A DNA stretch of 47,536 nt from Desulfamplus sp. (lineage in GTDB: Bacteria > Desulfobacterota > Desulfobacteria > Desulfobacterales > Desulfobacteraceae), in assembly GCA_015232455.1 (NCBI GenBank), contig JADFZQ010000023.1:1-47536 (forward strand), in the 5' to 3' direction. This document shows positions 1-47,536 of this stretch, in pieces. The notes beneath the pieces were generated by a model. That model did not search any database, was not told the origin of the DNA, and was given only the letters and a program-made list of their open reading frames with translations. Positions within the stretch are counted from its first letter, which is position 1. Each line of letters begins with the position of its first letter. The position numbers and the translations under genes are program-made.

Positions 1-98
1 GTCGGATATAAACCCGACTCGTTTACCTTTCTATCTTCACTTAAAAGGCACACTGTAAATTGCGTCTTGTGAAGATCTACTCCAACACTTAGCTTCAT
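1..98 (-). CDS. IS110-family transposase (DEDD recombinase), N-terminal fragment cut by window edge
   Basis: The minus strand from 98 reads MKLSVGVDLHKTQFTVCLLS and continues open to the window edge, about 32 codons. The GVDLHK segment with Asp at residue 8 matches the first acidic motif of the RuvC-like DEDD domain that opens IS110-family transposases. A good ribosome site (AGGAG, about 7 bases before the ATG) lies at about 105-110, which fixes the start. The rest of the gene and the catalytic Ser domain lie outside the window. Family assignment rests on a short N-terminus but the motif, spacing and long structured leader agree. Confidence 0.78.
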   Translation of the reverse strand, partial: MKLSVGVDLHKTQFTVCLLSEDRKVNESGLYP

Positions 99-99
99 A

Positions 100-274
100 G
101 CACCTCTCCTCTTAATGTCTTGGACAGTGCCTGTCAGGTGAATTGTTCCAATCTCCTATTCGGTTTTCAAAACCATTGAATGCTGCGGCTACGGCTCTAC
201 AATCTCCTTTGCGGTCTCAATGACCATTAAACATGTCGAACAGTAGCCTTACTGACCAAAACTTCATTGTTTTT
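100..274 (-). ncRNA. Candidate IS110 bridge RNA in the transposase leader
   Basis: Known IS110-group elements transcribe a bridge RNA of under 200 nt from the non-coding end upstream of the recombinase. Here the equivalent interval is strongly structured. GGCTAC at 187-192 pairs with GTAGCC at 243-248, enclosing a 50-nt loop. Inside it GGTC 213-216 pairs with GACC 222-225. Nearer the gene, GGTTTT 162-167 pairs with AAAACC 169-174, and GACAG 123-127 pairs with CTGTC 131-135. A minus-strand -10-like TATACT sits at 280-285, so a transcript would begin near 274. The 5' and 3' ends are estimates and the loops have not been matched to donor or target. Confidence 0.4.
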
Positions 275-319
275 GGTACAGTATATATCAATTCCCTGAG
301 TATGAAGACTTTTTATCAT
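227..319 (-). pseudogene. Truncated ORF coupled to mqsR, probable antitoxin remnant running into IS110
   Basis: The toxin stop overlaps an ATG in the arrangement ATGA, preceded by GGAGGA, the standard layout for a translationally coupled toxin-antitoxin pair. The ORF begins MIKSLHTQGIDIYC and stops after 30 codons at 227, inside what looks like the IS110 left end. It lacks the CxxC zinc-binding start and HTH of MqsA-type antitoxins. Most likely only the first 8-12 codons are original and the rest is insertion-sequence DNA. It could instead be a genuine unrelated small ORF. Confidence 0.4.
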
Positions 320-621
320 TCCTCCTTTAGAGAATCTATGATCAAATTATTACTATCAACATAAAAGTGGGTGTAAACATTTTCCCCTTTTAAATCATAG
401 GCTCTATAGTAATCAACCCATATCTGAGGGTTATCAAATCTCGTTTCAGATTTGTAACAATATTTGATAGGTAATTCTAATATTGCACTACAAATGTCAT
501 CGATATCCCAACCAAAACACTCTTGTGCAGTGCTGCGAGCTTGTTCGGTAATTTGGACATTATTTTGTAATATTAAATTCCTAATCTGCTTTTTACTATA
601 ATACGCTCTATCTCTTATCAT
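316..621 (-). CDS. mqsR: MqsR-family mRNA interferase toxin
   Basis: The product is about 101 residues from the ATG at 621; a TTG at 651 would add ten residues. Its C-terminal half lines up with E. coli MqsR: CYKS, then IW.D.YR, then VYTHFYV and a closing LIIDSLKEE like the LIVSFKEK end of MqsR. The N-terminal half has the usual TEQAR...DDICSAIL pattern. MqsR toxins are RelE-like ribonucleases that cleave mRNA, normally neutralised by MqsA encoded next to them. Here the partner position is occupied by an IS110 end. A palindrome overlaps the start region. Family membership is fairly secure; toxicity and current activity are not shown. Confidence 0.72.
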   Translation of the reverse strand: MIRDRAYYSKKQIRNLILQNNVQITEQARSTAQECFGWDIDDICSAILELPIKYCYKSETRFDNPQIWVDYYRAYDLKGENVYTHFYVDSNNLIIDSLKEE

Positions 622-636
622 AAGATAACACTCATG

Positions 637-652
637 GTTGACACTTGTCAAC
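637..652 (-). promoter_or_regulatory. Palindromic operator/promoter candidate upstream of mqsR
   Basis: GTTGACACTTGTCAAC is a near-perfect palindrome with 7-base arms and a CT centre. On the minus strand it contains a -35-like TTGACA, followed after about 18 bases by TATCTT, a poor -10, close to the ATG at 621. Toxin-antitoxin operons are commonly autoregulated through such palindromes; that role here is inference. Nothing else was identified in 653-758. Confidence 0.4.
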
Positions 653-758
653 TTTATGATGATTTTTTTGCTATTGATAGAATAAAACTTCTTGGGTTTC
701 TGAATACTTTTTTTGACTTACCGAATGTAGCTATTTGAATTAATTTAAAACACGATGT

Positions 759-790
759 AATTGTATTAATAAATACAATTGCTCTTTTTT
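759..790 (+). terminator. Hairpin with T-tract between iorB and mqsR
   Basis: AATTGTATT at 759-767 pairs with AATACAATT at 772-780 around an AATA loop, and TTTTTT follows at 785-790. The polarity is that of a plus-strand intrinsic terminator, although both flanking genes are on the minus strand, so it may simply be an AT-rich hairpin. The rest of 653-883 holds nothing I recognise. Confidence 0.3.
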
Positions 791-883
791 AGAGAATATA
801 GTATTAAGCCTCATCTAAAATATCATAATAAATCAAAGGACTGATACTATACTATTTAGAAACTATTTATACAAAAGGTAATT

Positions 884-1483
884 TTATAGAGCAACTCCTT
901 GAGCCGCATCAAAGCCCAAATTAAACGCCTTGATATTCATATCAACAAACCCTTTTTTAGTTCTAAGAGTTATTGCCTCTTCAACTGTTTCACGGGTAAG
1001 GGGAAGAACATTAGATTGAACTAACGCACCTACAAGAACAATATTAAGAGTCATTGGGTTTCCAGCTTCTTTAGCAAGTTTCATGGCATCAAATGCTACC
1101 AAAGATGGAGTTCTTTCGCGGATAAGTGAAACAATGTTCTCAATTTCAGGATAGACACCTCTTCCAATTGCAGCAGTAAAAGGCGGAACTGGCGACAGAC
1201 TTGTGATTACCTTTGTATTAACGTTACACCTATTCATAGCACGAAGCGTCTCAGCAGGCTCAAAACCTACAAGCAGATCTGCCTCACCATCTGAAATAAT
1301 GGAGCTTTGGGCATCACCAAATACAATAGCAGATTCCACAACACCGCCACGCTGTGCCATTCCATGAATTTCACTCATACGAACAGGCACGCCAGATAGA
1401 AGAGCAGCCTCTCCAAGAACTTTTGAGGCTAACAAATTTCCCTGCCCACCAACTGCCACAATAATTAATCTTTTAGTATCCAT
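884..1483 (-). CDS. iorB: Indolepyruvate:ferredoxin oxidoreductase, beta subunit
   Basis: 199 residues, the usual length for IorB. The subunit belongs to the pyruvate/ketoisovalerate ferredoxin oxidoreductase gamma-type family: VGGQGNLLASKVL near the N-terminus is the nucleotide-binding-like loop, and SEIHGMAQRGGVVESAI at about 37-53 is the family signature. With IorA it forms the enzyme that oxidatively decarboxylates aryl pyruvates to aryl-acetyl-CoA, reducing ferredoxin, in aromatic amino-acid use by anaerobes (or the reverse). It lies 640 bp from iorA, separated by a toxin-antitoxin pair on the same strand. IorA and IorB are normally adjacent, so the separation is odd. Subunit identity is confident; substrate preference is inferred. 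Confidence 0.93.
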   Translation of the reverse strand: MDTKRLIIVAVGGQGNLLASKVLGEAALLSGVPVRMSEIHGMAQRGGVVESAIVFGDAQSSIISDGEADLLVGFEPAETLRAMNRCNVNTKVITSLSPVPPFTAAIGRGVYPEIENIVSLIRERTPSLVAFDAMKLAKEAGNPMTLNIVLVGALVQSNVLPLTRETVEEAITLRTKKGFVDMNIKAFNLGFDAAQGVAL

Positions 1484-1551
1484 ATTTTATAAAGTCCTTT
1501 TTTAATTTATACTTTGGATAAACCATAAAATCAGAAGAATAATCTTTAATA

Positions 1552-1839
1552 TTAATAACATTTGCTCTTGGCTTGTTGGGCCATATAATATTGATCAAGA
1601 GCTGTCCTAATATACATTTTTATTATGTCTCGGCGGCTGACATTAAGTTCTTTTGCTACCGCATCTAATTCTCTGAGCATTGCTATAGAAAAATCAACAT
1701 CAACGCTCTGACTTTCCGGTTTATTAAATGGCTGCCTGACACGAAATGAATTTGTAAAATATTCGGAAACATCTTTTCCGCCCGCTGCTATTTCTGATAT
1801 TTCATCAATTGTTAATTTTTTATTTTGTGTATTCTTCAT
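1552..1839 (-). CDS. RHH/CopG-type antitoxin partnered with BrnT
   Basis: 95 residues. The C-terminal segment from about residue 47 (VDVDFSIAMLRELDAVAKEL, then NVSRRDIIKMYIRTALDQYY) has the beta strand plus two helices of a ribbon-helix-helix DNA-binding fold. The N-terminal half is charged and probably wraps the toxin. It starts inside the 3' end of the upstream gene (20-nt overlap), the usual toxin-antitoxin coupling, with the BrnT-like toxin first. RHH antitoxins repress their own promoter. This one could sense or influence the surrounding ior transcript, but that is speculation. It is BrnA-like in position; sequence-level assignment to BrnA itself is uncertain. Confidence 0.75.
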   Translation of the reverse strand: MKNTQNKKLTIDEISEIAAGGKDVSEYFTNSFRVRQPFNKPESQSVDVDFSIAMLRELDAVAKELNVSRRDIIKMYIRTALDQYYMAQQAKSKCY

Positions 1840-2101
1840 AATAGCCCCGTTCTTTTTGAGTTGCTTTCCAGAGTGTAACTAAATGATAGTATTCTCCTTT
1901 TTCGTCTTCTCTTTCTTCATATACAACTGTGTACAATTGATTTTTTACCCATCCTATTGCACGCCATTGATTTGGATAATCAGCGTGTTGATCCTCAAGA
2001 AAGGTATTGTAAAATAATTCTTGAGCCTCTTCAAAACCAATTGTTCGTCTTGGATCATTTCTGAGACGTTCGCTTTTGCCCTTATCAAATTTGAATCTCA
2101 T
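1820..2101 (-). CDS. brnT: BrnT-family ribonuclease toxin
   Basis: 93 residues, the size of BrnT toxins. Family hallmarks: MRFKFDKGKSERLRNDP at the N-terminus (BrnT usually F.WD..K...N), GFEEAQELFYNTFLEDQHAD, WRAIGWVKNQLYTVVYEERE, and a C-terminal LWKATQKERGYYEEY equivalent to the ARKAT..ER..YE motif. BrnT is a RelE-fold endoribonuclease that inhibits translation and is neutralised by a DNA-binding antitoxin. It lies 23 bp downstream of iorA and overlaps the RHH antitoxin gene by 20 nt, so the module sits inside the ior operon. Activity is not shown by sequence. Confidence 0.8.
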   Translation of the reverse strand: MRFKFDKGKSERLRNDPRRTIGFEEAQELFYNTFLEDQHADYPNQWRAIGWVKNQLYTVVYEEREDEKGEYYHLVTLWKATQKERGYYEEYTK

Positions 2102-2124
2102 TTTAGACGATATATTCCTTTAAT

Positions 2125-4083
2125 TTACTCTTTATTTTTAAGTGGCAAGATAGCATTATCAGGACATATTTGGGCACAAACAGCACACCCAACACAGGTA
2201 TCAGCGTCAATTTTAACTCGTCCATTTTCTATATAAAAAGATGGGCAGGCAATCTGATTTATGCAATCTCTATGATCCACGCATTTTGCTGTTACATGAA
2301 ATGGTCGAGGTTTTAAAATCTTGATGCTCTTTGCAAAAAGAGTGCATGGTTCTTGAGATATGATAACTGACACACCTTTGAATGCAAGAGCCTCTTTAAT
2401 TGCTTCAATGCTCTTTCTAACCTTAAATGGCTTAATAACAGTAACATGTTCAACGCCGATTGCCCGAACTAAATTCTCAATTGAGATAGGTTTATAACCT
2501 TCAAAGTTCATTCGTGTCATATCAACACCAGGGTTTGGCTGATGCCCTGTCATTGCAGTAATTCCATTATCAAGTATTACTAATGTAAAATTGTGGTTGT
2601 TAAATACTGCATTTACAAGACCCGTGATTCCAGAGTGAAAAAATGTTGAATCTCCGATAAATGATACAACTTTATGGTCAGTTGCCTTTGAAAATCCGCA
2701 AGATGTGCTGACAGACCCACCCATACAAATTACAAAATCGCCAGTTGATAGAGGAGGAAGAAAGCCTAAGGTGTAACAGCCAATATCAGAAGGAAAAATA
2801 ACGTCCATACCTTGTGAAGCCTTTTTCACCTCATAAAATGTTGCTCTGTGTGAACAGCCAGAGCATAAGTTTGGTGGACGTTGCGGAATATCAGGTATTC
2901 CTTTTGTATCAACGGGTTTAAGATGTGTGTAGGTATCTTCAACACCAAAAAATGAAGCAATTTTTTTACGCACCATAGCAGGGTCAAACTCATAAAGCCT
3001 TGAAAATAGAGGCTCTTGCTCTGATGGAAGAAGACACCCTTCAGTTTGTTCACTTGAAGATGAGATACAAGGAGGAGCTACCTCTTCACTATTTTTGCCA
3101 CTTATTGGAACAATAATAGAAGCCTCCTGTGCAAAGGCTTTAACCGCCTCTTCCATAAAAGGCTCACCCTCTTCAATCACAAGAATCTTAGAGCAACCTT
3201 TCACAAATGATTTAATCAAATTTGCTGGCATAGGGTTTGAAAAACCAATACGTAAAATCTTTGCTCTATCTTCAATGCCCAAATCTTTTACAGCATCTGA
3301 GGCGTATAGAAAACTTACTCCATTGCAAATTATCCCCAATTTGTTGGCATTGCAGGTTGAACTGTTGGAACTAACAATAAAATTGTGGATTGAAGAATCT
3401 GATAATTCAGCAGCTCTTTTCAAATTTGCCAAAAGTTTTACGTGAAGTTTACGCGAAACTGCTGGCACAGTTACATAGCTCATTGGGTCTTTTTTAAAAA
3501 ATCCCTTTGTATTTCTTGCTTTTATTTCACCTGTTTTTACAAATGCACTTGAGTGGTTGATTCTTGTAGTAGTTCTCAAAATTACAGGCTCTTGAAGAGC
3601 TTCTGACAACTCAAAAGCGGCAATGGTCATCTCTTTGGCTTCACTTACTGAAGATGGCTCAAGCATAGGAAGTCCAGAGAGTTTCGCATAATAACGGTTA
3701 TCTTGTTCATTTTGGCTTGAAAACATTGAAGGATCATCAGCAGTTAAAATAACCATGCCGCCTTTAACGCCAATATAGGCAAGTGTCATTAAAGGGTCCG
3801 CAGCCACATTTAATCCAACATGCTTCATTATACACATTGTTCTAAGTCCAGAGTTTGCAGCAGCAGCAGCTACCTCCATTGCAACTTTTTCGTTTGTGCT
3901 ATATTCAAAATATAGGTCTGTCTCTTTTGAAATCTGAAAAAGATTTAAAGATAACTCAGAAGATGGTGTTCCGGGATAGGTTGTAGCAAAGGCAACTCCC
4001 GCCTCAATCGCACCTCTTGCAATTGCCTCATTACCCAAAAGCATTATCTCTTCACCGATTTTATTACTCAATAATTTGTGCAT
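2125..4083 (-). CDS. iorA: Indolepyruvate:ferredoxin oxidoreductase, alpha subunit (TPP and Fe-S)
   Basis: 652 residues. The N-terminal pyrimidine-binding domain opens LLGNEAIARGAIEAGV...YPGTPSSE, typical of IorA. The TPP site in the C-terminal half has GDSTFFHSGITGLVNA followed by LDNGITAMTGHQPNPG. The last about 60 residues are a two-cluster ferredoxin domain: CVDHRDCINQIACP and CVGCAVCAQICP. The enzyme converts indolepyruvate and related aryl pyruvates plus CoA to acyl-CoA, CO2 and reduced ferredoxin in the cytoplasm, with IorB. An in-frame ATG at 4044, preceded by GAAGAG, gives a start closer to family norm than the ATG at 4083. It heads a same-strand run with brnT, the antitoxin gene and iorB. 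Confidence 0.95.
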   Translation of the reverse strand: MHKLLSNKIGEEIMLLGNEAIARGAIEAGVAFATTYPGTPSSELSLNLFQISKETDLYFEYSTNEKVAMEVAAAAANSGLRTMCIMKHVGLNVAADPLMTLAYIGVKGGMVILTADDPSMFSSQNEQDNRYYAKLSGLPMLEPSSVSEAKEMTIAAFELSEALQEPVILRTTTRINHSSAFVKTGEIKARNTKGFFKKDPMSYVTVPAVSRKLHVKLLANLKRAAELSDSSIHNFIVSSNSSTCNANKLGIICNGVSFLYASDAVKDLGIEDRAKILRIGFSNPMPANLIKSFVKGCSKILVIEEGEPFMEEAVKAFAQEASIIVPISGKNSEEVAPPCISSSSEQTEGCLLPSEQEPLFSRLYEFDPAMVRKKIASFFGVEDTYTHLKPVDTKGIPDIPQRPPNLCSGCSHRATFYEVKKASQGMDVIFPSDIGCYTLGFLPPLSTGDFVICMGGSVSTSCGFSKATDHKVVSFIGDSTFFHSGITGLVNAVFNNHNFTLVILDNGITAMTGHQPNPGVDMTRMNFEGYKPISIENLVRAIGVEHVTVIKPFKVRKSIEAIKEALAFKGVSVIISQEPCTLFAKSIKILKPRPFHVTAKCVDHRDCINQIACPSFYIENGRVKIDADTCVGCAVCAQICPDNAILPLKNKE

Positions 4084-4229
4084 ATCTATTTATGATTTCC
4101 TATTTATGTTTTTGTTGTTCAAAAAATTCTATTTAGCCAATTTTTTAAGGAATTGTAATGTAAAATTGTAGCAAAATTGTTATAGCCTAACAGGCATAAT
4201 ACTCTATGGATAGAACCCATTCAAGCCAT

Positions 4230-5405
4230 TTATATTGATAGGATTGCTGGTTTAAGTGATAGATAATCAACTGTTCCAACGCCATTTGCTGAGGCTTGAA
4301 TAAGGTGAGGTAAATCTTGGTGGTTTTTTCCAAGAAGAGTTGCCCCAAAGCTATCAACTGCAACTGGGTCAGTTCCAACAATCAAGGTGTGAGTTGGCTT
4401 TAAATCAGAAAGAGATCCGCCTGTTGGACCATTAGTCATCATGGTGTTTGTTCCATCAAGAACAACTAATGTTGATTTTACCATTCTTGCAAGTTCAGTG
4501 ATAATGGTATGAATATCTTGATGAAAAATATTTCTACGTCCCCCAAGCAAACCATATCCATTTTTCAAAATCATTGATGCCCCACTCCTGTGGTGATCTT
4601 TTATTGGAGCCATACTGATGAGCTTTGTTACTCCATCAAATGGAGTTTTAAGAACTGGCCACTCTTTTATAAGGCGGCCATTTTCCAAAGTAAAATTCTC
4701 AAAATATTCATCTCTTGGTAAAATGAGATCAGCACCATTTTGTTTGGTTGCAGCCTCAATTCCTGTGAGAAGAAAACAGCTTGCAGGATCATTGATAGGG
4801 TTATCAGTTACTTTTACCTTTTTTGCCCCTGCGTTGTAGCAAATACGAATCATTTTTGAGAGAATATCGGGGTGTGTTGTTGCAGATAGAATTGGTGATA
4901 CTGCAAATGCGGCATTTACCTTTATTAAAACAACATCACCATCTTTAATAAATTTATCTATTCCGCCAAGAGCTTTTAATGCAGCATCAAGCGTTTTAGT
5001 TCTATCCTCACCCCTTACAATGGCAAGTTTTCCTGCTTGCTCAGGAATTGAAAAATCAGGAATAGTCCATATATCACTACTTTGAGTTGAGTTTGAATTA
5101 TCTTTGCTTAAATCTGAATTAATAGATTTTAAAGAGGTTACATGATCTGCATTAAGGTTGATAGAGCTTGTGGAACTCGCCTTTGGATCGTGGAATAGAT
5201 AACCAACAGCTCCTACAGATGCTACAGCCAATCCTGTCCTAATAGAACGAGATAAAAATTGCCTACGGTTTATATCTGTCTGATTTGAATTCTCATTACG
5301 GTTTATCTCTTTCTGATTTGCATTCTCATTTTTGCCTTGATCTGTTTTGCGTTGATCTGTTTTGCGTTGATCTATTTTACTTTGGTCGATTGTATCTCTT
5401 TTCAT
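4230..5405 (-). CDS. Tat-exported DUF362 family protein
   Basis: 391 residues. A twin-arginine signal lies at about residues 46-70 (NRRQFLSRS, then a hydrophobic AVASVGAVGYLF), so the protein is probably exported folded across the inner membrane. The mature part is a DUF362 domain (LAIVRGEDRTKTLDAAL, VLIKVNAAFAVSP, VKVTDNPINDP, and a C-terminal LIVGTDPVAVDSFGATLLG). DUF362 proteins are common in anaerobes, and their function is unknown to me. No ferredoxin cluster is present. The 45 residues before the RR motif are odd: repeats of DQ.K.DQRK and NQ.EINRNEN that extend the signal, and a later start could remove them. AAGGG precedes the ATG at 5405. It is 19 bp downstream of the DUF6599-like gene, so the two are probably cotranscribed. 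Confidence 0.85.
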   Translation of the reverse strand: MKRDTIDQSKIDQRKTDQRKTDQGKNENANQKEINRNENSNQTDINRRQFLSRSIRTGLAVASVGAVGYLFHDPKASSTSSINLNADHVTSLKSINSDLSKDNSNSTQSSDIWTIPDFSIPEQAGKLAIVRGEDRTKTLDAALKALGGIDKFIKDGDVVLIKVNAAFAVSPILSATTHPDILSKMIRICYNAGAKKVKVTDNPINDPASCFLLTGIEAATKQNGADLILPRDEYFENFTLENGRLIKEWPVLKTPFDGVTKLISMAPIKDHHRSGASMILKNGYGLLGGRRNIFHQDIHTIITELARMVKSTLVVLDGTNTMMTNGPTGGSLSDLKPTHTLIVGTDPVAVDSFGATLLGKNHQDLPHLIQASANGVGTVDYLSLKPAILSI

Positions 5406-5424
5406 CTTCTACAACCCTTGCTTT

Positions 5425-6822
5425 TTAGTTTTTATCTTCAGCTTTCTTGCTATCTTTGCTATCCTTGCTATTTAAAGCAATTTGGGCATAAAGCTGATTT
5501 GCAAGACTATTTGCTGTTTCTAAACTTTCTGTCTCTCTCACACCAGCAAGATACATTCCTGATGAAAATACAAACTCAAATGTATCCATAATTTCAACCC
5601 CATAGAAGGCTTTTTCTATTTTGGGATTAGTTAGCCCCTCTTTTGAATCAGTTGGACTATTTTTTGAATTAATTAAATGCTCCTTTAATTCAATCAGCTT
5701 ACCTCCAAAGTTTATAAGAAACTTTGAATATTCTTGTGCAAGAGTTGCTGCCTCCTCAATAGAGCCTCTCTTAGATATAAAGGCTGTAGCAGATATTCCA
5801 TTAAGTGTATAGTTTGCAGTATAAATATTATCAAACTTATCAAACCCAAAAGCATCTGAAGTTATGAGCGTTATACTTTCTTTATCAAGGATTAGAGAAT
5901 TTTTATCAATGGTTAAGCTATCTTTCTCAAGGTTTAGGCTCAAACTTTCTTTCTCAAGGTTTAGCCGTAAACTATCTTTATCTATTGCCTTAGTTGGAAA
6001 GAGATCAGGCACATCCATTTTTTTCGGTTCAAGATTTGGGTGATCGTTGATAAATGCTTTTGCTAAATTGATCATCGATTTAACGGCATCAGAAGAAGGA
6101 GATGATGCTATAATTTCTATATAAAAATGCCCATGAACAAAAAATAGGGCATTTTCTGTTTGATAGGAATATTGAGCTATTGAAGTTGAGGTTGAGTTTT
6201 CCCTTCTTTGACGGCTAAATACTGCAAAAGCGTTATCTGCAAGAGTCATATCATAAATAAAAACTTCAATCCATAAATCTGCATCAAAGCTAATTTTAGA
6301 AGAGTTATTTGAATCTAAAGATGTAGGAGCATTGTTAATTTCAAAAGAATTAGAGTCATTTTGAGCTAAATCATTAGCAGAAGCAAGGCTTGGATTTATT
6401 TTAAAACGTTGACACTTTAGGCTCTTAAAACCAGCAGGCAAATAGAGTTCTGCTTTGCCATCTATCTTATCTGAAAGAGTTATGCTATCAAACAATTCTG
6501 GAGCTGAAAGAGGTTCAAATGGGGTAATAAGTCTTATTATAGAGTTTAATTTCTTATCTACTACATCAGAATTAAGTTTAGTTTCTGATAGATTGACTTG
6601 TGGCTTAGTTGATAAATCATCTTGTAGTGTTGTTGTAATATCAACTTGAGTTGTAGATATAGAGGCAGGTGGCAAAACAGGTTTTGATGCAAGAATTTTT
6701 ACTGCTGGATTGAATTCAAATTGTCGATTAAATAGGACTATTGCAATAAAGATAAGAAGTGCAAGAATCGTCATACCTATTATCGAGGATTTAATAGAGG
6801 CTTTTGAATTTGCTTGAGACAT
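5425..6822 (-). CDS. DUF6599-like membrane-anchored protein
   Basis: 465 residues. One membrane helix at about residues 14-31 suggests an inner-membrane anchor with the bulk in the periplasm. The body has two similar modules, one with a D.WIEVFIYDM...AFAVFSRQR pattern (about 181-207) and one near FISKRGSIEEA...FGGKLIEL, as in proteins I know as DUF6599 in Desulfobacterota. That assignment is from memory of the pattern and is tentative. Residues about 281-319 are a degenerate repeat built on KDSL.LNLEK/LDKES. Residues about 143-178 and 365-390 are Ser/Asn-rich spacers. It starts a probable operon with the DUF362 gene. No catalytic motif was recognised. Confidence 0.65.
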   Translation of the reverse strand: MSQANSKASIKSSIIGMTILALLIFIAIVLFNRQFEFNPAVKILASKPVLPPASISTTQVDITTTLQDDLSTKPQVNLSETKLNSDVVDKKLNSIIRLITPFEPLSAPELFDSITLSDKIDGKAELYLPAGFKSLKCQRFKINPSLASANDLAQNDSNSFEINNAPTSLDSNNSSKISFDADLWIEVFIYDMTLADNAFAVFSRQRRENSTSTSIAQYSYQTENALFFVHGHFYIEIIASSPSSDAVKSMINLAKAFINDHPNLEPKKMDVPDLFPTKAIDKDSLRLNLEKESLSLNLEKDSLTIDKNSLILDKESITLITSDAFGFDKFDNIYTANYTLNGISATAFISKRGSIEEAATLAQEYSKFLINFGGKLIELKEHLINSKNSPTDSKEGLTNPKIEKAFYGVEIMDTFEFVFSSGMYLAGVRETESLETANSLANQLYAQIALNSKDSKDSKKAEDKN

Positions 6823-6930
6823 AAATAACTCCTTTAGTTATCTTTCATAAGCCACTCCAAACGGAGTTTAAGGAGGATTTTCAAGTTATTTATTAGAAGA
6901 AATAGTATATAGGAGGTCAAGGGTAGGAAG

Positions 6931-6961
6931 GAATCAGCAGAGAGGCTTCCTCTGCTGATTC
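6931..6961 (-). terminator. Strong hairpin downstream of rpmB, no U-tract
   Basis: GAATCAGCAGAG at 6931-6942 is perfectly complementary to CTCTGCTGATTC at 6950-6961 with a 7-base loop. It lies between the rpmB stop (6983) and the DUF6599-like gene (6822), so it could terminate or protect the minus-strand rpmB transcript. Neither side has a T-run, so it is not a canonical intrinsic terminator. A smaller hairpin (ACTCC 6854-6858 with GGAGT 6863-6867) lies further on. Confidence 0.5.
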
Positions 6962-6982
6962 AAAATACGAATTCTGTCAAAA

Positions 6983-7174
6983 TCAGGGAGCTTTAACTAC
7001 ACAGCCTGATTTAATACATTTTGTGCAAACATCAATTCTTTTGACCTGTCCGCCAACAAAAGCCCGAACTCTCTTGAGATTAGGGTTAAACCTACGCTTA
7101 TTAACATTGTGAGCATGGCTTACATTAGAACCCACCATAGGTTTTTTGCCGCATATTTTACACTCTTTTGACAT
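6983..7174 (-). CDS. rpmB: 50S ribosomal protein L28
   Basis: 63 residues from the ATG at 7174. AAGGAG seven bases upstream supports this start over the longer frame to 7204. CKICGKKP near the N-terminus and CTKCIKSG near the C-terminus give the four-cysteine zinc-binding form of L28. The central [20 protein letters not shown] is the diagnostic core. L28 binds 23S rRNA in the large subunit. It is transcribed alone or with rpe, 120 bp upstream. Length and motifs are ordinary. Confidence 0.96.
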
Positions 7175-7296
7175 TTCTATTCTCCTTAAAAAAAGATTGC
7201 CCAACTATTTAAAACTTGGTTTTATATATCTTATCTGGTTGAATGTAAAGCATAATCATTGAGTTTTTGTTCTACAAAAATAACTAAAAGAATAAA

Positions 7297-8124
7297 TTAA
7301 ATCTGCTCTCTTAGCCTCATTATGGTCTCTTTATAATTAGCGGTTTTAAATATTGCGGAACCTGCTACAAAAGATGTCGCTCCAGCAGAGGCAATTTTGG
7401 AAATAGTTTCAAAACCTATACCGCCATCAACCTGAATTATAGCCTTTGAATTTCGCTCTTTTATCATTTTTGAAAGTGCTTTTATCTTTTCAACGCTTGA
7501 CTCTATGAATTTTTGCCCGCCAAATCCTGGGTTTACGCTCATAACCAAAACAAAATCAACATCATTTATCACCCATTCGATAGCACTCAATGGCGTTGCT
7601 GGATTTAGGGCAACTCCAGCTTTTATATTAATCTTATCTTTTTGACTCTTCTCTTGTTTTTTCTCTTTATGCTCATTTCTATTTTTATCAAAATCTTTAT
7701 TGCTGCACTCTTTATCACTACTTTTATCACAATCTTTATTGCTGCACTCTTTATCACTATTTTTATCACAATCCTTATTATTACTACTCTTAGACCTTAA
7801 ACTCTCTAAAGATTTTATCAGTTGGATTGTTCTATGAAGATGGGTGCAGGCTTCTGCATGAACAGAGATAAGATCAGCACCAGCATTTGCAAATTCTGGT
7901 ATCATAAGGTCGGGCTTCTCAATCATCAAATGAACATCAAGAGTTAAAGATGTCGCTTTTTTACATGCCTCTACAATTATTGGACCATAAGAGATGTTAG
8001 GAACAAAGTGTCCGTCCATAACATCAATGTGTATCCAATCTGCCCCTGCTTTTTCCACATCATTTAGTTCCTGACCAAGTTTTGTGAAATCTGCTGATAA
8101 TATTGATGGTGCAATTATACCCAT
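7297..8124 (-). CDS. rpe: Ribulose-phosphate 3-epimerase with a repeat-derived insert
   Basis: 275 residues against about 220-225 for the family. TIM-barrel motifs are intact: [53 protein letters not shown]. The metal-site His and Asp residues are all present. It interconverts ribulose-5-P and xylulose-5-P in the pentose phosphate pathway. The extra length is one block at residues about 108-164 made of a 13-residue repeat ([13 protein letters not shown]-like) followed by a Lys/Glu-rich stretch. It falls between the HRTIQLIKS helix and the [11 protein letters not shown] strand, a surface position. The frame is open, so the enzyme is probably functional. It is probably cotranscribed with rsmB, 29 bp upstream. 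Confidence 0.95.
7682..7795. repeat. 39-bp tandem repeat inside rpe
   Basis: Units at 7682-7720 and 7721-7759 are nearly identical, and a third, degraded unit spans 7760-7795. The unit is 39 bp, 13 codons, so copy changes keep the frame. It encodes the Asp/Lys/Cys/Ser-rich insert of the epimerase. Confidence 0.9.
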
Positions 8125-8153
8125 TTTATCTATATTCTCCTTTTTAGCTTTCT

Positions 8154-9602
8154 CTAACTAACATTTCGTTTCATAATTGCAGCAAAAAATCCGTCCATTT
8201 CAATATGTTCGGGATATGTTTTAAAATAGCCATTATCTGGCACCATAGCACTATTAGAAAATTGTAATTGACTGCTTAAATAATAGCTCAAAGCTTGATT
8301 ACCCACAAAACTATGCTTTTTAAAATCAGGTCTCTGTTTTAAAAAATTATCAACAACATCTTCATTCTCTCTTTTTTCGCAAGAGCAGACAGCGTAAAGC
8401 AAAATTCCGCCATTTTTTACTAAATCTGCAACACTTAAAAGCATCTTCTCCTGCCTAATAGCAAGACGGGCTATATCTTTTTTATCACGCTTCCATTTTG
8501 CATCTGGATTACGTCTTAAAACCCCCATACCAGAACATGGTGCATCAACAAGAACGCGATCAAAAAGGGGCAAAGGCTGTTTTTCAGATAATGAGTCATT
8601 ATTATCTGAGAAGGTTGGCAAATTAGTTATAACGTCTGCTATTTCAGTTTTCAAAATATCTTTACAAAGAGTCTTTACAATATCAATACCAAGCCGATTC
8701 ATCTCTTTTTCAAGGCTTGCAAGTTTTTCAGAGTCAATATCACAAGCAACGACTAATCCTTTATTTTCCATAAGCTGTGCAATATGACCTGTTTTGCCTC
8801 CAAGACCAGCACAGGCATCAAGAATTTTCTCTCCTGAAAGAGGATTTAACATTAAAGTTACAAGTTGTGCTGCCTCATCTTGGACCTGAAAATAGCCTTT
8901 TTTAAAAGGTTCGCTCTCATGTATTGGAGTTGATGGTTTTGTAAAGTTTATACCATGCAGCGAATAGTTGGTTTTAGCAATATTATCAACATCAGATGAG
9001 TAAAGAGATACAAGAGATTCTCTATCAATTTTCAGGGTGTTTGTTCTTATTGTTATAGGCGGGATAGTGTTTATAGTATCACAAAGTTTTAATGTTTTAT
9101 CAAAACCATATTGGGCTATCCATTTTTTGACAAGCCACAAAGGCATGGATTGTGTAACTGATATGTAGCTATCAGGATTTGACTTTGAATCTGGAAGAGA
9201 AACAGAAGAAAAATTTATAGAAGCCTTCCTAAGAACCGCATTTACAAATCCAGCAACTCCTTGATGAGAGATTTTTTTCGCTAAATTTACAGCACTATTT
9301 ACAGCCGCAGAAACAGGAATTTTATCCATAAAAGCTATTTGAAATATGGCAATACGAAGTATGTAGATGATTTCAGTCTTTAGAGTCTCTAATTTTCTGT
9401 CTGAAAATGGCTGAATAACCCAATCAAGATATGCCTGCCATCTTAAAGTGCCATAAACAATTGCATTTGCAAGTGATCTGTCAAGTTTTGAAAGGGTGGC
9501 AAGTTGTGGTGAAAATTGGTCAAGTATGGTATCAAGAGGTCTTCTTGTTTGACTGTTTTCTGTTAAAATTAAAAGGGCGATGTAGCGGGGGTCATGTTCC
9601 AA
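8154..9602 (-). CDS. rsmB: 16S rRNA (cytosine967-C5)-methyltransferase
   Basis: 482 residues. An N-terminal NusB-like RNA-binding domain (about 1-150; [30 protein letters not shown]) is followed by a Rossmann methyltransferase. [27 protein letters not shown] (SAM site), [15 protein letters not shown] and [15 protein letters not shown] contain the two conserved cysteines of the m5C mechanism. It methylates C967 of 16S rRNA. The start is TTG at 9602 with GGAG ten bases upstream. A short Ser/Asn/Asp-rich insert ([12 protein letters not shown]) precedes the DAPC motif. It follows fmt on the same strand, with a 58-bp inverted-repeat element between them. Confidence 0.94.
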
Positions 9603-9637
9603 AATGGTTTAATCTCCATAAGTATGTTTTTTAATTA

Positions 9638-9706
9638 GAGTTCCTGCAAAACTTGAATTGACCCCTTAATTTTATTTGGATAGAAAATAGGTTTTGCAGG
9701 AGGTCA
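9638..9706. repeat. Intergenic inverted-repeat element, copy 1
   Basis: CCTGCAAAAC at 9643-9652 is the exact inverse of GTTTTGCAGG at 9691-9700. The interior (CCTTAATTTTATTTGGATAGA) and the flanks (TAGAGT before, GTCAA after) match a second copy at 41282-41346 in the same orientation. It lies between fmt and rsmB and codes for nothing. It resembles a small MITE- or REP-type element. Confidence 0.75.
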
Positions 9707-9711
9707 ATCAG

Positions 9712-10671
9712 TTAAAGAAAGCACTCTCCAGTGTCAAGACGATTTCCTCGAAGAAAATCATCAGAGCATAGACATTTGCCAGATTCACCCTGAAGTTGGA
9801 GAATAGCAATAGATCTGCTTCCAGCAGCTACTCTTATTTCACTACAATCGCATGAAAACAGAGTTCCAGCAGGCAGGTCAGTTTTTATATCCATAACTCT
9901 TACAGCCATAACCTTAATTCGCCGACCATTAAGAAATGTAAAAGCACCGGGCCAAGGTGTCATTGCCCGAACATGTGCAAAAATTTCTTCTGGTTCTTTA
10001 CACCAGTCAATCTTGCCGTCTTCTTTTTTTAACATTCGAGTATGAGTTGCTATTAAATGATCTTGTGGTTGAGGAGTAATTTTATCTTCTAACACAGCGT
10101 CAAGAGTCTTGACTATCAAATCTCCACCCATTTGTGCAAGCCTGTCATGTAGAGTTTGAGCTGTCTCGTCATCATTTATAGGGGTTGTCTCTTTAAGAAG
10201 AATATCACCTGTATCAAGCTCTGTATCCATAACCATTGTGGTTACGCCAGAAACTTTGTCCATATTCATAATAGCAGCTTGAATTGGAGATGAACCTCTG
10301 TATGCTGGTAAAAGAGAAGCGTGAATGTTGATTGGATAAATTGAAGGAATATCAAGAAGCTCTCTGCTTAATTTGTGTCCAAATGCAACTACCACAAAAA
10401 AATCAGGATTAAGTGCCAAAAGTTTCTCTTTAATATCAGAGCCTTTCATGGTTTCAGGCTGAAAAACCTCAAACCCAAGTTCTAATGCAGCCTGTTTAAC
10501 TGGTGGAGGCATCATTTTTTTGCCTCTTCCTTTTGGTCTGTCAGGCTGAGTAATCACAAGGCTGATTTTATATTTTTCGCCTCTTGGCAGGCTGTATTGA
10601 GCCAAAGCGTTTAAGGCTGGAACTGAAAATTCAGGCGTTCCCATAAATATTATATTAATTGGTCTGTTCAA
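9712..10671 (-). CDS. fmt: Methionyl-tRNA formyltransferase
   Basis: 319 residues, normal length. [15 protein letters not shown] opens the formyl-transferase fold. [19 protein letters not shown] holds the catalytic Asn-His and the SLLP.YRG.SP signature, and WPGAF.F marks the C-terminal domain. It formylates Met on initiator tRNA using 10-formyl-THF. The start is a TTG whose TTGA overlaps the def stop, so the two are translationally coupled as in most bacteria. The initiator tRNA substrate is also encoded in the window (33687-33763). Confidence 0.96.
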
Positions 10672-11339
10672 CTTTTAACCCTTTTTTTCATTTTTTTTTT
10701 ATACATATTACGTTTCAACATACTTATTCTATCGATATAGAGAACACCTTCAAGGTGATCAATCTCATGCTGAATAATAACTGCTTGTATATCTTCGGCA
10801 TCAAATTGAACCTTTTTGCCGTCAACATTTAATCCCCTTACAGTAATTTTGCTGAAACGTCTTACATCAGCAGAGTAATCTGGAACACTCAAACACGCCT
10901 CATTTTCAGATATTAGGGAACCAGACGCAGCTATAATCTCAGGGTTGATAATTGCTCTATATTCTTCTTTATGTTCGTTATCTTTTACAGATTTAGAATT
11001 TTTTGCAGAGCTTAAGTTATCTTCACTCTCTTCATTTGCAGAAATATATCCATCTTTTTCATCAATATCATAACCAGTTTGCCCAAAACCATCTTCATCT
11101 ATTTCATCACAATTATCATCATCTTCACTTCTTTTTTCATTGCCTGCATTTGGGTTATAAACAATAACTCTTTTATCGCTTCTAACTTGAGGTGCGGCAA
11201 GTCCAACGCCCGGGGCATTGAACATGGTATCTGCCATATCTTTTATAAGTTTTAATATCTCATCATCTATCTTTTCAACAGGCTTTGCTTTAAGAGTAAG
11301 AAATGGGTCTGGGTATTCAAGTATTTTTAATATTGTCAT
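10668..11339 (-). CDS. def: Peptide deformylase with a long acidic insert
   Basis: 223 residues against about 165-180 usual. All three metalloprotease motifs are present: GVGLAAPQV (about 44-52), [12 protein letters not shown] (metal-ligand Cys; Ala replaces the usual Gly of EGCLS) and QHEIDHLEG (about 190-198, metal His residues and catalytic Glu). The extra length is residues about 64-125, rich in Asp, Glu, Ser and Asn, between VIVYNP and YRAIINPEI, an edge loop of the fold. It removes formyl from nascent proteins. It overlaps fmt by 4 nt and is 35 bp from ribF. Activity is expected because the core is intact. Confidence 0.95.
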
Positions 11340-11374
11340 GGTTTATATTCACATTCTTAATTTGAATTTATAGC

Positions 11375-12316
11375 TTAATTTAGTATTGTTTTTGCAGTTT
11401 CAATGTCAGATTTTATCTGTGTTGATAACTCTTCAATAGAGCCAAACTTCTTTTCATCTCTTAGACGCTTTATCATATTTACTCGAATTCTTGTTCCATA
11501 AATATCTGCTGTAAAATCAAGAATATGCACCTCAATAGTAAAAAGATGATCGTCAAATGTTGGGCTGTAGCCAATATTTGCCACCCCTTTGAAATTTCCT
11601 TTAACAGTCTCAACAGTTACGGCATAAACGCCCATTTTGGGGCAAAGTTCATCATGGAGTTTTATGTTTGCAGTTGGAAATCCAAGTTTACTGCCACCTC
11701 TTTCTCTTCCTTTAACAACTTTTCCGCGGATTTGATAGTGTCTGCCAAGAAATCGTTTTGTCTCATCAACTCTGCCGTCCATAACAAGGTTGCGAATCAT
11801 AGTGCTGCTGATTCTATCTTTTTCAGAGCCGTTAGAGACATCAGGGTCTTTAACCCAATCTGGGACAATAACTTCAAAACCCTTTTGTTCTCTAATTTTT
11901 AAAAGAAAATCAATATCGCCTTCCCTGTTTTTTCCAAAGGAATAATCAGGTCCAACTACAATGGTTTTCATGCCGATCTTTTCAATAAGCAGCTTATCAA
12001 TAAACTCTTTTGCAGATATGTCAGCAAACTCTCTTGTAAATGGGATAGATATAAGTTTATCAAGCCCAGATAAAGAGATAAGCTCAAATTTTTGGTCTCG
12101 TCTTGTAATTAGAGGCGGAGATTTTTTTCCAAGAACCTTTAAAGGGTGAGGTTCAAATGTTATAGCGATTGATGTTCCCGCTATTTTCTTAGATTCTTCT
12201 ATAACCTTTTGAAAAAGAGCTTGATGCCCCTTATGCACGCCATCAAAATTACCAATTGTAATTACCGCATTTTTAAAAGGTTTTTCTATTTTACTAATAT
12301 CTTCTATAATTTCCAT
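11375..12316 (-). CDS. ribF: Bifunctional riboflavin kinase / FMN adenylyltransferase
   Basis: 313 residues, typical. The N-terminal FAD synthetase domain has VITIGNFDGVHKGHQALF (nucleotidyltransferase H.GH) and ISSTMIRNLVMDGRV. The C-terminal flavokinase domain has GRERGGSKLGFPTANI and GVYAVTV, followed by NIGYSPTF. It makes FMN and FAD from riboflavin and ATP. It is first in the minus-strand run ribF-def-fmt-rsmB-rpe and is divergent from the tRNA-Leu/dnaE region. No FMN riboswitch was seen upstream. Confidence 0.95.
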   Translation of the reverse strand: MEIIEDISKIEKPFKNAVITIGNFDGVHKGHQALFQKVIEESKKIAGTSIAITFEPHPLKVLGKKSPPLITRRDQKFELISLSGLDKLISIPFTREFADISAKEFIDKLLIEKIGMKTIVVGPDYSFGKNREGDIDFLLKIREQKGFEVIVPDWVKDPDVSNGSEKDRISSTMIRNLVMDGRVDETKRFLGRHYQIRGKVVKGRERGGSKLGFPTANIKLHDELCPKMGVYAVTVETVKGNFKGVANIGYSPTFDDHLFTIEVHILDFTADIYGTRIRVNMIKRLRDEKKFGSIEELSTQIKSDIETAKTILN

Positions 12317-12358
12317 AAGTCCTACACGTCAACCCTTTGTTTTCTAAGAATAATAGGC

Positions 12359-12387
12359 TTGACAAAGCCCAGAAACGCATATATATA
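12359..12387 (+). promoter_or_regulatory. Sigma70-type promoter of tRNA-Leu(CAG)
   Basis: TTGACA at 12359-12364, a 17-base spacer, then TATATA at 12382-12387. The tRNA starts about 50 bases downstream. Confidence 0.65.
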
Positions 12388-12438
12388 AACTACTTATAAT
12401 TTCAAAGCAATCCTTTTTCTGGATTATGGAAATTGTAA

Positions 12439-12525
12439 GCCGAAGTGGCGGAATTGGTAGACGCGCTAGTTTCAGGGACTAGTAAACGTATGTTTGTGGG
12501 AGTTCGAGTCTCCCCTTCGGCACCA
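12439..12525 (+). tRNA. tRNA-Leu, anticodon CAG
   Basis: 87 nt with encoded CCA. The acceptor stem GCCGAAG pairs with CTTCGGC. The anticodon stem CTAGT/ACTAG encloses TTCAGGG, giving anticodon CAG. A long class II variable arm and the T-loop GTTCGAGTC are present. It has its own promoter and a strong terminator directly after it. Confidence 0.97.
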
Positions 12526-12536
12526 CTGAATAAAAT

Positions 12537-12580
12537 AAGCCCGACATAAAACTTAAATTTTATGTCGGGCTTTTGTTTTG
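12537..12580 (+). terminator. Intrinsic terminator after tRNA-Leu(CAG)
   Basis: AAGCCCGACATAAAA at 12537-12551 pairs with its inverse at 12558-12572 around a 6-base loop; the T-rich tail is TTTTGTTTTG. It separates the tRNA from dnaE. Two TCTATAATAA direct repeats follow at 12581-12600 and may supply a -10 for dnaE. Confidence 0.93.
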
Positions 12581-12656
12581 TCTATAATAATCTATAATAA
12601 AGAGTTAATATCCAAATTTTAAACCAGATGATCAACTCATTAGAATTGAGAAAAAT

Positions 12657-15600
12657 ATGCCAGAATCAAATAGCTATTCACAAACTACCAATAACTCACG
12701 AACAGCACCCAAATTTTACCATCTTCATGTTCACACAGAATACTCTCTGCTTGACGGTGCAATAAGGCTCGATCCACTTTTAAAACGGTGCAAAGAGTTT
12801 GGTATGGACGCTGTTGCAATGACAGATCACGGCACAATGTTTGGGGCAGCCCCTTTTAATGAAAAAGCTCTCAAAGCTGGAATAAAGCCTCTGATTGGTT
12901 GTGAAATGTATATTGCCCCTCGTTCACTAAAAGACAAGACAGCAGAGGATAAAAAAGGGCTTAACCATTTAGTTCTTATTGCAAAAGATAGAGAAGGTTA
13001 TTCAAATTTATGTAAATTAGCATCAATTGCCCAACTTGAGGGTTTTTACTATAAGCCAAGGATTGACAGGGAGACTTTGCCTAAATTTAGTAAAGGTCTT
13101 ATTGCTTTGTCTGCCTGTCTTAAAGGTGAAATACCCCAAAAAATACTTAAAGGGACTCAAGCTGACGTTGATGCCTCAGCACGCTATTACCTTAAAACTT
13201 TTGGCGAAGATAACTTTTTTCTTGAGGTGCAGCATAATGGAATTGATATTCAAGATAAAGTTAATCAAGGTATAGTCGAGTTAAGCGAACGGCTCTCAAT
13301 TCCAATGGTTGCAACAAACGATTGCCACTATTTATCAAAGGGTGATGTTCGGGCACATGAGGCACTTCTCTGTATCCAGACAAGCGATACAATAAATAAC
13401 AAGGCACGATTTAAGTTTGATTCTGATCAGCTCTATTTTAAATCTGCTGACGAAATGATCCGCGATCTTGGCAAATATAAAGGTGCAATTGAGAATAGTT
13501 GCAAGATTGTTGAGATGTGCAATGTTGAATTTGATAATAAAACCTACCATTTTCCAAGATACACTCTTCCAAAAGAAGAGATGGGTGGACAAAGTATTGA
13601 GCAGCTTGAAGGAAAAATTGAATGTAGTAACGAGAATATTGAACATGAGACAGTTGACCAGATATTTGATCGCCAAGTGAGAGAAGGATTTGAAAAACGT
13701 CTTGCTGTTATTAAAGAGAAAAATATAGGATTTAGTGAGCATGATGAAAAACTCTACAGAGACCGTCTTGACTATGAGATTGGCGTAATTCTCAATATGG
13801 GTTTTTCTGGATATTTCTTAATTGTTGCAGATTTTATTCGTTATGCAAAAGAGAACAATATACCAGTTGGTCCGGGTCGTGGTTCTGCTGCTGGAAGTAT
13901 GGTTGCTTACTCAATGGAGATCACAGCTTTAGACCCAATTGAGCATGGTCTTATTTTTGAGCGTTTCTTAAATCCTGCCCGTATTAGTATGCCTGATATT
14001 GATGTTGATTTTTGCATTGAAGGAAGAGATCAGGTCTATAAATATGTAATTGATAGGTATGGAGGCGGTCAATATGTCTCTCAAATTATCACTTTTGGAA
14101 AACTAAAAGCAAAGGCAGTTATCAGAGATGTTGGGCGTGCATTAGGTGTTCCTCTTCCAGAAGTTGATGAGATTGCCAAGATGGTGCCAGAAGGTCCTAA
14201 AGTAACCTTACAGCAGGCTCTTGATGATGTTCCAGAAATACTTGAAAAGGCAAGTGAAAGCCCCGTAAAGCAGGAGATGATTGATATATCGCTTCTACTT
14301 GAAGGTCTGCCGCGGCACGCATCAACTCATGCTGCTGGAGTTGTGATTTCAGATAAACCACTTGTAGAGTATCTGCCGCTTTATCGAGGTAAAGAGGGCG
14401 AGGTTGTAACCCAATTTGATATGAACTATGTTGAAAAATTGGGTCTTGTAAAGTTTGATTTTTTAGGGCTTCGTAACTTAACTGTTATTAAGAACACCAT
14501 TGAGCTTATCAAAAAATCAGCGGCAAACGATCCTTCAAACTCTATAAAAATTCCTGACCTTTTAAATTTAGATTTAGAAGATAAAGCCACTTATCAGCTT
14601 CTTTCAAAAGCAGATACAACTGGTGTGTTTCAGCTTGAAAGTTCGGGAATGAAAGAGCTTATTTCAAGGCTGCTGCCAGCCTCTTTCAGCGATATTGTTG
14701 CTCTTGTTGCTCTCTATCGACCAGGTCCGCTTGATAGCGGTATGGCAGACTCTTATGTTGAGCGAAAACATGGTCGCGAAAAAGTTGAGTATCTGTTTCC
14801 AGAGCTTGAGCCAATTTTAAAAGAGACTTATGGTGTAATCCTCTATCAAGAGCAGGTTATGAAGATTGCAAGCGTTCTTGCAAACTACTCAATGGCTGAT
14901 GCAGATGGTTTGCGAAAAGCTATGGGAAAAAAGATAGCCTCAATGATGGACGAGCATAGAGGACTTTTCCTTAAAGGTGCAAAAGAGAACAAGCTGTCTG
15001 AAAAAAAAGCATCAGAGCTTTTTGATCTTATGGAGAAATTTGGAGGATATGGATTTAATAAGTCTCACAGTGCTGCTTATGCTTTAATCTGTTTTCAGAC
15101 CGCATATTTAAAAGCTCATTATCCGCGTGAATATATGGCTGCTTTAATGAGCAGTGAAATGAGCAACTCTGAGAGTGTTGTAAAATTTATTGATGAGTGC
15201 AAAAGCCATGCAATTAAAGTTTTGCCGCCTGATATAAACGAGAGTGATGCAGGATTTACAGTAACTTCTGATGCCATAAGGTTTGGCATGGCAGCGGTTA
15301 AAAATGTTGGATCTGCTGCCATTGACTCTATTATTGAAGCAAGAGGTGAAGGTGGAAAGTTTAAATCTATTTATGATTTTTGCGAGCGGGTAAATCTTAG
15401 TAAAGTCAATAAAAGGGTTATTGAAGCTCTTATAAAGTGTGGTGCTTTTGACTCAACTGGTGCAAAGAGAAGCCAGTTGATGAAGGTTGTAGAGAGTGCT
15501 TTAGATCATGGCAACAGGATACAGAAAGAGAAAGATGACTCTCAAATGGATCTTTTTTCATCTATGGACGGTAAATCGTCAGCCCCCATAACCATTCCTA

Positions 15601-16358
15601 AACTGCCTGATATGGAGGAGTTAGATTCAAGCGAACTGCTTGCAATGGAAAAAGAAATTTTAGGATTTTATATTACAGGACACCCTCTTGATAAATATAA
15701 ATCTATTATCTCAAGATATGCCAATGTGAACTCACTAAATATTAATGAAGTCAGCGATGCAAAGGTAATTAGAATGGGAGGAACTATTCGTCCCGTAAAG
15801 GTGTTGCAGACCAAAAAAGGCGATACAATGGCTTTTGCAGCTCTTGAAGATACTTATGGCGTTGTTGAGGTAGTTGTCTTTCCCGAAGTTTATGCTCAGT
15901 ATAATCAGATTATCGCAAGTGAAGGGGTTGTAATTGTTCAGGCAGAGGTGCAAAAAAAAGAGAACGGCGTAAAACTTCTTGCTGAATCTATTGTTGAAAT
16001 GGAAAAAGCTGAAAAGGAGTGGGCAGCCACCATAATTATTAAAATCAATGCCTTTGATGTAAATAGTATAGAATCTACTCAAAACAATAATTTAAAAGCT
16101 GACGAAAAGACACTTGATAAACTTAAAAATATTTTTGGTAAATACCCGGGAAACTGCAATGGATTTCTTGAGATTAAGGTCTCAGAAACAATTACTGTTA
16201 TTGTTCAAATCTCAAATGATAATGGGGGGGTAAAGCTATCTCCTGACCCAGCACTTTTTAAAGAAGTTGATGCTTTGCTTGGTGTAGGCTCAATTGAGAC
16301 AAGATGTAGTTCTATAAAACAGAAAGAGAAAAAGAAGAGCTGGCAAGCAAAAAGATGA
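12657..16358 (+). CDS. dnaE: DNA polymerase III alpha subunit
   Basis: 1233 residues, slightly longer than the roughly 1160 of E. coli DnaE. The N-terminal PHP domain starts FYHLHVHTEYSLLDGA, with MTDHGTMFG after it. The palm has PDIDVDFC at about 444-451 (two catalytic Asp) and a third Asp at about 600 (VKFDFLGLRNL). Also present are GPGRGSAAGS, a C-terminal helix-hairpin-helix region, and an OB fold at about 1035-1085 (IRMGGTIRPVKV, VVEVVVFPEVY). It is the replicative polymerase catalytic subunit. Residues about 305-338 form a Glu/Asn-rich spacer (QSIEQLEGKIECSNENIEH) absent from compact homologues as I recall them. It is transcribed alone and convergent with the next small gene. A G7 run at about 16224-16230 lies in frame. 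Confidence 0.97.
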   Translation: MPESNSYSQTTNNSRTAPKFYHLHVHTEYSLLDGAIRLDPLLKRCKEFGMDAVAMTDHGTMFGAAPFNEKALKAGIKPLIGCEMYIAPRSLKDKTAEDKKGLNHLVLIAKDREGYSNLCKLASIAQLEGFYYKPRIDRETLPKFSKGLIALSACLKGEIPQKILKGTQADVDASARYYLKTFGEDNFFLEVQHNGIDIQDKVNQGIVELSERLSIPMVATNDCHYLSKGDVRAHEALLCIQTSDTINNKARFKFDSDQLYFKSADEMIRDLGKYKGAIENSCKIVEMCNVEFDNKTYHFPRYTLPKEEMGGQSIEQLEGKIECSNENIEHETVDQIFDRQVREGFEKRLAVIKEKNIGFSEHDEKLYRDRLDYEIGVILNMGFSGYFLIVADFIRYAKENNIPVGPGRGSAAGSMVAYSMEITALDPIEHGLIFERFLNPARISMPDIDVDFCIEGRDQVYKYVIDRYGGGQYVSQIITFGKLKAKAVIRDVGRALGVPLPEVDEIAKMVPEGPKVTLQQALDDVPEILEKASESPVKQEMIDISLLLEGLPRHASTHAAGVVISDKPLVEYLPLYRGKEGEVVTQFDMNYVEKLGLVKFDFLGLRNLTVIKNTIELIKKSAANDPSNSIKIPDLLNLDLEDKATYQLLSKADTTGVFQLESSGMKELISRLLPASFSDIVALVALYRPGPLDSGMADSYVERKHGREKVEYLFPELEPILKETYGVILYQEQVMKIASVLANYSMADADGLRKAMGKKIASMMDEHRGLFLKGAKENKLSEKKASELFDLMEKFGGYGFNKSHSAAYALICFQTAYLKAHYPREYMAALMSSEMSNSESVVKFIDECKSHAIKVLPPDINESDAGFTVTSDAIRFGMAAVKNVGSAAIDSIIEARGEGGKFKSIYDFCERVNLSKVNKRVIEALIKCGAFDSTGAKRSQLMKVVESALDHGNRIQKEKDDSQMDLFSSMDGKSSAPITIPKLPDMEELDSSELLAMEKEILGFYITGHPLDKYKSIISRYANVNSLNINEVSDAKVIRMGGTIRPVKVLQTKKGDTMAFAALEDTYGVVEVVVFPEVYAQYNQIIASEGVVIVQAEVQKKENGVKLLAESIVEMEKAEKEWAATIIIKINAFDVNSIESTQNNNLKADEKTLDKLKNIFGKYPGNCNGFLEIKVSETITVIVQISNDNGGVKLSPDPALFKEVDALLGVGSIETRCSSIKQKEKKKSWQAKR

Positions 16359-16400
16359 TTCTGTACTCTACACGGTATTAATTTGAGCTTTTAAGTGTAT

Positions 16401-16796
16401 TCAATTGAAATCATCAAGGTCAAGATTGTCAAAATCACTTAAATCTAAATCATCTAATATATCGTCAATATTATCAAAATCACCAACGTTGCTGTTTTTT
16501 AAATTGCTATTTAAAGCATCTGCTCCAGAAGTAACTGCTATTCCAGTTGCTATTGCTGCTCCTGTGGTGGCTTTGCTCGTTGATAAGCCACCACTATTAG
16601 CACTTTTTCCTTCGGTGATAGACAATCTATCTATGTTATTTTGAATACTCTCTTTTATAATATTACTTTTTTTAAAGTTTGCTTTTTTAAGCTGGCTACT
16701 TGACTGATTATAGAACAGCACCATAAATATAACAAAACCTATTCCAGTAAGATTGAGCATTGCAATGGTAATTCCAGTAAGATATATTGCTACCAT
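16401..16796 (-). CDS. Small single-pass membrane protein with acidic C-terminal tail
   Basis: 131 residues, not recognised. Hydrophobic residues about 3-30 form one membrane helix (LTGIGFVIFMVLFYN). A basic/polar linker follows, then a Gly/Ala/Thr-rich segment at about 76-95 (TTGAAIATGIAVTSGA) that could be a second, weak hydrophobic stretch. The last about 28 residues repeat DFDN/DDLDLSD with almost no basic residues. AGAGGA precedes the ATG at 16796, supporting a real gene. It is convergent with dnaE and divergent from djlA. Composition suggests a membrane anchor with a flexible acidic tail; function is unknown. Confidence 0.6.
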   Translation of the reverse strand: MVAIYLTGITIAMLNLTGIGFVIFMVLFYNQSSSQLKKANFKKSNIIKESIQNNIDRLSITEGKSANSGGLSTSKATTGAAIATGIAVTSGADALNSNLKNSNVGDFDNIDDILDDLDLSDFDNLDLDDFN

Positions 16797-16955
16797 TTTT
16801 TCCTCTTTAAAAATTTATAGGTTAATAAGTATCAATCTAGGGAGATGTTTGATTTTTAAAATCTAACTATTTTTGTGGAGCAATTTTTTTTGTATATAGA
16901 TAAATTATTAACTTCATACAAGAAATATTAAATATTTCTATAAAGGATAACTATT

Positions 16956-17720
16956 ATGGGATGGCTTGGAAAAATGGTAGGTGGCACCATTGGGTTTATG
17001 ATTGGAGGACCAATTGGTGCTGTGGCAGGTGCAGCTTTTGGCCACACATTTGTTGACAAAAAAAGCCAAGAGTATCTTTTGAATGAGAGTATATACCAAA
17101 GGCTCTCTTATGGTGAAGAGGCACAGTTGACATTTTTTGTAGCAGTATTTTCTATGCTTGCAAAGATTGCCAAAGCCGACGGCAGAGTTTCAGAAAAAGA
17201 GATTGAGCTAATTGACTCATTTATGCTCAATGAACTTCATTTAGATGCTCAAAGCAGAGAGAGTGCCATTAATATTTTTAGACAAGCTATAAACTCTTCT
17301 GAAAATTTTGAAGCATTTGCATCTCAATTTTACCGTACTTTTAGTGGGCAGCCACGAATTATTGACCTTATGATGGATATACTTTTCAGAGTATCGTTTG
17401 CAGATGGTGGAATAACTTTTGAAGAGGAGCGTATGTTGCTAAGTGCAGCCAGGATTTTCAACTACTCTCCTACAGATTATGCAATGCTCAAATCAAAGTA
17501 TTCTAAAGGTTCTAAAAGATTTTATGCTGTACTGCGATGCGATGAGAGTGCATCAGATGAAGAGATAAAAAAACAGTATAGAAAATTAGTTACCGAATAT
17601 CACCCTGATAAAATTGCATCAAAAGGTCTTCCTGAAGAGTTCGTAAAATTTGCGAACGATAAATTTAGAGAGATTCAAGAAGCGTATAACAATATCAAAA
17701 AAGAGCGCAAAATAACATAA
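16956..17720 (+). CDS. djlA: DjlA-like co-chaperone (TerB domain plus J domain)
   Basis: 254 residues. The N-terminus is Gly/Ala-rich and hydrophobic (VGGTIGFMIGGPIGAVAGAA), a membrane-associating segment as in DjlA. Residues about 55-175 are a TerB-like helical domain with paired acidic motifs AKADGRVSEKEI and SFADGGITFEEE. The C-terminal J domain (about 187-250) has YHPDK with HPD at 216-218, required to stimulate DnaK ATPase. The TAA stop shares one base with the ATG of the next gene, so the two are translationally coupled. The functional link to that corrinoid-activation protein is unclear. Confidence 0.85.
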   Translation: MGWLGKMVGGTIGFMIGGPIGAVAGAAFGHTFVDKKSQEYLLNESIYQRLSYGEEAQLTFFVAVFSMLAKIAKADGRVSEKEIELIDSFMLNELHLDAQSRESAINIFRQAINSSENFEAFASQFYRTFSGQPRIIDLMMDILFRVSFADGGITFEEERMLLSAARIFNYSPTDYAMLKSKYSKGSKRFYAVLRCDESASDEEIKKQYRKLVTEYHPDKIASKGLPEEFVKFANDKFREIQEAYNNIKKERKIT

Positions 17721-19465
17721 TGGTGAACATTTTTGTAGAGCCGATTCAGTTAACTATTGATATAAAAAGTGGCGAAACTATCCATGATGGATTAGAAAGA
17801 GCTGGCATAAATATTGAGACACCTTGTGGTGGTAATGGTATCTGTGGATGTTGTCGCGTTTTGGCAATTGAGCCTTCCAAGATTCCACCAACGCCACATG
17901 AAACTATCACAGCTCAAGAGGCATCAAAAGGGGTTAGGCTTGCCTGTATTGCATATCCAGAATCTGATACAACAATCAAACTTGAGACAGCATATCTGTA
18001 CGATAGGGGAAATAATGACAAACAGGATAATGGGCAAAAAATTCTCTCTGTTGGTCTATTAGAGAAGTCCAACGGCAATTCCAATTTAGATAACAAATTT
18101 AATTGGAGTTGCAATTTAGATGACAAATTTAATCCAAATTTGAATAGCCCAACTAAAGTTAATCTTCATGGTATAGATAATCAAAAAGCTCTTGGTCTTG
18201 CTGTTGACATTGGCACTACAACGCTTGTTATTGCTATTGTTTCCCTCATCAATATGAAAATTTTGGCATCTGCTTCAAGCCTAAATCCTCAGGTTGTTCA
18301 CGGACATGATGTTTTAAGTAGAATTAATTACTCATCAACTCCTACCGGACTTGCTAAAATGTCTAAGCTAATTAGAGATAAGCTAAATGAGTTAATTGGA
18401 GAGGTTTGCGAAAGTATTGAATCAAAAAGAGATCAAATTGTTGATGTTGTTATAGGAGCTAATACAACTATGCTTCAAATTGCAGCTTCAATTGATCCAA
18501 CACCACTTGGTCATCTTCCATTTAAAGCAGATATTGCAGGGGCAACCACATTTCCGATAGATCAATTTGGACTTAACGTAAACAAATATGCAAGTGTATA
18601 TTTGCCACCAGTGCTTCATGCGTTTGTTGGTTCAGATATTAGTGCTGGTCTTCTTAGATGCCCTGAATTTTTTGATGATCATAAATCAGTTCTCTATATT
18701 GATATGGGGACAAATGGTGAACTCTGTCTAAATGTAAAGGGTCGTCGATTTGCGACTTCAACCGCTGCTGGACCTGCATTTGAAGGAATGGGCATCTCAA
18801 GCGGAATGAGAGCAACTAATGGTGCTGTGGAGAGAGTAGAGGTAATAGATAATAAGATTATATTTCACGTAATTGGTTCAAACCCTACTGATATAAAGAA
18901 GATAAAAGGTATTTGTGGGAGTGGAGTTATTGATTTGATTGCAGCACTTTTAACAACACAATATTTAGACAAATCAGGTAAATTAGAACTGCTTACATTA
19001 TCGGAAAGCGAAGAGCCTCAAAGCAGTCTATCGCTTGAAAATAAAATACCTGAAATAGTTAAAATAGAGTCTCAGACAGCATTTTGTTACGGAGAGAATA
19101 TATATCTAACCCAAAAAGATATTCGTCAGATTCAATTAGCAAAAGGTGCTGTCAGAACTGGAATAGACCTTATCCTTCAGAAGGGGGGAATAACTTGTGA
19201 AATGGTTGATAAGGTTTATATTGCAGGAGGATTTGGTAACTTCTTAAATCCTAAAAATATGGAAAAAATAGGTCTTTTGCCAGAAAATTGTGCTAAAAAA
19301 GTAATTTTTTGCGGTAATGCCTGTATTGATGGGAGTATTATGCTTTTAACAAATATTAATGTTCGTGTTTTTCTTGAGTCTGCTTTGAACGATATAGAGC
19401 ATCTTCAGCTTGCGGATTCACCTGAATTTATGAACTGCTTTGTAAAGAATCTCAATTTTAGCTAA
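17720..19465 (+). CDS. RACo-like ferredoxin/ASKHA protein (corrinoid reductive activase family, DUF4445)
   Basis: 581 residues. An N-terminal plant-type [2Fe-2S] domain has Cys36, Cys42, Cys45 and Cys76 (TPCGGNGICGCCRV and RLACIAYP). From about 155 the large domain begins LGLAVDIGTTTLVIAIVSL, an ASKHA-type phosphate loop, and continues with YIDMGTNGELCLN, SAAGPAFEGMGISSGMRA-like core motifs, IKGICGSGVIDL and a closing FCGNACIDGSIM. Characterised relatives reductively reactivate Co(II) corrinoid proteins or methyltransferases with ATP. The partner here is unknown: no corrinoid protein or metH is in the window. Residues about 115-145 are an Asn-rich linker made of two 10-residue repeats. It overlaps djlA by 1 nt. 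Confidence 0.85.
   Translation: MVNIFVEPIQLTIDIKSGETIHDGLERAGINIETPCGGNGICGCCRVLAIEPSKIPPTPHETITAQEASKGVRLACIAYPESDTTIKLETAYLYDRGNNDKQDNGQKILSVGLLEKSNGNSNLDNKFNWSCNLDDKFNPNLNSPTKVNLHGIDNQKALGLAVDIGTTTLVIAIVSLINMKILASASSLNPQVVHGHDVLSRINYSSTPTGLAKMSKLIRDKLNELIGEVCESIESKRDQIVDVVIGANTTMLQIAASIDPTPLGHLPFKADIAGATTFPIDQFGLNVNKYASVYLPPVLHAFVGSDISAGLLRCPEFFDDHKSVLYIDMGTNGELCLNVKGRRFATSTAAGPAFEGMGISSGMRATNGAVERVEVIDNKIIFHVIGSNPTDIKKIKGICGSGVIDLIAALLTTQYLDKSGKLELLTLSESEEPQSSLSLENKIPEIVKIESQTAFCYGENIYLTQKDIRQIQLAKGAVRTGIDLILQKGGITCEMVDKVYIAGGFGNFLNPKNMEKIGLLPENCAKKVIFCGNACIDGSIMLLTNINVRVFLESALNDIEHLQLADSPEFMNCFVKNLNFS
18080..18133. repeat. 30-bp tandem duplication in the RACo-like gene linker
   Basis: Positions 18080-18103 and 18110-18133 share CAATTTAGAT.ACAAATTTAAT at a 30-bp period, ten codons. 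They encode the repeated NLDNKFN/NLDDKFN in the linker between the ferredoxin and ASKHA domains. Confidence 0.8.
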
Positions 19466-19506
19466 TAGAGATCATAACTATAACATTCTTGATAAAAAAT
19501 TATTTT

Positions 19507-20364
19507 ATGCACCGATTTTATATAAATCCAGATGATATTCAAGGTAACAATGCTACTATTATTGGTCAAGATGCTAAACATCTTGTGAATGTTCTAAGAC
19601 TTGTATCTGGCAACATTGTTGAACTTGTAGATGGAGTTGGAACACACTATTTATCTGAAATTGACTTTGCAACCTCTAAAAAGGTAGTTTTAAGAATTAT
19701 AGAGAAGAGTTTTTTAAAAGCAGAGTCTCCAGCACATATTACAATTGCACAAGGAGTGCTTAAAGATAATAAAATGGACGTAATCTTGCGTCATCTTACC
19801 GAGCTTGGGATTAAAGAGTGGATACCTTTTTTTGCATCACGCTCAGTTCCATCTCCTAATACTAACAAAATAAGAACTGATTTAATTATTCCTAAATCAA
19901 AATTTAGCAATAAAACAAAGAGGGAAACGATAAATAGTAATATTGAAATCTCAAACGTAAATCCTAAAATAAAAGATGTTAGAGTTGAGAGGTGGGAACG
20001 AATTGCAAGAGAGTCAATAAAACAGTGCGGACGAAGTCTTATACCCATTATTCATAAACCTGTCTCTTATGATGAGATGTTAAATAAAACAAACTCTTAT
20101 GGAGAAAAAATAATTTTTTGGGAAAATGCCACAATACCAATTGATGTAATAAGAGAACGTCAAGAGAGAGTGGAGAAAAATAGAATTATCGTTATGATTG
20201 GACCTGAAGGTGGATTTTCTGAGCAAGAGGTAGATATTGCAAAAGAGCATGGGTTTGAAGCTTTTTCTCTTGGTACTCGGATTTTAAGAGCTGAGACAGC
20301 ATCTATTGTGGCATCTACATTAATTCAAAATATATTTGGTGATCTTGGAAACAAAGATAGTTAG
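19507..20364 (+). CDS. rsmE: 16S rRNA (uracil1498-N3)-methyltransferase, copy 1
   Basis: 285 residues from the ATG at 19507 (MHRFYINPDD is the normal RsmE beginning; a TTG at 19489 would add six residues). The PUA-like N-domain has QDAKHLVNVLRL. The SPOUT domain has LRHLTELGIKEWIPFFASRSV, a linker, VERWERIARESIKQCGRS, then MIGPEGGFSEQEVDIA and LGTRILRAETASIVAS, which form the trefoil-knot SAM site. It methylates U1498 of 16S rRNA. A basic/Asn-rich insert of about 45 residues lies between SRSVPS and VERWERI. A second RsmE paralogue is at 26547-27278. No clear Shine-Dalgarno precedes the start. It follows the RACo-like gene. Confidence 0.92.
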   Translation: MHRFYINPDDIQGNNATIIGQDAKHLVNVLRLVSGNIVELVDGVGTHYLSEIDFATSKKVVLRIIEKSFLKAESPAHITIAQGVLKDNKMDVILRHLTELGIKEWIPFFASRSVPSPNTNKIRTDLIIPKSKFSNKTKRETINSNIEISNVNPKIKDVRVERWERIARESIKQCGRSLIPIIHKPVSYDEMLNKTNSYGEKIIFWENATIPIDVIRERQERVEKNRIIVMIGPEGGFSEQEVDIAKEHGFEAFSLGTRILRAETASIVASTLIQNIFGDLGNKDS

Positions 20365-20401
20365 ATAAGAATTATAGATTTAAAAAAGGTTTAGAAAAAT
20401 C

Positions 20402-20430
20402 TTGACACTATAGTAGATTTAAAATATAAA
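20402..20430 (+). promoter_or_regulatory. Sigma70-type promoter of tRNA-Phe
   Basis: Perfect TTGACA at 20402-20407, a 17-base spacer and TATAAA at 20425-20430. The tRNA begins 16 bases after the -10. Confidence 0.85.
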
Positions 20431-20446
20431 GATGCAGTTTTTTTAA

Positions 20447-20522
<76 letters not shown>

Positions 20523-20530
20523 TAGAAATC

Positions 20531-20565
20531 AAGGGTTTAACCAATATGGTTAAACCCTTTTTTTA
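20531..20565 (+). terminator. Intrinsic terminator after tRNA-Phe
   Basis: AAGGGTTTAACC at 20531-20542 pairs perfectly with GGTTAAACCCTT at 20548-20559 around AATAT, followed by a T-run. Confidence 0.95.
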
Positions 20566-20639
20566 TTGATATTCATCAAAATAATGACCATGTGAGTGCT
20601 AAATCTTGTTTAAGATATTTATTTCTATCATAAATAATT

Positions 20640-20668
20640 TTGACTTTTTTATGGCTTAGTGTTAATTA
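20640..20668 (+). promoter_or_regulatory. Possible ssrA promoter
   Basis: TTGACT at 20640-20645, a 17-base spacer and TAATTA at 20663-20668, about 45 bases before the mature tmRNA 5' end. The -10 is imperfect and other AT-rich hexamers lie nearby. Confidence 0.4.
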
Positions 20669-20712
20669 TGTGATTATATTATTATTTATAAATTTTGTTC
20701 TTTTAAAATTTG

Positions 20713-21070
20713 GGGGGCGAAACGGCTTCGACGGAGACGACGAGGTTTTGGTAGCATGTCGAGCTTTCTATTGACTCGTAAAATCAATGGAAACTAAAGA
20801 TAATCGCAGACGATTATAACTACGCTGTAGCCGCTTAAAGCAGCTACCGTCCTGCTGAAATTTATCCTGTAGATTTCAGTTAAAGGGCGTCGACTATACG
20901 GGAAAGCTTGATACAGTTGTCTGAGCTGTATGAGGTTAAATTTATCAGGCTATTCTGATATGTATCTTGCCTGAAAGAGACTATCAGCAAAATTTAAAGT
21001 TCGGGATAAACATGTAGAAGCCACTGCTAAATCTCTTCGGACGCGGGTTCAACTCCCGCCGCCTCCACCA
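20713..21070 (+). ncRNA. ssrA: Transfer-messenger RNA (tmRNA)
   Basis: About 358 nt. The 5' end GGGGGCG-AAACGGCTTCGACGG is the conserved tmRNA start, and the 3' end GGTTCAACTCCCGCCGCCTCC-ACCA forms the T-arm and acceptor; GGGGGCG pairs with CGCCTCC. The tag reading frame resumes at GCA 20806-20808 and reads ADDYNYAVAA, ending at TAA 20836-20838. The AVAA end is typical of protease-targeting tags. The RNA rescues stalled ribosomes together with SmpB, which is not in the window. Confidence 0.97.
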
Positions 21071-21513
21071 AATTTCTGTTAATACAATTTAGCATGATTG
21101 ATTTTGGAAATTACAGAACTTTTCTTGACCTTTTCTTGACATAGCTATAAAAGTTCTGTAAAAAACTTAATTAATCTATATTTTATACTGTGCATCTTTC
21201 CAATAAAATGCATATATTTTAATCATCTGCAAAAGACTCCCTTTTGAATACCTAATATACAATCAATAGATTAATAATCTTTTATAGTCAATATCTATTT
21301 TATACTTAATATCTTAAAAATTTATAAAAACTGCTTCAATACCATCATAAAACAATTTATCTCTTTTTTAATCCTTTGGAACGCTACCCTTTGAAATTCT
21401 GTTTCACAATAGAAATCTACTTTGAGATAAAAACTCACGAGCTAAAGCTGTTTGCTTTAAACAAATATATTTTGATGCCATAACATAACTAATAATAATT
21501 AATGGGGTATTTC
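21071..21513 (+). promoter_or_regulatory. Gene-free interval, ssrA terminator region and rho leader
   Basis: 443 bp without a credible ORF. ACAGAACTTTT at 21113-21123 is the inverse of AAAAGTTCTGT at 21149-21159, and A-rich DNA follows; it could be an ssrA-distal terminator arm. Within it TTGACA at 21136-21141 with a 17-base spacer to TAAAAA at 21159-21164 is a possible rho promoter. If so, the rho mRNA has a leader of over 330 nt, which would fit the known autoregulation of rho. Nothing else is recognised. Confidence 0.4.
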
Positions 21514-22761
21514 ATGAATCTTGAAAAGCTGCAAAGAATGAAGATTAGCGAACTTACTGAGCTTGCTAAGAAATATAAAATTAAAGGTATAGGAGGAATA
21601 AAAAAGCAGGAGTTGATTTTTGCTATACTGCAAGCAGCAATTGAAGAGAGTGGACAGATTTATGGTGAAGGTACCCTTGAGATTCTTCCTGATGGCTTTG
21701 GTTTCTTAAGGGCACCTGATTATAACTATCTTCCTGGTCCCGATGATATTTATGTATCTCCTTCGCAGATACGCAGATTTAACCTTAAAACTGGAGATAC
21801 TATCTCTGGTTTGGTAAGACAGCCAAAAGACTCTGAACGGTATTTTGCACTCTTAAAAGTTGAAGCTGTTAATTTTAATAATCCAGAGCTTGCTGCTGAA
21901 ACAATACTTTTTGATAATCTAACTCCACTATACCCTGATCGCAAAATGAACCTTGAATCATCAAGCGATAACTATCCAATGCGTATAATTGACTTAATGT
22001 CTCCAATTGGATTTGGTCAGCGCGGATTAATAGTATCTCCTCCAAGATCAGGTAAAACCATGTTGCTTAAAAATATTGCTAACAGCATGATTGCAGCCCA
22101 TGACCATATCATTCCTATGATCTTACTTATTGATGAACGTCCTGAAGAAGTTACAGATATGTCTCGTTCTGTTAAAGCAGAGGTTATAAGTTCTACCTTT
22201 GATGAGCCATCTGAAAGGCATGTGCAAGTAGCTGAAATGGTTCTTGAAAAGGCAAAGAGAATTGTTGAGCAGGGAAATGATGTTGTTATTCTTCTTGATA
22301 GTATTACTCGCCTTGCAAGAGCTTATAATGCTGTTATGCCGCCATCTGGCAAAATACTCTCTGGCGGTGTAGATTCTAATGCTCTTGATAGACCTAAACG
22401 TTTTTTTGGTGCCGCCAGAAATATTGAAGATGGTGGAAGTCTTACTATTATTGCTACTGCTCTTATTGATACTGGAAGCCGTATGGACGAGGTTATTTTT
22501 GAAGAGTTCAAAGGAACTGGTAACATGGAGCTTGTTCTTGATCGCAAACTTGCTGATAGAAGAATTTTTCCTGCTATTAATATGAATAAGTCTGGAACAA
22601 GAAAAGAGGAGTTGCTTTTAGATACACCAACTCTAAATAGAGTTTGGATACTTAGAAAACTTCTATCTGGCTTGAATTCTGTTGACAGTATGACATTTTT
22701 ACTTGAAAAAATGCAAGGAACAGCTCATAATAAAGAATTTCTTGATTCAATGAATTCATAA
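21514..22761 (+). CDS. rho: Transcription termination factor Rho
   Basis: 415 residues from the ATG at 21514. A GGGG run six bases upstream favours it over the ATG at 21502, which has no ribosome site. The N-terminal domain starts [20 protein letters not shown]. The RNA-binding OB fold has [22 protein letters not shown] (read as GFGFLR plus a D.YVS motif). The ATPase core has a P-loop at [23 protein letters not shown] (Walker B region) and [13 protein letters not shown]. The hexameric RNA helicase ends Rho-dependent transcription. It is followed by rpmE on the same strand across 120 bp containing four short palindromes. No long insert is present, unlike many neighbours. Confidence 0.97.
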
Positions 22762-22842
22762 TTAGATCAATGAATTCATATTATTTAATTAATGTATAAT
22801 TTTATTTAATGAGTTCATTAATGGTTTTATAAATGAGTTCAT
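22750..22842. repeat. Four ATGARTTCAT repeats between rho and rpmE
   Basis: The palindrome ATGAATTCAT occurs at 22750-22759 (over the rho stop) and 22770-22779. The one-base variant ATGAGTTCAT occurs at 22809-22818 and 22833-22842. The first two lie in a 20-bp tandem duplication of the rho 3' end. Function is unknown; it may be slippage-derived or an operator-like array ahead of rpmE. Confidence 0.6.
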
Positions 22843-22881
22843 ATTGTGGTGATAAATTTAGTAAAATAAGGAGTTATTGGT

Positions 22882-23106
22882 ATGAAAAACGATATACATC
22901 CAGACTACAAAAAAACAACCGCTTCTTGTGCCTGTGGCAGTGTAATTGAAGTTGGCTCTACAAAGGAGAATATCAAAATTGAGATATGCTCTAAATGCCA
23001 TCCATTTTTTACAGGTAAACAAAAGCTTGTTGATACTGCTGGAAGAGTTGACCGTTTCAGAAAAAAATATGCTGCATTTAATTCACTTGCCGCATCAAAA
23101 AAGTAA
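22882..23106 (+). CDS. rpmE: 50S ribosomal protein L31
   Basis: 74 residues. [20 protein letters not shown] and [20 protein letters not shown] with [10 protein letters not shown] are the L31 hallmarks. The CxC..CxxC cysteines make it the zinc-binding form. L31 bridges the subunits of the 70S ribosome. AAGGAG about 10 bases before the ATG supports the start. It is downstream of rho, as in many bacteria, and is closed by its own terminator. Confidence 0.96.
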
Positions 23107-23124
23107 AAAAAGTAGTTTTACATC

Positions 23125-23168
23125 AAAGGGGAATCAGGTTTTAAACAATCTGTTTCCCCTTTATTTTT
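23125..23168 (+). terminator. Intrinsic terminator after rpmE
   Basis: AAAGGGGAA at 23125-23133 pairs with TTCCCCTTT at 23154-23162, extended by an internal CAG/CTG pairing, and ATTTTT follows. Confidence 0.85.
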
Positions 23169-23249
23169 AGATAAAAATTAATATTAAATTTAGTATATAT
23201 ATAATTATACCTAATCGCATAAACCTAAAATAAATTAAAGCAATGAGTT

Positions 23250-24314
23250 ATGATAAATAAATTACATGGCATTGAAGAGCGTTTTATAAAACTTGAACAG
23301 CTTCTTGGTGATCCAGCAGTTATAGTGGAGCAGACAAAATACCAAAAATATCTTAAAGAACATGGTGAATTAAGCAAACTTGTTATAGCATTTAGAGAAT
23401 ATAAATCTATTTTGGCTGAAATTGCAGGAGCAAAAGAGCTTTTAAAAGATTCTGATTCTGATATTAGAGATATGGCAAAAGATGAACTTGACTCACTGGA
23501 ACAAAAAAAAGAGCAGCTTGAATCTGAACTTCAACTTCTTTTGATGCCAAAAGACCCACGAGATGAAAAAAATGTGATTCTTGAAATCAGGGCTGGGACA
23601 GGTGGAGAGGAGGCAGGACTTTTTGCAGCTGATCTATTTAGAATGTATTCAAGGTATGCAGAGTCAAAAGGCTGGGATGTTGAGGTTATTGAAAGCAATG
23701 ACTCTTCTGCTGGAGGTTTTAAAGAAGTTGTCTCAATGATTCGGGGTAAAGGGGCTTTTAATAGCTTTAAGTATGAAAGTGGAATACATCGTGTTCAAAG
23801 AGTGCCTGCAACCGAGGCTCAAGGAAGAGTTCATACCTCAGCAGTTACAGTGGCAGTACTTCCAGAAGCAGAAGATGTAGAGCTTGAGCTAAATCCTGCT
23901 GATGTAAAGGTTGATGTGTTTCGTGCGTCAGGTCCTGGAGGACAATCTGTTAATACAACCGATTCAGCAGTAAGAGTTACCCATATCCCAACAGGTATTG
24001 TTGCAACTTGTCAAGATCAAAAATCTCAAATCAAGAACAGAATACAGGCAACAAAAGTTCTTAAAGCCCGTATTCTTGATGCTATGGTTAGAGCAAGTGA
24101 AGAGAAAAGAGCAGCCGAACGTAAAGATCAGGTTGGTTCTGGTGACAGAAGTGGGCGTATCCGAACATATAACTTCCCGCAAGGAAGAATGACAGATCAT
24201 CGCATTGGGCTTACTCTTTACCGTCTTGAAAGTATAATGTCTGGTGATATTCAAGAGATCGTTGATGAACTCAAAACCTATTATCAGGCTTTAGCACTTA
24301 AAGAGGCTCAATAA
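23250..24314 (+). CDS. prfA: Peptide chain release factor 1
   Basis: 354 residues, typical RF1 length. The codon-recognition tripeptide is PAT in [10 protein letters not shown] (RF1 type, not the SPF of RF2). [20 protein letters not shown] holds the GGQ that triggers peptidyl-tRNA hydrolysis, and [17 protein letters not shown] closes domain 3. It reads UAA and UAG. prmC, which methylates the GGQ glutamine, starts 95 bp downstream on the same strand, the usual pairing. No insert is seen. Confidence 0.97.
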
Positions 24315-24409
24315 TTTTAAGAAATTAACCAACCATCTAACATTGCTTTGAAAATATAAATTGAGTAAGTTTTAATACTTAAAGCTATGTTGAGTAAAAT
24401 CAAGAAAAT

Positions 24410-25405
24410 ATGCAGACAGAAAACAACCTTTCAGATAGATGGACAATTCTTAAAATTATCTCATGGACAACTAACTATTTCAAAGAATTTGATATTGATA
24501 GCCCAAGACTAACCGCTGAGATTCTCCTTTGCCATGCATTAAATATCCGCAGAATTGATCTTTATCTTCAATTTGACCGTCCATTAAATAGTGATGAACT
24601 CGCCCAATATAAGTCTTTGATTAGGAGAAGGCTGAAAAAAGAGCCTGTTGCTTACATTACAGGCAGCAAAGGCTTCTGGGATTCACAATTTATTGTAACT
24701 CCTGATGTGCTAATCCCCAGACCAGATACTGAGTTAATAGTTGAAGTTGCTCTTAATTTAATTAAACAAAAAAAAAATGAGCGTCAGAACAAAGTTGAGC
24801 AATATAGCAAAATAGAGCAAAATATTATAGAGTGTAATGAAAAGATTGAAAAACACAACAAGAGCTTGGATCAACATATTAATATATTAGAGCTTGGAAC
24901 AGGCTCTGGTGCTATTTCCATCTCGCTTGCAAAAGAGAATCAGAACTCTTCTGATATAATTTTTTTTGCAACCGATATCTCTTTAAAAGCTGCTATAATT
25001 GCAAAAAAAAATAGCCTTAATGCGATTATGAAGCCCTCCCAAAATCTCTTTTTTCTCATTGGCTCGTGGTTTTCACCTATAAAACCAGAAGCAAAGTTTG
25101 ACATCATTATCTCAAATCCTCCATACATTCCAACCAATGACATTAAGACTCTTCAAGAGGAGGTTCGTGATTATGAACCTCTTTTAGCTTTAGATGGAGG
25201 ATCAGATGGAATTTCATCTTTAAAAGAGATTATGAGATCAGCACACCATTATCTTACGCAAGATGGTATTCTTTTAATGGAGATGGGTTTTGATCAAAAA
25301 GAGAAGATTGAGCTTGAGGCTTTAAAAATTTGTAAGTATGAGCCACCTATTTTTATAAAAGATTATGCGGGGCATAATCGTGTAGTATCTTTAAAAAAAA
25401 TATAG
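24410..25405 (+). CDS. prmC: Release factor glutamine methyltransferase
   Basis: 331 residues against about 275-290 usual. The N-terminal helical domain has SPRLTAEILLCHAL and KKEPVAYITGSKGFW. The catalytic part has ILELGTGSGAISISLA (SAM loop) and SNPPYI (NPPY at about 236-239), the HemK-family active site. It methylates the Gln of GGQ in RF1 and RF2. Residues about 119-157, between EVALNLI and the SAM loop, are a Lys/Asn/Gln/Glu-rich insert with a repeated EQ.SKIEQN pattern. A1-type homopolymer runs occur in its DNA. It follows prfA. Confidence 0.94.
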   Translation: MQTENNLSDRWTILKIISWTTNYFKEFDIDSPRLTAEILLCHALNIRRIDLYLQFDRPLNSDELAQYKSLIRRRLKKEPVAYITGSKGFWDSQFIVTPDVLIPRPDTELIVEVALNLIKQKKNERQNKVEQYSKIEQNIIECNEKIEKHNKSLDQHINILELGTGSGAISISLAKENQNSSDIIFFATDISLKAAIIAKKNSLNAIMKPSQNLFFLIGSWFSPIKPEAKFDIIISNPPYIPTNDIKTLQEEVRDYEPLLALDGGSDGISSLKEIMRSAHHYLTQDGILLMEMGFDQKEKIELEALKICKYEPPIFIKDYAGHNRVVSLKKI

Positions 25406-25473
25406 AAAGATAACAATAAAGGCATTTTGCTTTAATTAGTGTTCGATTAAATCTGTTTAACAAAGGCTTTAAA

Positions 25474-26541
25474 ATGTCAAGTTTCACACTAGGAAATCAT
25501 CTGCTATTTGCGATTACTCTATTTTTTGTATCAGCTACAATAACTTTTTTGTTAGTAAAACAGATAAAAATATTTGATATTCCAAATGAGCGATCCTCCC
25601 ACTCTAAACCCACCCCAACAATTGGAGGAGTTGCTATTGTTTTTACGTTTTTTCTCAGTATGATAATTCTCTATTTTTTTGCCAACACAAGAATGGTTAC
25701 TGAAAGATATTTTATTGGATTTACTTTTTCGAGCTTGTTGATCTCTGCAATCTCTTTTTATGATGACTTTAAATGCAAACCCTTTTACATGAAGTTGATA
25801 ACACAGATTATTGCTATTACTGTTGTTATCTCATTTGGCATTATCATAGATAAGATCGATTTTCCTTTTGATCTTTTTTACTTAAATTATAAATCACTTG
25901 GTTCAGCAAGCTATCTGATAACTTTTTGTTGGATACTTGGCATGACTAACGCCTATAATTTTATGGATGGATTAAATGGAATGGCTGGCGGGAATGCCGT
26001 TATTGCTGCTATCTTTTTTTGCATCATCGCACTTGATCAAGGAAGCAATTTTACCTACATGGTCTCTTATACAATTGCTGCTTCTGTTGCAGGTTTCTTA
26101 ATTTTCAACTTTCCAAAAGGAAAGATATTCATGGGAGATGTTGGCAGCACATTTTTGGGTTTTGCATTTGCAACTTTATCAATAATCGCATCGCTTTACG
26201 ACAATGCACATACATCTCTTCTAATTATTCCCCTTCTATTTTTTCACTTTATCTACGACACTTTTTTCACATTTATAAGACGCCTGTTAAATAGAGATAA
26301 TGTCTTTCAAGCACACAGGACACATCTATACCAACTATTTAATAGATTAGGCTACACTCATTTTGCAGTTACATCTTTTTACTGTATAGTAGCTATATTT
26401 CAAGGTTTTGGAGCTTTATGGCTTATCAAGATTGATGGGATTCAAAGGTTAATTGTTTTTATACCCTATCTTACTTTCCAAATAACTTATAGTGTTGTAA
26501 TTATCTATTATGCAAGAAGACAAGGTTTACTAAAGGAGTAG
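25474..26541 (+). CDS. WecA/MraY-family undecaprenyl-phosphate sugar-1-phosphate transferase
   Basis: 355 residues, about ten membrane helices. Family motifs: DIPNERSSHSKPTPTIGGVA (the first cytosolic loop), FYDDF, NAYNFMDGLNGMAGG (catalytic Asp and Asn), GDVGSTFLGF and the loop motif HRTHLYQLFNRLG. The HRTHLYQ form is that of WecA/WbpL-like enzymes, not of the peptidoglycan enzyme MraY, so it probably loads GlcNAc-1-P or a related sugar onto undecaprenyl phosphate for O-antigen or polysaccharide synthesis. The exact sugar is unknown. No other polysaccharide genes lie nearby. The stop is 5 bp from the GTG of the next gene. Confidence 0.88.
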   Translation: MSSFTLGNHLLFAITLFFVSATITFLLVKQIKIFDIPNERSSHSKPTPTIGGVAIVFTFFLSMIILYFFANTRMVTERYFIGFTFSSLLISAISFYDDFKCKPFYMKLITQIIAITVVISFGIIIDKIDFPFDLFYLNYKSLGSASYLITFCWILGMTNAYNFMDGLNGMAGGNAVIAAIFFCIIALDQGSNFTYMVSYTIAASVAGFLIFNFPKGKIFMGDVGSTFLGFAFATLSIIASLYDNAHTSLLIIPLLFFHFIYDTFFTFIRRLLNRDNVFQAHRTHLYQLFNRLGYTHFAVTSFYCIVAIFQGFGALWLIKIDGIQRLIVFIPYLTFQITYSVVIIYYARRQGLLKE

Positions 26542-26546
26542 AATTT

Positions 26547-27278
26547 GTGAATCTTATATTGTTATTTCAAGATGACTTTATAAAGCCTGATAGAGTTACT
26601 CTTAAAGAGAGAAGAGCGGAACATATTTTCAAAGTTCATAGAGCCAAAATAGGAGATTTGCTGACAGTCGGTATTTTAAATGGCAAGATAGGAACTGGAA
26701 AACTCCTTTCTATGGACAGTGTAAAAAGAGAGATTGAGTTAGAGGTTAAACTTATAAACGATCCCCCCCCTCCCCTACCCCTTACTTTAGTAATTGCTCT
26801 TCCAAGACCAAAGATGCTAAGGCGGATTTTTCAGTCCGTTGCATCTCTTGGAATTAAAAAAATCTTTATTATTAATTCATGGAGAGTTGAAAAGGCTTTC
26901 TGGTCATCTCTTATGCTTGAACCTAAAAATATTGAACATGAATTGATACTTGGTCTTGAGCAAGCTAAAGATACTGTAATGCCTGAAATTCATCTAAAAC
27001 GGTTATTTACACCTTTTATTACTAAAGAACTTAGTTCTTTAAAAGCAAATGCCAGTAATATAACCGCAATAACGGCCCATCCTAAAGGAGTTTTGCCATG
27101 CCCACAAAATATCAATCAAAATGGTATTCTTGTAATGGGTCCTGAAGGTGGGTTTATTGACATAGAAATTGATACTTTAGAAAAGGCTGGGTTTACAACC
27201 GTTAATTTGGGTCAAAGAATCTTGAGGCTTGAAACAGCAGTACCTTTTATTGTATCAAGATTATATTCAAGCATATAA
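26547..27278 (+). CDS. RsmE-family 16S rRNA (uracil1498-N3)-methyltransferase, copy 2
   Basis: 243 residues from GTG at 26547, with AAGGAG eight bases upstream. The N-terminal PUA-like domain has RRAEHIFKVHRAKIGDLLTVG. The SPOUT part has LVIALPRPKMLRRIFQSVAS, LGIKKIFIINSWR, and a C-terminal VMGPEGGFIDIEIDTLEKAG then LGQRILRLETAVPFIVS. It is compact, unlike copy 1, and diverges enough that its substrate may be another site; a second RsmE-like family is known in bacteria. The segment DPPPPLPL is encoded by a C8 tract at 26763-26770, an unusual homopolymer in AT-rich DNA; the frame is intact here. It is tightly linked to the transferase upstream and the carbonic anhydrase downstream. Confidence 0.85.
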   Translation: MNLILLFQDDFIKPDRVTLKERRAEHIFKVHRAKIGDLLTVGILNGKIGTGKLLSMDSVKREIELEVKLINDPPPPLPLTLVIALPRPKMLRRIFQSVASLGIKKIFIINSWRVEKAFWSSLMLEPKNIEHELILGLEQAKDTVMPEIHLKRLFTPFITKELSSLKANASNITAITAHPKGVLPCPQNINQNGILVMGPEGGFIDIEIDTLEKAGFTTVNLGQRILRLETAVPFIVSRLYSSI

Positions 27279-27306
27279 CCAAATAAAATTAACAAAAAGG
27301 AGCAAC

Positions 27307-27852
27307 ATGCCAATATACCGTATTAACAACCAAACACCATCTATCCACTCTACAGTTTATATATCATCAAATGCCACCATAATAGGTAATGTAACCATAG
27401 GGGAGAACTCTTCTATCTGGTTTAACTGTGTTTTACGAGGAGATTGTGATGCTATAATAATTGGGAAAAATACAAATATTCAAGATATGACAATGTGCCA
27501 TGAAGATTATGGTAAACCGCTCACTATTGGAGATGGAGTTACTATTGGGCATCAGTGTGTAGTTCACGGCTGCACAATTGAAGATGAATGTCTTATTGGT
27601 ATGGGATCAATTGTGATGAATGGAGCAAGAATTGGCAGAGGCAGCATTATTGCTGCTGGATCAGTTATTCTTGAAAATACAGAAATCCCGCCGTTTTCTT
27701 TAGTTGCTGGAATTCCGGGAAAAATTAAAAGGCAATTTGATGAGAGTGTGTTGGAACTCATCAAATTGCCGGCAGATAATTATTCTCAGAGGGCTTTAGA
27801 TTATGCTTCTGACAAATTGGAGAAAATTGAAAGAGAAATTTGTTTGTTTTAA
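27307..27852 (+). CDS. Gamma-class carbonic anhydrase-like protein
   Basis: 181 residues from the ATG at 27307; AAGGAG seven bases upstream rules out the longer frame that begins inside the previous gene. The body is a left-handed beta helix of hexapeptide repeats (NATIIGNVTIGENSSIWFN). The three zinc His are present in TNIQDMTMCH and GHQCVVHGC, with the family LRGD and GMGSIVMNGA motifs. Proteins of this type (YrdA/Cam-like) bind metal and some hydrate CO2; enzymatic activity is not assured. It is convergent with the Fe-S protein gene, only 8 bp away, with no terminator between them. Confidence 0.9.
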   Translation: MPIYRINNQTPSIHSTVYISSNATIIGNVTIGENSSIWFNCVLRGDCDAIIIGKNTNIQDMTMCHEDYGKPLTIGDGVTIGHQCVVHGCTIEDECLIGMGSIVMNGARIGRGSIIAAGSVILENTEIPPFSLVAGIPGKIKRQFDESVLELIKLPADNYSQRALDYASDKLEKIEREICLF

Positions 27853-27860
27853 TAGAATTT

Positions 27861-29168
27861 TTATTTTGACTGTGAATTTCTAAGCAATTCTATTTTCCCA
27901 GTCTTTAACATTCCTCGTGCAAGTTTTCCAACTACTTTAAGTTTATTAAGGCTCTCTTTTATTGAAGTATCTTTTAGAGTATCAAAAGCAGCAATACCAT
28001 GTTTCTTATCAGCCATTATTATATCATAAAGCTCCTCGCGATTTAGTGGGGGCTTTATCTCTTCTTGTTTTTTAACAAGAGTAATGGCTTTTTTAGGACA
28101 TGTCGGCACACATAGACCACAGCCAATACATATATTAAGATCAACAACAGCTTTCTTAGAAGTAGTTTTAACTCTTGAATCCAAACTCTTCTTATCTAAA
28201 GAGTAGTTAGAAATTGTTACCCCACCTACCTGACATCTTTTACTGCAAATACCACAGCCATTACAGAGATCTGAATCTATAGCAACATAAAAGTTTGATG
28301 ACCAAAATTCAATGGGTATTGGCAGTTTCTGATGGACACTTAACATTCCGCAGCAGCAACCACAGCAAGAACATATAAAATCAAGCTCTTCAGTATTTGA
28401 TGGCTGAAGAACTAGCCCATCTTTTTGGTTTTGCTCAATTATGGATATAGCCTCATCTCTGCTTATCTCTCTTCCAATTCCCATTAAAATAGAAGTAGTA
28501 GCAGCATTTCCAACTGCAAGACAGGTCTCTTTACGACTTGTAATTTTACAAGGCTCTCCTTCCATTTTGCTTTTTTTTCTACAGATACAATCAAGCACAA
28601 CGAAAGGCGAAGATGCTTTTTCAAAAAGAGTTGACACTTCATCAAAATGGCTGACACGGTGAGTCGGGGTAATACTTTTTTGAATAGGAATTACCCTCAT
28701 TTGCGGCTTTTTAAGACTTAAAAATTCAAGACCAAAATTAATATCATGGTTGTATCTACTAAAATCTTCTAAGAATTTAGGGGTGAGTCTATTTACCTGC
28801 AATTCATATATTCCAACAACAAGGGGACTATTGCAGTAATACCTCACACCATCTTTTATCTTAGATTCAATACCGCCTTTTTTCTGAATTTTATCAAGTA
28901 TTGTTGCAAGATGTTCAGGAGATTTAATAATGATATTAATATTTGCATCATCTCTTTGTTGCTCATTTTGCCAAATATCTATTTTTTCAAAGATAGCTGC
29001 CAAAGTTTCTGGTTTATAGGTTAAGAAACATGCTATTTTAGCCTCTTCTGGTGTAAAAATGTGCTTAAGTAACCTTATATCAGCATTTTTATTTATTGAA
29101 GCTGGAAACCCTATAGGCATTGAATTGAGGTGTTTTTGGAGTTCTCTATAAATCTTATAATATTTCAT
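27861..29168 (-). CDS. Two-cluster [4Fe-4S] protein with winged-helix-like N-terminus
   Basis: 435 residues. Two classic ferredoxin clusters: CNGCGICSKRC at 302-312 (no Pro after the fourth Cys) and CIGCGLCVPTCP at 347-358, with a Ser/Lys-rich spacer between them. Upstream are an unusual cysteine-rich CSCCGCCC at 266-273 and isolated cysteines at 194, 196, 207 and 216 that could bind another cluster. Residues about 30-120 look helical with a wing-like YYCNSPLVVGIYE. Homologous multi-Cys proteins are common in Desulfobacterota and their function is unknown. It is 10 bp downstream of a small HTH protein gene and probably cotranscribed with it. An electron-transfer or redox-sensing role is inference. 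Confidence 0.7.
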   Translation of the reverse strand: MKYYKIYRELQKHLNSMPIGFPASINKNADIRLLKHIFTPEEAKIACFLTYKPETLAAIFEKIDIWQNEQQRDDANINIIIKSPEHLATILDKIQKKGGIESKIKDGVRYYCNSPLVVGIYELQVNRLTPKFLEDFSRYNHDINFGLEFLSLKKPQMRVIPIQKSITPTHRVSHFDEVSTLFEKASSPFVVLDCICRKKSKMEGEPCKITSRKETCLAVGNAATTSILMGIGREISRDEAISIIEQNQKDGLVLQPSNTEELDFICSCCGCCCGMLSVHQKLPIPIEFWSSNFYVAIDSDLCNGCGICSKRCQVGGVTISNYSLDKKSLDSRVKTTSKKAVVDLNICIGCGLCVPTCPKKAITLVKKQEEIKPPLNREELYDIIMADKKHGIAAFDTLKDTSIKESLNKLKVVGKLARGMLKTGKIELLRNSQSK

Positions 29169-29178
29169 AGAGAATTAT

Positions 29179-29712
29179 TTACTGAGCTATAACATAGCGA
29201 TTATTGTCATCTTTTTGAATTTTTTTGCTATTTCTTAATCTATAAACAATATCTGCTATCTTTTTTGAATCAAATCCAGTCTCTTTTTTTAAATCTTCAA
29301 CACTAATACCGCCCCTTTTTTTGATAATATTAAAAACTGCTTCTGTAGCGTTCTTCTTTTTCTTACTGCTGACGCTATTATTTTTAGAGATTGGCTTAGT
29401 AGCTTTGACACTTTTAGATTTTATTGGCTCTACCTTTTTAGGTTCATTGCTTAGATTATCACTCTTTACAGTAAGATCATCAGCTTTAACAGGTGCAGAA
29501 TCACTCTTTACATTAGCATCATCAGATTTCGCAGATGCAGAATCACTCTTTACATTAGCATCATCAGATTTCACAGATTCTGAATCATTTTTAGTGCTAA
29601 ATTTTTCCAAAATCTCAATAAAACCACCGATATTTTCTGCAACTTTATTTATAGCATTCTGAATAAATTCTTGGGATTCTTTGTTTAGCTCAATTGCGAT
29701 CTCTATTTTCAT
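29179..29712 (-). CDS. Small protein with repeat linker and C-terminal winged helix
   Basis: 177 residues, not recognised as a named family. The N-terminal about 40 residues are a helical segment (ELNKESQEFIQNAINKVAEN). Residues about 41-115 are low complexity: DDANVKSDSA repeats then Lys/Ser-rich. The last about 55 residues (ATEAVFNIIKKRGGISVEDL, KKETGFDSKKIADIVYRLRN) are a winged-helix DNA-binding domain with a GGISVEDL-type turn. AAGGAG lies 11 bases before the ATG. The 42-bp DNA repeat at 29495-29578 underlies the linker. It is probably cotranscribed with the Fe-S protein gene downstream, which suggests a joint redox-linked role; that is inference. Confidence 0.6.
   Translation of the reverse strand: MKIEIAIELNKESQEFIQNAINKVAENIGGFIEILEKFSTKNDSESVKSDDANVKSDSASAKSDDANVKSDSAPVKADDLTVKSDNLSNEPKKVEPIKSKSVKATKPISKNNSVSSKKKKNATEAVFNIIKKRGGISVEDLKKETGFDSKKIADIVYRLRNSKKIQKDDNNRYVIAQ
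29495..29578. repeat. 42-bp tandem repeat in the HTH protein linker
   Basis: Units at 29495-29536 and 29537-29578 are nearly identical (14 codons each), with partial units on both sides. They encode SDDANVKSDSA.-type repeats, and the period is a multiple of three. Confidence 0.88.
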
Positions 29713-29733
29713 GTTACCTACTCCTTTATTGTA

Positions 29734-31053
29734 TTAGTATTTAATATTATCTACCTTGCTTATCTCTCTATCACGCATACCAATTAGATATAAAAGTCCA
29801 TCAAGCCCAACATTTGAAATATTGCTTTCAGCCTTTTCCCTGACAAGCGGTTTGGCATTATAAGCAACGCCAAGACCTGCAATTGTTATCATTGGCAGAT
29901 CGTTTGCACCATCGCCAACCGCAATTGTCTGTTCAATGGATATATTCTCTTTTAATGCAATTTCCCTAAGTAGCTGGGCTTTTCTCTCCCCATCAATTAT
30001 CTCACCTGTAACTTCTCCTGTAACCTCTCCATTGGCTATCTCAAGCTCATTTGCATAAAGATAGTCAAAATTGAGCTTCTCTTTTAAGTAGTTACCAACA
30101 AAAGTAAACCCACCTGAAAGAATCCCAAGTTTATAACCAAGCTCCTTAAGCGTTTTTGTTACAAGTTCCACGCCTTCTGACAGAGGAAGAATCTGTGCAA
30201 GATTTTCCAATTGATTTGCCTTTAACCCTTTAAGCAAGGCAACCCTTTTACGAAAACTCTCCTTAAAATCGATCTCACCTCTCATAGCAGACTCAGTGAT
30301 TGCAGCAACTTTATCTCCAACACCTGCCATCTTTGCAAGTTCGTTAATAACTTCAGCTTGAATAAGGGTTGAATCCATATCAAACACAACAAGTTTTCTG
30401 TTTTTACTGTAGATATTATCAATGTGAAATGAAATATCAATACCAGTATCTTGGGATATTTTCATAAAATCTCCCCTCATAGACTTTATGCTGCATGGTT
30501 TACCACTTACTGAAAGCTGAATACATGCTCTTGAAGGCGGCACTGTTTTGAGGTTGTTATTTTCACATTTACCTATATCTTCTTTGCTTATATCTGCATT
30601 ATTTCTTACGCTATCATCTTTATTAATATTTTTTTTATCTAATGAGATACGACCAGTAAGACGTGAGATATTATCAATATTTAAATTGTTCTCGGCAATT
30701 ACTGAAGTAACTTTTGCTATCTGGTAGGCTGTTATCTTTTTACCCAAAAGAGTTATTATCCGCCTCTCCTGTCTCTGAGAGCTAACCCATTTTTCATAAT
30801 CTTCTTTTTTAACAGATTGAATATCAATATGCAGTGAGAGTTTATAACCTTCAAAAAGCATATCCTTGAATATTGCTGGAAAATCGCTCTCAACAGGAAT
30901 CTCTACAAGGATACCAAGTAAAATATTTTCATGGATTACAGATTGCCCAATATCAAGGATATTAACATTGTATTGGGCAAGAATACTTGTAAAACGGCAG
31001 TTTATCCCTTTTCTATCTTTTCCGCTGATATTTATCAATACGATTTCACTCAT
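29734..31053 (-). CDS. serB: Phosphoserine phosphatase with N-terminal ACT domains
   Basis: 439 residues. Two ACT-like domains fill about 1-215 (IVLINISGKDRKGINCRFTS at the start). The HAD phosphatase follows: DMDSTLI at 225-231 (nucleophile Asp), ILSGGFTFVG and AVGDGANDLPMITIAG at about 378-393. It dephosphorylates phosphoserine in serine synthesis, with ACT domains for amino-acid control. Residues about 136-170, inside the second ACT region, are an Asn/Asp/Lys-rich insert. GEVTGEVTGE (342-351) is a short duplication. ThrH at 33934-34533 is a second enzyme able to dephosphorylate phosphoserine. It lies in the minus-strand run with the PNP and cmoA genes. Confidence 0.94.
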   Translation of the reverse strand: MSEIVLINISGKDRKGINCRFTSILAQYNVNILDIGQSVIHENILLGILVEIPVESDFPAIFKDMLFEGYKLSLHIDIQSVKKEDYEKWVSSQRQERRIITLLGKKITAYQIAKVTSVIAENNLNIDNISRLTGRISLDKKNINKDDSVRNNADISKEDIGKCENNNLKTVPPSRACIQLSVSGKPCSIKSMRGDFMKISQDTGIDISFHIDNIYSKNRKLVVFDMDSTLIQAEVINELAKMAGVGDKVAAITESAMRGEIDFKESFRKRVALLKGLKANQLENLAQILPLSEGVELVTKTLKELGYKLGILSGGFTFVGNYLKEKLNFDYLYANELEIANGEVTGEVTGEIIDGERKAQLLREIALKENISIEQTIAVGDGANDLPMITIAGLGVAYNAKPLVREKAESNISNVGLDGLLYLIGMRDREISKVDNIKY

Positions 31054-31124
31054 TTTAATTGCGTTTTCTCCTTAAATCTTTATCAAAATCAGACCAAAGC
31101 GTTTTTCAGATTTTTCAAAACTTT

Positions 31125-31967
31125 TCAGATTTTTTCAAGAACACCATTTAATATAATATTAATATTTTCAGAAGCCTGATTAGCTATATTTATTATATCC
31201 CCAATCGTGGCTTTTTCAGGTAGATCAGGATTATTGATATTGGTTATTGTAGAAAGCCCAAGTATCTTCATTCCAGCGTGAACCCCAGCTATAGCTTCCA
31301 TTACAGTTGAAAATCCAACTGCATCTGCCCCAATTTGTTTCAAAAACCTTGTCTCTGCTGGAGTTTCAAGAGATGGTCCGCAAAGTCCAACGTAAACACC
31401 TTTTTGAATAGATATTCCATAGTTTTGAGCAGTATTTATAGCAAGCTGTGTAAGTTCTTTGTCATAAACATCTATCATATCAGGAAATCTAATTCCCCAT
31501 CTATCCAAATTTCTACCTATCAGCGGATTATGACCAGTTAAATTTATATGATCTTGAATAATCATCACATCACCAGCTTTAAAATTTAGGTTAATCCCAC
31601 CAGAAGCATTGCTAATAATAAGATATTTAACTCCAAGTTCTTGCATTACTCTTATAGGAAAGGTAACCTCTAATGGTGAATAGCCTTCATAAAGATGAAA
31701 TCTCCCCTGCATTACCATAATTTGTTTACCATAAATTGTTCCGAAAAGCAGCTCTCCTCTATGGCTCTCCACAGTTGATACAGGAAAGTGTGGAATATCT
31801 TTATAGCTTACTTTAGCAGATATATTAATTGACTTGGTGCTATTTCCAAGCCCTGTCCCTGTTAAAAATGCGATTGTAGGTAACAATTTTGCGTTATTAG
31901 AAAAGAGTTGACTCTTTAGAAAATTTGCGGCTTCTAAAACAGACTCTTCATATTTTTCAATCATCAT
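31125..31967 (-). CDS. Purine nucleoside phosphorylase, PNP/MTAP family
   Basis: 280 residues, the size of trimeric PNPs. Motifs: LTGTGLGNSTK (phosphate loop), STVESHRGELLFG, MQGRFHLYEGYSP, ISNASGGIN, CGPSLETPAETR, then STVMEAIAGVHAGM and STITNINNP. The Glu in STVMEA and the Asn in TNINNP match residues that bind 6-oxopurines in this family, so guanosine and inosine are the likely substrates. It cleaves nucleosides with phosphate for purine salvage. It sits between serB and cmoA with short gaps (71 and 12 bp). Confidence 0.9.
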   Translation of the reverse strand: MMIEKYEESVLEAANFLKSQLFSNNAKLLPTIAFLTGTGLGNSTKSINISAKVSYKDIPHFPVSTVESHRGELLFGTIYGKQIMVMQGRFHLYEGYSPLEVTFPIRVMQELGVKYLIISNASGGINLNFKAGDVMIIQDHINLTGHNPLIGRNLDRWGIRFPDMIDVYDKELTQLAINTAQNYGISIQKGVYVGLCGPSLETPAETRFLKQIGADAVGFSTVMEAIAGVHAGMKILGLSTITNINNPDLPEKATIGDIINIANQASENINIILNGVLEKI

Positions 31968-31979
31968 AAACTTATAACC

Positions 31980-32753
31980 TCAACTATTCAAAGAAACCAT
32001 TAACTCTGACAGTTTACTGTTTTTGATAGCAATTATTGATGCAAAGTTAAACCATTTAAGCCAAACTTCTACTACGCTAAATCCACTATTTTTTAATCGT
32101 TTTATATGAGACTCGATAGTTTCAGGAATCAAAACATTTTCAAGGGAATCTCTTTTTCTGCTTATTTCAAGCTCTGAATAGCCATTTTCTAATTTGAATG
32201 ATTTATAAAAATCCTGCTCAATATCTGAAATTATCTTATTTTGATTAATAATTTTTTCCGTCAACAGCAAAATTCCGCCGTCAACAAGACCATTATAAAT
32301 GCTCTGAATAAAATTATCTCTTTTTATGGGTTTAATGAACTGCATTGTAAGATTTACAATAACAACAGATGCGTTAGAAATAGATATATTTTCTGCAAGT
32401 CCACATACAAGAGAGATATTATGTTTTTTGTTATAGCTATCAATACATTCTACTCTATTACGATATTTTTCAATCATTGATGGCGAGCTATCAACCGCGA
32501 TCATTGTATAAGGCTCTTCTTTAAACTCTTCATTTATCATAATTCCAAGATTGCCATGAGAACATCCAAGATCATAGATACTTGAGCCTTTTTTATAAAA
32601 TCGTGCAGTAAGCTGAGATTGCCTTTTAATGCTCTCCATATAAAGAGGAACTGAGCGTTTAATCATATCGTCAAAAACAGATGCAACCTCTTCATTGAAC
32701 TCAAAAGCAGGTACAGGCTCTCTTTTAAATGTAAATATATTATCTTTTTTCAT
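31980..32753 (-). CDS. cmoA: Carboxy-S-adenosyl-L-methionine synthase
   Basis: 257 residues. YDLGCSHGNLGIMI (SAM loop), AVDSSPSMIEKYRNR, NLTMQFI, NGYSELEISRKRDSLENVLI and WFNFAS follow E. coli CmoA closely. CmoA makes carboxy-SAM from SAM and prephenate for cmo5U at tRNA position 34. Its partner CmoB is not in the window and must lie elsewhere if the pathway is complete. It probably leads the operon cmoA-PNP-serB. The N-terminus KKDNIFTFKREPVPAFEFNE is the usual lead-in, so the start is well supported. Confidence 0.93.
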   Translation of the reverse strand: MKKDNIFTFKREPVPAFEFNEEVASVFDDMIKRSVPLYMESIKRQSQLTARFYKKGSSIYDLGCSHGNLGIMINEEFKEEPYTMIAVDSSPSMIEKYRNRVECIDSYNKKHNISLVCGLAENISISNASVVIVNLTMQFIKPIKRDNFIQSIYNGLVDGGILLLTEKIINQNKIISDIEQDFYKSFKLENGYSELEISRKRDSLENVLIPETIESHIKRLKNSGFSVVEVWLKWFNFASIIAIKNSKLSELMVSLNS

Positions 32754-32859
32754 TACTCAAAAAATTTAATCCAACATTACTCATTACTAAGTTAAGGTAT
32801 CTTATAAATACCGCTGGCACCTCTATGCAGAGCTTTTTTCAATATTTAAGGCTCTAAAA

Positions 32860-33612
32860 CTACCACTCTACCAAATCGTATAAAATAATCTTTAAAACTT
32901 CAAGTGCTACAGTATAACCAAAAATTCCACTTATCATTGAGAGGCTTCCCATTGGGTTTCTAAGCCTGCCACTATCAAAATAGTTATCTTCAAGTTCGTT
33001 TGAAACTGTATCTTTTGGGGCTATCTCTGTTGAATATACACACCGAATACCATTATCAACTCCCATTCTCCTTAATCTTTTTCTGACAGATCTCGCTAAA
33101 GGACACCCCATTGTTTCAGAAATATCTCCAATTTTTATCGCTGATGGGTCTTTGCGTCTTGCTGCTCCCATACTTGAAATTACTGGAATATTTCTTTGTG
33201 TCAGTTCATAGAGAATATTAACCTTTGGATTTAGACTGTCAATCGCATCTACCACAATATCTGTATCTGAACTAAACACAAGGTCAAATGTCTCTTTATG
33301 GCAAAGAGTATTAAAGCATTCAACATCAATATCTGGATTTATCTGTTTTAGTCTTGTAAAGGCTGCTTTTGTTTTAAGAGTGCCAATATTTGATTCCAAT
33401 GCGAGTAACTGACGGTTAAAATTGCTAATGCCAATCTCATCAAAATCAACAATTCTCAGCTTCCCTATGCCACTTCTTGCAAGAGATTCAATAACATGAG
33501 AACCAACAGCTCCAAGACCCACTACAGTAACCGTTGATTTCTCCAGTTTATCCATTGCTAATGACCCAAGTAGGAGTTCTGTTCGTTTAAATTTTTCTCT
33601 ATTAAATTTCAT
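32860..33612 (-). CDS. tcdA: tRNA threonylcarbamoyladenosine dehydratase
   Basis: 250 residues. The protein is E1-like: VTVVGLGAVGSHVIESLARSG binds ATP, and RIVDFDEIGISNFNRQ, DAIDSLNPK and CPLARSVRKRLRR resemble TcdA (CsdL) more than MoeB or ThiF. TcdA cyclises the t6A of tRNA into ct6A at position 37 with ATP. TsaD, of the t6A pathway, is also in the window. There is no clear ribosome site; a TATAAT lies about ten bases upstream of the ATG. The gene follows the terminator of the initiator tRNA. The alternative reading is a generic ThiF-family protein. Confidence 0.85.
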   Translation of the reverse strand: MKFNREKFKRTELLLGSLAMDKLEKSTVTVVGLGAVGSHVIESLARSGIGKLRIVDFDEIGISNFNRQLLALESNIGTLKTKAAFTRLKQINPDIDVECFNTLCHKETFDLVFSSDTDIVVDAIDSLNPKVNILYELTQRNIPVISSMGAARRKDPSAIKIGDISETMGCPLARSVRKRLRRMGVDNGIRCVYSTEIAPKDTVSNELEDNYFDSGRLRNPMGSLSMISGIFGYTVALEVLKIILYDLVEW

Positions 33613-33643
33613 ATAAAAACTTATTATAGGGATAACTACAACT

Positions 33644-33677
33644 AAAAAAGGGGATTAGCATTATGCCAATCCCCCTT
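33644..33677 (-). terminator. Intrinsic terminator after tRNA-fMet
   Basis: On the minus strand GGGGGATTGGCAT/ATGCTAATCCCC form a hairpin (arms at 33663-33675 and 33650-33661, one mismatch) followed by TTTTTT at 33649-33644. Confidence 0.9.
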
Positions 33678-33686
33678 AGTATCATT

Positions 33687-33763
<77 letters not shown>

Positions 33764-33774
33764 ATATCTTTAGC

Positions 33775-33803
33775 AATATAGGTTAAAAAATATCTAAGGT
33801 CAA
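33775..33803 (-). promoter_or_regulatory. Sigma70-type promoter of tRNA-fMet
   Basis: On the minus strand TTGACC (33803-33798), a 17-base spacer and TATATT (33780-33775), 11 bases before the tRNA 5' end. Confidence 0.8.
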
Positions 33804-33933
33804 GACAATTCTGAGAATAAATGCAAAATCTCTATTACTACCAATAAAGCACTCTTTTGCTTTGATTTATACTTTAAGCGGGCAGAACTCAATTTATGAT
33901 CTTGAACAGTAAAAAATAACATTGTGCGTATAG

Positions 33934-34533
33934 TTATAAAAGAGAGGTAAGTTTATCTTTTAGTTCACTATATGTATTTGTTACTTCAAATTGTGGGAAC
34001 TCTTTTATTACATTCTCAGGTGGTCTGAAAAAGAAACCAAAATCCGCCTCTTTGAGCATTGCGGTATCATTGTATGAATCCCCAAAGGCAATAACAGTAT
34101 AGTTTAACCCTTTTAATGCCTTTATTGCTTGCTTTTTTTGATTAGCCTGCCTTAGTTTGTAATCTGCTATTCTTCCTTCGCTGTCAACAACAAGGCTGTG
34201 GCAGAGAAGAGCTGGATAATTAAGTTTTTTCATTAAAGGTCTGGCAAACTCCTCAAATGTATCTGATAAAATAATGATCTGACTATGCTCTCTTATCCAA
34301 TTTAATGTCTCCAAAGCACCTTGAAGTGGCTCAATTGTGGTAATAATATCAGTAATATCTTTAAGTTTAAGCCCATGTTTATCAAGAACTTCAAGTCGTT
34401 TTGTCATTAAAACATCATAATCACTTATCTCTCTTGTTGTAAGTTTTAGTGCCTCAATACCTGTTTTTTCTGCAACATTGACCCATATTTCAGGAACAAA
34501 AACCCCTTCAAGGTCAGAACAGATTATCTTCAT
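33934..34533 (-). CDS. thrH: Phosphoserine phosphatase / homoserine phosphotransferase ThrH
   Basis: 199 residues. It aligns with Pseudomonas ThrH along its length: DLEGVFVPEIW.NVAEKTGIEALKLTTR, ISDYDVLMTKRLEVLDKHGL, IILSDTFEEFARPLM, LLCHSLVVD, AFGDSYNDTAML, and FRPPENVIKEFPQF. HAD nucleophile Asp7 and the second Asp (DLEG) are present. ThrH dephosphorylates phosphoserine and can pass the phosphate to homoserine. It lies 105 bp downstream of hom on the same strand, so homoserine phosphorylation is its likely job here. AAGGA precedes the ATG at 34533. Confidence 0.94.
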   Translation of the reverse strand: MKIICSDLEGVFVPEIWVNVAEKTGIEALKLTTREISDYDVLMTKRLEVLDKHGLKLKDITDIITTIEPLQGALETLNWIREHSQIIILSDTFEEFARPLMKKLNYPALLCHSLVVDSEGRIADYKLRQANQKKQAIKALKGLNYTVIAFGDSYNDTAMLKEADFGFFFRPPENVIKEFPQFEVTNTYSELKDKLTSLL

Positions 34534-34575
34534 TATTATTTTCCTTAAAAATTAAGCGGTTTCTTTGCGAATAAA

Positions 34576-34605
34576 TGCAGGGTTTAACTATGGTTAAACC
34601 CTGCA
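34576..34605 (-). terminator. Perfect hairpin between hom and thrH
   Basis: TGCAGGGTTTAAC at 34576-34588 is the exact inverse of GTTAAACCCTGCA at 34593-34605 with a 4-base loop. On the minus strand the tail is ATTTATTCG, a weak U-tract, so it may attenuate, not fully stop, hom-thrH transcription. Its GGGTTTAAC core matches the tRNA-Phe terminator. Confidence 0.6.
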
Positions 34606-34638
34606 AATTATGACATTGCTGGTATAATTAACCATAAT

Positions 34639-36015
34639 CTAATAATCTTCAATTCTTATAACAACAGGCATCTCTGGTATAGCATCAAGCGAAGCTATCT
34701 CTTTTAATGCAAGTTGAACATCTTTCTCAATTGCTCTGTGGGTAATCATAACAACAGGAACTGGTCCGTTTTCTCTTCTTCCCTTTTGATGAACAGATTG
34801 GATACTGATTCCACGACTGCCAAGTATGCCAGTAATTTTCGATAAAACACCTGGGTGATCCTCTGCTGCAAGTCTGATGTAGTAACATGTGCTTATATCA
34901 GTAATTGGCAAAATTGGGATTTTTCTTATGTTTTTTGCTTGAAACCCTAAAATTGGGACTCTTGTCCGTCCACTGATATTAGATGCCATATTAATCCTAT
35001 TTTCAGACATGACAGCGGATTTTGTGTCAGCTATATCTACCGCCATGATATTTCTGGCAATATCAGCTATATCGCTTAAAACCGCACTTGCTGTTGGCAT
35101 CATACCAGCACCAGCACCATATAGCATGGTCTCTCCTGTGGCATCAGCGTTAATAGTTACTGCATTCATAGAGCCATTGACATGGGCAAGAGGAAGGGCT
35201 ATTGGTATCATTGTTGGATGAACTCTTGCTTCAACACTCCCTTTGTCAAGGCAATTTTTGCTTATAGCAAGCAATTTAATTGCATAGCCAAATTCTTTCG
35301 CAAACTCTATATCCATTGGGGTTATTTTGCTTATTCCCTCAACATGAATATCTTCAATATTAATTTCCATTCCATAGGCAATAGCGGTAAGAATTGCAAG
35401 TTTATGTGCAGAGTCGTGTCCTTCAACATCAAGAAATGGGTCAGCCTCAGCATAGCCTCTATTTTGAGCCTCTTTTAACGCAAGATCAAATGGACAGCCC
35501 TCTTGCGATATTTTAGTTAAGATGTAATTACATGTTCCATTGAGGATACCAGTAATTGAATTTATATGATTTGCAACAAGAGACTCTCTGATACTCTTAA
35601 TTACAGGCATACAGCCGCCAACACTTGCTTCAAAAGCAAAATCAACACCATTTTCTATCGCCGTTTTAACAATAGTATTGCCGTAAGATGCAATCAAAGC
35701 CTTATTTGCAGTAACAACATGTTTGGCATTTTGCAGAGCTTTAACTATAAAATCCTTTGCAATGGTTTTGCCTCCAATAAGTTCAACAACAATGTCAACA
35801 TCAGGATCGTTTATTGCCTTGTTTGCATCTGAAATAAATACTCCATCTTTAAATTTAATACCCCTATCAGTTTTAGTGTCAAGGTCTGCAACATATTTAA
35901 GATTTAAAGATACCCCGATTCTTGATTCAAGCAACTGCTGTTTCTCAATAAGGAGTTTTGCAACTCCGCTTCCTACAACTCCGCACCCCAAAATAGCTAT
36001 ATTAATCTGTCTCAT
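34639..36015 (-). CDS. hom: Homoserine dehydrogenase
   Basis: 458 residues. The N-terminal Rossmann motif is AILGCGVVGSGVAKLL. The catalytic region has NKALIA, FEASVGGCMPVIKSI, GILNGTCNYIL and GYAEADPFLDVEGHDSAHKL with the catalytic Asp/Lys pair. A C-terminal ACT domain (YYIRLAAEDHPGVLSKITGI) is consistent with feedback control. It reduces aspartate semialdehyde to homoserine for threonine and methionine. thrH follows, and a hairpin lies between them. The gene is divergent from purM across 219 bp. The start ATG at 36015 fits the family N-terminus; AAGGA is 12-13 bases upstream. Confidence 0.96.
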   Translation of the reverse strand: MRQINIAILGCGVVGSGVAKLLIEKQQLLESRIGVSLNLKYVADLDTKTDRGIKFKDGVFISDANKAINDPDVDIVVELIGGKTIAKDFIVKALQNAKHVVTANKALIASYGNTIVKTAIENGVDFAFEASVGGCMPVIKSIRESLVANHINSITGILNGTCNYILTKISQEGCPFDLALKEAQNRGYAEADPFLDVEGHDSAHKLAILTAIAYGMEINIEDIHVEGISKITPMDIEFAKEFGYAIKLLAISKNCLDKGSVEARVHPTMIPIALPLAHVNGSMNAVTINADATGETMLYGAGAGMMPTASAVLSDIADIARNIMAVDIADTKSAVMSENRINMASNISGRTRVPILGFQAKNIRKIPILPITDISTCYYIRLAAEDHPGVLSKITGILGSRGISIQSVHQKGRRENGPVPVVMITHRAIEKDVQLALKEIASLDAIPEMPVVIRIEDY

Positions 36016-36234
36016 TTTAAAAAAATCCTTATGATTGCCTACCCCTTATTGCTTCAATGCTGATAAAATAAACTGTTTAAATCTCTTTTGTTGATCATAA
36101 ATATCAATCTATATTGTTGTTTAAATACAATATCACAGGATTGAAGTCAAAAAGGTTTTGACATTTTGGCTCAATAAGTTTACTGTTTTTGACTTAAAAT
36201 TTAAACTTATGTCCGTAATAATGAGGAGTTTTCA
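36016..36234 (+). promoter_or_regulatory. Divergent hom/purM promoter region
   Basis: 219 bp between divergent starts. Plus-strand TTGACA lies at about 36158-36163, and a TTGACT occurs further on at about 36188. Spacing to a good -10 is not clear for either. GGAG lies about eight bases before the purM ATG. No PurR-like or other operator was recognised. Confidence 0.3.
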
Positions 36235-37278
36235 ATGGCTAAATCTTTGACTTATGCTGATGCTGGTGTGGATATAGATAAGGCAAATAACCTTGTCCAT
36301 ATCATCAAACAGCTTGCTAAAACAACACCAAGATCAGGAGTTATGGGAGAGATTGGTGGCTTTGGTGGTCTTTTTTCGTTGAATCTTTCCCACTATAGCC
36401 ACCCAGTGCTTGTAAGTTCTACAGATGGAGTAGGAACAAAGCTCAAGATAGCTTTTGCAATGGATAAACATGACACTATTGGCATTGATTTAGTTGCAAT
36501 GTGCGTAAACGATATTGTTGTTCAGGGTGCAAAACCGCTATTTTTTCTTGATTATCTTGCTATGGGCAAATTAAATAACGAAGTGGCTGGGAAAATTATA
36601 GAGGGAGTTGTGAAAGGGTGTTGCGAAGCTCAATGTGCCTTGATTGGTGGAGAGACTGCTGAGATGCCTGGCATATACCATGAAGGTGAGTATGATATGG
36701 CAGGGTTTACTGTTGGAATTGTTGATAACTCTAAAATCATAGATGGATCAGAGATAAGAAACGGTCATAAACTAATTGGTCTTGCATCAAGTGGCGTTCA
36801 TAGCAACGGTTTTTCTCTTGTGCGTAAAATATGTTTTGAAAAATGCGGTTACACTGTTGAAACCCATATATCTGAGCTTGGAAAGACTCTTGGCGAGGAA
36901 CTTCTCACCCCTACCAGAATTTACACACAAACAGTGCTTGGACTTATTCGTGATCTTCCAGTTCATGGACTTGCACACATTACAGGTGGTGGAATTGATG
37001 AGAACATAATTAGAGTTATTCCTGATGCCTGCAAAGCTTTGATACGTAAAGGGAGCTGGGATATTCCCCCCATTTTTAAACTACTTCAAGATGCAGGTGG
37101 TGTTGAAGAGAATGAAATGCACAGAACATTTAATAATGGTATTGGCATGATTGCCGTGGTTCCTGAAAATTCTGCTCAAGATTTTATGGATAGACTAAAT
37201 GCAATGGAAGAGAAAGCCTATATTATTGGAGAGATTGCCTCAAGAAGTGAGTCAGAAACTCAGGTAGAATGGATATAA
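36235..37278 (+). CDS. purM: Phosphoribosylformylglycinamidine cyclo-ligase (AIR synthetase)
   Basis: 347 residues, normal. SLTYADAGVDIDKANNLV is the family beginning. STDGVGTKLKIAF, DLVAMCVNDIVVQGAKPLFFLDY, GGETAEMPGIY, SSGVHSNGFSLVRK and AHITGGGIDENI are all present and form the ATP and substrate sites. It closes the imidazole ring in purine synthesis. It is followed 100 bp on by tsaD. No inserts are present. Confidence 0.97.
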   Translation: MAKSLTYADAGVDIDKANNLVHIIKQLAKTTPRSGVMGEIGGFGGLFSLNLSHYSHPVLVSSTDGVGTKLKIAFAMDKHDTIGIDLVAMCVNDIVVQGAKPLFFLDYLAMGKLNNEVAGKIIEGVVKGCCEAQCALIGGETAEMPGIYHEGEYDMAGFTVGIVDNSKIIDGSEIRNGHKLIGLASSGVHSNGFSLVRKICFEKCGYTVETHISELGKTLGEELLTPTRIYTQTVLGLIRDLPVHGLAHITGGGIDENIIRVIPDACKALIRKGSWDIPPIFKLLQDAGGVEENEMHRTFNNGIGMIAVVPENSAQDFMDRLNAMEEKAYIIGEIASRSESETQVEWI

Positions 37279-37378
37279 CTTGGTATTCGAGAAACTTCTT
37301 TATTTAAATCCTCTTTCTTATACCACACATTATCTCTTGGACAGCACATTACCTATAGAATTATAGAATACAACCATA

Positions 37379-38596
37379 ATGATTATACTTGGCATTGAAT
37401 CTTCGTGTGATGAAACAGCAGCAGCAGTTGTTGAGGATGGTAACATTATACGTTCTTCTGTAGTCTCATCACAAATTGCTGTGCATCATAAATATGGTGG
37501 GGTTGTACCTGAGCTTGCATCTCGAATGCACATTGAGTCAATTATCCCTGTTGTTATGAATGCTATTGAATTGGCAGGTATATCCATAGATCAAATTCAA
37601 GGAGTTGCGGCAACAAGAGGACCAGGATTAATAGGGGCTTTATTAGTAGGATTTTCTTTTGCAAAATCATTTGCGTGGGCAAAGAGTATCCCTTTAGCAG
37701 GTGTAAACCATCTTGAAGGTCATATATACTCTGTTCTTTTGTCAGATGACCCTCCCAAGTTTCCATTTGTAATTCTTCTTGCTTCAGGCGGTCATACTAA
37801 TCTTTATTATGTAGAATCATATAATGAGTTTGAGCTGATGGGTCAAACAAGAGATGATGCTGCTGGTGAGGCGTTTGATAAGGTTGCTAAAATGCTTGGA
37901 CTTGGTTATCCGGGAGGAGCTGTTATTGAAAAATTAGCTGAAAAAGGCGATCCTTTCTCTATATCTTTTCCAAAATCATATCTTGAAAAAGATAGCTTTG
38001 ATTTTAGTTTCAGCGGTCTTAAATCTTCAGTTGCAAGATATATCACTGAACATACTAATTGTAGTAAAATGTTGAGTGGTGATATTAGCCGCAATCAAAA
38101 TAATAACAGTAATCAAGACAATAATAATATTGGTTTAATAGACATTAATGATCCAAATATAAGTGCCAACATTGCCGCATCTTTTCAAGAGTCTATTATA
38201 GAGGTTTTGGCTCAAAAATTAATTAGTGCTGCATTGAGCAGAAGCGTTAAACATATTGCTGTAGCTGGTGGTGTTGCTGCAAACTCTGCTCTAAAAAGGA
38301 AGATTATATCACTTATCAATTCGTCAGATTCACTATTGAATAACTATCTTAAATTACCAGATTCTTTAAGCAGATCAAGCAACTCTTTAGCATCAAACAG
38401 CTCAATCAGAGCTAAAGATTTAAAATTACACCTGCCACCCCTTGCCCTATGCGGCGATAATGCCGCAATGATAGCTGCAAGAGGCTGCATGCTAATTAAA
38501 GATGGAAAATTATGCAATCTTGATAGTGATGTCTTTTCTCGCACAAAGCTCTCAGTTATAGATAAAGCTATGGCGAGAAATGAAGTTAAAACCTAA
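37379..38596 (+). CDS. tsaD: tRNA N6-adenosine threonylcarbamoyltransferase, with two inserts
   Basis: 405 residues against about 335-340 usual. Core motifs are intact: ILGIESSCDETAAAVV, GGVVPELASRMHIE, NHLEGH (His111, His115, metal ligands), LLASGGHTNLYYV, DDAAGEAFDKVAKMLGLGYPGG, FSFSGLKSSV, AVAGGVAANSAL and CGDNAAMIA. With TsaB and TsaE it transfers threonylcarbamoyl to A37 of ANN-decoding tRNAs. Inserts of Asn/Asp/Ser-rich sequence occupy about 225-258 (SRNQNNNSNQDNNN) and 315-346 (SSDSLLNNYLKLPDSLSRSS). The second lies between the SALKRKI helix and the LHLPPLALCGDN strand. It is probably functional because all ligands remain. It is convergent with asnS. Confidence 0.95.
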   Translation: MIILGIESSCDETAAAVVEDGNIIRSSVVSSQIAVHHKYGGVVPELASRMHIESIIPVVMNAIELAGISIDQIQGVAATRGPGLIGALLVGFSFAKSFAWAKSIPLAGVNHLEGHIYSVLLSDDPPKFPFVILLASGGHTNLYYVESYNEFELMGQTRDDAAGEAFDKVAKMLGLGYPGGAVIEKLAEKGDPFSISFPKSYLEKDSFDFSFSGLKSSVARYITEHTNCSKMLSGDISRNQNNNSNQDNNNIGLIDINDPNISANIAASFQESIIEVLAQKLISAALSRSVKHIAVAGGVAANSALKRKIISLINSSDSLLNNYLKLPDSLSRSSNSLASNSSIRAKDLKLHLPPLALCGDNAAMIAARGCMLIKDGKLCNLDSDVFSRTKLSVIDKAMARNEVKT

Positions 38597-38666
38597 AATT
38601 AAGACGCTGTAAGTATTTATTTGATTTAATTCTCTATATTGTTCTATAGAAGTTGCAACTATAATC

Positions 38667-40046
38667 TTAAAAATCAATATTTCCCGGAGTTCTTGGAAAT
38701 GGAACAACATCTCTTATGTTGCTAACTCCTGTGAGAAGCATTAAAAGCCTCTCAAATCCCATACCAAATCCAGAATGGGGAACAGTTCCAAACCGTCTTG
38801 AATCTAAATACCACCAATATGACTCTTTAGAAAGATTCATCTGCTCCATTCTCTCTTCAAGAATATAAAGTCTCTCCTCTCGTTGACTGCCACCTATAAG
38901 CTCACCAATTCTTGGGACCAAAAGATCAACAGCAGCAACAGTACGACCATCGTCATTAACTCTCATATAAAAAGGCTTTATAGTTTTCGGGTAATTCATT
39001 AAGAATACTGGCTTTTTAAAGTACTCTTCTGCAAGAAAACGCTCATGTTCAGATTGAAGATCATTTCCATTAACCACTTTATATTCAAAATTTTTTCCTG
39101 ATTTAATAAGAAGCTCAACAGCTTCATCGTAGCTAATTTTTGCATACTCTTCATTGATAAGAGTCTCCAAAACTTTTCTAAGCTCTTTGTCAACAAAATC
39201 TGTAAATAGTGCAATATCCTCACTACAATTTGTAATCGCATGTTTTGTTAGGTATTTTAGAAGCTCTTGAGCATGATCTATATTGCCATTAAGATCGCAA
39301 AATGCCATCTCTGGTTCAACCATCCAAAACTCTGCGACATGACGGCTGGTGTTGGAATTTTCCGCTCTAAATGTTGGTCCAAATGTGTAAACATCTCCAA
39401 GAGCTAACGCAAACATCTCAGCAGATAATTGACCTGATACAGTAAGATTTGCCTCTTGCCCAAAAAAGTCAGAATGAAAATCCATTTTGCCTGCTTTCGC
39501 AACCGATGAAGGATCAAGAGCTGTAACTCTAAACATCTCTCCTGCCCCTTCGCAATCTGACCCTGTGATAATAGGTGTGTGCAGATACCTAAAACCCTTT
39601 TCATTGTAAAATTTATGAATTGCGAATGCCATCTCTGATCTTATGCGAAATATTGCACCATATTTGTTAGTTCTTGCACGTAGATGGGCAATAGTTCTTA
39701 AAAATTCATCAGAGTGTCTTTTTTTCTGAAGAGGATAATCTTCAGGTGCAATGCTTATAACGTCAACTTTATCAGCATGAATTTCCCATTTTTGACCTTT
39801 TCCCGGAGACTCTACAAGCCGTCCCTCAATTGAAACAGCAGAACCAGTTGTTATAGATGATATTTCAACATAATTCTCAAGTTTGCTATCTGCAATAATC
39901 TGGATATTTTTTAGGCATGAACCGTCATTTAACTCCATGAATGAAAACTCTTTGGAATCACGCTTAGTTCTAACCCAACCTTTTACAATAACTTTCTCTA
40001 TTTGCTCATCTGATGCAAGAAGTGTATTTATTTTAACTCTTTTCAT
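38667..40046 (-). CDS. asnS: Asparaginyl-tRNA synthetase
   Basis: 459 residues from the ATG at 40046 (MKRVKINTLLASDEQIEKVI); a frame reaching 40142 adds an unlikely basic tail. The OB-fold anticodon domain is N-terminal (VIVKGWVRTKRDSKEFSF). Class II motif 2 is PTFRAENSNTSRHVAEFWMVEPE, read as FRAE..NTSRH with EFWMVEPE. Motif 3 is GFGMGFERLLMLLTGV, and it ends DVVPFPRTPGNIDF, the AsnRS form. It charges tRNA-Asn. GAGGA is about 15 bases upstream of the ATG. No low-complexity insert is present. Confidence 0.96.
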   Translation of the reverse strand: MKRVKINTLLASDEQIEKVIVKGWVRTKRDSKEFSFMELNDGSCLKNIQIIADSKLENYVEISSITTGSAVSIEGRLVESPGKGQKWEIHADKVDVISIAPEDYPLQKKRHSDEFLRTIAHLRARTNKYGAIFRIRSEMAFAIHKFYNEKGFRYLHTPIITGSDCEGAGEMFRVTALDPSSVAKAGKMDFHSDFFGQEANLTVSGQLSAEMFALALGDVYTFGPTFRAENSNTSRHVAEFWMVEPEMAFCDLNGNIDHAQELLKYLTKHAITNCSEDIALFTDFVDKELRKVLETLINEEYAKISYDEAVELLIKSGKNFEYKVVNGNDLQSEHERFLAEEYFKKPVFLMNYPKTIKPFYMRVNDDGRTVAAVDLLVPRIGELIGGSQREERLYILEERMEQMNLSKESYWWYLDSRRFGTVPHSGFGMGFERLLMLLTGVSNIRDVVPFPRTPGNIDF

Positions 40047-40190
40047 ATTTATCTTTTTTTGCTTCCTCTTTACTATAAAGTTGTTTTGATAAAATTTTTT
40101 GCTTCTACTTTGTTTTATCTTACGATTATGATAGTAAAACATACCTCAAAAAATGAACAGATTAAATATATCTTTAAGGAAATCAATTAA

Positions 40191-41243
40191 ATGAAAAATG
40201 CAGATATTCTAACTGGAATAACGACAACAGGCACACCACATCTTGGAAATTATGTAGGTGCTATACGCCCTGCTATTGAATCAAGCAAAGAAGAGAATAA
40301 AACATCATACTATTTTCTTGCAGATTATCATGCAATAATTAAATGTCAGGAGCCTGAAAGGATACAAAAGTCAGCTCTTGAAGTTGCAGCAACTTGGATC
40401 GCAATGGGGCTTGATACCAATAAATCTATCTTTTATCGTCAGACCGATATTCCTGAAATTCCTGAACTAACATGGATATTAACCTGTGTTACTGCAAAAG
40501 GTTTGATGAACAGGGCACACGCCTACAAAGCTGCGGTTGCTGATAATGAAGCCAATATAAAAATACATGCTGATAAAGATTACTTAAATTTTGATAAAGA
40601 GAGAAATGATCTAGATAGAGATATAACAATGGGGCTATTTTGCTATCCAATATTGATGGCAGCAGATATTTTAATGTTTAACGCAAGAAAAGTTCCAGTT
40701 GGCAAAGATCAGATTCAACATATTGAGATGACAAGAGATATTGCAGGTAGATTCAATAAATTGTATGGAGAACATTTTGTTTTGCCAGAGGCGGTTGTTG
40801 ATGAAACAAGTGCGGTTCTCTCAGGGCTTGATGGAAGAAAGATGAGCAAAAGCTACAATAATACAATCCCTCTTTTTGAGTCTGATAAAGCTCTTCGTAA
40901 GTTGATAATGAAAATTACCACAAACTCGCTTGCACCAGAAGAGCCAAAAGATCCCAAAACATGCACTCTTTTTGCAATATACAAAGCCTTTGCAACCCAA
41001 GATGAGGTTAAAGCAATGGAAAAAAGATATATGGAAGGAATTGCATGGGGAACAATGAAGCAAGAGCTTTTTGAATACTTAAATGAAATTTTAAGAGAAC
41101 CAAGAGAGACATACAACAGGCTTATAAAAGCACCTGGTGATTTAAATACTATTTTGAGACAAGGTGCATCAAAAGCAAGAGAGTATTCGGTTCCGTTTAT
41201 CGAAAAAATAAGAAAGGCAGTTGGTATAAAATCAATTGGTTAA
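40191..41243 (+). CDS. trpS: Tryptophanyl-tRNA synthetase
   Basis: 350 residues. The class I HIGH motif appears as TPHLGNYVGAIRP (about 15-27), and the KMSKS motif as GRKMSKSYNNTIPLF (about 215-229). Trp-pocket elements LADYHAII, NRAHAYKAA and YPILMAADILMF, along with PVGKDQIQHIEMTRDIA, are all present. It charges tRNA-Trp. It starts 144 bp from asnS, divergently. The repeat element copy 2 begins 39 bp after its stop. Confidence 0.96.
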   Translation: MKNADILTGITTTGTPHLGNYVGAIRPAIESSKEENKTSYYFLADYHAIIKCQEPERIQKSALEVAATWIAMGLDTNKSIFYRQTDIPEIPELTWILTCVTAKGLMNRAHAYKAAVADNEANIKIHADKDYLNFDKERNDLDRDITMGLFCYPILMAADILMFNARKVPVGKDQIQHIEMTRDIAGRFNKLYGEHFVLPEAVVDETSAVLSGLDGRKMSKSYNNTIPLFESDKALRKLIMKITTNSLAPEEPKDPKTCTLFAIYKAFATQDEVKAMEKRYMEGIAWGTMKQELFEYLNEILREPRETYNRLIKAPGDLNTILRQGASKAREYSVPFIEKIRKAVGIKSIG

Positions 41244-41281
41244 TAATTCTATGATTTTAATGAAGTTTGTATAATAAAATA

Positions 41282-41346
41282 GAGTACCTGCAAAATTTAT
41301 CTCCCCTTTATTTTTACTGGATAGACAATCGTTTTTGCAGGATGTC
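41282..41346. repeat. Intergenic inverted-repeat element, copy 2
   Basis: CCTGCAAAA at 41287-41295 is the inverse of TTTTGCAGG at 41333-41341. The interior CCTTTATTTTTACTGGATAGA and the flanks TAGAGTA/GTCAA match copy 1 at 9638-9706. It lies between trpS and the phosphatidyltransferase gene; a spurious upstream start for that gene would fall inside it. Confidence 0.75.
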
Positions 41347-41391
41347 AAATTTTATCTTGCAATAGAAATCTCCTTTTTTGAGGAATATAGA

Positions 41392-42861
41392 ATGGTAACA
41401 AAACAGACAATTTTAAGAAAAATAACTCCTGTGTTAGTTTATGGACGACCCGTTCTAGTCTTGATCGGAATGATATGTGCAATGTCAGTCATGCTTACTC
41501 GTAATCCTGTTATTTATCTTACAGGAACAATGCTGCTATTTACATCAATGTTTTTTGATCTTGTTGATGGTTGGTTCTCTGAGCGTTTTAGCTCAAATCC
41601 AACTTTTGCTGAACTTGCAGATCTAATTATGGACAGAGTTGTCTATTCAATTGTTTTTCCTTTGGTTGCAGTTGGAATGATGTGGAGACTACTTTTTGTC
41701 TCTCCTGTCCATAGCCGTTTAGAACTTTTACACGCTATATTTGTTTTGATTATATGCGTTACTGTTCTTGTGAGGAATAATTTTGCCCATTTTATGCGTG
41801 GTTTTGCATTAAGATTCGGTCAAGAGCCTGAACTTCTTGAATTAACAAGACTTCGCACAATTGTTGCAGCCCCTCTTGGGTTACTGCTCTATGTCCACGC
41901 ATTCTATGTCCCTCTTATAAATGAAGGGTATTTTTATGAAATAATTTATAAATTGATAGGGAAACTTGGTAATCTTCCGCTCAAAAATCTATTTATTATT
42001 GAGATACTATTTCTAATAATTAACTTTGGCTCAATAGCTGGATATTGCAGAAAATATGGCACGTATTGTTTAGATGAAATATGTCTTGACAATAATATTT
42101 TAAGACGAAGAATTTTATCTGTTTTTCCAAACACCTTAACTACAATGAATGCAATTATGGGTCTATTAGCTGTATTTTTTGCATATCAGGGAAAAATGAC
42201 AGAATCTTATCTTTTACTTATAGGAGCTGCTGTTTTTGACAAATTAGATGGAGCAATGGCAAGAAAACTTGGTTTAACAGAACCTCTGCCGGGTGTAACT
42301 AAAGGAAGAATCACATTTGGCGGTATTATGGATGATATTGCTGATGGCATAAGTTTTTGTATCTCTCCAGCTTGGATATTTTATATCTATTTCTCTACTC
42401 ATTCAACTTCTGAGATGTCATCATTGCCTTTTGGTTTTGTTGCGACAATATATGCTTTGTCAGGATTTGCAAGGCTTGTCTATTTCACATTAGACACGAA
42501 TCCAATTCCGGGGCTATTCAAAGGCTTACCTACTCCAGCAGCAGCATTGTTTGTTACATCACCTATTGTAATTATGGCACATATTTCAGATATAAACAGC
42601 GAATTATACACATTTTTGGGCTTTTTTACTTTAGGACTTTTTATATTTACATCCGCTCTTATGAATTTTTATCCTGTTAAATATCTTCACATGGGAAGGT
42701 TTATGGATAGAAACCCATGGTTTATGTGGAGTAACTTAACTCTTTTGATAATTTTTGTATTTACTCCATGGTTTGGGTATTTAGTCTTTATTCTTATGTT
42801 ACTCTATATATTTTCTCCTTTGTTATCTTGCAAAGTGGATTCTGCAAACATTACAAAATAG
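41392..42861 (+). CDS. Tandem two-domain CDP-alcohol phosphatidyltransferase, PssA-like C-terminal half
   Basis: 489 residues from the ATG at 41392, with GAGGA about nine bases upstream. Two CDP-OH-P domains occur in series. The first has Asp56, Asp59, Gly60, Asp77 and Asp81 in the right spacing, but the conserved AR is SE and the mid Gly is Ala. The second has DKLDGAMAR at 283-291 and GGIMDDIAD at 310-318, with about ten extra residues between them. GLPTPAAA after it is a phosphatidylserine-synthase signature. It is multi-pass in the inner membrane. The C-terminal half probably makes phosphatidylserine or a similar lipid. The N-terminal half may be a second activity or degenerate. No psd gene is nearby. 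Confidence 0.8.
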   Translation: MVTKQTILRKITPVLVYGRPVLVLIGMICAMSVMLTRNPVIYLTGTMLLFTSMFFDLVDGWFSERFSSNPTFAELADLIMDRVVYSIVFPLVAVGMMWRLLFVSPVHSRLELLHAIFVLIICVTVLVRNNFAHFMRGFALRFGQEPELLELTRLRTIVAAPLGLLLYVHAFYVPLINEGYFYEIIYKLIGKLGNLPLKNLFIIEILFLIINFGSIAGYCRKYGTYCLDEICLDNNILRRRILSVFPNTLTTMNAIMGLLAVFFAYQGKMTESYLLLIGAAVFDKLDGAMARKLGLTEPLPGVTKGRITFGGIMDDIADGISFCISPAWIFYIYFSTHSTSEMSSLPFGFVATIYALSGFARLVYFTLDTNPIPGLFKGLPTPAAALFVTSPIVIMAHISDINSELYTFLGFFTLGLFIFTSALMNFYPVKYLHMGRFMDRNPWFMWSNLTLLIIFVFTPWFGYLVFILMLLYIFSPLLSCKVDSANITK

Positions 42862-42958
42862 TTGACTTAATATCTTATATAGGATAAATGGATTTCTCAT
42901 AAAAATTTGACTTCAATTAATAATAAAAGTTCAAATCTTTATGCCAGAATAATGATGT

Positions 42959-43043
42959 GCCGAAGTGGTGGAATTGGTAGACACGCTAGACTTAGGATCT
43001 AGTACCGCGAGGTGTGGAAGTTCAAGTCTTCTCTTCGGTACCA
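42959..43043 (+). tRNA. tRNA-Leu, anticodon TAG
   Basis: 85 nt with encoded CCA. The acceptor stem GCCGAAG pairs with CTTCGGT (a G.U at 1:72). The anticodon stem CTAGA/TCTAG encloses CTTAGGA, giving TAG. A long variable arm and T-loop TTCAAGT are present. It ends only 4 bp from the stop of a minus-strand gene, so no terminator lies between them. No strong promoter was found; TTGACT occurs at about 42862 and 42907. Confidence 0.96.
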
Positions 43044-43047
43044 TCAA

Positions 43048-43749
43048 TTACTTAAACTTACCAGAATCAAGTTTAAGAATTTTCTGACACCTCCTTGCAA
43101 GCTCCATATTATGAGTTACCACAATCAAAGTCATTCCAGAAGCAGTAACCAAATCAAAAAGAATAGAAGATACCTGTTCTCCTGTTTTAGTATCAAGATT
43201 TCCTGTAGGTTCATCTGCCAAAAGTATAGTAGGTTTTACTACAATTGCTCTTGCAATTGCTACTCTTTGGCACTCTCCTCCGCTTAACTCTCTTGGAAGA
43301 TGTTCTCTTCTCTGTTCAAGCCCTACCTGTTTTAGAGCTATATTGGCTCGCTCTTCAATATCTTCTGCCTTTAATATTTCAAGTGGAAGAGAGATATTCT
43401 CTATAGCTGAAAGATGAGGCATTAGGTGAAATTGCTGAAAGATTATACCTATATTTTGGGCTCTGAACTTTGCAAGAGCATCTTCGTTCATCTTGTTAAG
43501 ATTATTCCCATCAATAAAAATTTCGCCAGAATCTGGTGCGTCAAGACCAGCAAGCAGTGCCATGAGCGTGGTCTTTCCGCTGCCTGATTGCCCTGTGATT
43601 GCAACTGTTTCACCTTTATCTATTTCAAAATTTATATCGTCAATTACTTTTAAACGACCAAAATTTGCTTGAGTGTAAGATTTATACAACTTTTTTACCT
43701 CAAGTATCTTCAACGCAGGTGTTATAATCTGTTTAGAGCTAATCTTCAT
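43048..43749 (-). CDS. ABC transporter ATPase, LolD/YbbA/MacB type
   Basis: 233 residues. The Walker A motif is AITGQSGSGKTTLM, Q-loop IIFQQFHLMPHL, signature RELSGGECQRVAIARAI, Walker B ILLADEPTGNLD, and the H-loop is VVTHN. The family normally pairs with MacB/FtsX-like permeases (lipoprotein release, mechano-transmission, export). No permease is adjacent: upstream is a TesA-like esterase, overlapping by 4 nt (ATGA), and downstream is the converging tRNA-Leu. E. coli ybbA also neighbours tesA, so YbbA is the closest match by context. The partner is probably encoded elsewhere. Confidence 0.88.
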   Translation of the reverse strand: MKISSKQIITPALKILEVKKLYKSYTQANFGRLKVIDDINFEIDKGETVAITGQSGSGKTTLMALLAGLDAPDSGEIFIDGNNLNKMNEDALAKFRAQNIGIIFQQFHLMPHLSAIENISLPLEILKAEDIEERANIALKQVGLEQRREHLPRELSGGECQRVAIARAIVVKPTILLADEPTGNLDTKTGEQVSSILFDLVTASGMTLIVVTHNMELARRCQKILKLDSGKFK

Positions 43750-44408
43750 AGTTTTTCCAAAATATATGGCAGCACATTGGCAGCAACTATTTTATAACCA
43801 TCTGCATTTGGATGAACTCCATCAGGTAAATTAAGATGGGCAAATCCCCCAACATCTTTAAGAAGATAAGGCATAAATGCTATTTTATGTTTATCTGCAA
43901 GAGCTTTGAAAACATCTCTGAAATTATTGGTATATTCAACCCCATAATTTGGAGGAATCTCCATTCCAGCAAGGATAACCTTCATTCCAGAAGAGATAGC
44001 TATTTCAATTGTGCTGTTTAAATTTTGCTCCATTGCCTTTAAAGATAAGCCCCTGAGCCCATCATTTGCTCCAAGTGCCAAAAAGAGAATTTCTGGTCTT
44101 ATTTCAGGTTTGCTTTTCAAATACCATTTAAGCCTTGAGACAGCACTTGCAGTTGTTGAACCACTGATTCCTGCATTGATTATTTTTACATTATCGTATC
44201 CTTTCTGCTTGAGCATAGAGTCAAGAAGTGATGGGAATGCCTCTTCTGATTCTACTCCAAAGCCTTCTGTAAGGGAGTCTCCAAGAAAAAGGATTTTTAT
44301 ATCTTTTTTTAACAAAGTTTGAGCCTCTTCATTTGCATCTGAAAATAGAGGAAAATTTATCAGAATTATTAAAAGAATTAAAATTATAAAATTTGTTTTA
44401 TTTACCAT
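43746..44408 (-). CDS. tesA: TesA-like SGNH-family esterase/lysophospholipase, exported
   Basis: 220 residues. A signal peptide occupies about 1-25 (FIILILLIILINFPLFSDA), so the enzyme is periplasmic. SGNH blocks: FLGDSLTEGFGV (nucleophile Ser), NAGISGSTTASAV, LALGANDGLRGL and DGVHPNADGY (catalytic Asp and His). Relatives hydrolyse acyl-CoA, lysophospholipids and aryl esters. It is coupled by overlaps to both neighbours: its ATG shares a base with the upstream HDOD stop and its TGA overlaps the ABC ATPase start. Substrate is unknown. Confidence 0.9.
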   Translation of the reverse strand: MVNKTNFIILILLIILINFPLFSDANEEAQTLLKKDIKILFLGDSLTEGFGVESEEAFPSLLDSMLKQKGYDNVKIINAGISGSTTASAVSRLKWYLKSKPEIRPEILFLALGANDGLRGLSLKAMEQNLNSTIEIAISSGMKVILAGMEIPPNYGVEYTNNFRDVFKALADKHKIAFMPYLLKDVGGFAHLNLPDGVHPNADGYKIVAANVLPYILEKL

Positions 44409-45235
44409 TATGACAACCTCAAAGAGTCTTCCATTTTAATTTGAAGTTGTGCAATGGTAACATCATTAATATCCAAAACAGCAGCTTCTTCACATGCAAA
44501 AACATCACTATCATCGTGTTCAATGAAACCCGCTCCAATCTGCTGACAAACCTTATTTGCAAACCGAAGCATGACTAAAAGCAAGTTTGTTGTATCAAAT
44601 TCAATATTATGGTGATCATTAGCTATTTTGCAATACTGCTCAGGTAAACTCCAATCTGTAAGTAGAACACTACCATAATGGGTGTGCATTTTAGAAACAA
44701 TATCAACTATTAATTTATGTGGAATAGTAGCGTTTTTTGATTTTATTTGATCCATAATAGATAAAAGAAAAAAAGCACCAACATCATGCAGAAGACCTGC
44801 TAAAAATGCCTCATTTAAGTTGTTGTATTGATAGTAGCGGGCAAGCCATTGAGTACCAACAGCACAACCAACAGAGTGTATCCACATTTTGTTCATAAAT
44901 TCTTGCAATATTGGATCTTGTGCTTTAAAAGCATTTTTCTGACATACTAGAAGAATAATATTAGTTACTTCAACCATGCCTAATCTGATAACTGCCTCTT
45001 GAACAGTCTTAACCGCTTCAAGCCCTTTGTAAAATGACGAGTTTGAAATTTTTAATAGCTCTGTAGTTAATGAGATGTCTTTTTTAATCAGATTTATAAT
45101 ACGGTCAAGGTCTGGCTCGCTTTTACTTATCTCCTTTTGTACCATCAGGCTATTTTGATCCATTACGGGTAGCTTTACCTTTCCTGATTTAACATACTCA
45201 TCTATTACATCAATTAATGAGCGTTTTTTTTCCAT
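44408..45235 (-). CDS. HDOD-domain signalling protein
   Basis: 275 residues from the ATG at 45235, with AAGGAA about six bases upstream; a longer frame to 45271 is less likely. The HDOD domain fills about 10-230: LPVMDQNSLMVQKEISKSEP, DLDRIINLIKKDISLTTELL, KISNSSFY, AVIRLGMVEVTNIIL, then AFLAGLLHDVGAFFLL with the HD dyad and NDHHNIEF. HDOD proteins are regulators in motility, stress and development; most lack HD catalysis. It heads an operon with tesA and the ABC ATPase (1-nt overlap). What it regulates is unknown. Confidence 0.86.
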   Translation of the reverse strand: MEKKRSLIDVIDEYVKSGKVKLPVMDQNSLMVQKEISKSEPDLDRIINLIKKDISLTTELLKISNSSFYKGLEAVKTVQEAVIRLGMVEVTNIILLVCQKNAFKAQDPILQEFMNKMWIHSVGCAVGTQWLARYYQYNNLNEAFLAGLLHDVGAFFLLSIMDQIKSKNATIPHKLIVDIVSKMHTHYGSVLLTDWSLPEQYCKIANDHHNIEFDTTNLLLVMLRFANKVCQQIGAGFIEHDDSDVFACEEAAVLDINDVTIAQLQIKMEDSLRLS

Positions 45236-45384
45236 TATGTTCCTTGATTTATGCTTACGTTTCAAAATCAAAATGTTAACGATGGAAGGATTAGCAGACT
45301 CTCTTTATTTATCTTGTATTCTAATCCTTACTATCCCTTACTATTTTGATTCTGAAATGGGCAAGATAATTATTAAATATTTCG

Positions 45385-47283
45385 TTAGACCGCCCCCAGA
45401 AGCCTTTTAAGTTCCATAAGAGGTCTTGGATTTAACAGGCGAGGTGTGTGATGCAGCACCTCATCAATTGTGGTAATACCGTAGGCAGCTTTAACAATTC
45501 CCTCTTCCAAAAGCGTTACTAACCCAGCAGATTCAATGCTTGTGCGGCGAATATCGTGGCTTGTCCTTTTTTCTAAAATTGCATTTCTAACAGATTCATC
45601 AAGTACTAAGAGTTCAAAACATGCAATACGTCCTCTATAACCTGTATGACGGCAGTATGAACACCCTTTGCCTTTTTTAAACTTTCCGCCATGAATATCC
45701 TTAAGCGTATATTTTAGCCGTCTTAAGTCTTGAATAGTTGGTTTATAATCTTCAGCACACTTTGAACAGACTTTTCTTAAAAGCCTTTGAGCAAGAACAC
45801 TTACTACCGTAGATGAGATCATAAAGGCTTCTATATTCATATTCATAAGCCGAACAAGCCCGCCAATGCTATCTTCTGTATGAAATGTGGTAATAACCTT
45901 ATGACCTGTAAGAGCTGCTTGAACTGCTATCTCAGCAGAGTAGTTATCCCTTATTTCGCCGATTACAATTACATCTGGGTCTTGTCTTACCATTGCACGT
46001 AAAGTTGACTCAAATGTAAGGTTGATTTTGGGATCAATGCCGCACTGGGCAATACCTGGGATAACATACTCAACAGGCTCTTCAGCAGTGATGATGCTTG
46101 TTTGCGGGGTGTTTAGATGATCTATGCAGCTATATACGGTTGTAGTTTTGCCAGAGCCAGTAGGACCAGTTACTAAGATAACTCCGCTTGGAAGCTCTAA
46201 AGCATCGTTATTAAAGGTTTGAAGCATTCTTGGATACATTCCAAGATCGGTAAGTTTTACCAATTCTCTTTTAAGGTTTAGAAGACGAAGAACAACTTTT
46301 TCTCCAAACACTGTTGCAAAAAAAGAGACCCTAAGGTCAAGTTTATGACCAGCATGGTCAAACATCAGCCTTGCATCTTGATGTCGTCTCTTTTCAGTAA
46401 TATCAGCACCGCACATAACTTTGATACGACTTGTTAGAGTCGGAATAATTTCAACTCCTAACTCTTTATATAAATCAAGAACTCCATCTCTTCTAAAACG
46501 GATACGAAGACGATCTGGCAAAGGCTCTATGTGAATGTCGCTGATATTATCAGTCATAGCATCAATGATCATCTGATTTACGATTCCTACTGCTGAATCG
46601 CTTGCGATCTTTCCGTGATCTATCTGCCTGCTAAATAGTCTATTGATAGCCTCTTTAATAGAATTTTTAAGGGCAAAGCAGGGTATAATATCCTCTTTGA
46701 GTAGCTCTTTGACCTTTCTTATATCTTCGCTATCTGTAGGATCGATAAAAGCAACATAAACCGAATTTTCTTCAACTTTAATTGGAATAAAGGTGTTATT
46801 TTCATAAATTTTTGGAGGAATTCTATTAAAGAGCTTCAGATCAATATCAAGAAATTCAGGTTCAACAAATGGAAATCCAAGTTGCAATGAAAGAACTTCG
46901 ACCATTTTTCTCTCATCAACAATTCTATGAGCAACCAACACCTCCCCTATTTTGCGTTTGGGGGTCTCTTCTGATTGAATCTGAAACGCTTTTTTCAAAT
47001 CTTCTTGAGTAATAATTCCAAGCTCAAAAAGAAGGCTGCCTATTTTTAAAGATACATGGTGTTTTCTGATTGTATCCCATAATGCCTCATCAGTGATATA
47101 TCCAAGTTCTTTTAAGATATGGATCATGGGTCGTGGATTTGGCAATTTGGATTGAATACGAACAACATACTGAATCTGTTGTTGTGTAACCAATCCATTT
47201 TGAAAAAGAAGCGAGACTATCTCTCCATAATCTTCTCTTGCTTTATCTGTCCAAGATTTTTCTATATCCTTAGATTGATTCAT
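45385..47283 (-). CDS. PilB/GspE-family secretion or type IV pilus ATPase
   Basis: 632 residues. Two N-terminal helical modules (about 20-75 and 85-130; FQNGLVTQQQIQYV and FELGIITQEDLKKAF) resemble tandem MshEN/GspE-N c-di-GMP- or partner-binding domains. The ATPase core has SDIHIEP (about 248-254), Walker A GPTGSGKTT at 373-381, Walker B DPDVIVIGEIRD at 435-446, and FHTEDS. A four-cysteine zinc motif lies at 506/509 and 541/544. It powers pilus assembly or type II secretion. No pilin or platform genes are adjacent. The start ATG at 47283 is the first in a clean frame. It is separated from the HDOD operon by 150 bp. Confidence 0.9.
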   Translation of the reverse strand: MNQSKDIEKSWTDKAREDYGEIVSLLFQNGLVTQQQIQYVVRIQSKLPNPRPMIHILKELGYITDEALWDTIRKHHVSLKIGSLLFELGIITQEDLKKAFQIQSEETPKRKIGEVLVAHRIVDERKMVEVLSLQLGFPFVEPEFLDIDLKLFNRIPPKIYENNTFIPIKVEENSVYVAFIDPTDSEDIRKVKELLKEDIIPCFALKNSIKEAINRLFSRQIDHGKIASDSAVGIVNQMIIDAMTDNISDIHIEPLPDRLRIRFRRDGVLDLYKELGVEIIPTLTSRIKVMCGADITEKRRHQDARLMFDHAGHKLDLRVSFFATVFGEKVVLRLLNLKRELVKLTDLGMYPRMLQTFNNDALELPSGVILVTGPTGSGKTTTVYSCIDHLNTPQTSIITAEEPVEYVIPGIAQCGIDPKINLTFESTLRAMVRQDPDVIVIGEIRDNYSAEIAVQAALTGHKVITTFHTEDSIGGLVRLMNMNIEAFMISSTVVSVLAQRLLRKVCSKCAEDYKPTIQDLRRLKYTLKDIHGGKFKKGKGCSYCRHTGYRGRIACFELLVLDESVRNAILEKRTSHDIRRTSIESAGLVTLLEEGIVKAAYGITTIDEVLHHTPRLLNPRPLMELKRLLGAV

Positions 47284-47479
47284 TATATAACTTTCCTGAA
47301 CCTTTGCTTACATCTCAAATTGGCAAACCTCTTTTGAGCTGTTTAATTGAATAAGGCATATCTGTCAAGGTTAAGAGTTCGTGCTAATGAGTTCTTAATT
47401 TAGCAATTGCTATACTGCAAGCGGTCATAAATTGAGTTTTTATATTCTCATTTTTGCTTTAATTTGTTAATGTGTGTTT

Positions 47480-47536
47480 ATGACAATAGAACTTGAATTC
47501 ACACCAGAAATAATAGAAGAGATAAACTATGAACGT
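47480..47536 (+). CDS. Partial CDS running off the right edge
   Basis: ATG at 47480 opens MTIELEFTPEIIEEINYER, 19 codons without a stop to the window end. The opening resembles, from memory, the HTH start of some IS630-type transposases; 19 residues cannot prove it. No ribosome site is visible before the ATG. TTAAGA at 47371-47376 and TCTTAA at 47393-47398 form an inverted repeat about 80 bp upstream. Between 47284 and 47479 I recognise nothing else. Confidence 0.35.
   Translation, partial: MTIELEFTPEIIEEINYER

What the first reader, a model, noticed from the sequence alone, without database searches (positions are those of the whole stretch)
5270..38410. Repeat-derived low-complexity inserts scattered through housekeeping enzymes
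At least ten conserved proteins carry hydrophilic Asn/Ser/Asp/Lys/Glu-rich inserts at positions between core motifs: Rpe (about 108-164), Def (64-125), TsaD (225-258, 315-346), PrmC (119-157), SerB (136-170), RsmE copy 1, the RACo-like linker, DnaE (about 305-338), RsmB, the DUF6599-like protein and the DUF362 leader. Several are in-frame tandem repeats (30, 39, 42 bp). Neighbours such as Rho, RF1, PurM, AsnS and L28 have none. Active-site motifs are kept everywhere. This looks like a genome-wide process that inserts or expands short repeats in surface loops, as known in AT-rich eukaryotic parasites but rarely noted for bacterial core enzymes.
Basis: partly seen in the sequence, partly recalled or inferred. 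Interest (0 to 1): 0.7.

Follow-up and report, generated by a model that had tools for sequence, protein, structure and literature searches.

The report
Swollen surface loops in Desulfamplus enzymes
In the bacterial genus Desulfamplus, many everyday enzymes carry extra, probably floppy, water-loving loops that related genera lack; they grow and shrink partly by in-frame copying of short DNA pieces and differ even between sister species, a free-living bacterial parallel to the padded proteins of malaria parasites.

Summary
The window comes from a Desulfamplus genome. Loop lengths that are nearly fixed in other genera of the order are inflated here: TsaD site 2 is 21 aa in 15 of 15 other genomes but 23-68 aa in 8 of 8 Desulfamplus; Rpe 6-12 aa in 21 others against 6-75 aa in 9. 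The sites are shared across the genus but the sequences turn over fast. Sister species G005 (99% identical in the Rpe N-half) has no Rpe insert, most simply a loss. The inserts are hydrophilic in frame, predicted disordered in Rpe and Def, and less constrained than the core (dN/dS 0.40-0.46 against 0.13-0.21). A tandem-repeat signal is seen in 16 of 53 inserts and 12 of 21 coding indels against G005, though not in every pair; inverted repeats and other copies are at chance. Best account: recurrent in-frame tandem duplication and deletion in tolerant surface loops, not mobile elements or assembly error. AT-rich relatives are normal at the sites measured. Why this genus does it (mutation bias or weak selection) is open. 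DnaE is a weak case, and AsnS varies elsewhere in the genus.

The parts
7630..7806 (-). Rpe insert, residues 107-165, between a helix and the next strand; 39-bp tandem array at 7679-7779
10959..11144 (-). Def (peptide deformylase) insert, residues 66-127
38057..38158 (+). TsaD insert 1, residues 227-260
38324..38419 (+). TsaD insert 2, residues 316-347
24770..24874 (+). PrmC insert, residues 121-155, before the methyltransferase domain match
30529..30639 (-). SerB insert, residues 139-175, after the second ACT match (100-132) and before the HAD match (222-388)
19861..19977 (+). RsmE copy 1 insert, residues 125-163
18005..18190 (+). RACo-like linker, residues 96-157; one more 30-bp unit in G005
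8571..8633 (-). RsmB insert, residues 324-344; absent in G005 and G006, a different sequence in G004
13572..13652 (+). DnaE variable segment, residues 306-332; weakest case
5875..5982 (-). DUF6599 protein, 27-bp tandem array region, residues 281-316
5271..5405 (-). DUF362 protein leader, residues 1-45, 15/30/33-bp tandem units
29368..29589 (-). 177-aa protein (no Pfam match), hydrophilic middle with 42-bp tandem array

Best explanation
Since the origin of Desulfamplus, short in-frame tandem duplications, followed by point mutation, further copying and deletion, have inflated exposed loops and linkers of many core proteins. The added stretches are translated, hydrophilic and probably disordered; selection keeps them in frame, soluble and away from the catalytic core but not in sequence or length, so they can be lost outright. 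Shown: restriction to the genus at the sites measured, fixed sites, fast turnover, triplet length, composition, relaxed constraint, tandem signature in part of the cases, at least one clean absence nested in the tree. Inferred: that inserts without visible repeats began the same way, that they are translated and disordered in the cell, and that tolerance rather than a special enzyme drives it.
For: Loop lengths in 14-21 other genomes against 8-9 Desulfamplus genomes. Same sites, unalignable sequences. Tandem signature p<=0.05 in 16 of 53 inserts (about 2.7 expected), 15 of 16 with an offset divisible by 3. G000-G005 coding indels of 6 bp or more: 21 of 21 divisible by 3 and 12 of 21 tandem-like, against 12 of 29 and 3 of 29 in non-coding DNA, Fisher p=0.00055. 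Protein indels of 3 aa or more per aa substitution: 18/928 (G000-G005), 18/996 (G000-G006) and 8/518 (G003-G008) against 1/1013 in the control pair G015-G023, p=2e-5, 7e-5 and 0.001. In-frame NSDKE content 53% against 24-27% in the other two sense frames. dN/dS 0.46 and 0.40 in inserts, 0.21 and 0.13 in the same genes' cores. Predicted disorder: most of Def 69-123 and Rpe 111-161 have pLDDT below 50. No Rpe insert in nested G005. The G002 TsaD insert is a 24-bp array running into the native sequence beside it.
Against: 37 of 53 inserts show no significant internal repeat, and the largest differences between close species (Rpe, RsmB, Def) are not plain tandem copies. In G000-G006 the tandem share of coding indels (7 of 22) does not differ from non-coding (6 of 29), p=0.52, and one of the 22 is not a triplet; in G003-G008 it is 2 of 5 against 0 of 12, p=0.07, and 0 of 8 by the protein-level test. 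Against the AT-rich pair G012-G022 (7 gene pairs, 3 indels) the excess is not significant (p=0.22-0.54). Array density in G001 is high in non-coding DNA too, so mutation bias is not excluded. Bulky hydrophobic residues are as rare in one other frame (19.8%) as in frame (20.6%). The lack of stops in the inserts is partly by construction, because only ORFs spanning both anchors were taken.
Confidence: 0.77

Rival explanations
1. The inserts are functional disordered regions (regulation, scaffolding, condensates) kept by selection for composition and length range.
For: In-frame hydrophilic bias and dN/dS below 1. A disordered insert in Bacteroides Rho is reported to drive phase separation (PMC10284900, a commentary, whole text read).
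Against: The Rpe insert is absent in G005, the RsmB insert in G005 and G006, and G009 is within 2 aa of the outgroup median at four of five sites; lengths vary severalfold and no motif is conserved through the genus.
Confidence: 0.12
2. Mobile palindromic elements inserted in frame, as Rickettsia palindromic elements do.
For: The genome holds dispersed intergenic repeats (9636-9707 has 37 further places listed); the RsmB insert contains a short palindrome (p=0.05).
Against: 14 window inserts have 0 hits at E<=1e-3 and 120 at E<=1 elsewhere in the window plus a 400-kb sample, against a mean of 110.6 (80-134) for codon-shuffled copies. Inverted repeats reach p<=0.05 in 4 of 53 inserts, as chance. 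Own-genome searches list no copies of the inserts, though only 40 of 213-218 candidates were scored.
Confidence: 0.03
3. A raised tandem-duplication mutation rate in the genus, in coding and non-coding DNA alike, is the cause, rather than relaxed selection.
For: In G001 array density is about threefold that of G023 in both coding and non-coding DNA.
Against: G013 has about as many non-coding arrays per kb as G001 but normal loops; in G000-G005 the tandem excess is in coding DNA only; MutS and MutL are present, though other repair genes were not looked at.
Confidence: 0.25
4. Assembly or binning artefacts.
For: The same-genus genomes are drafts of 82-550 contigs.
Against: The same sites are inflated in up to eight separate genomes, and Def also in the isolate record NZ_LT828543.1; frames are kept.
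Confidence: 0.01

Closest known systems
Low-complexity inserts in Plasmodium falciparum proteins (character recalled; only search listings seen, e.g. PMC2705789)
   Same: Asn/Lys/Asp/Ser/Glu-rich, hydrophilic, in loops of conserved enzymes, fast turnover, core kept
   Different: Free-living bacterium; G+C 34-47% in single loci rather than extreme AT; units of 12-57 bp in the sample
Rickettsia palindromic elements in protein genes (PMC2229807, passages read; Ogata et al. 2000 not read)
   Same: In-frame peptide inserts in bacterial genes (recalled)
   Different: No family of related copies and no excess of inverted repeats here
Variable disordered insert of bacterial Rho (PMC10284900)
   Same: Disordered, compositionally biased insert of variable length in a conserved protein, sometimes with tandem repeats
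   Different: One protein there; many unrelated proteins here, while Rho itself shows no variable site in six Desulfamplus genomes

Membership tests
Rickettsia-type palindromic coding elements | Many related copies dispersed in the genome | tested here: not met
   capped lists; 447 kb of 4.35 Mb
Rickettsia-type palindromic coding elements | Inverted repeats / stem-loop in the insert | tested here: not met
   4 of 53 at p<=0.05
Tandem-repeat (slippage) expansions in coding sequence | Adjacent repeated units whose number differs between close relatives | tested here: met
   RACo 30 bp, DUF6599 27 bp and DUF362 15 bp units differ in number between G000, G005 and G006
Tandem-repeat (slippage) expansions in coding sequence | Every insert carries a repeat | tested here: not met
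   16 of 53 significant
Plasmodium-like low-complexity inserts | Hydrophilic inserts in loops of conserved enzymes, absent from relatives | tested here: met
Plasmodium-like low-complexity inserts | Extreme AT-rich genome | tested here: not met
   Desulfamplus loci 34-47% G+C
Inteins or self-splicing introns | Splicing domains or intron structure | tested here: not met
   No intron among 5 Rfam matches at gathering scores; no intein domain in Pfam scans of 17 window proteins at E<=0.001
Inteins or self-splicing introns | Insert absent from the mature product | not testable with these tools
   Needs RNA or protein data

The most novel reading that the evidence does not exclude
Desulfamplus is under a genome-wide, coding-directed regime of loop inflation and deflation: in-frame duplications are made or kept across the proteome, giving many core enzymes species-specific disordered loops, and one lineage (G009) has gone back to within 2 aa of the ancestral length at four of five sites measured (not at Rpe or Def), as if the regime can be switched off. 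The loops together may have a cell-level role, such as solubility or condensate behaviour.
Probability: 0.12. Interest if true: 0.85.

Novelty: new variant of a known kind. Interest (0 to 1): 0.6.

Why it matters
Core enzymes of free-living bacteria are usually thought of as streamlined. A genus in which TsaD, Rpe, Def, PrmC, SerB and, in the genome sample, proteins matching RpoD, DnaG, HemC and ArgJ carry lineage-specific, quickly changing stretches offers a natural experiment: same sites, up to nine genomes, gains and losses. It lets one ask whether mutation bias or weak selection pads proteins, a long-standing question from malaria parasites, in a genus with a named isolate. It also warns annotators and modellers that such length differences need not mean broken or wrong genes.

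Tried and rejected
Mobile palindromic elements: rejected. Loss of mismatch repair: MutS and MutL are both present in G000. AT-richness alone: G012 and G013 have normal loops at the sites found, but the AT-rich pair G012-G022 is too small to compare indel rates. The DNA-level control pairs were small (6.5 and 6.3 kb of coding DNA: 5 and 4 coding indels, of which 1 and 4 are triplets and 0 and 1 tandem-like), so I relied on the protein-level comparison, whose main control has 19 gene pairs. One search includes remote pairs (30-45% identity): inserts of 10 aa or more, G000 versus G013 31 and 12 in 33 pairs, G000 versus G023 17 and 6 in 24, G001 versus G013 14 and 5 in 24, G001 versus G023 10 and 5 in 13, control G013 versus G023 9 and 5 in 40, G000 versus G001 23 and 22 in 34. 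Rows left out: TsaD site 2 and the DUF362 leader did not enter the repeat test (the TsaD2 anchor found nothing); inserts under 22 aa and other-genus rows were left out; native-length PrmC site 2 loops are among the 53. In one search Rpe was measured in the 30 of 37 matching genomes for which one search gave a locus; 31 of 36 window genes tested, 21 with a site varying by 8 aa or more; ABC is a paralogue and gCA has only an N-terminal site, so 19 of 30 is the safer count; part of these sites vary in other genomes, not in the window. In some searches I entered the D. magnetovallimortis locus (L033) as G001 and L034 as G002 without proof; one search found no overlapping DNA to test that, and with them apart or left out the placing of G000, G005, G006, G004 and G009 is the same. 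Literature: nine searches listed no title or abstract reporting this in Desulfamplus; the 19 papers were seen as listings only, and subscription papers are mostly not held. PMC1925122 (abstract seen) reports more indels in essential than in other proteins of three model species.
Full report
WHAT THE WINDOW IS. The window is contig C15 of a 4.35-Mb draft genome, 98.5% complete. Its closest named relatives are Desulfamplus records, including the isolate D. magnetovallimortis. Nine same-genus genomes came back (G001-G009). G+C of single loci in the genus runs from 34 to 47%.

THE OBSERVATION. Pfam splits Rpe and Def into two stretches around the insert. Against the best solved structures, Rpe has 58 residues between two neighbouring residues of the template; TsaD has 40 and 39 residues where the template has 8 and 9; PrmC has 35 where it has 1 (counts between local alignment ends). 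The in-frame arrays of 15/30/33, 27, 39 and 42 bp are found by TRF.

GENUS RESTRICTION. Residues between fixed anchors were counted. TsaD site 1: 13-17 in 15 other genera, 15-59 in 8 Desulfamplus. TsaD site 2: 21 in 15 of 15 others, 23-68 in 8. PrmC site 1: 18-24 in 14 others, 22-51 in 8 (G002 not placed). PrmC site 2: 24-25 in 14, 23-61 in 9 (near normal, 27, in G000 itself). Rpe: 6-12 in 21 genomes of 19 other genera, 6-75 in 9. Def: 16-20 in 4 other genera, 31-72 in 7 Desulfamplus. The 29% G+C relative G013 is normal at Rpe and both TsaD sites (its PrmC was not found), and the 34% relative G012 at all five sites, while G002 (47%) is inflated at Rpe and TsaD. So AT-richness alone does not explain the inserts.

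FAST TURNOVER AT FIXED SITES. Within the genus the sites coincide but the insert sequences mostly cannot be aligned, although cores are mostly 60-97% identical. The tree is ((((G000,G005)97,G006)100,(G004,G009)90),((G003,G008),G007)),(G001,G002) (G005 has 2404 of 6595 columns; same placing). G005, sister of the window's species, has no Rpe insert. G004, G006, G008 and G009 share an RYK edge in theirs, so the gap in G005 is most simply a loss that restored the ancestral length. G009 is within 2 aa of the outgroup median at four of five sites and shorter than its sister G004 at five of five, though its Rpe (+14) and Def (31 aa) loops stay longer than in other genera.

LOCAL ORIGIN. In 16 of 53 inserts of 22 aa or more the best internal direct repeat beats codon-shuffled copies at p<=0.05 (about 2.7 expected; 12 at the floor of 0.005), 15 of 16 with an offset divisible by 3; inverted repeats do so in 4 of 53. 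Different species have different units at one site: Rpe 39 bp in the window, 24 bp in G002; Def 21 bp in L034, 18 bp in G008. In 41 kb of coding DNA aligned between G000 and G005, 21 of 21 indels of 6 bp or more are triplets and 12 are tandem-like; in non-coding DNA 12 of 29 and 3 of 29 (p=0.00055). For G000-G006 the figures are 21 of 22 and 7 of 22 against 11 of 29 and 6 of 29, and the tandem share does not differ (p=0.52); for G003-G008 5 of 5 and 2 of 5 against 3 of 12 and 0 of 12 (p=0.07). In the protein-level version 7 of 18, 4 of 18 and 0 of 8 indels are tandem-like in these three pairs. The largest differences (Rpe, RsmB, Def) are not simple tandem copies. The inserts have no more matches in a 447-kb sample of the genome than shuffled copies do.

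GENOME-WIDE. In 400 kb of the same genome 41 in-ORF arrays were found in 32 of 296 ORFs, all with triplet period; G001 had 43 (40 triplet), the 29% G+C relative G013 36 (16 triplet), G023 14 (12 triplet). By my division this is about 12, 12, 5 and 4 triplet arrays per 100 kb of coding DNA. ORFs were called mechanically, and some arrays lie in repeat or very long proteins rather than core enzymes. Non-coding array density was 36, 67, 62 and 21 per 100 kb, so it does not single out the genus. Sampled proteins with inserts of 10 aa or more relative to G013 or G023 include matches to RpoD, DnaG, HemC, ArgJ, uroporphyrinogen-III methyltransferase, MazG, an acyl-CoA ligase and NIF3. Protein indels of 3 aa or more per amino-acid substitution: 18/928, 18/996 and 8/518 in three Desulfamplus pairs, 1/1013 in the control pair G015-G023 and 3/345 in the small AT-rich pair G012-G022. 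The excess is clear against the first control and not significant against the second.

TRANSLATED, DISORDERED, TOLERATED. In frame the inserts are 53% NSDKE and 21% bulky hydrophobic; the proteome sample has 32% and 36%; the other two sense frames have 24% and 27% NSDKE, but one of them is just as poor in bulky hydrophobic residues. That the inserts hold no stop is partly by construction, since ORFs spanning both anchors were taken; the triplet rule above is the better sign of translation. dN/dS against G005 and G006 is 0.46 and 0.40 in the alignable parts of inserts, 0.21 and 0.13 in the same genes' cores, 0.085 and 0.108 in other genes (alignment in inserts is less certain). AlphaFold models give pLDDT below 50 over most of Def 69-123 and over Rpe 111-161, and mostly 70 or more elsewhere; the Def model matches solved deformylases. 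The Rpe insert lies between a helix and the following strand, which in this barrel fold is the side away from the active site (general knowledge). None of this proves translation or disorder in the cell.

MECHANISM AND CAUSE. Best reading: short in-frame duplications arise, are tolerated in exposed loops, then diverge, grow again or are deleted. Loss of mismatch repair is not the reason, since MutS and MutL are present. Whether the genus makes more duplications or merely purges fewer is open. A shared function of the loops is possible, but the absences argue against a need for them.

NOVELTY. The nearest kinds are malaria-type low-complexity inserts and Rickettsia's in-frame palindromic elements; the first is a match in character, the second failed two tests here. 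Nine literature searches listed no account of this for Desulfamplus. I rate it a new variant of a known kind.

Noticed in passing
window 9636-9707: About 75-bp intergenic repeat between fmt and rsmB with 37 further places listed in the genome (capped list) and more in G005 and G006; function unknown.
   Followed up: no
window 34566-34629: Intergenic dispersed repeat with ten other places listed in G000.
   Followed up: no
window 38619-38663 and 33866-33918: Two short dispersed repeats: the first with matches at about five places in G005, the second at five places in G000.
   Followed up: no
window 20713-21070: tmRNA gene; G004 has two strong matches to it on different contigs.
   Followed up: partly
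G009 loci L061, L062, L064, L066, L179, L203: G009 is within 2 aa of the outgroup median at four of five measured sites although it branches beside inflated G004; possibly a lineage-wide deflation.
   Followed up: partly
MutL matches: MutL open frames are 655-786 aa in 9 of 10 Desulfamplus (G009: 634). Full-length ones in other genera run from 601 to 736 aa, most under 645, so its linker may be inflated too.
   Followed up: no
window 10671-11339: The Def motif usually written EGCLS (recalled) reads EACLS in the window, in the Desulfamplus rows and in G010 and G016.
   Followed up: no
L095 13178-16009: Repeat protein with 18 copies of a 15-bp unit; probably an ordinary pentapeptide-repeat protein, counted among the 41 arrays.
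   Followed up: no
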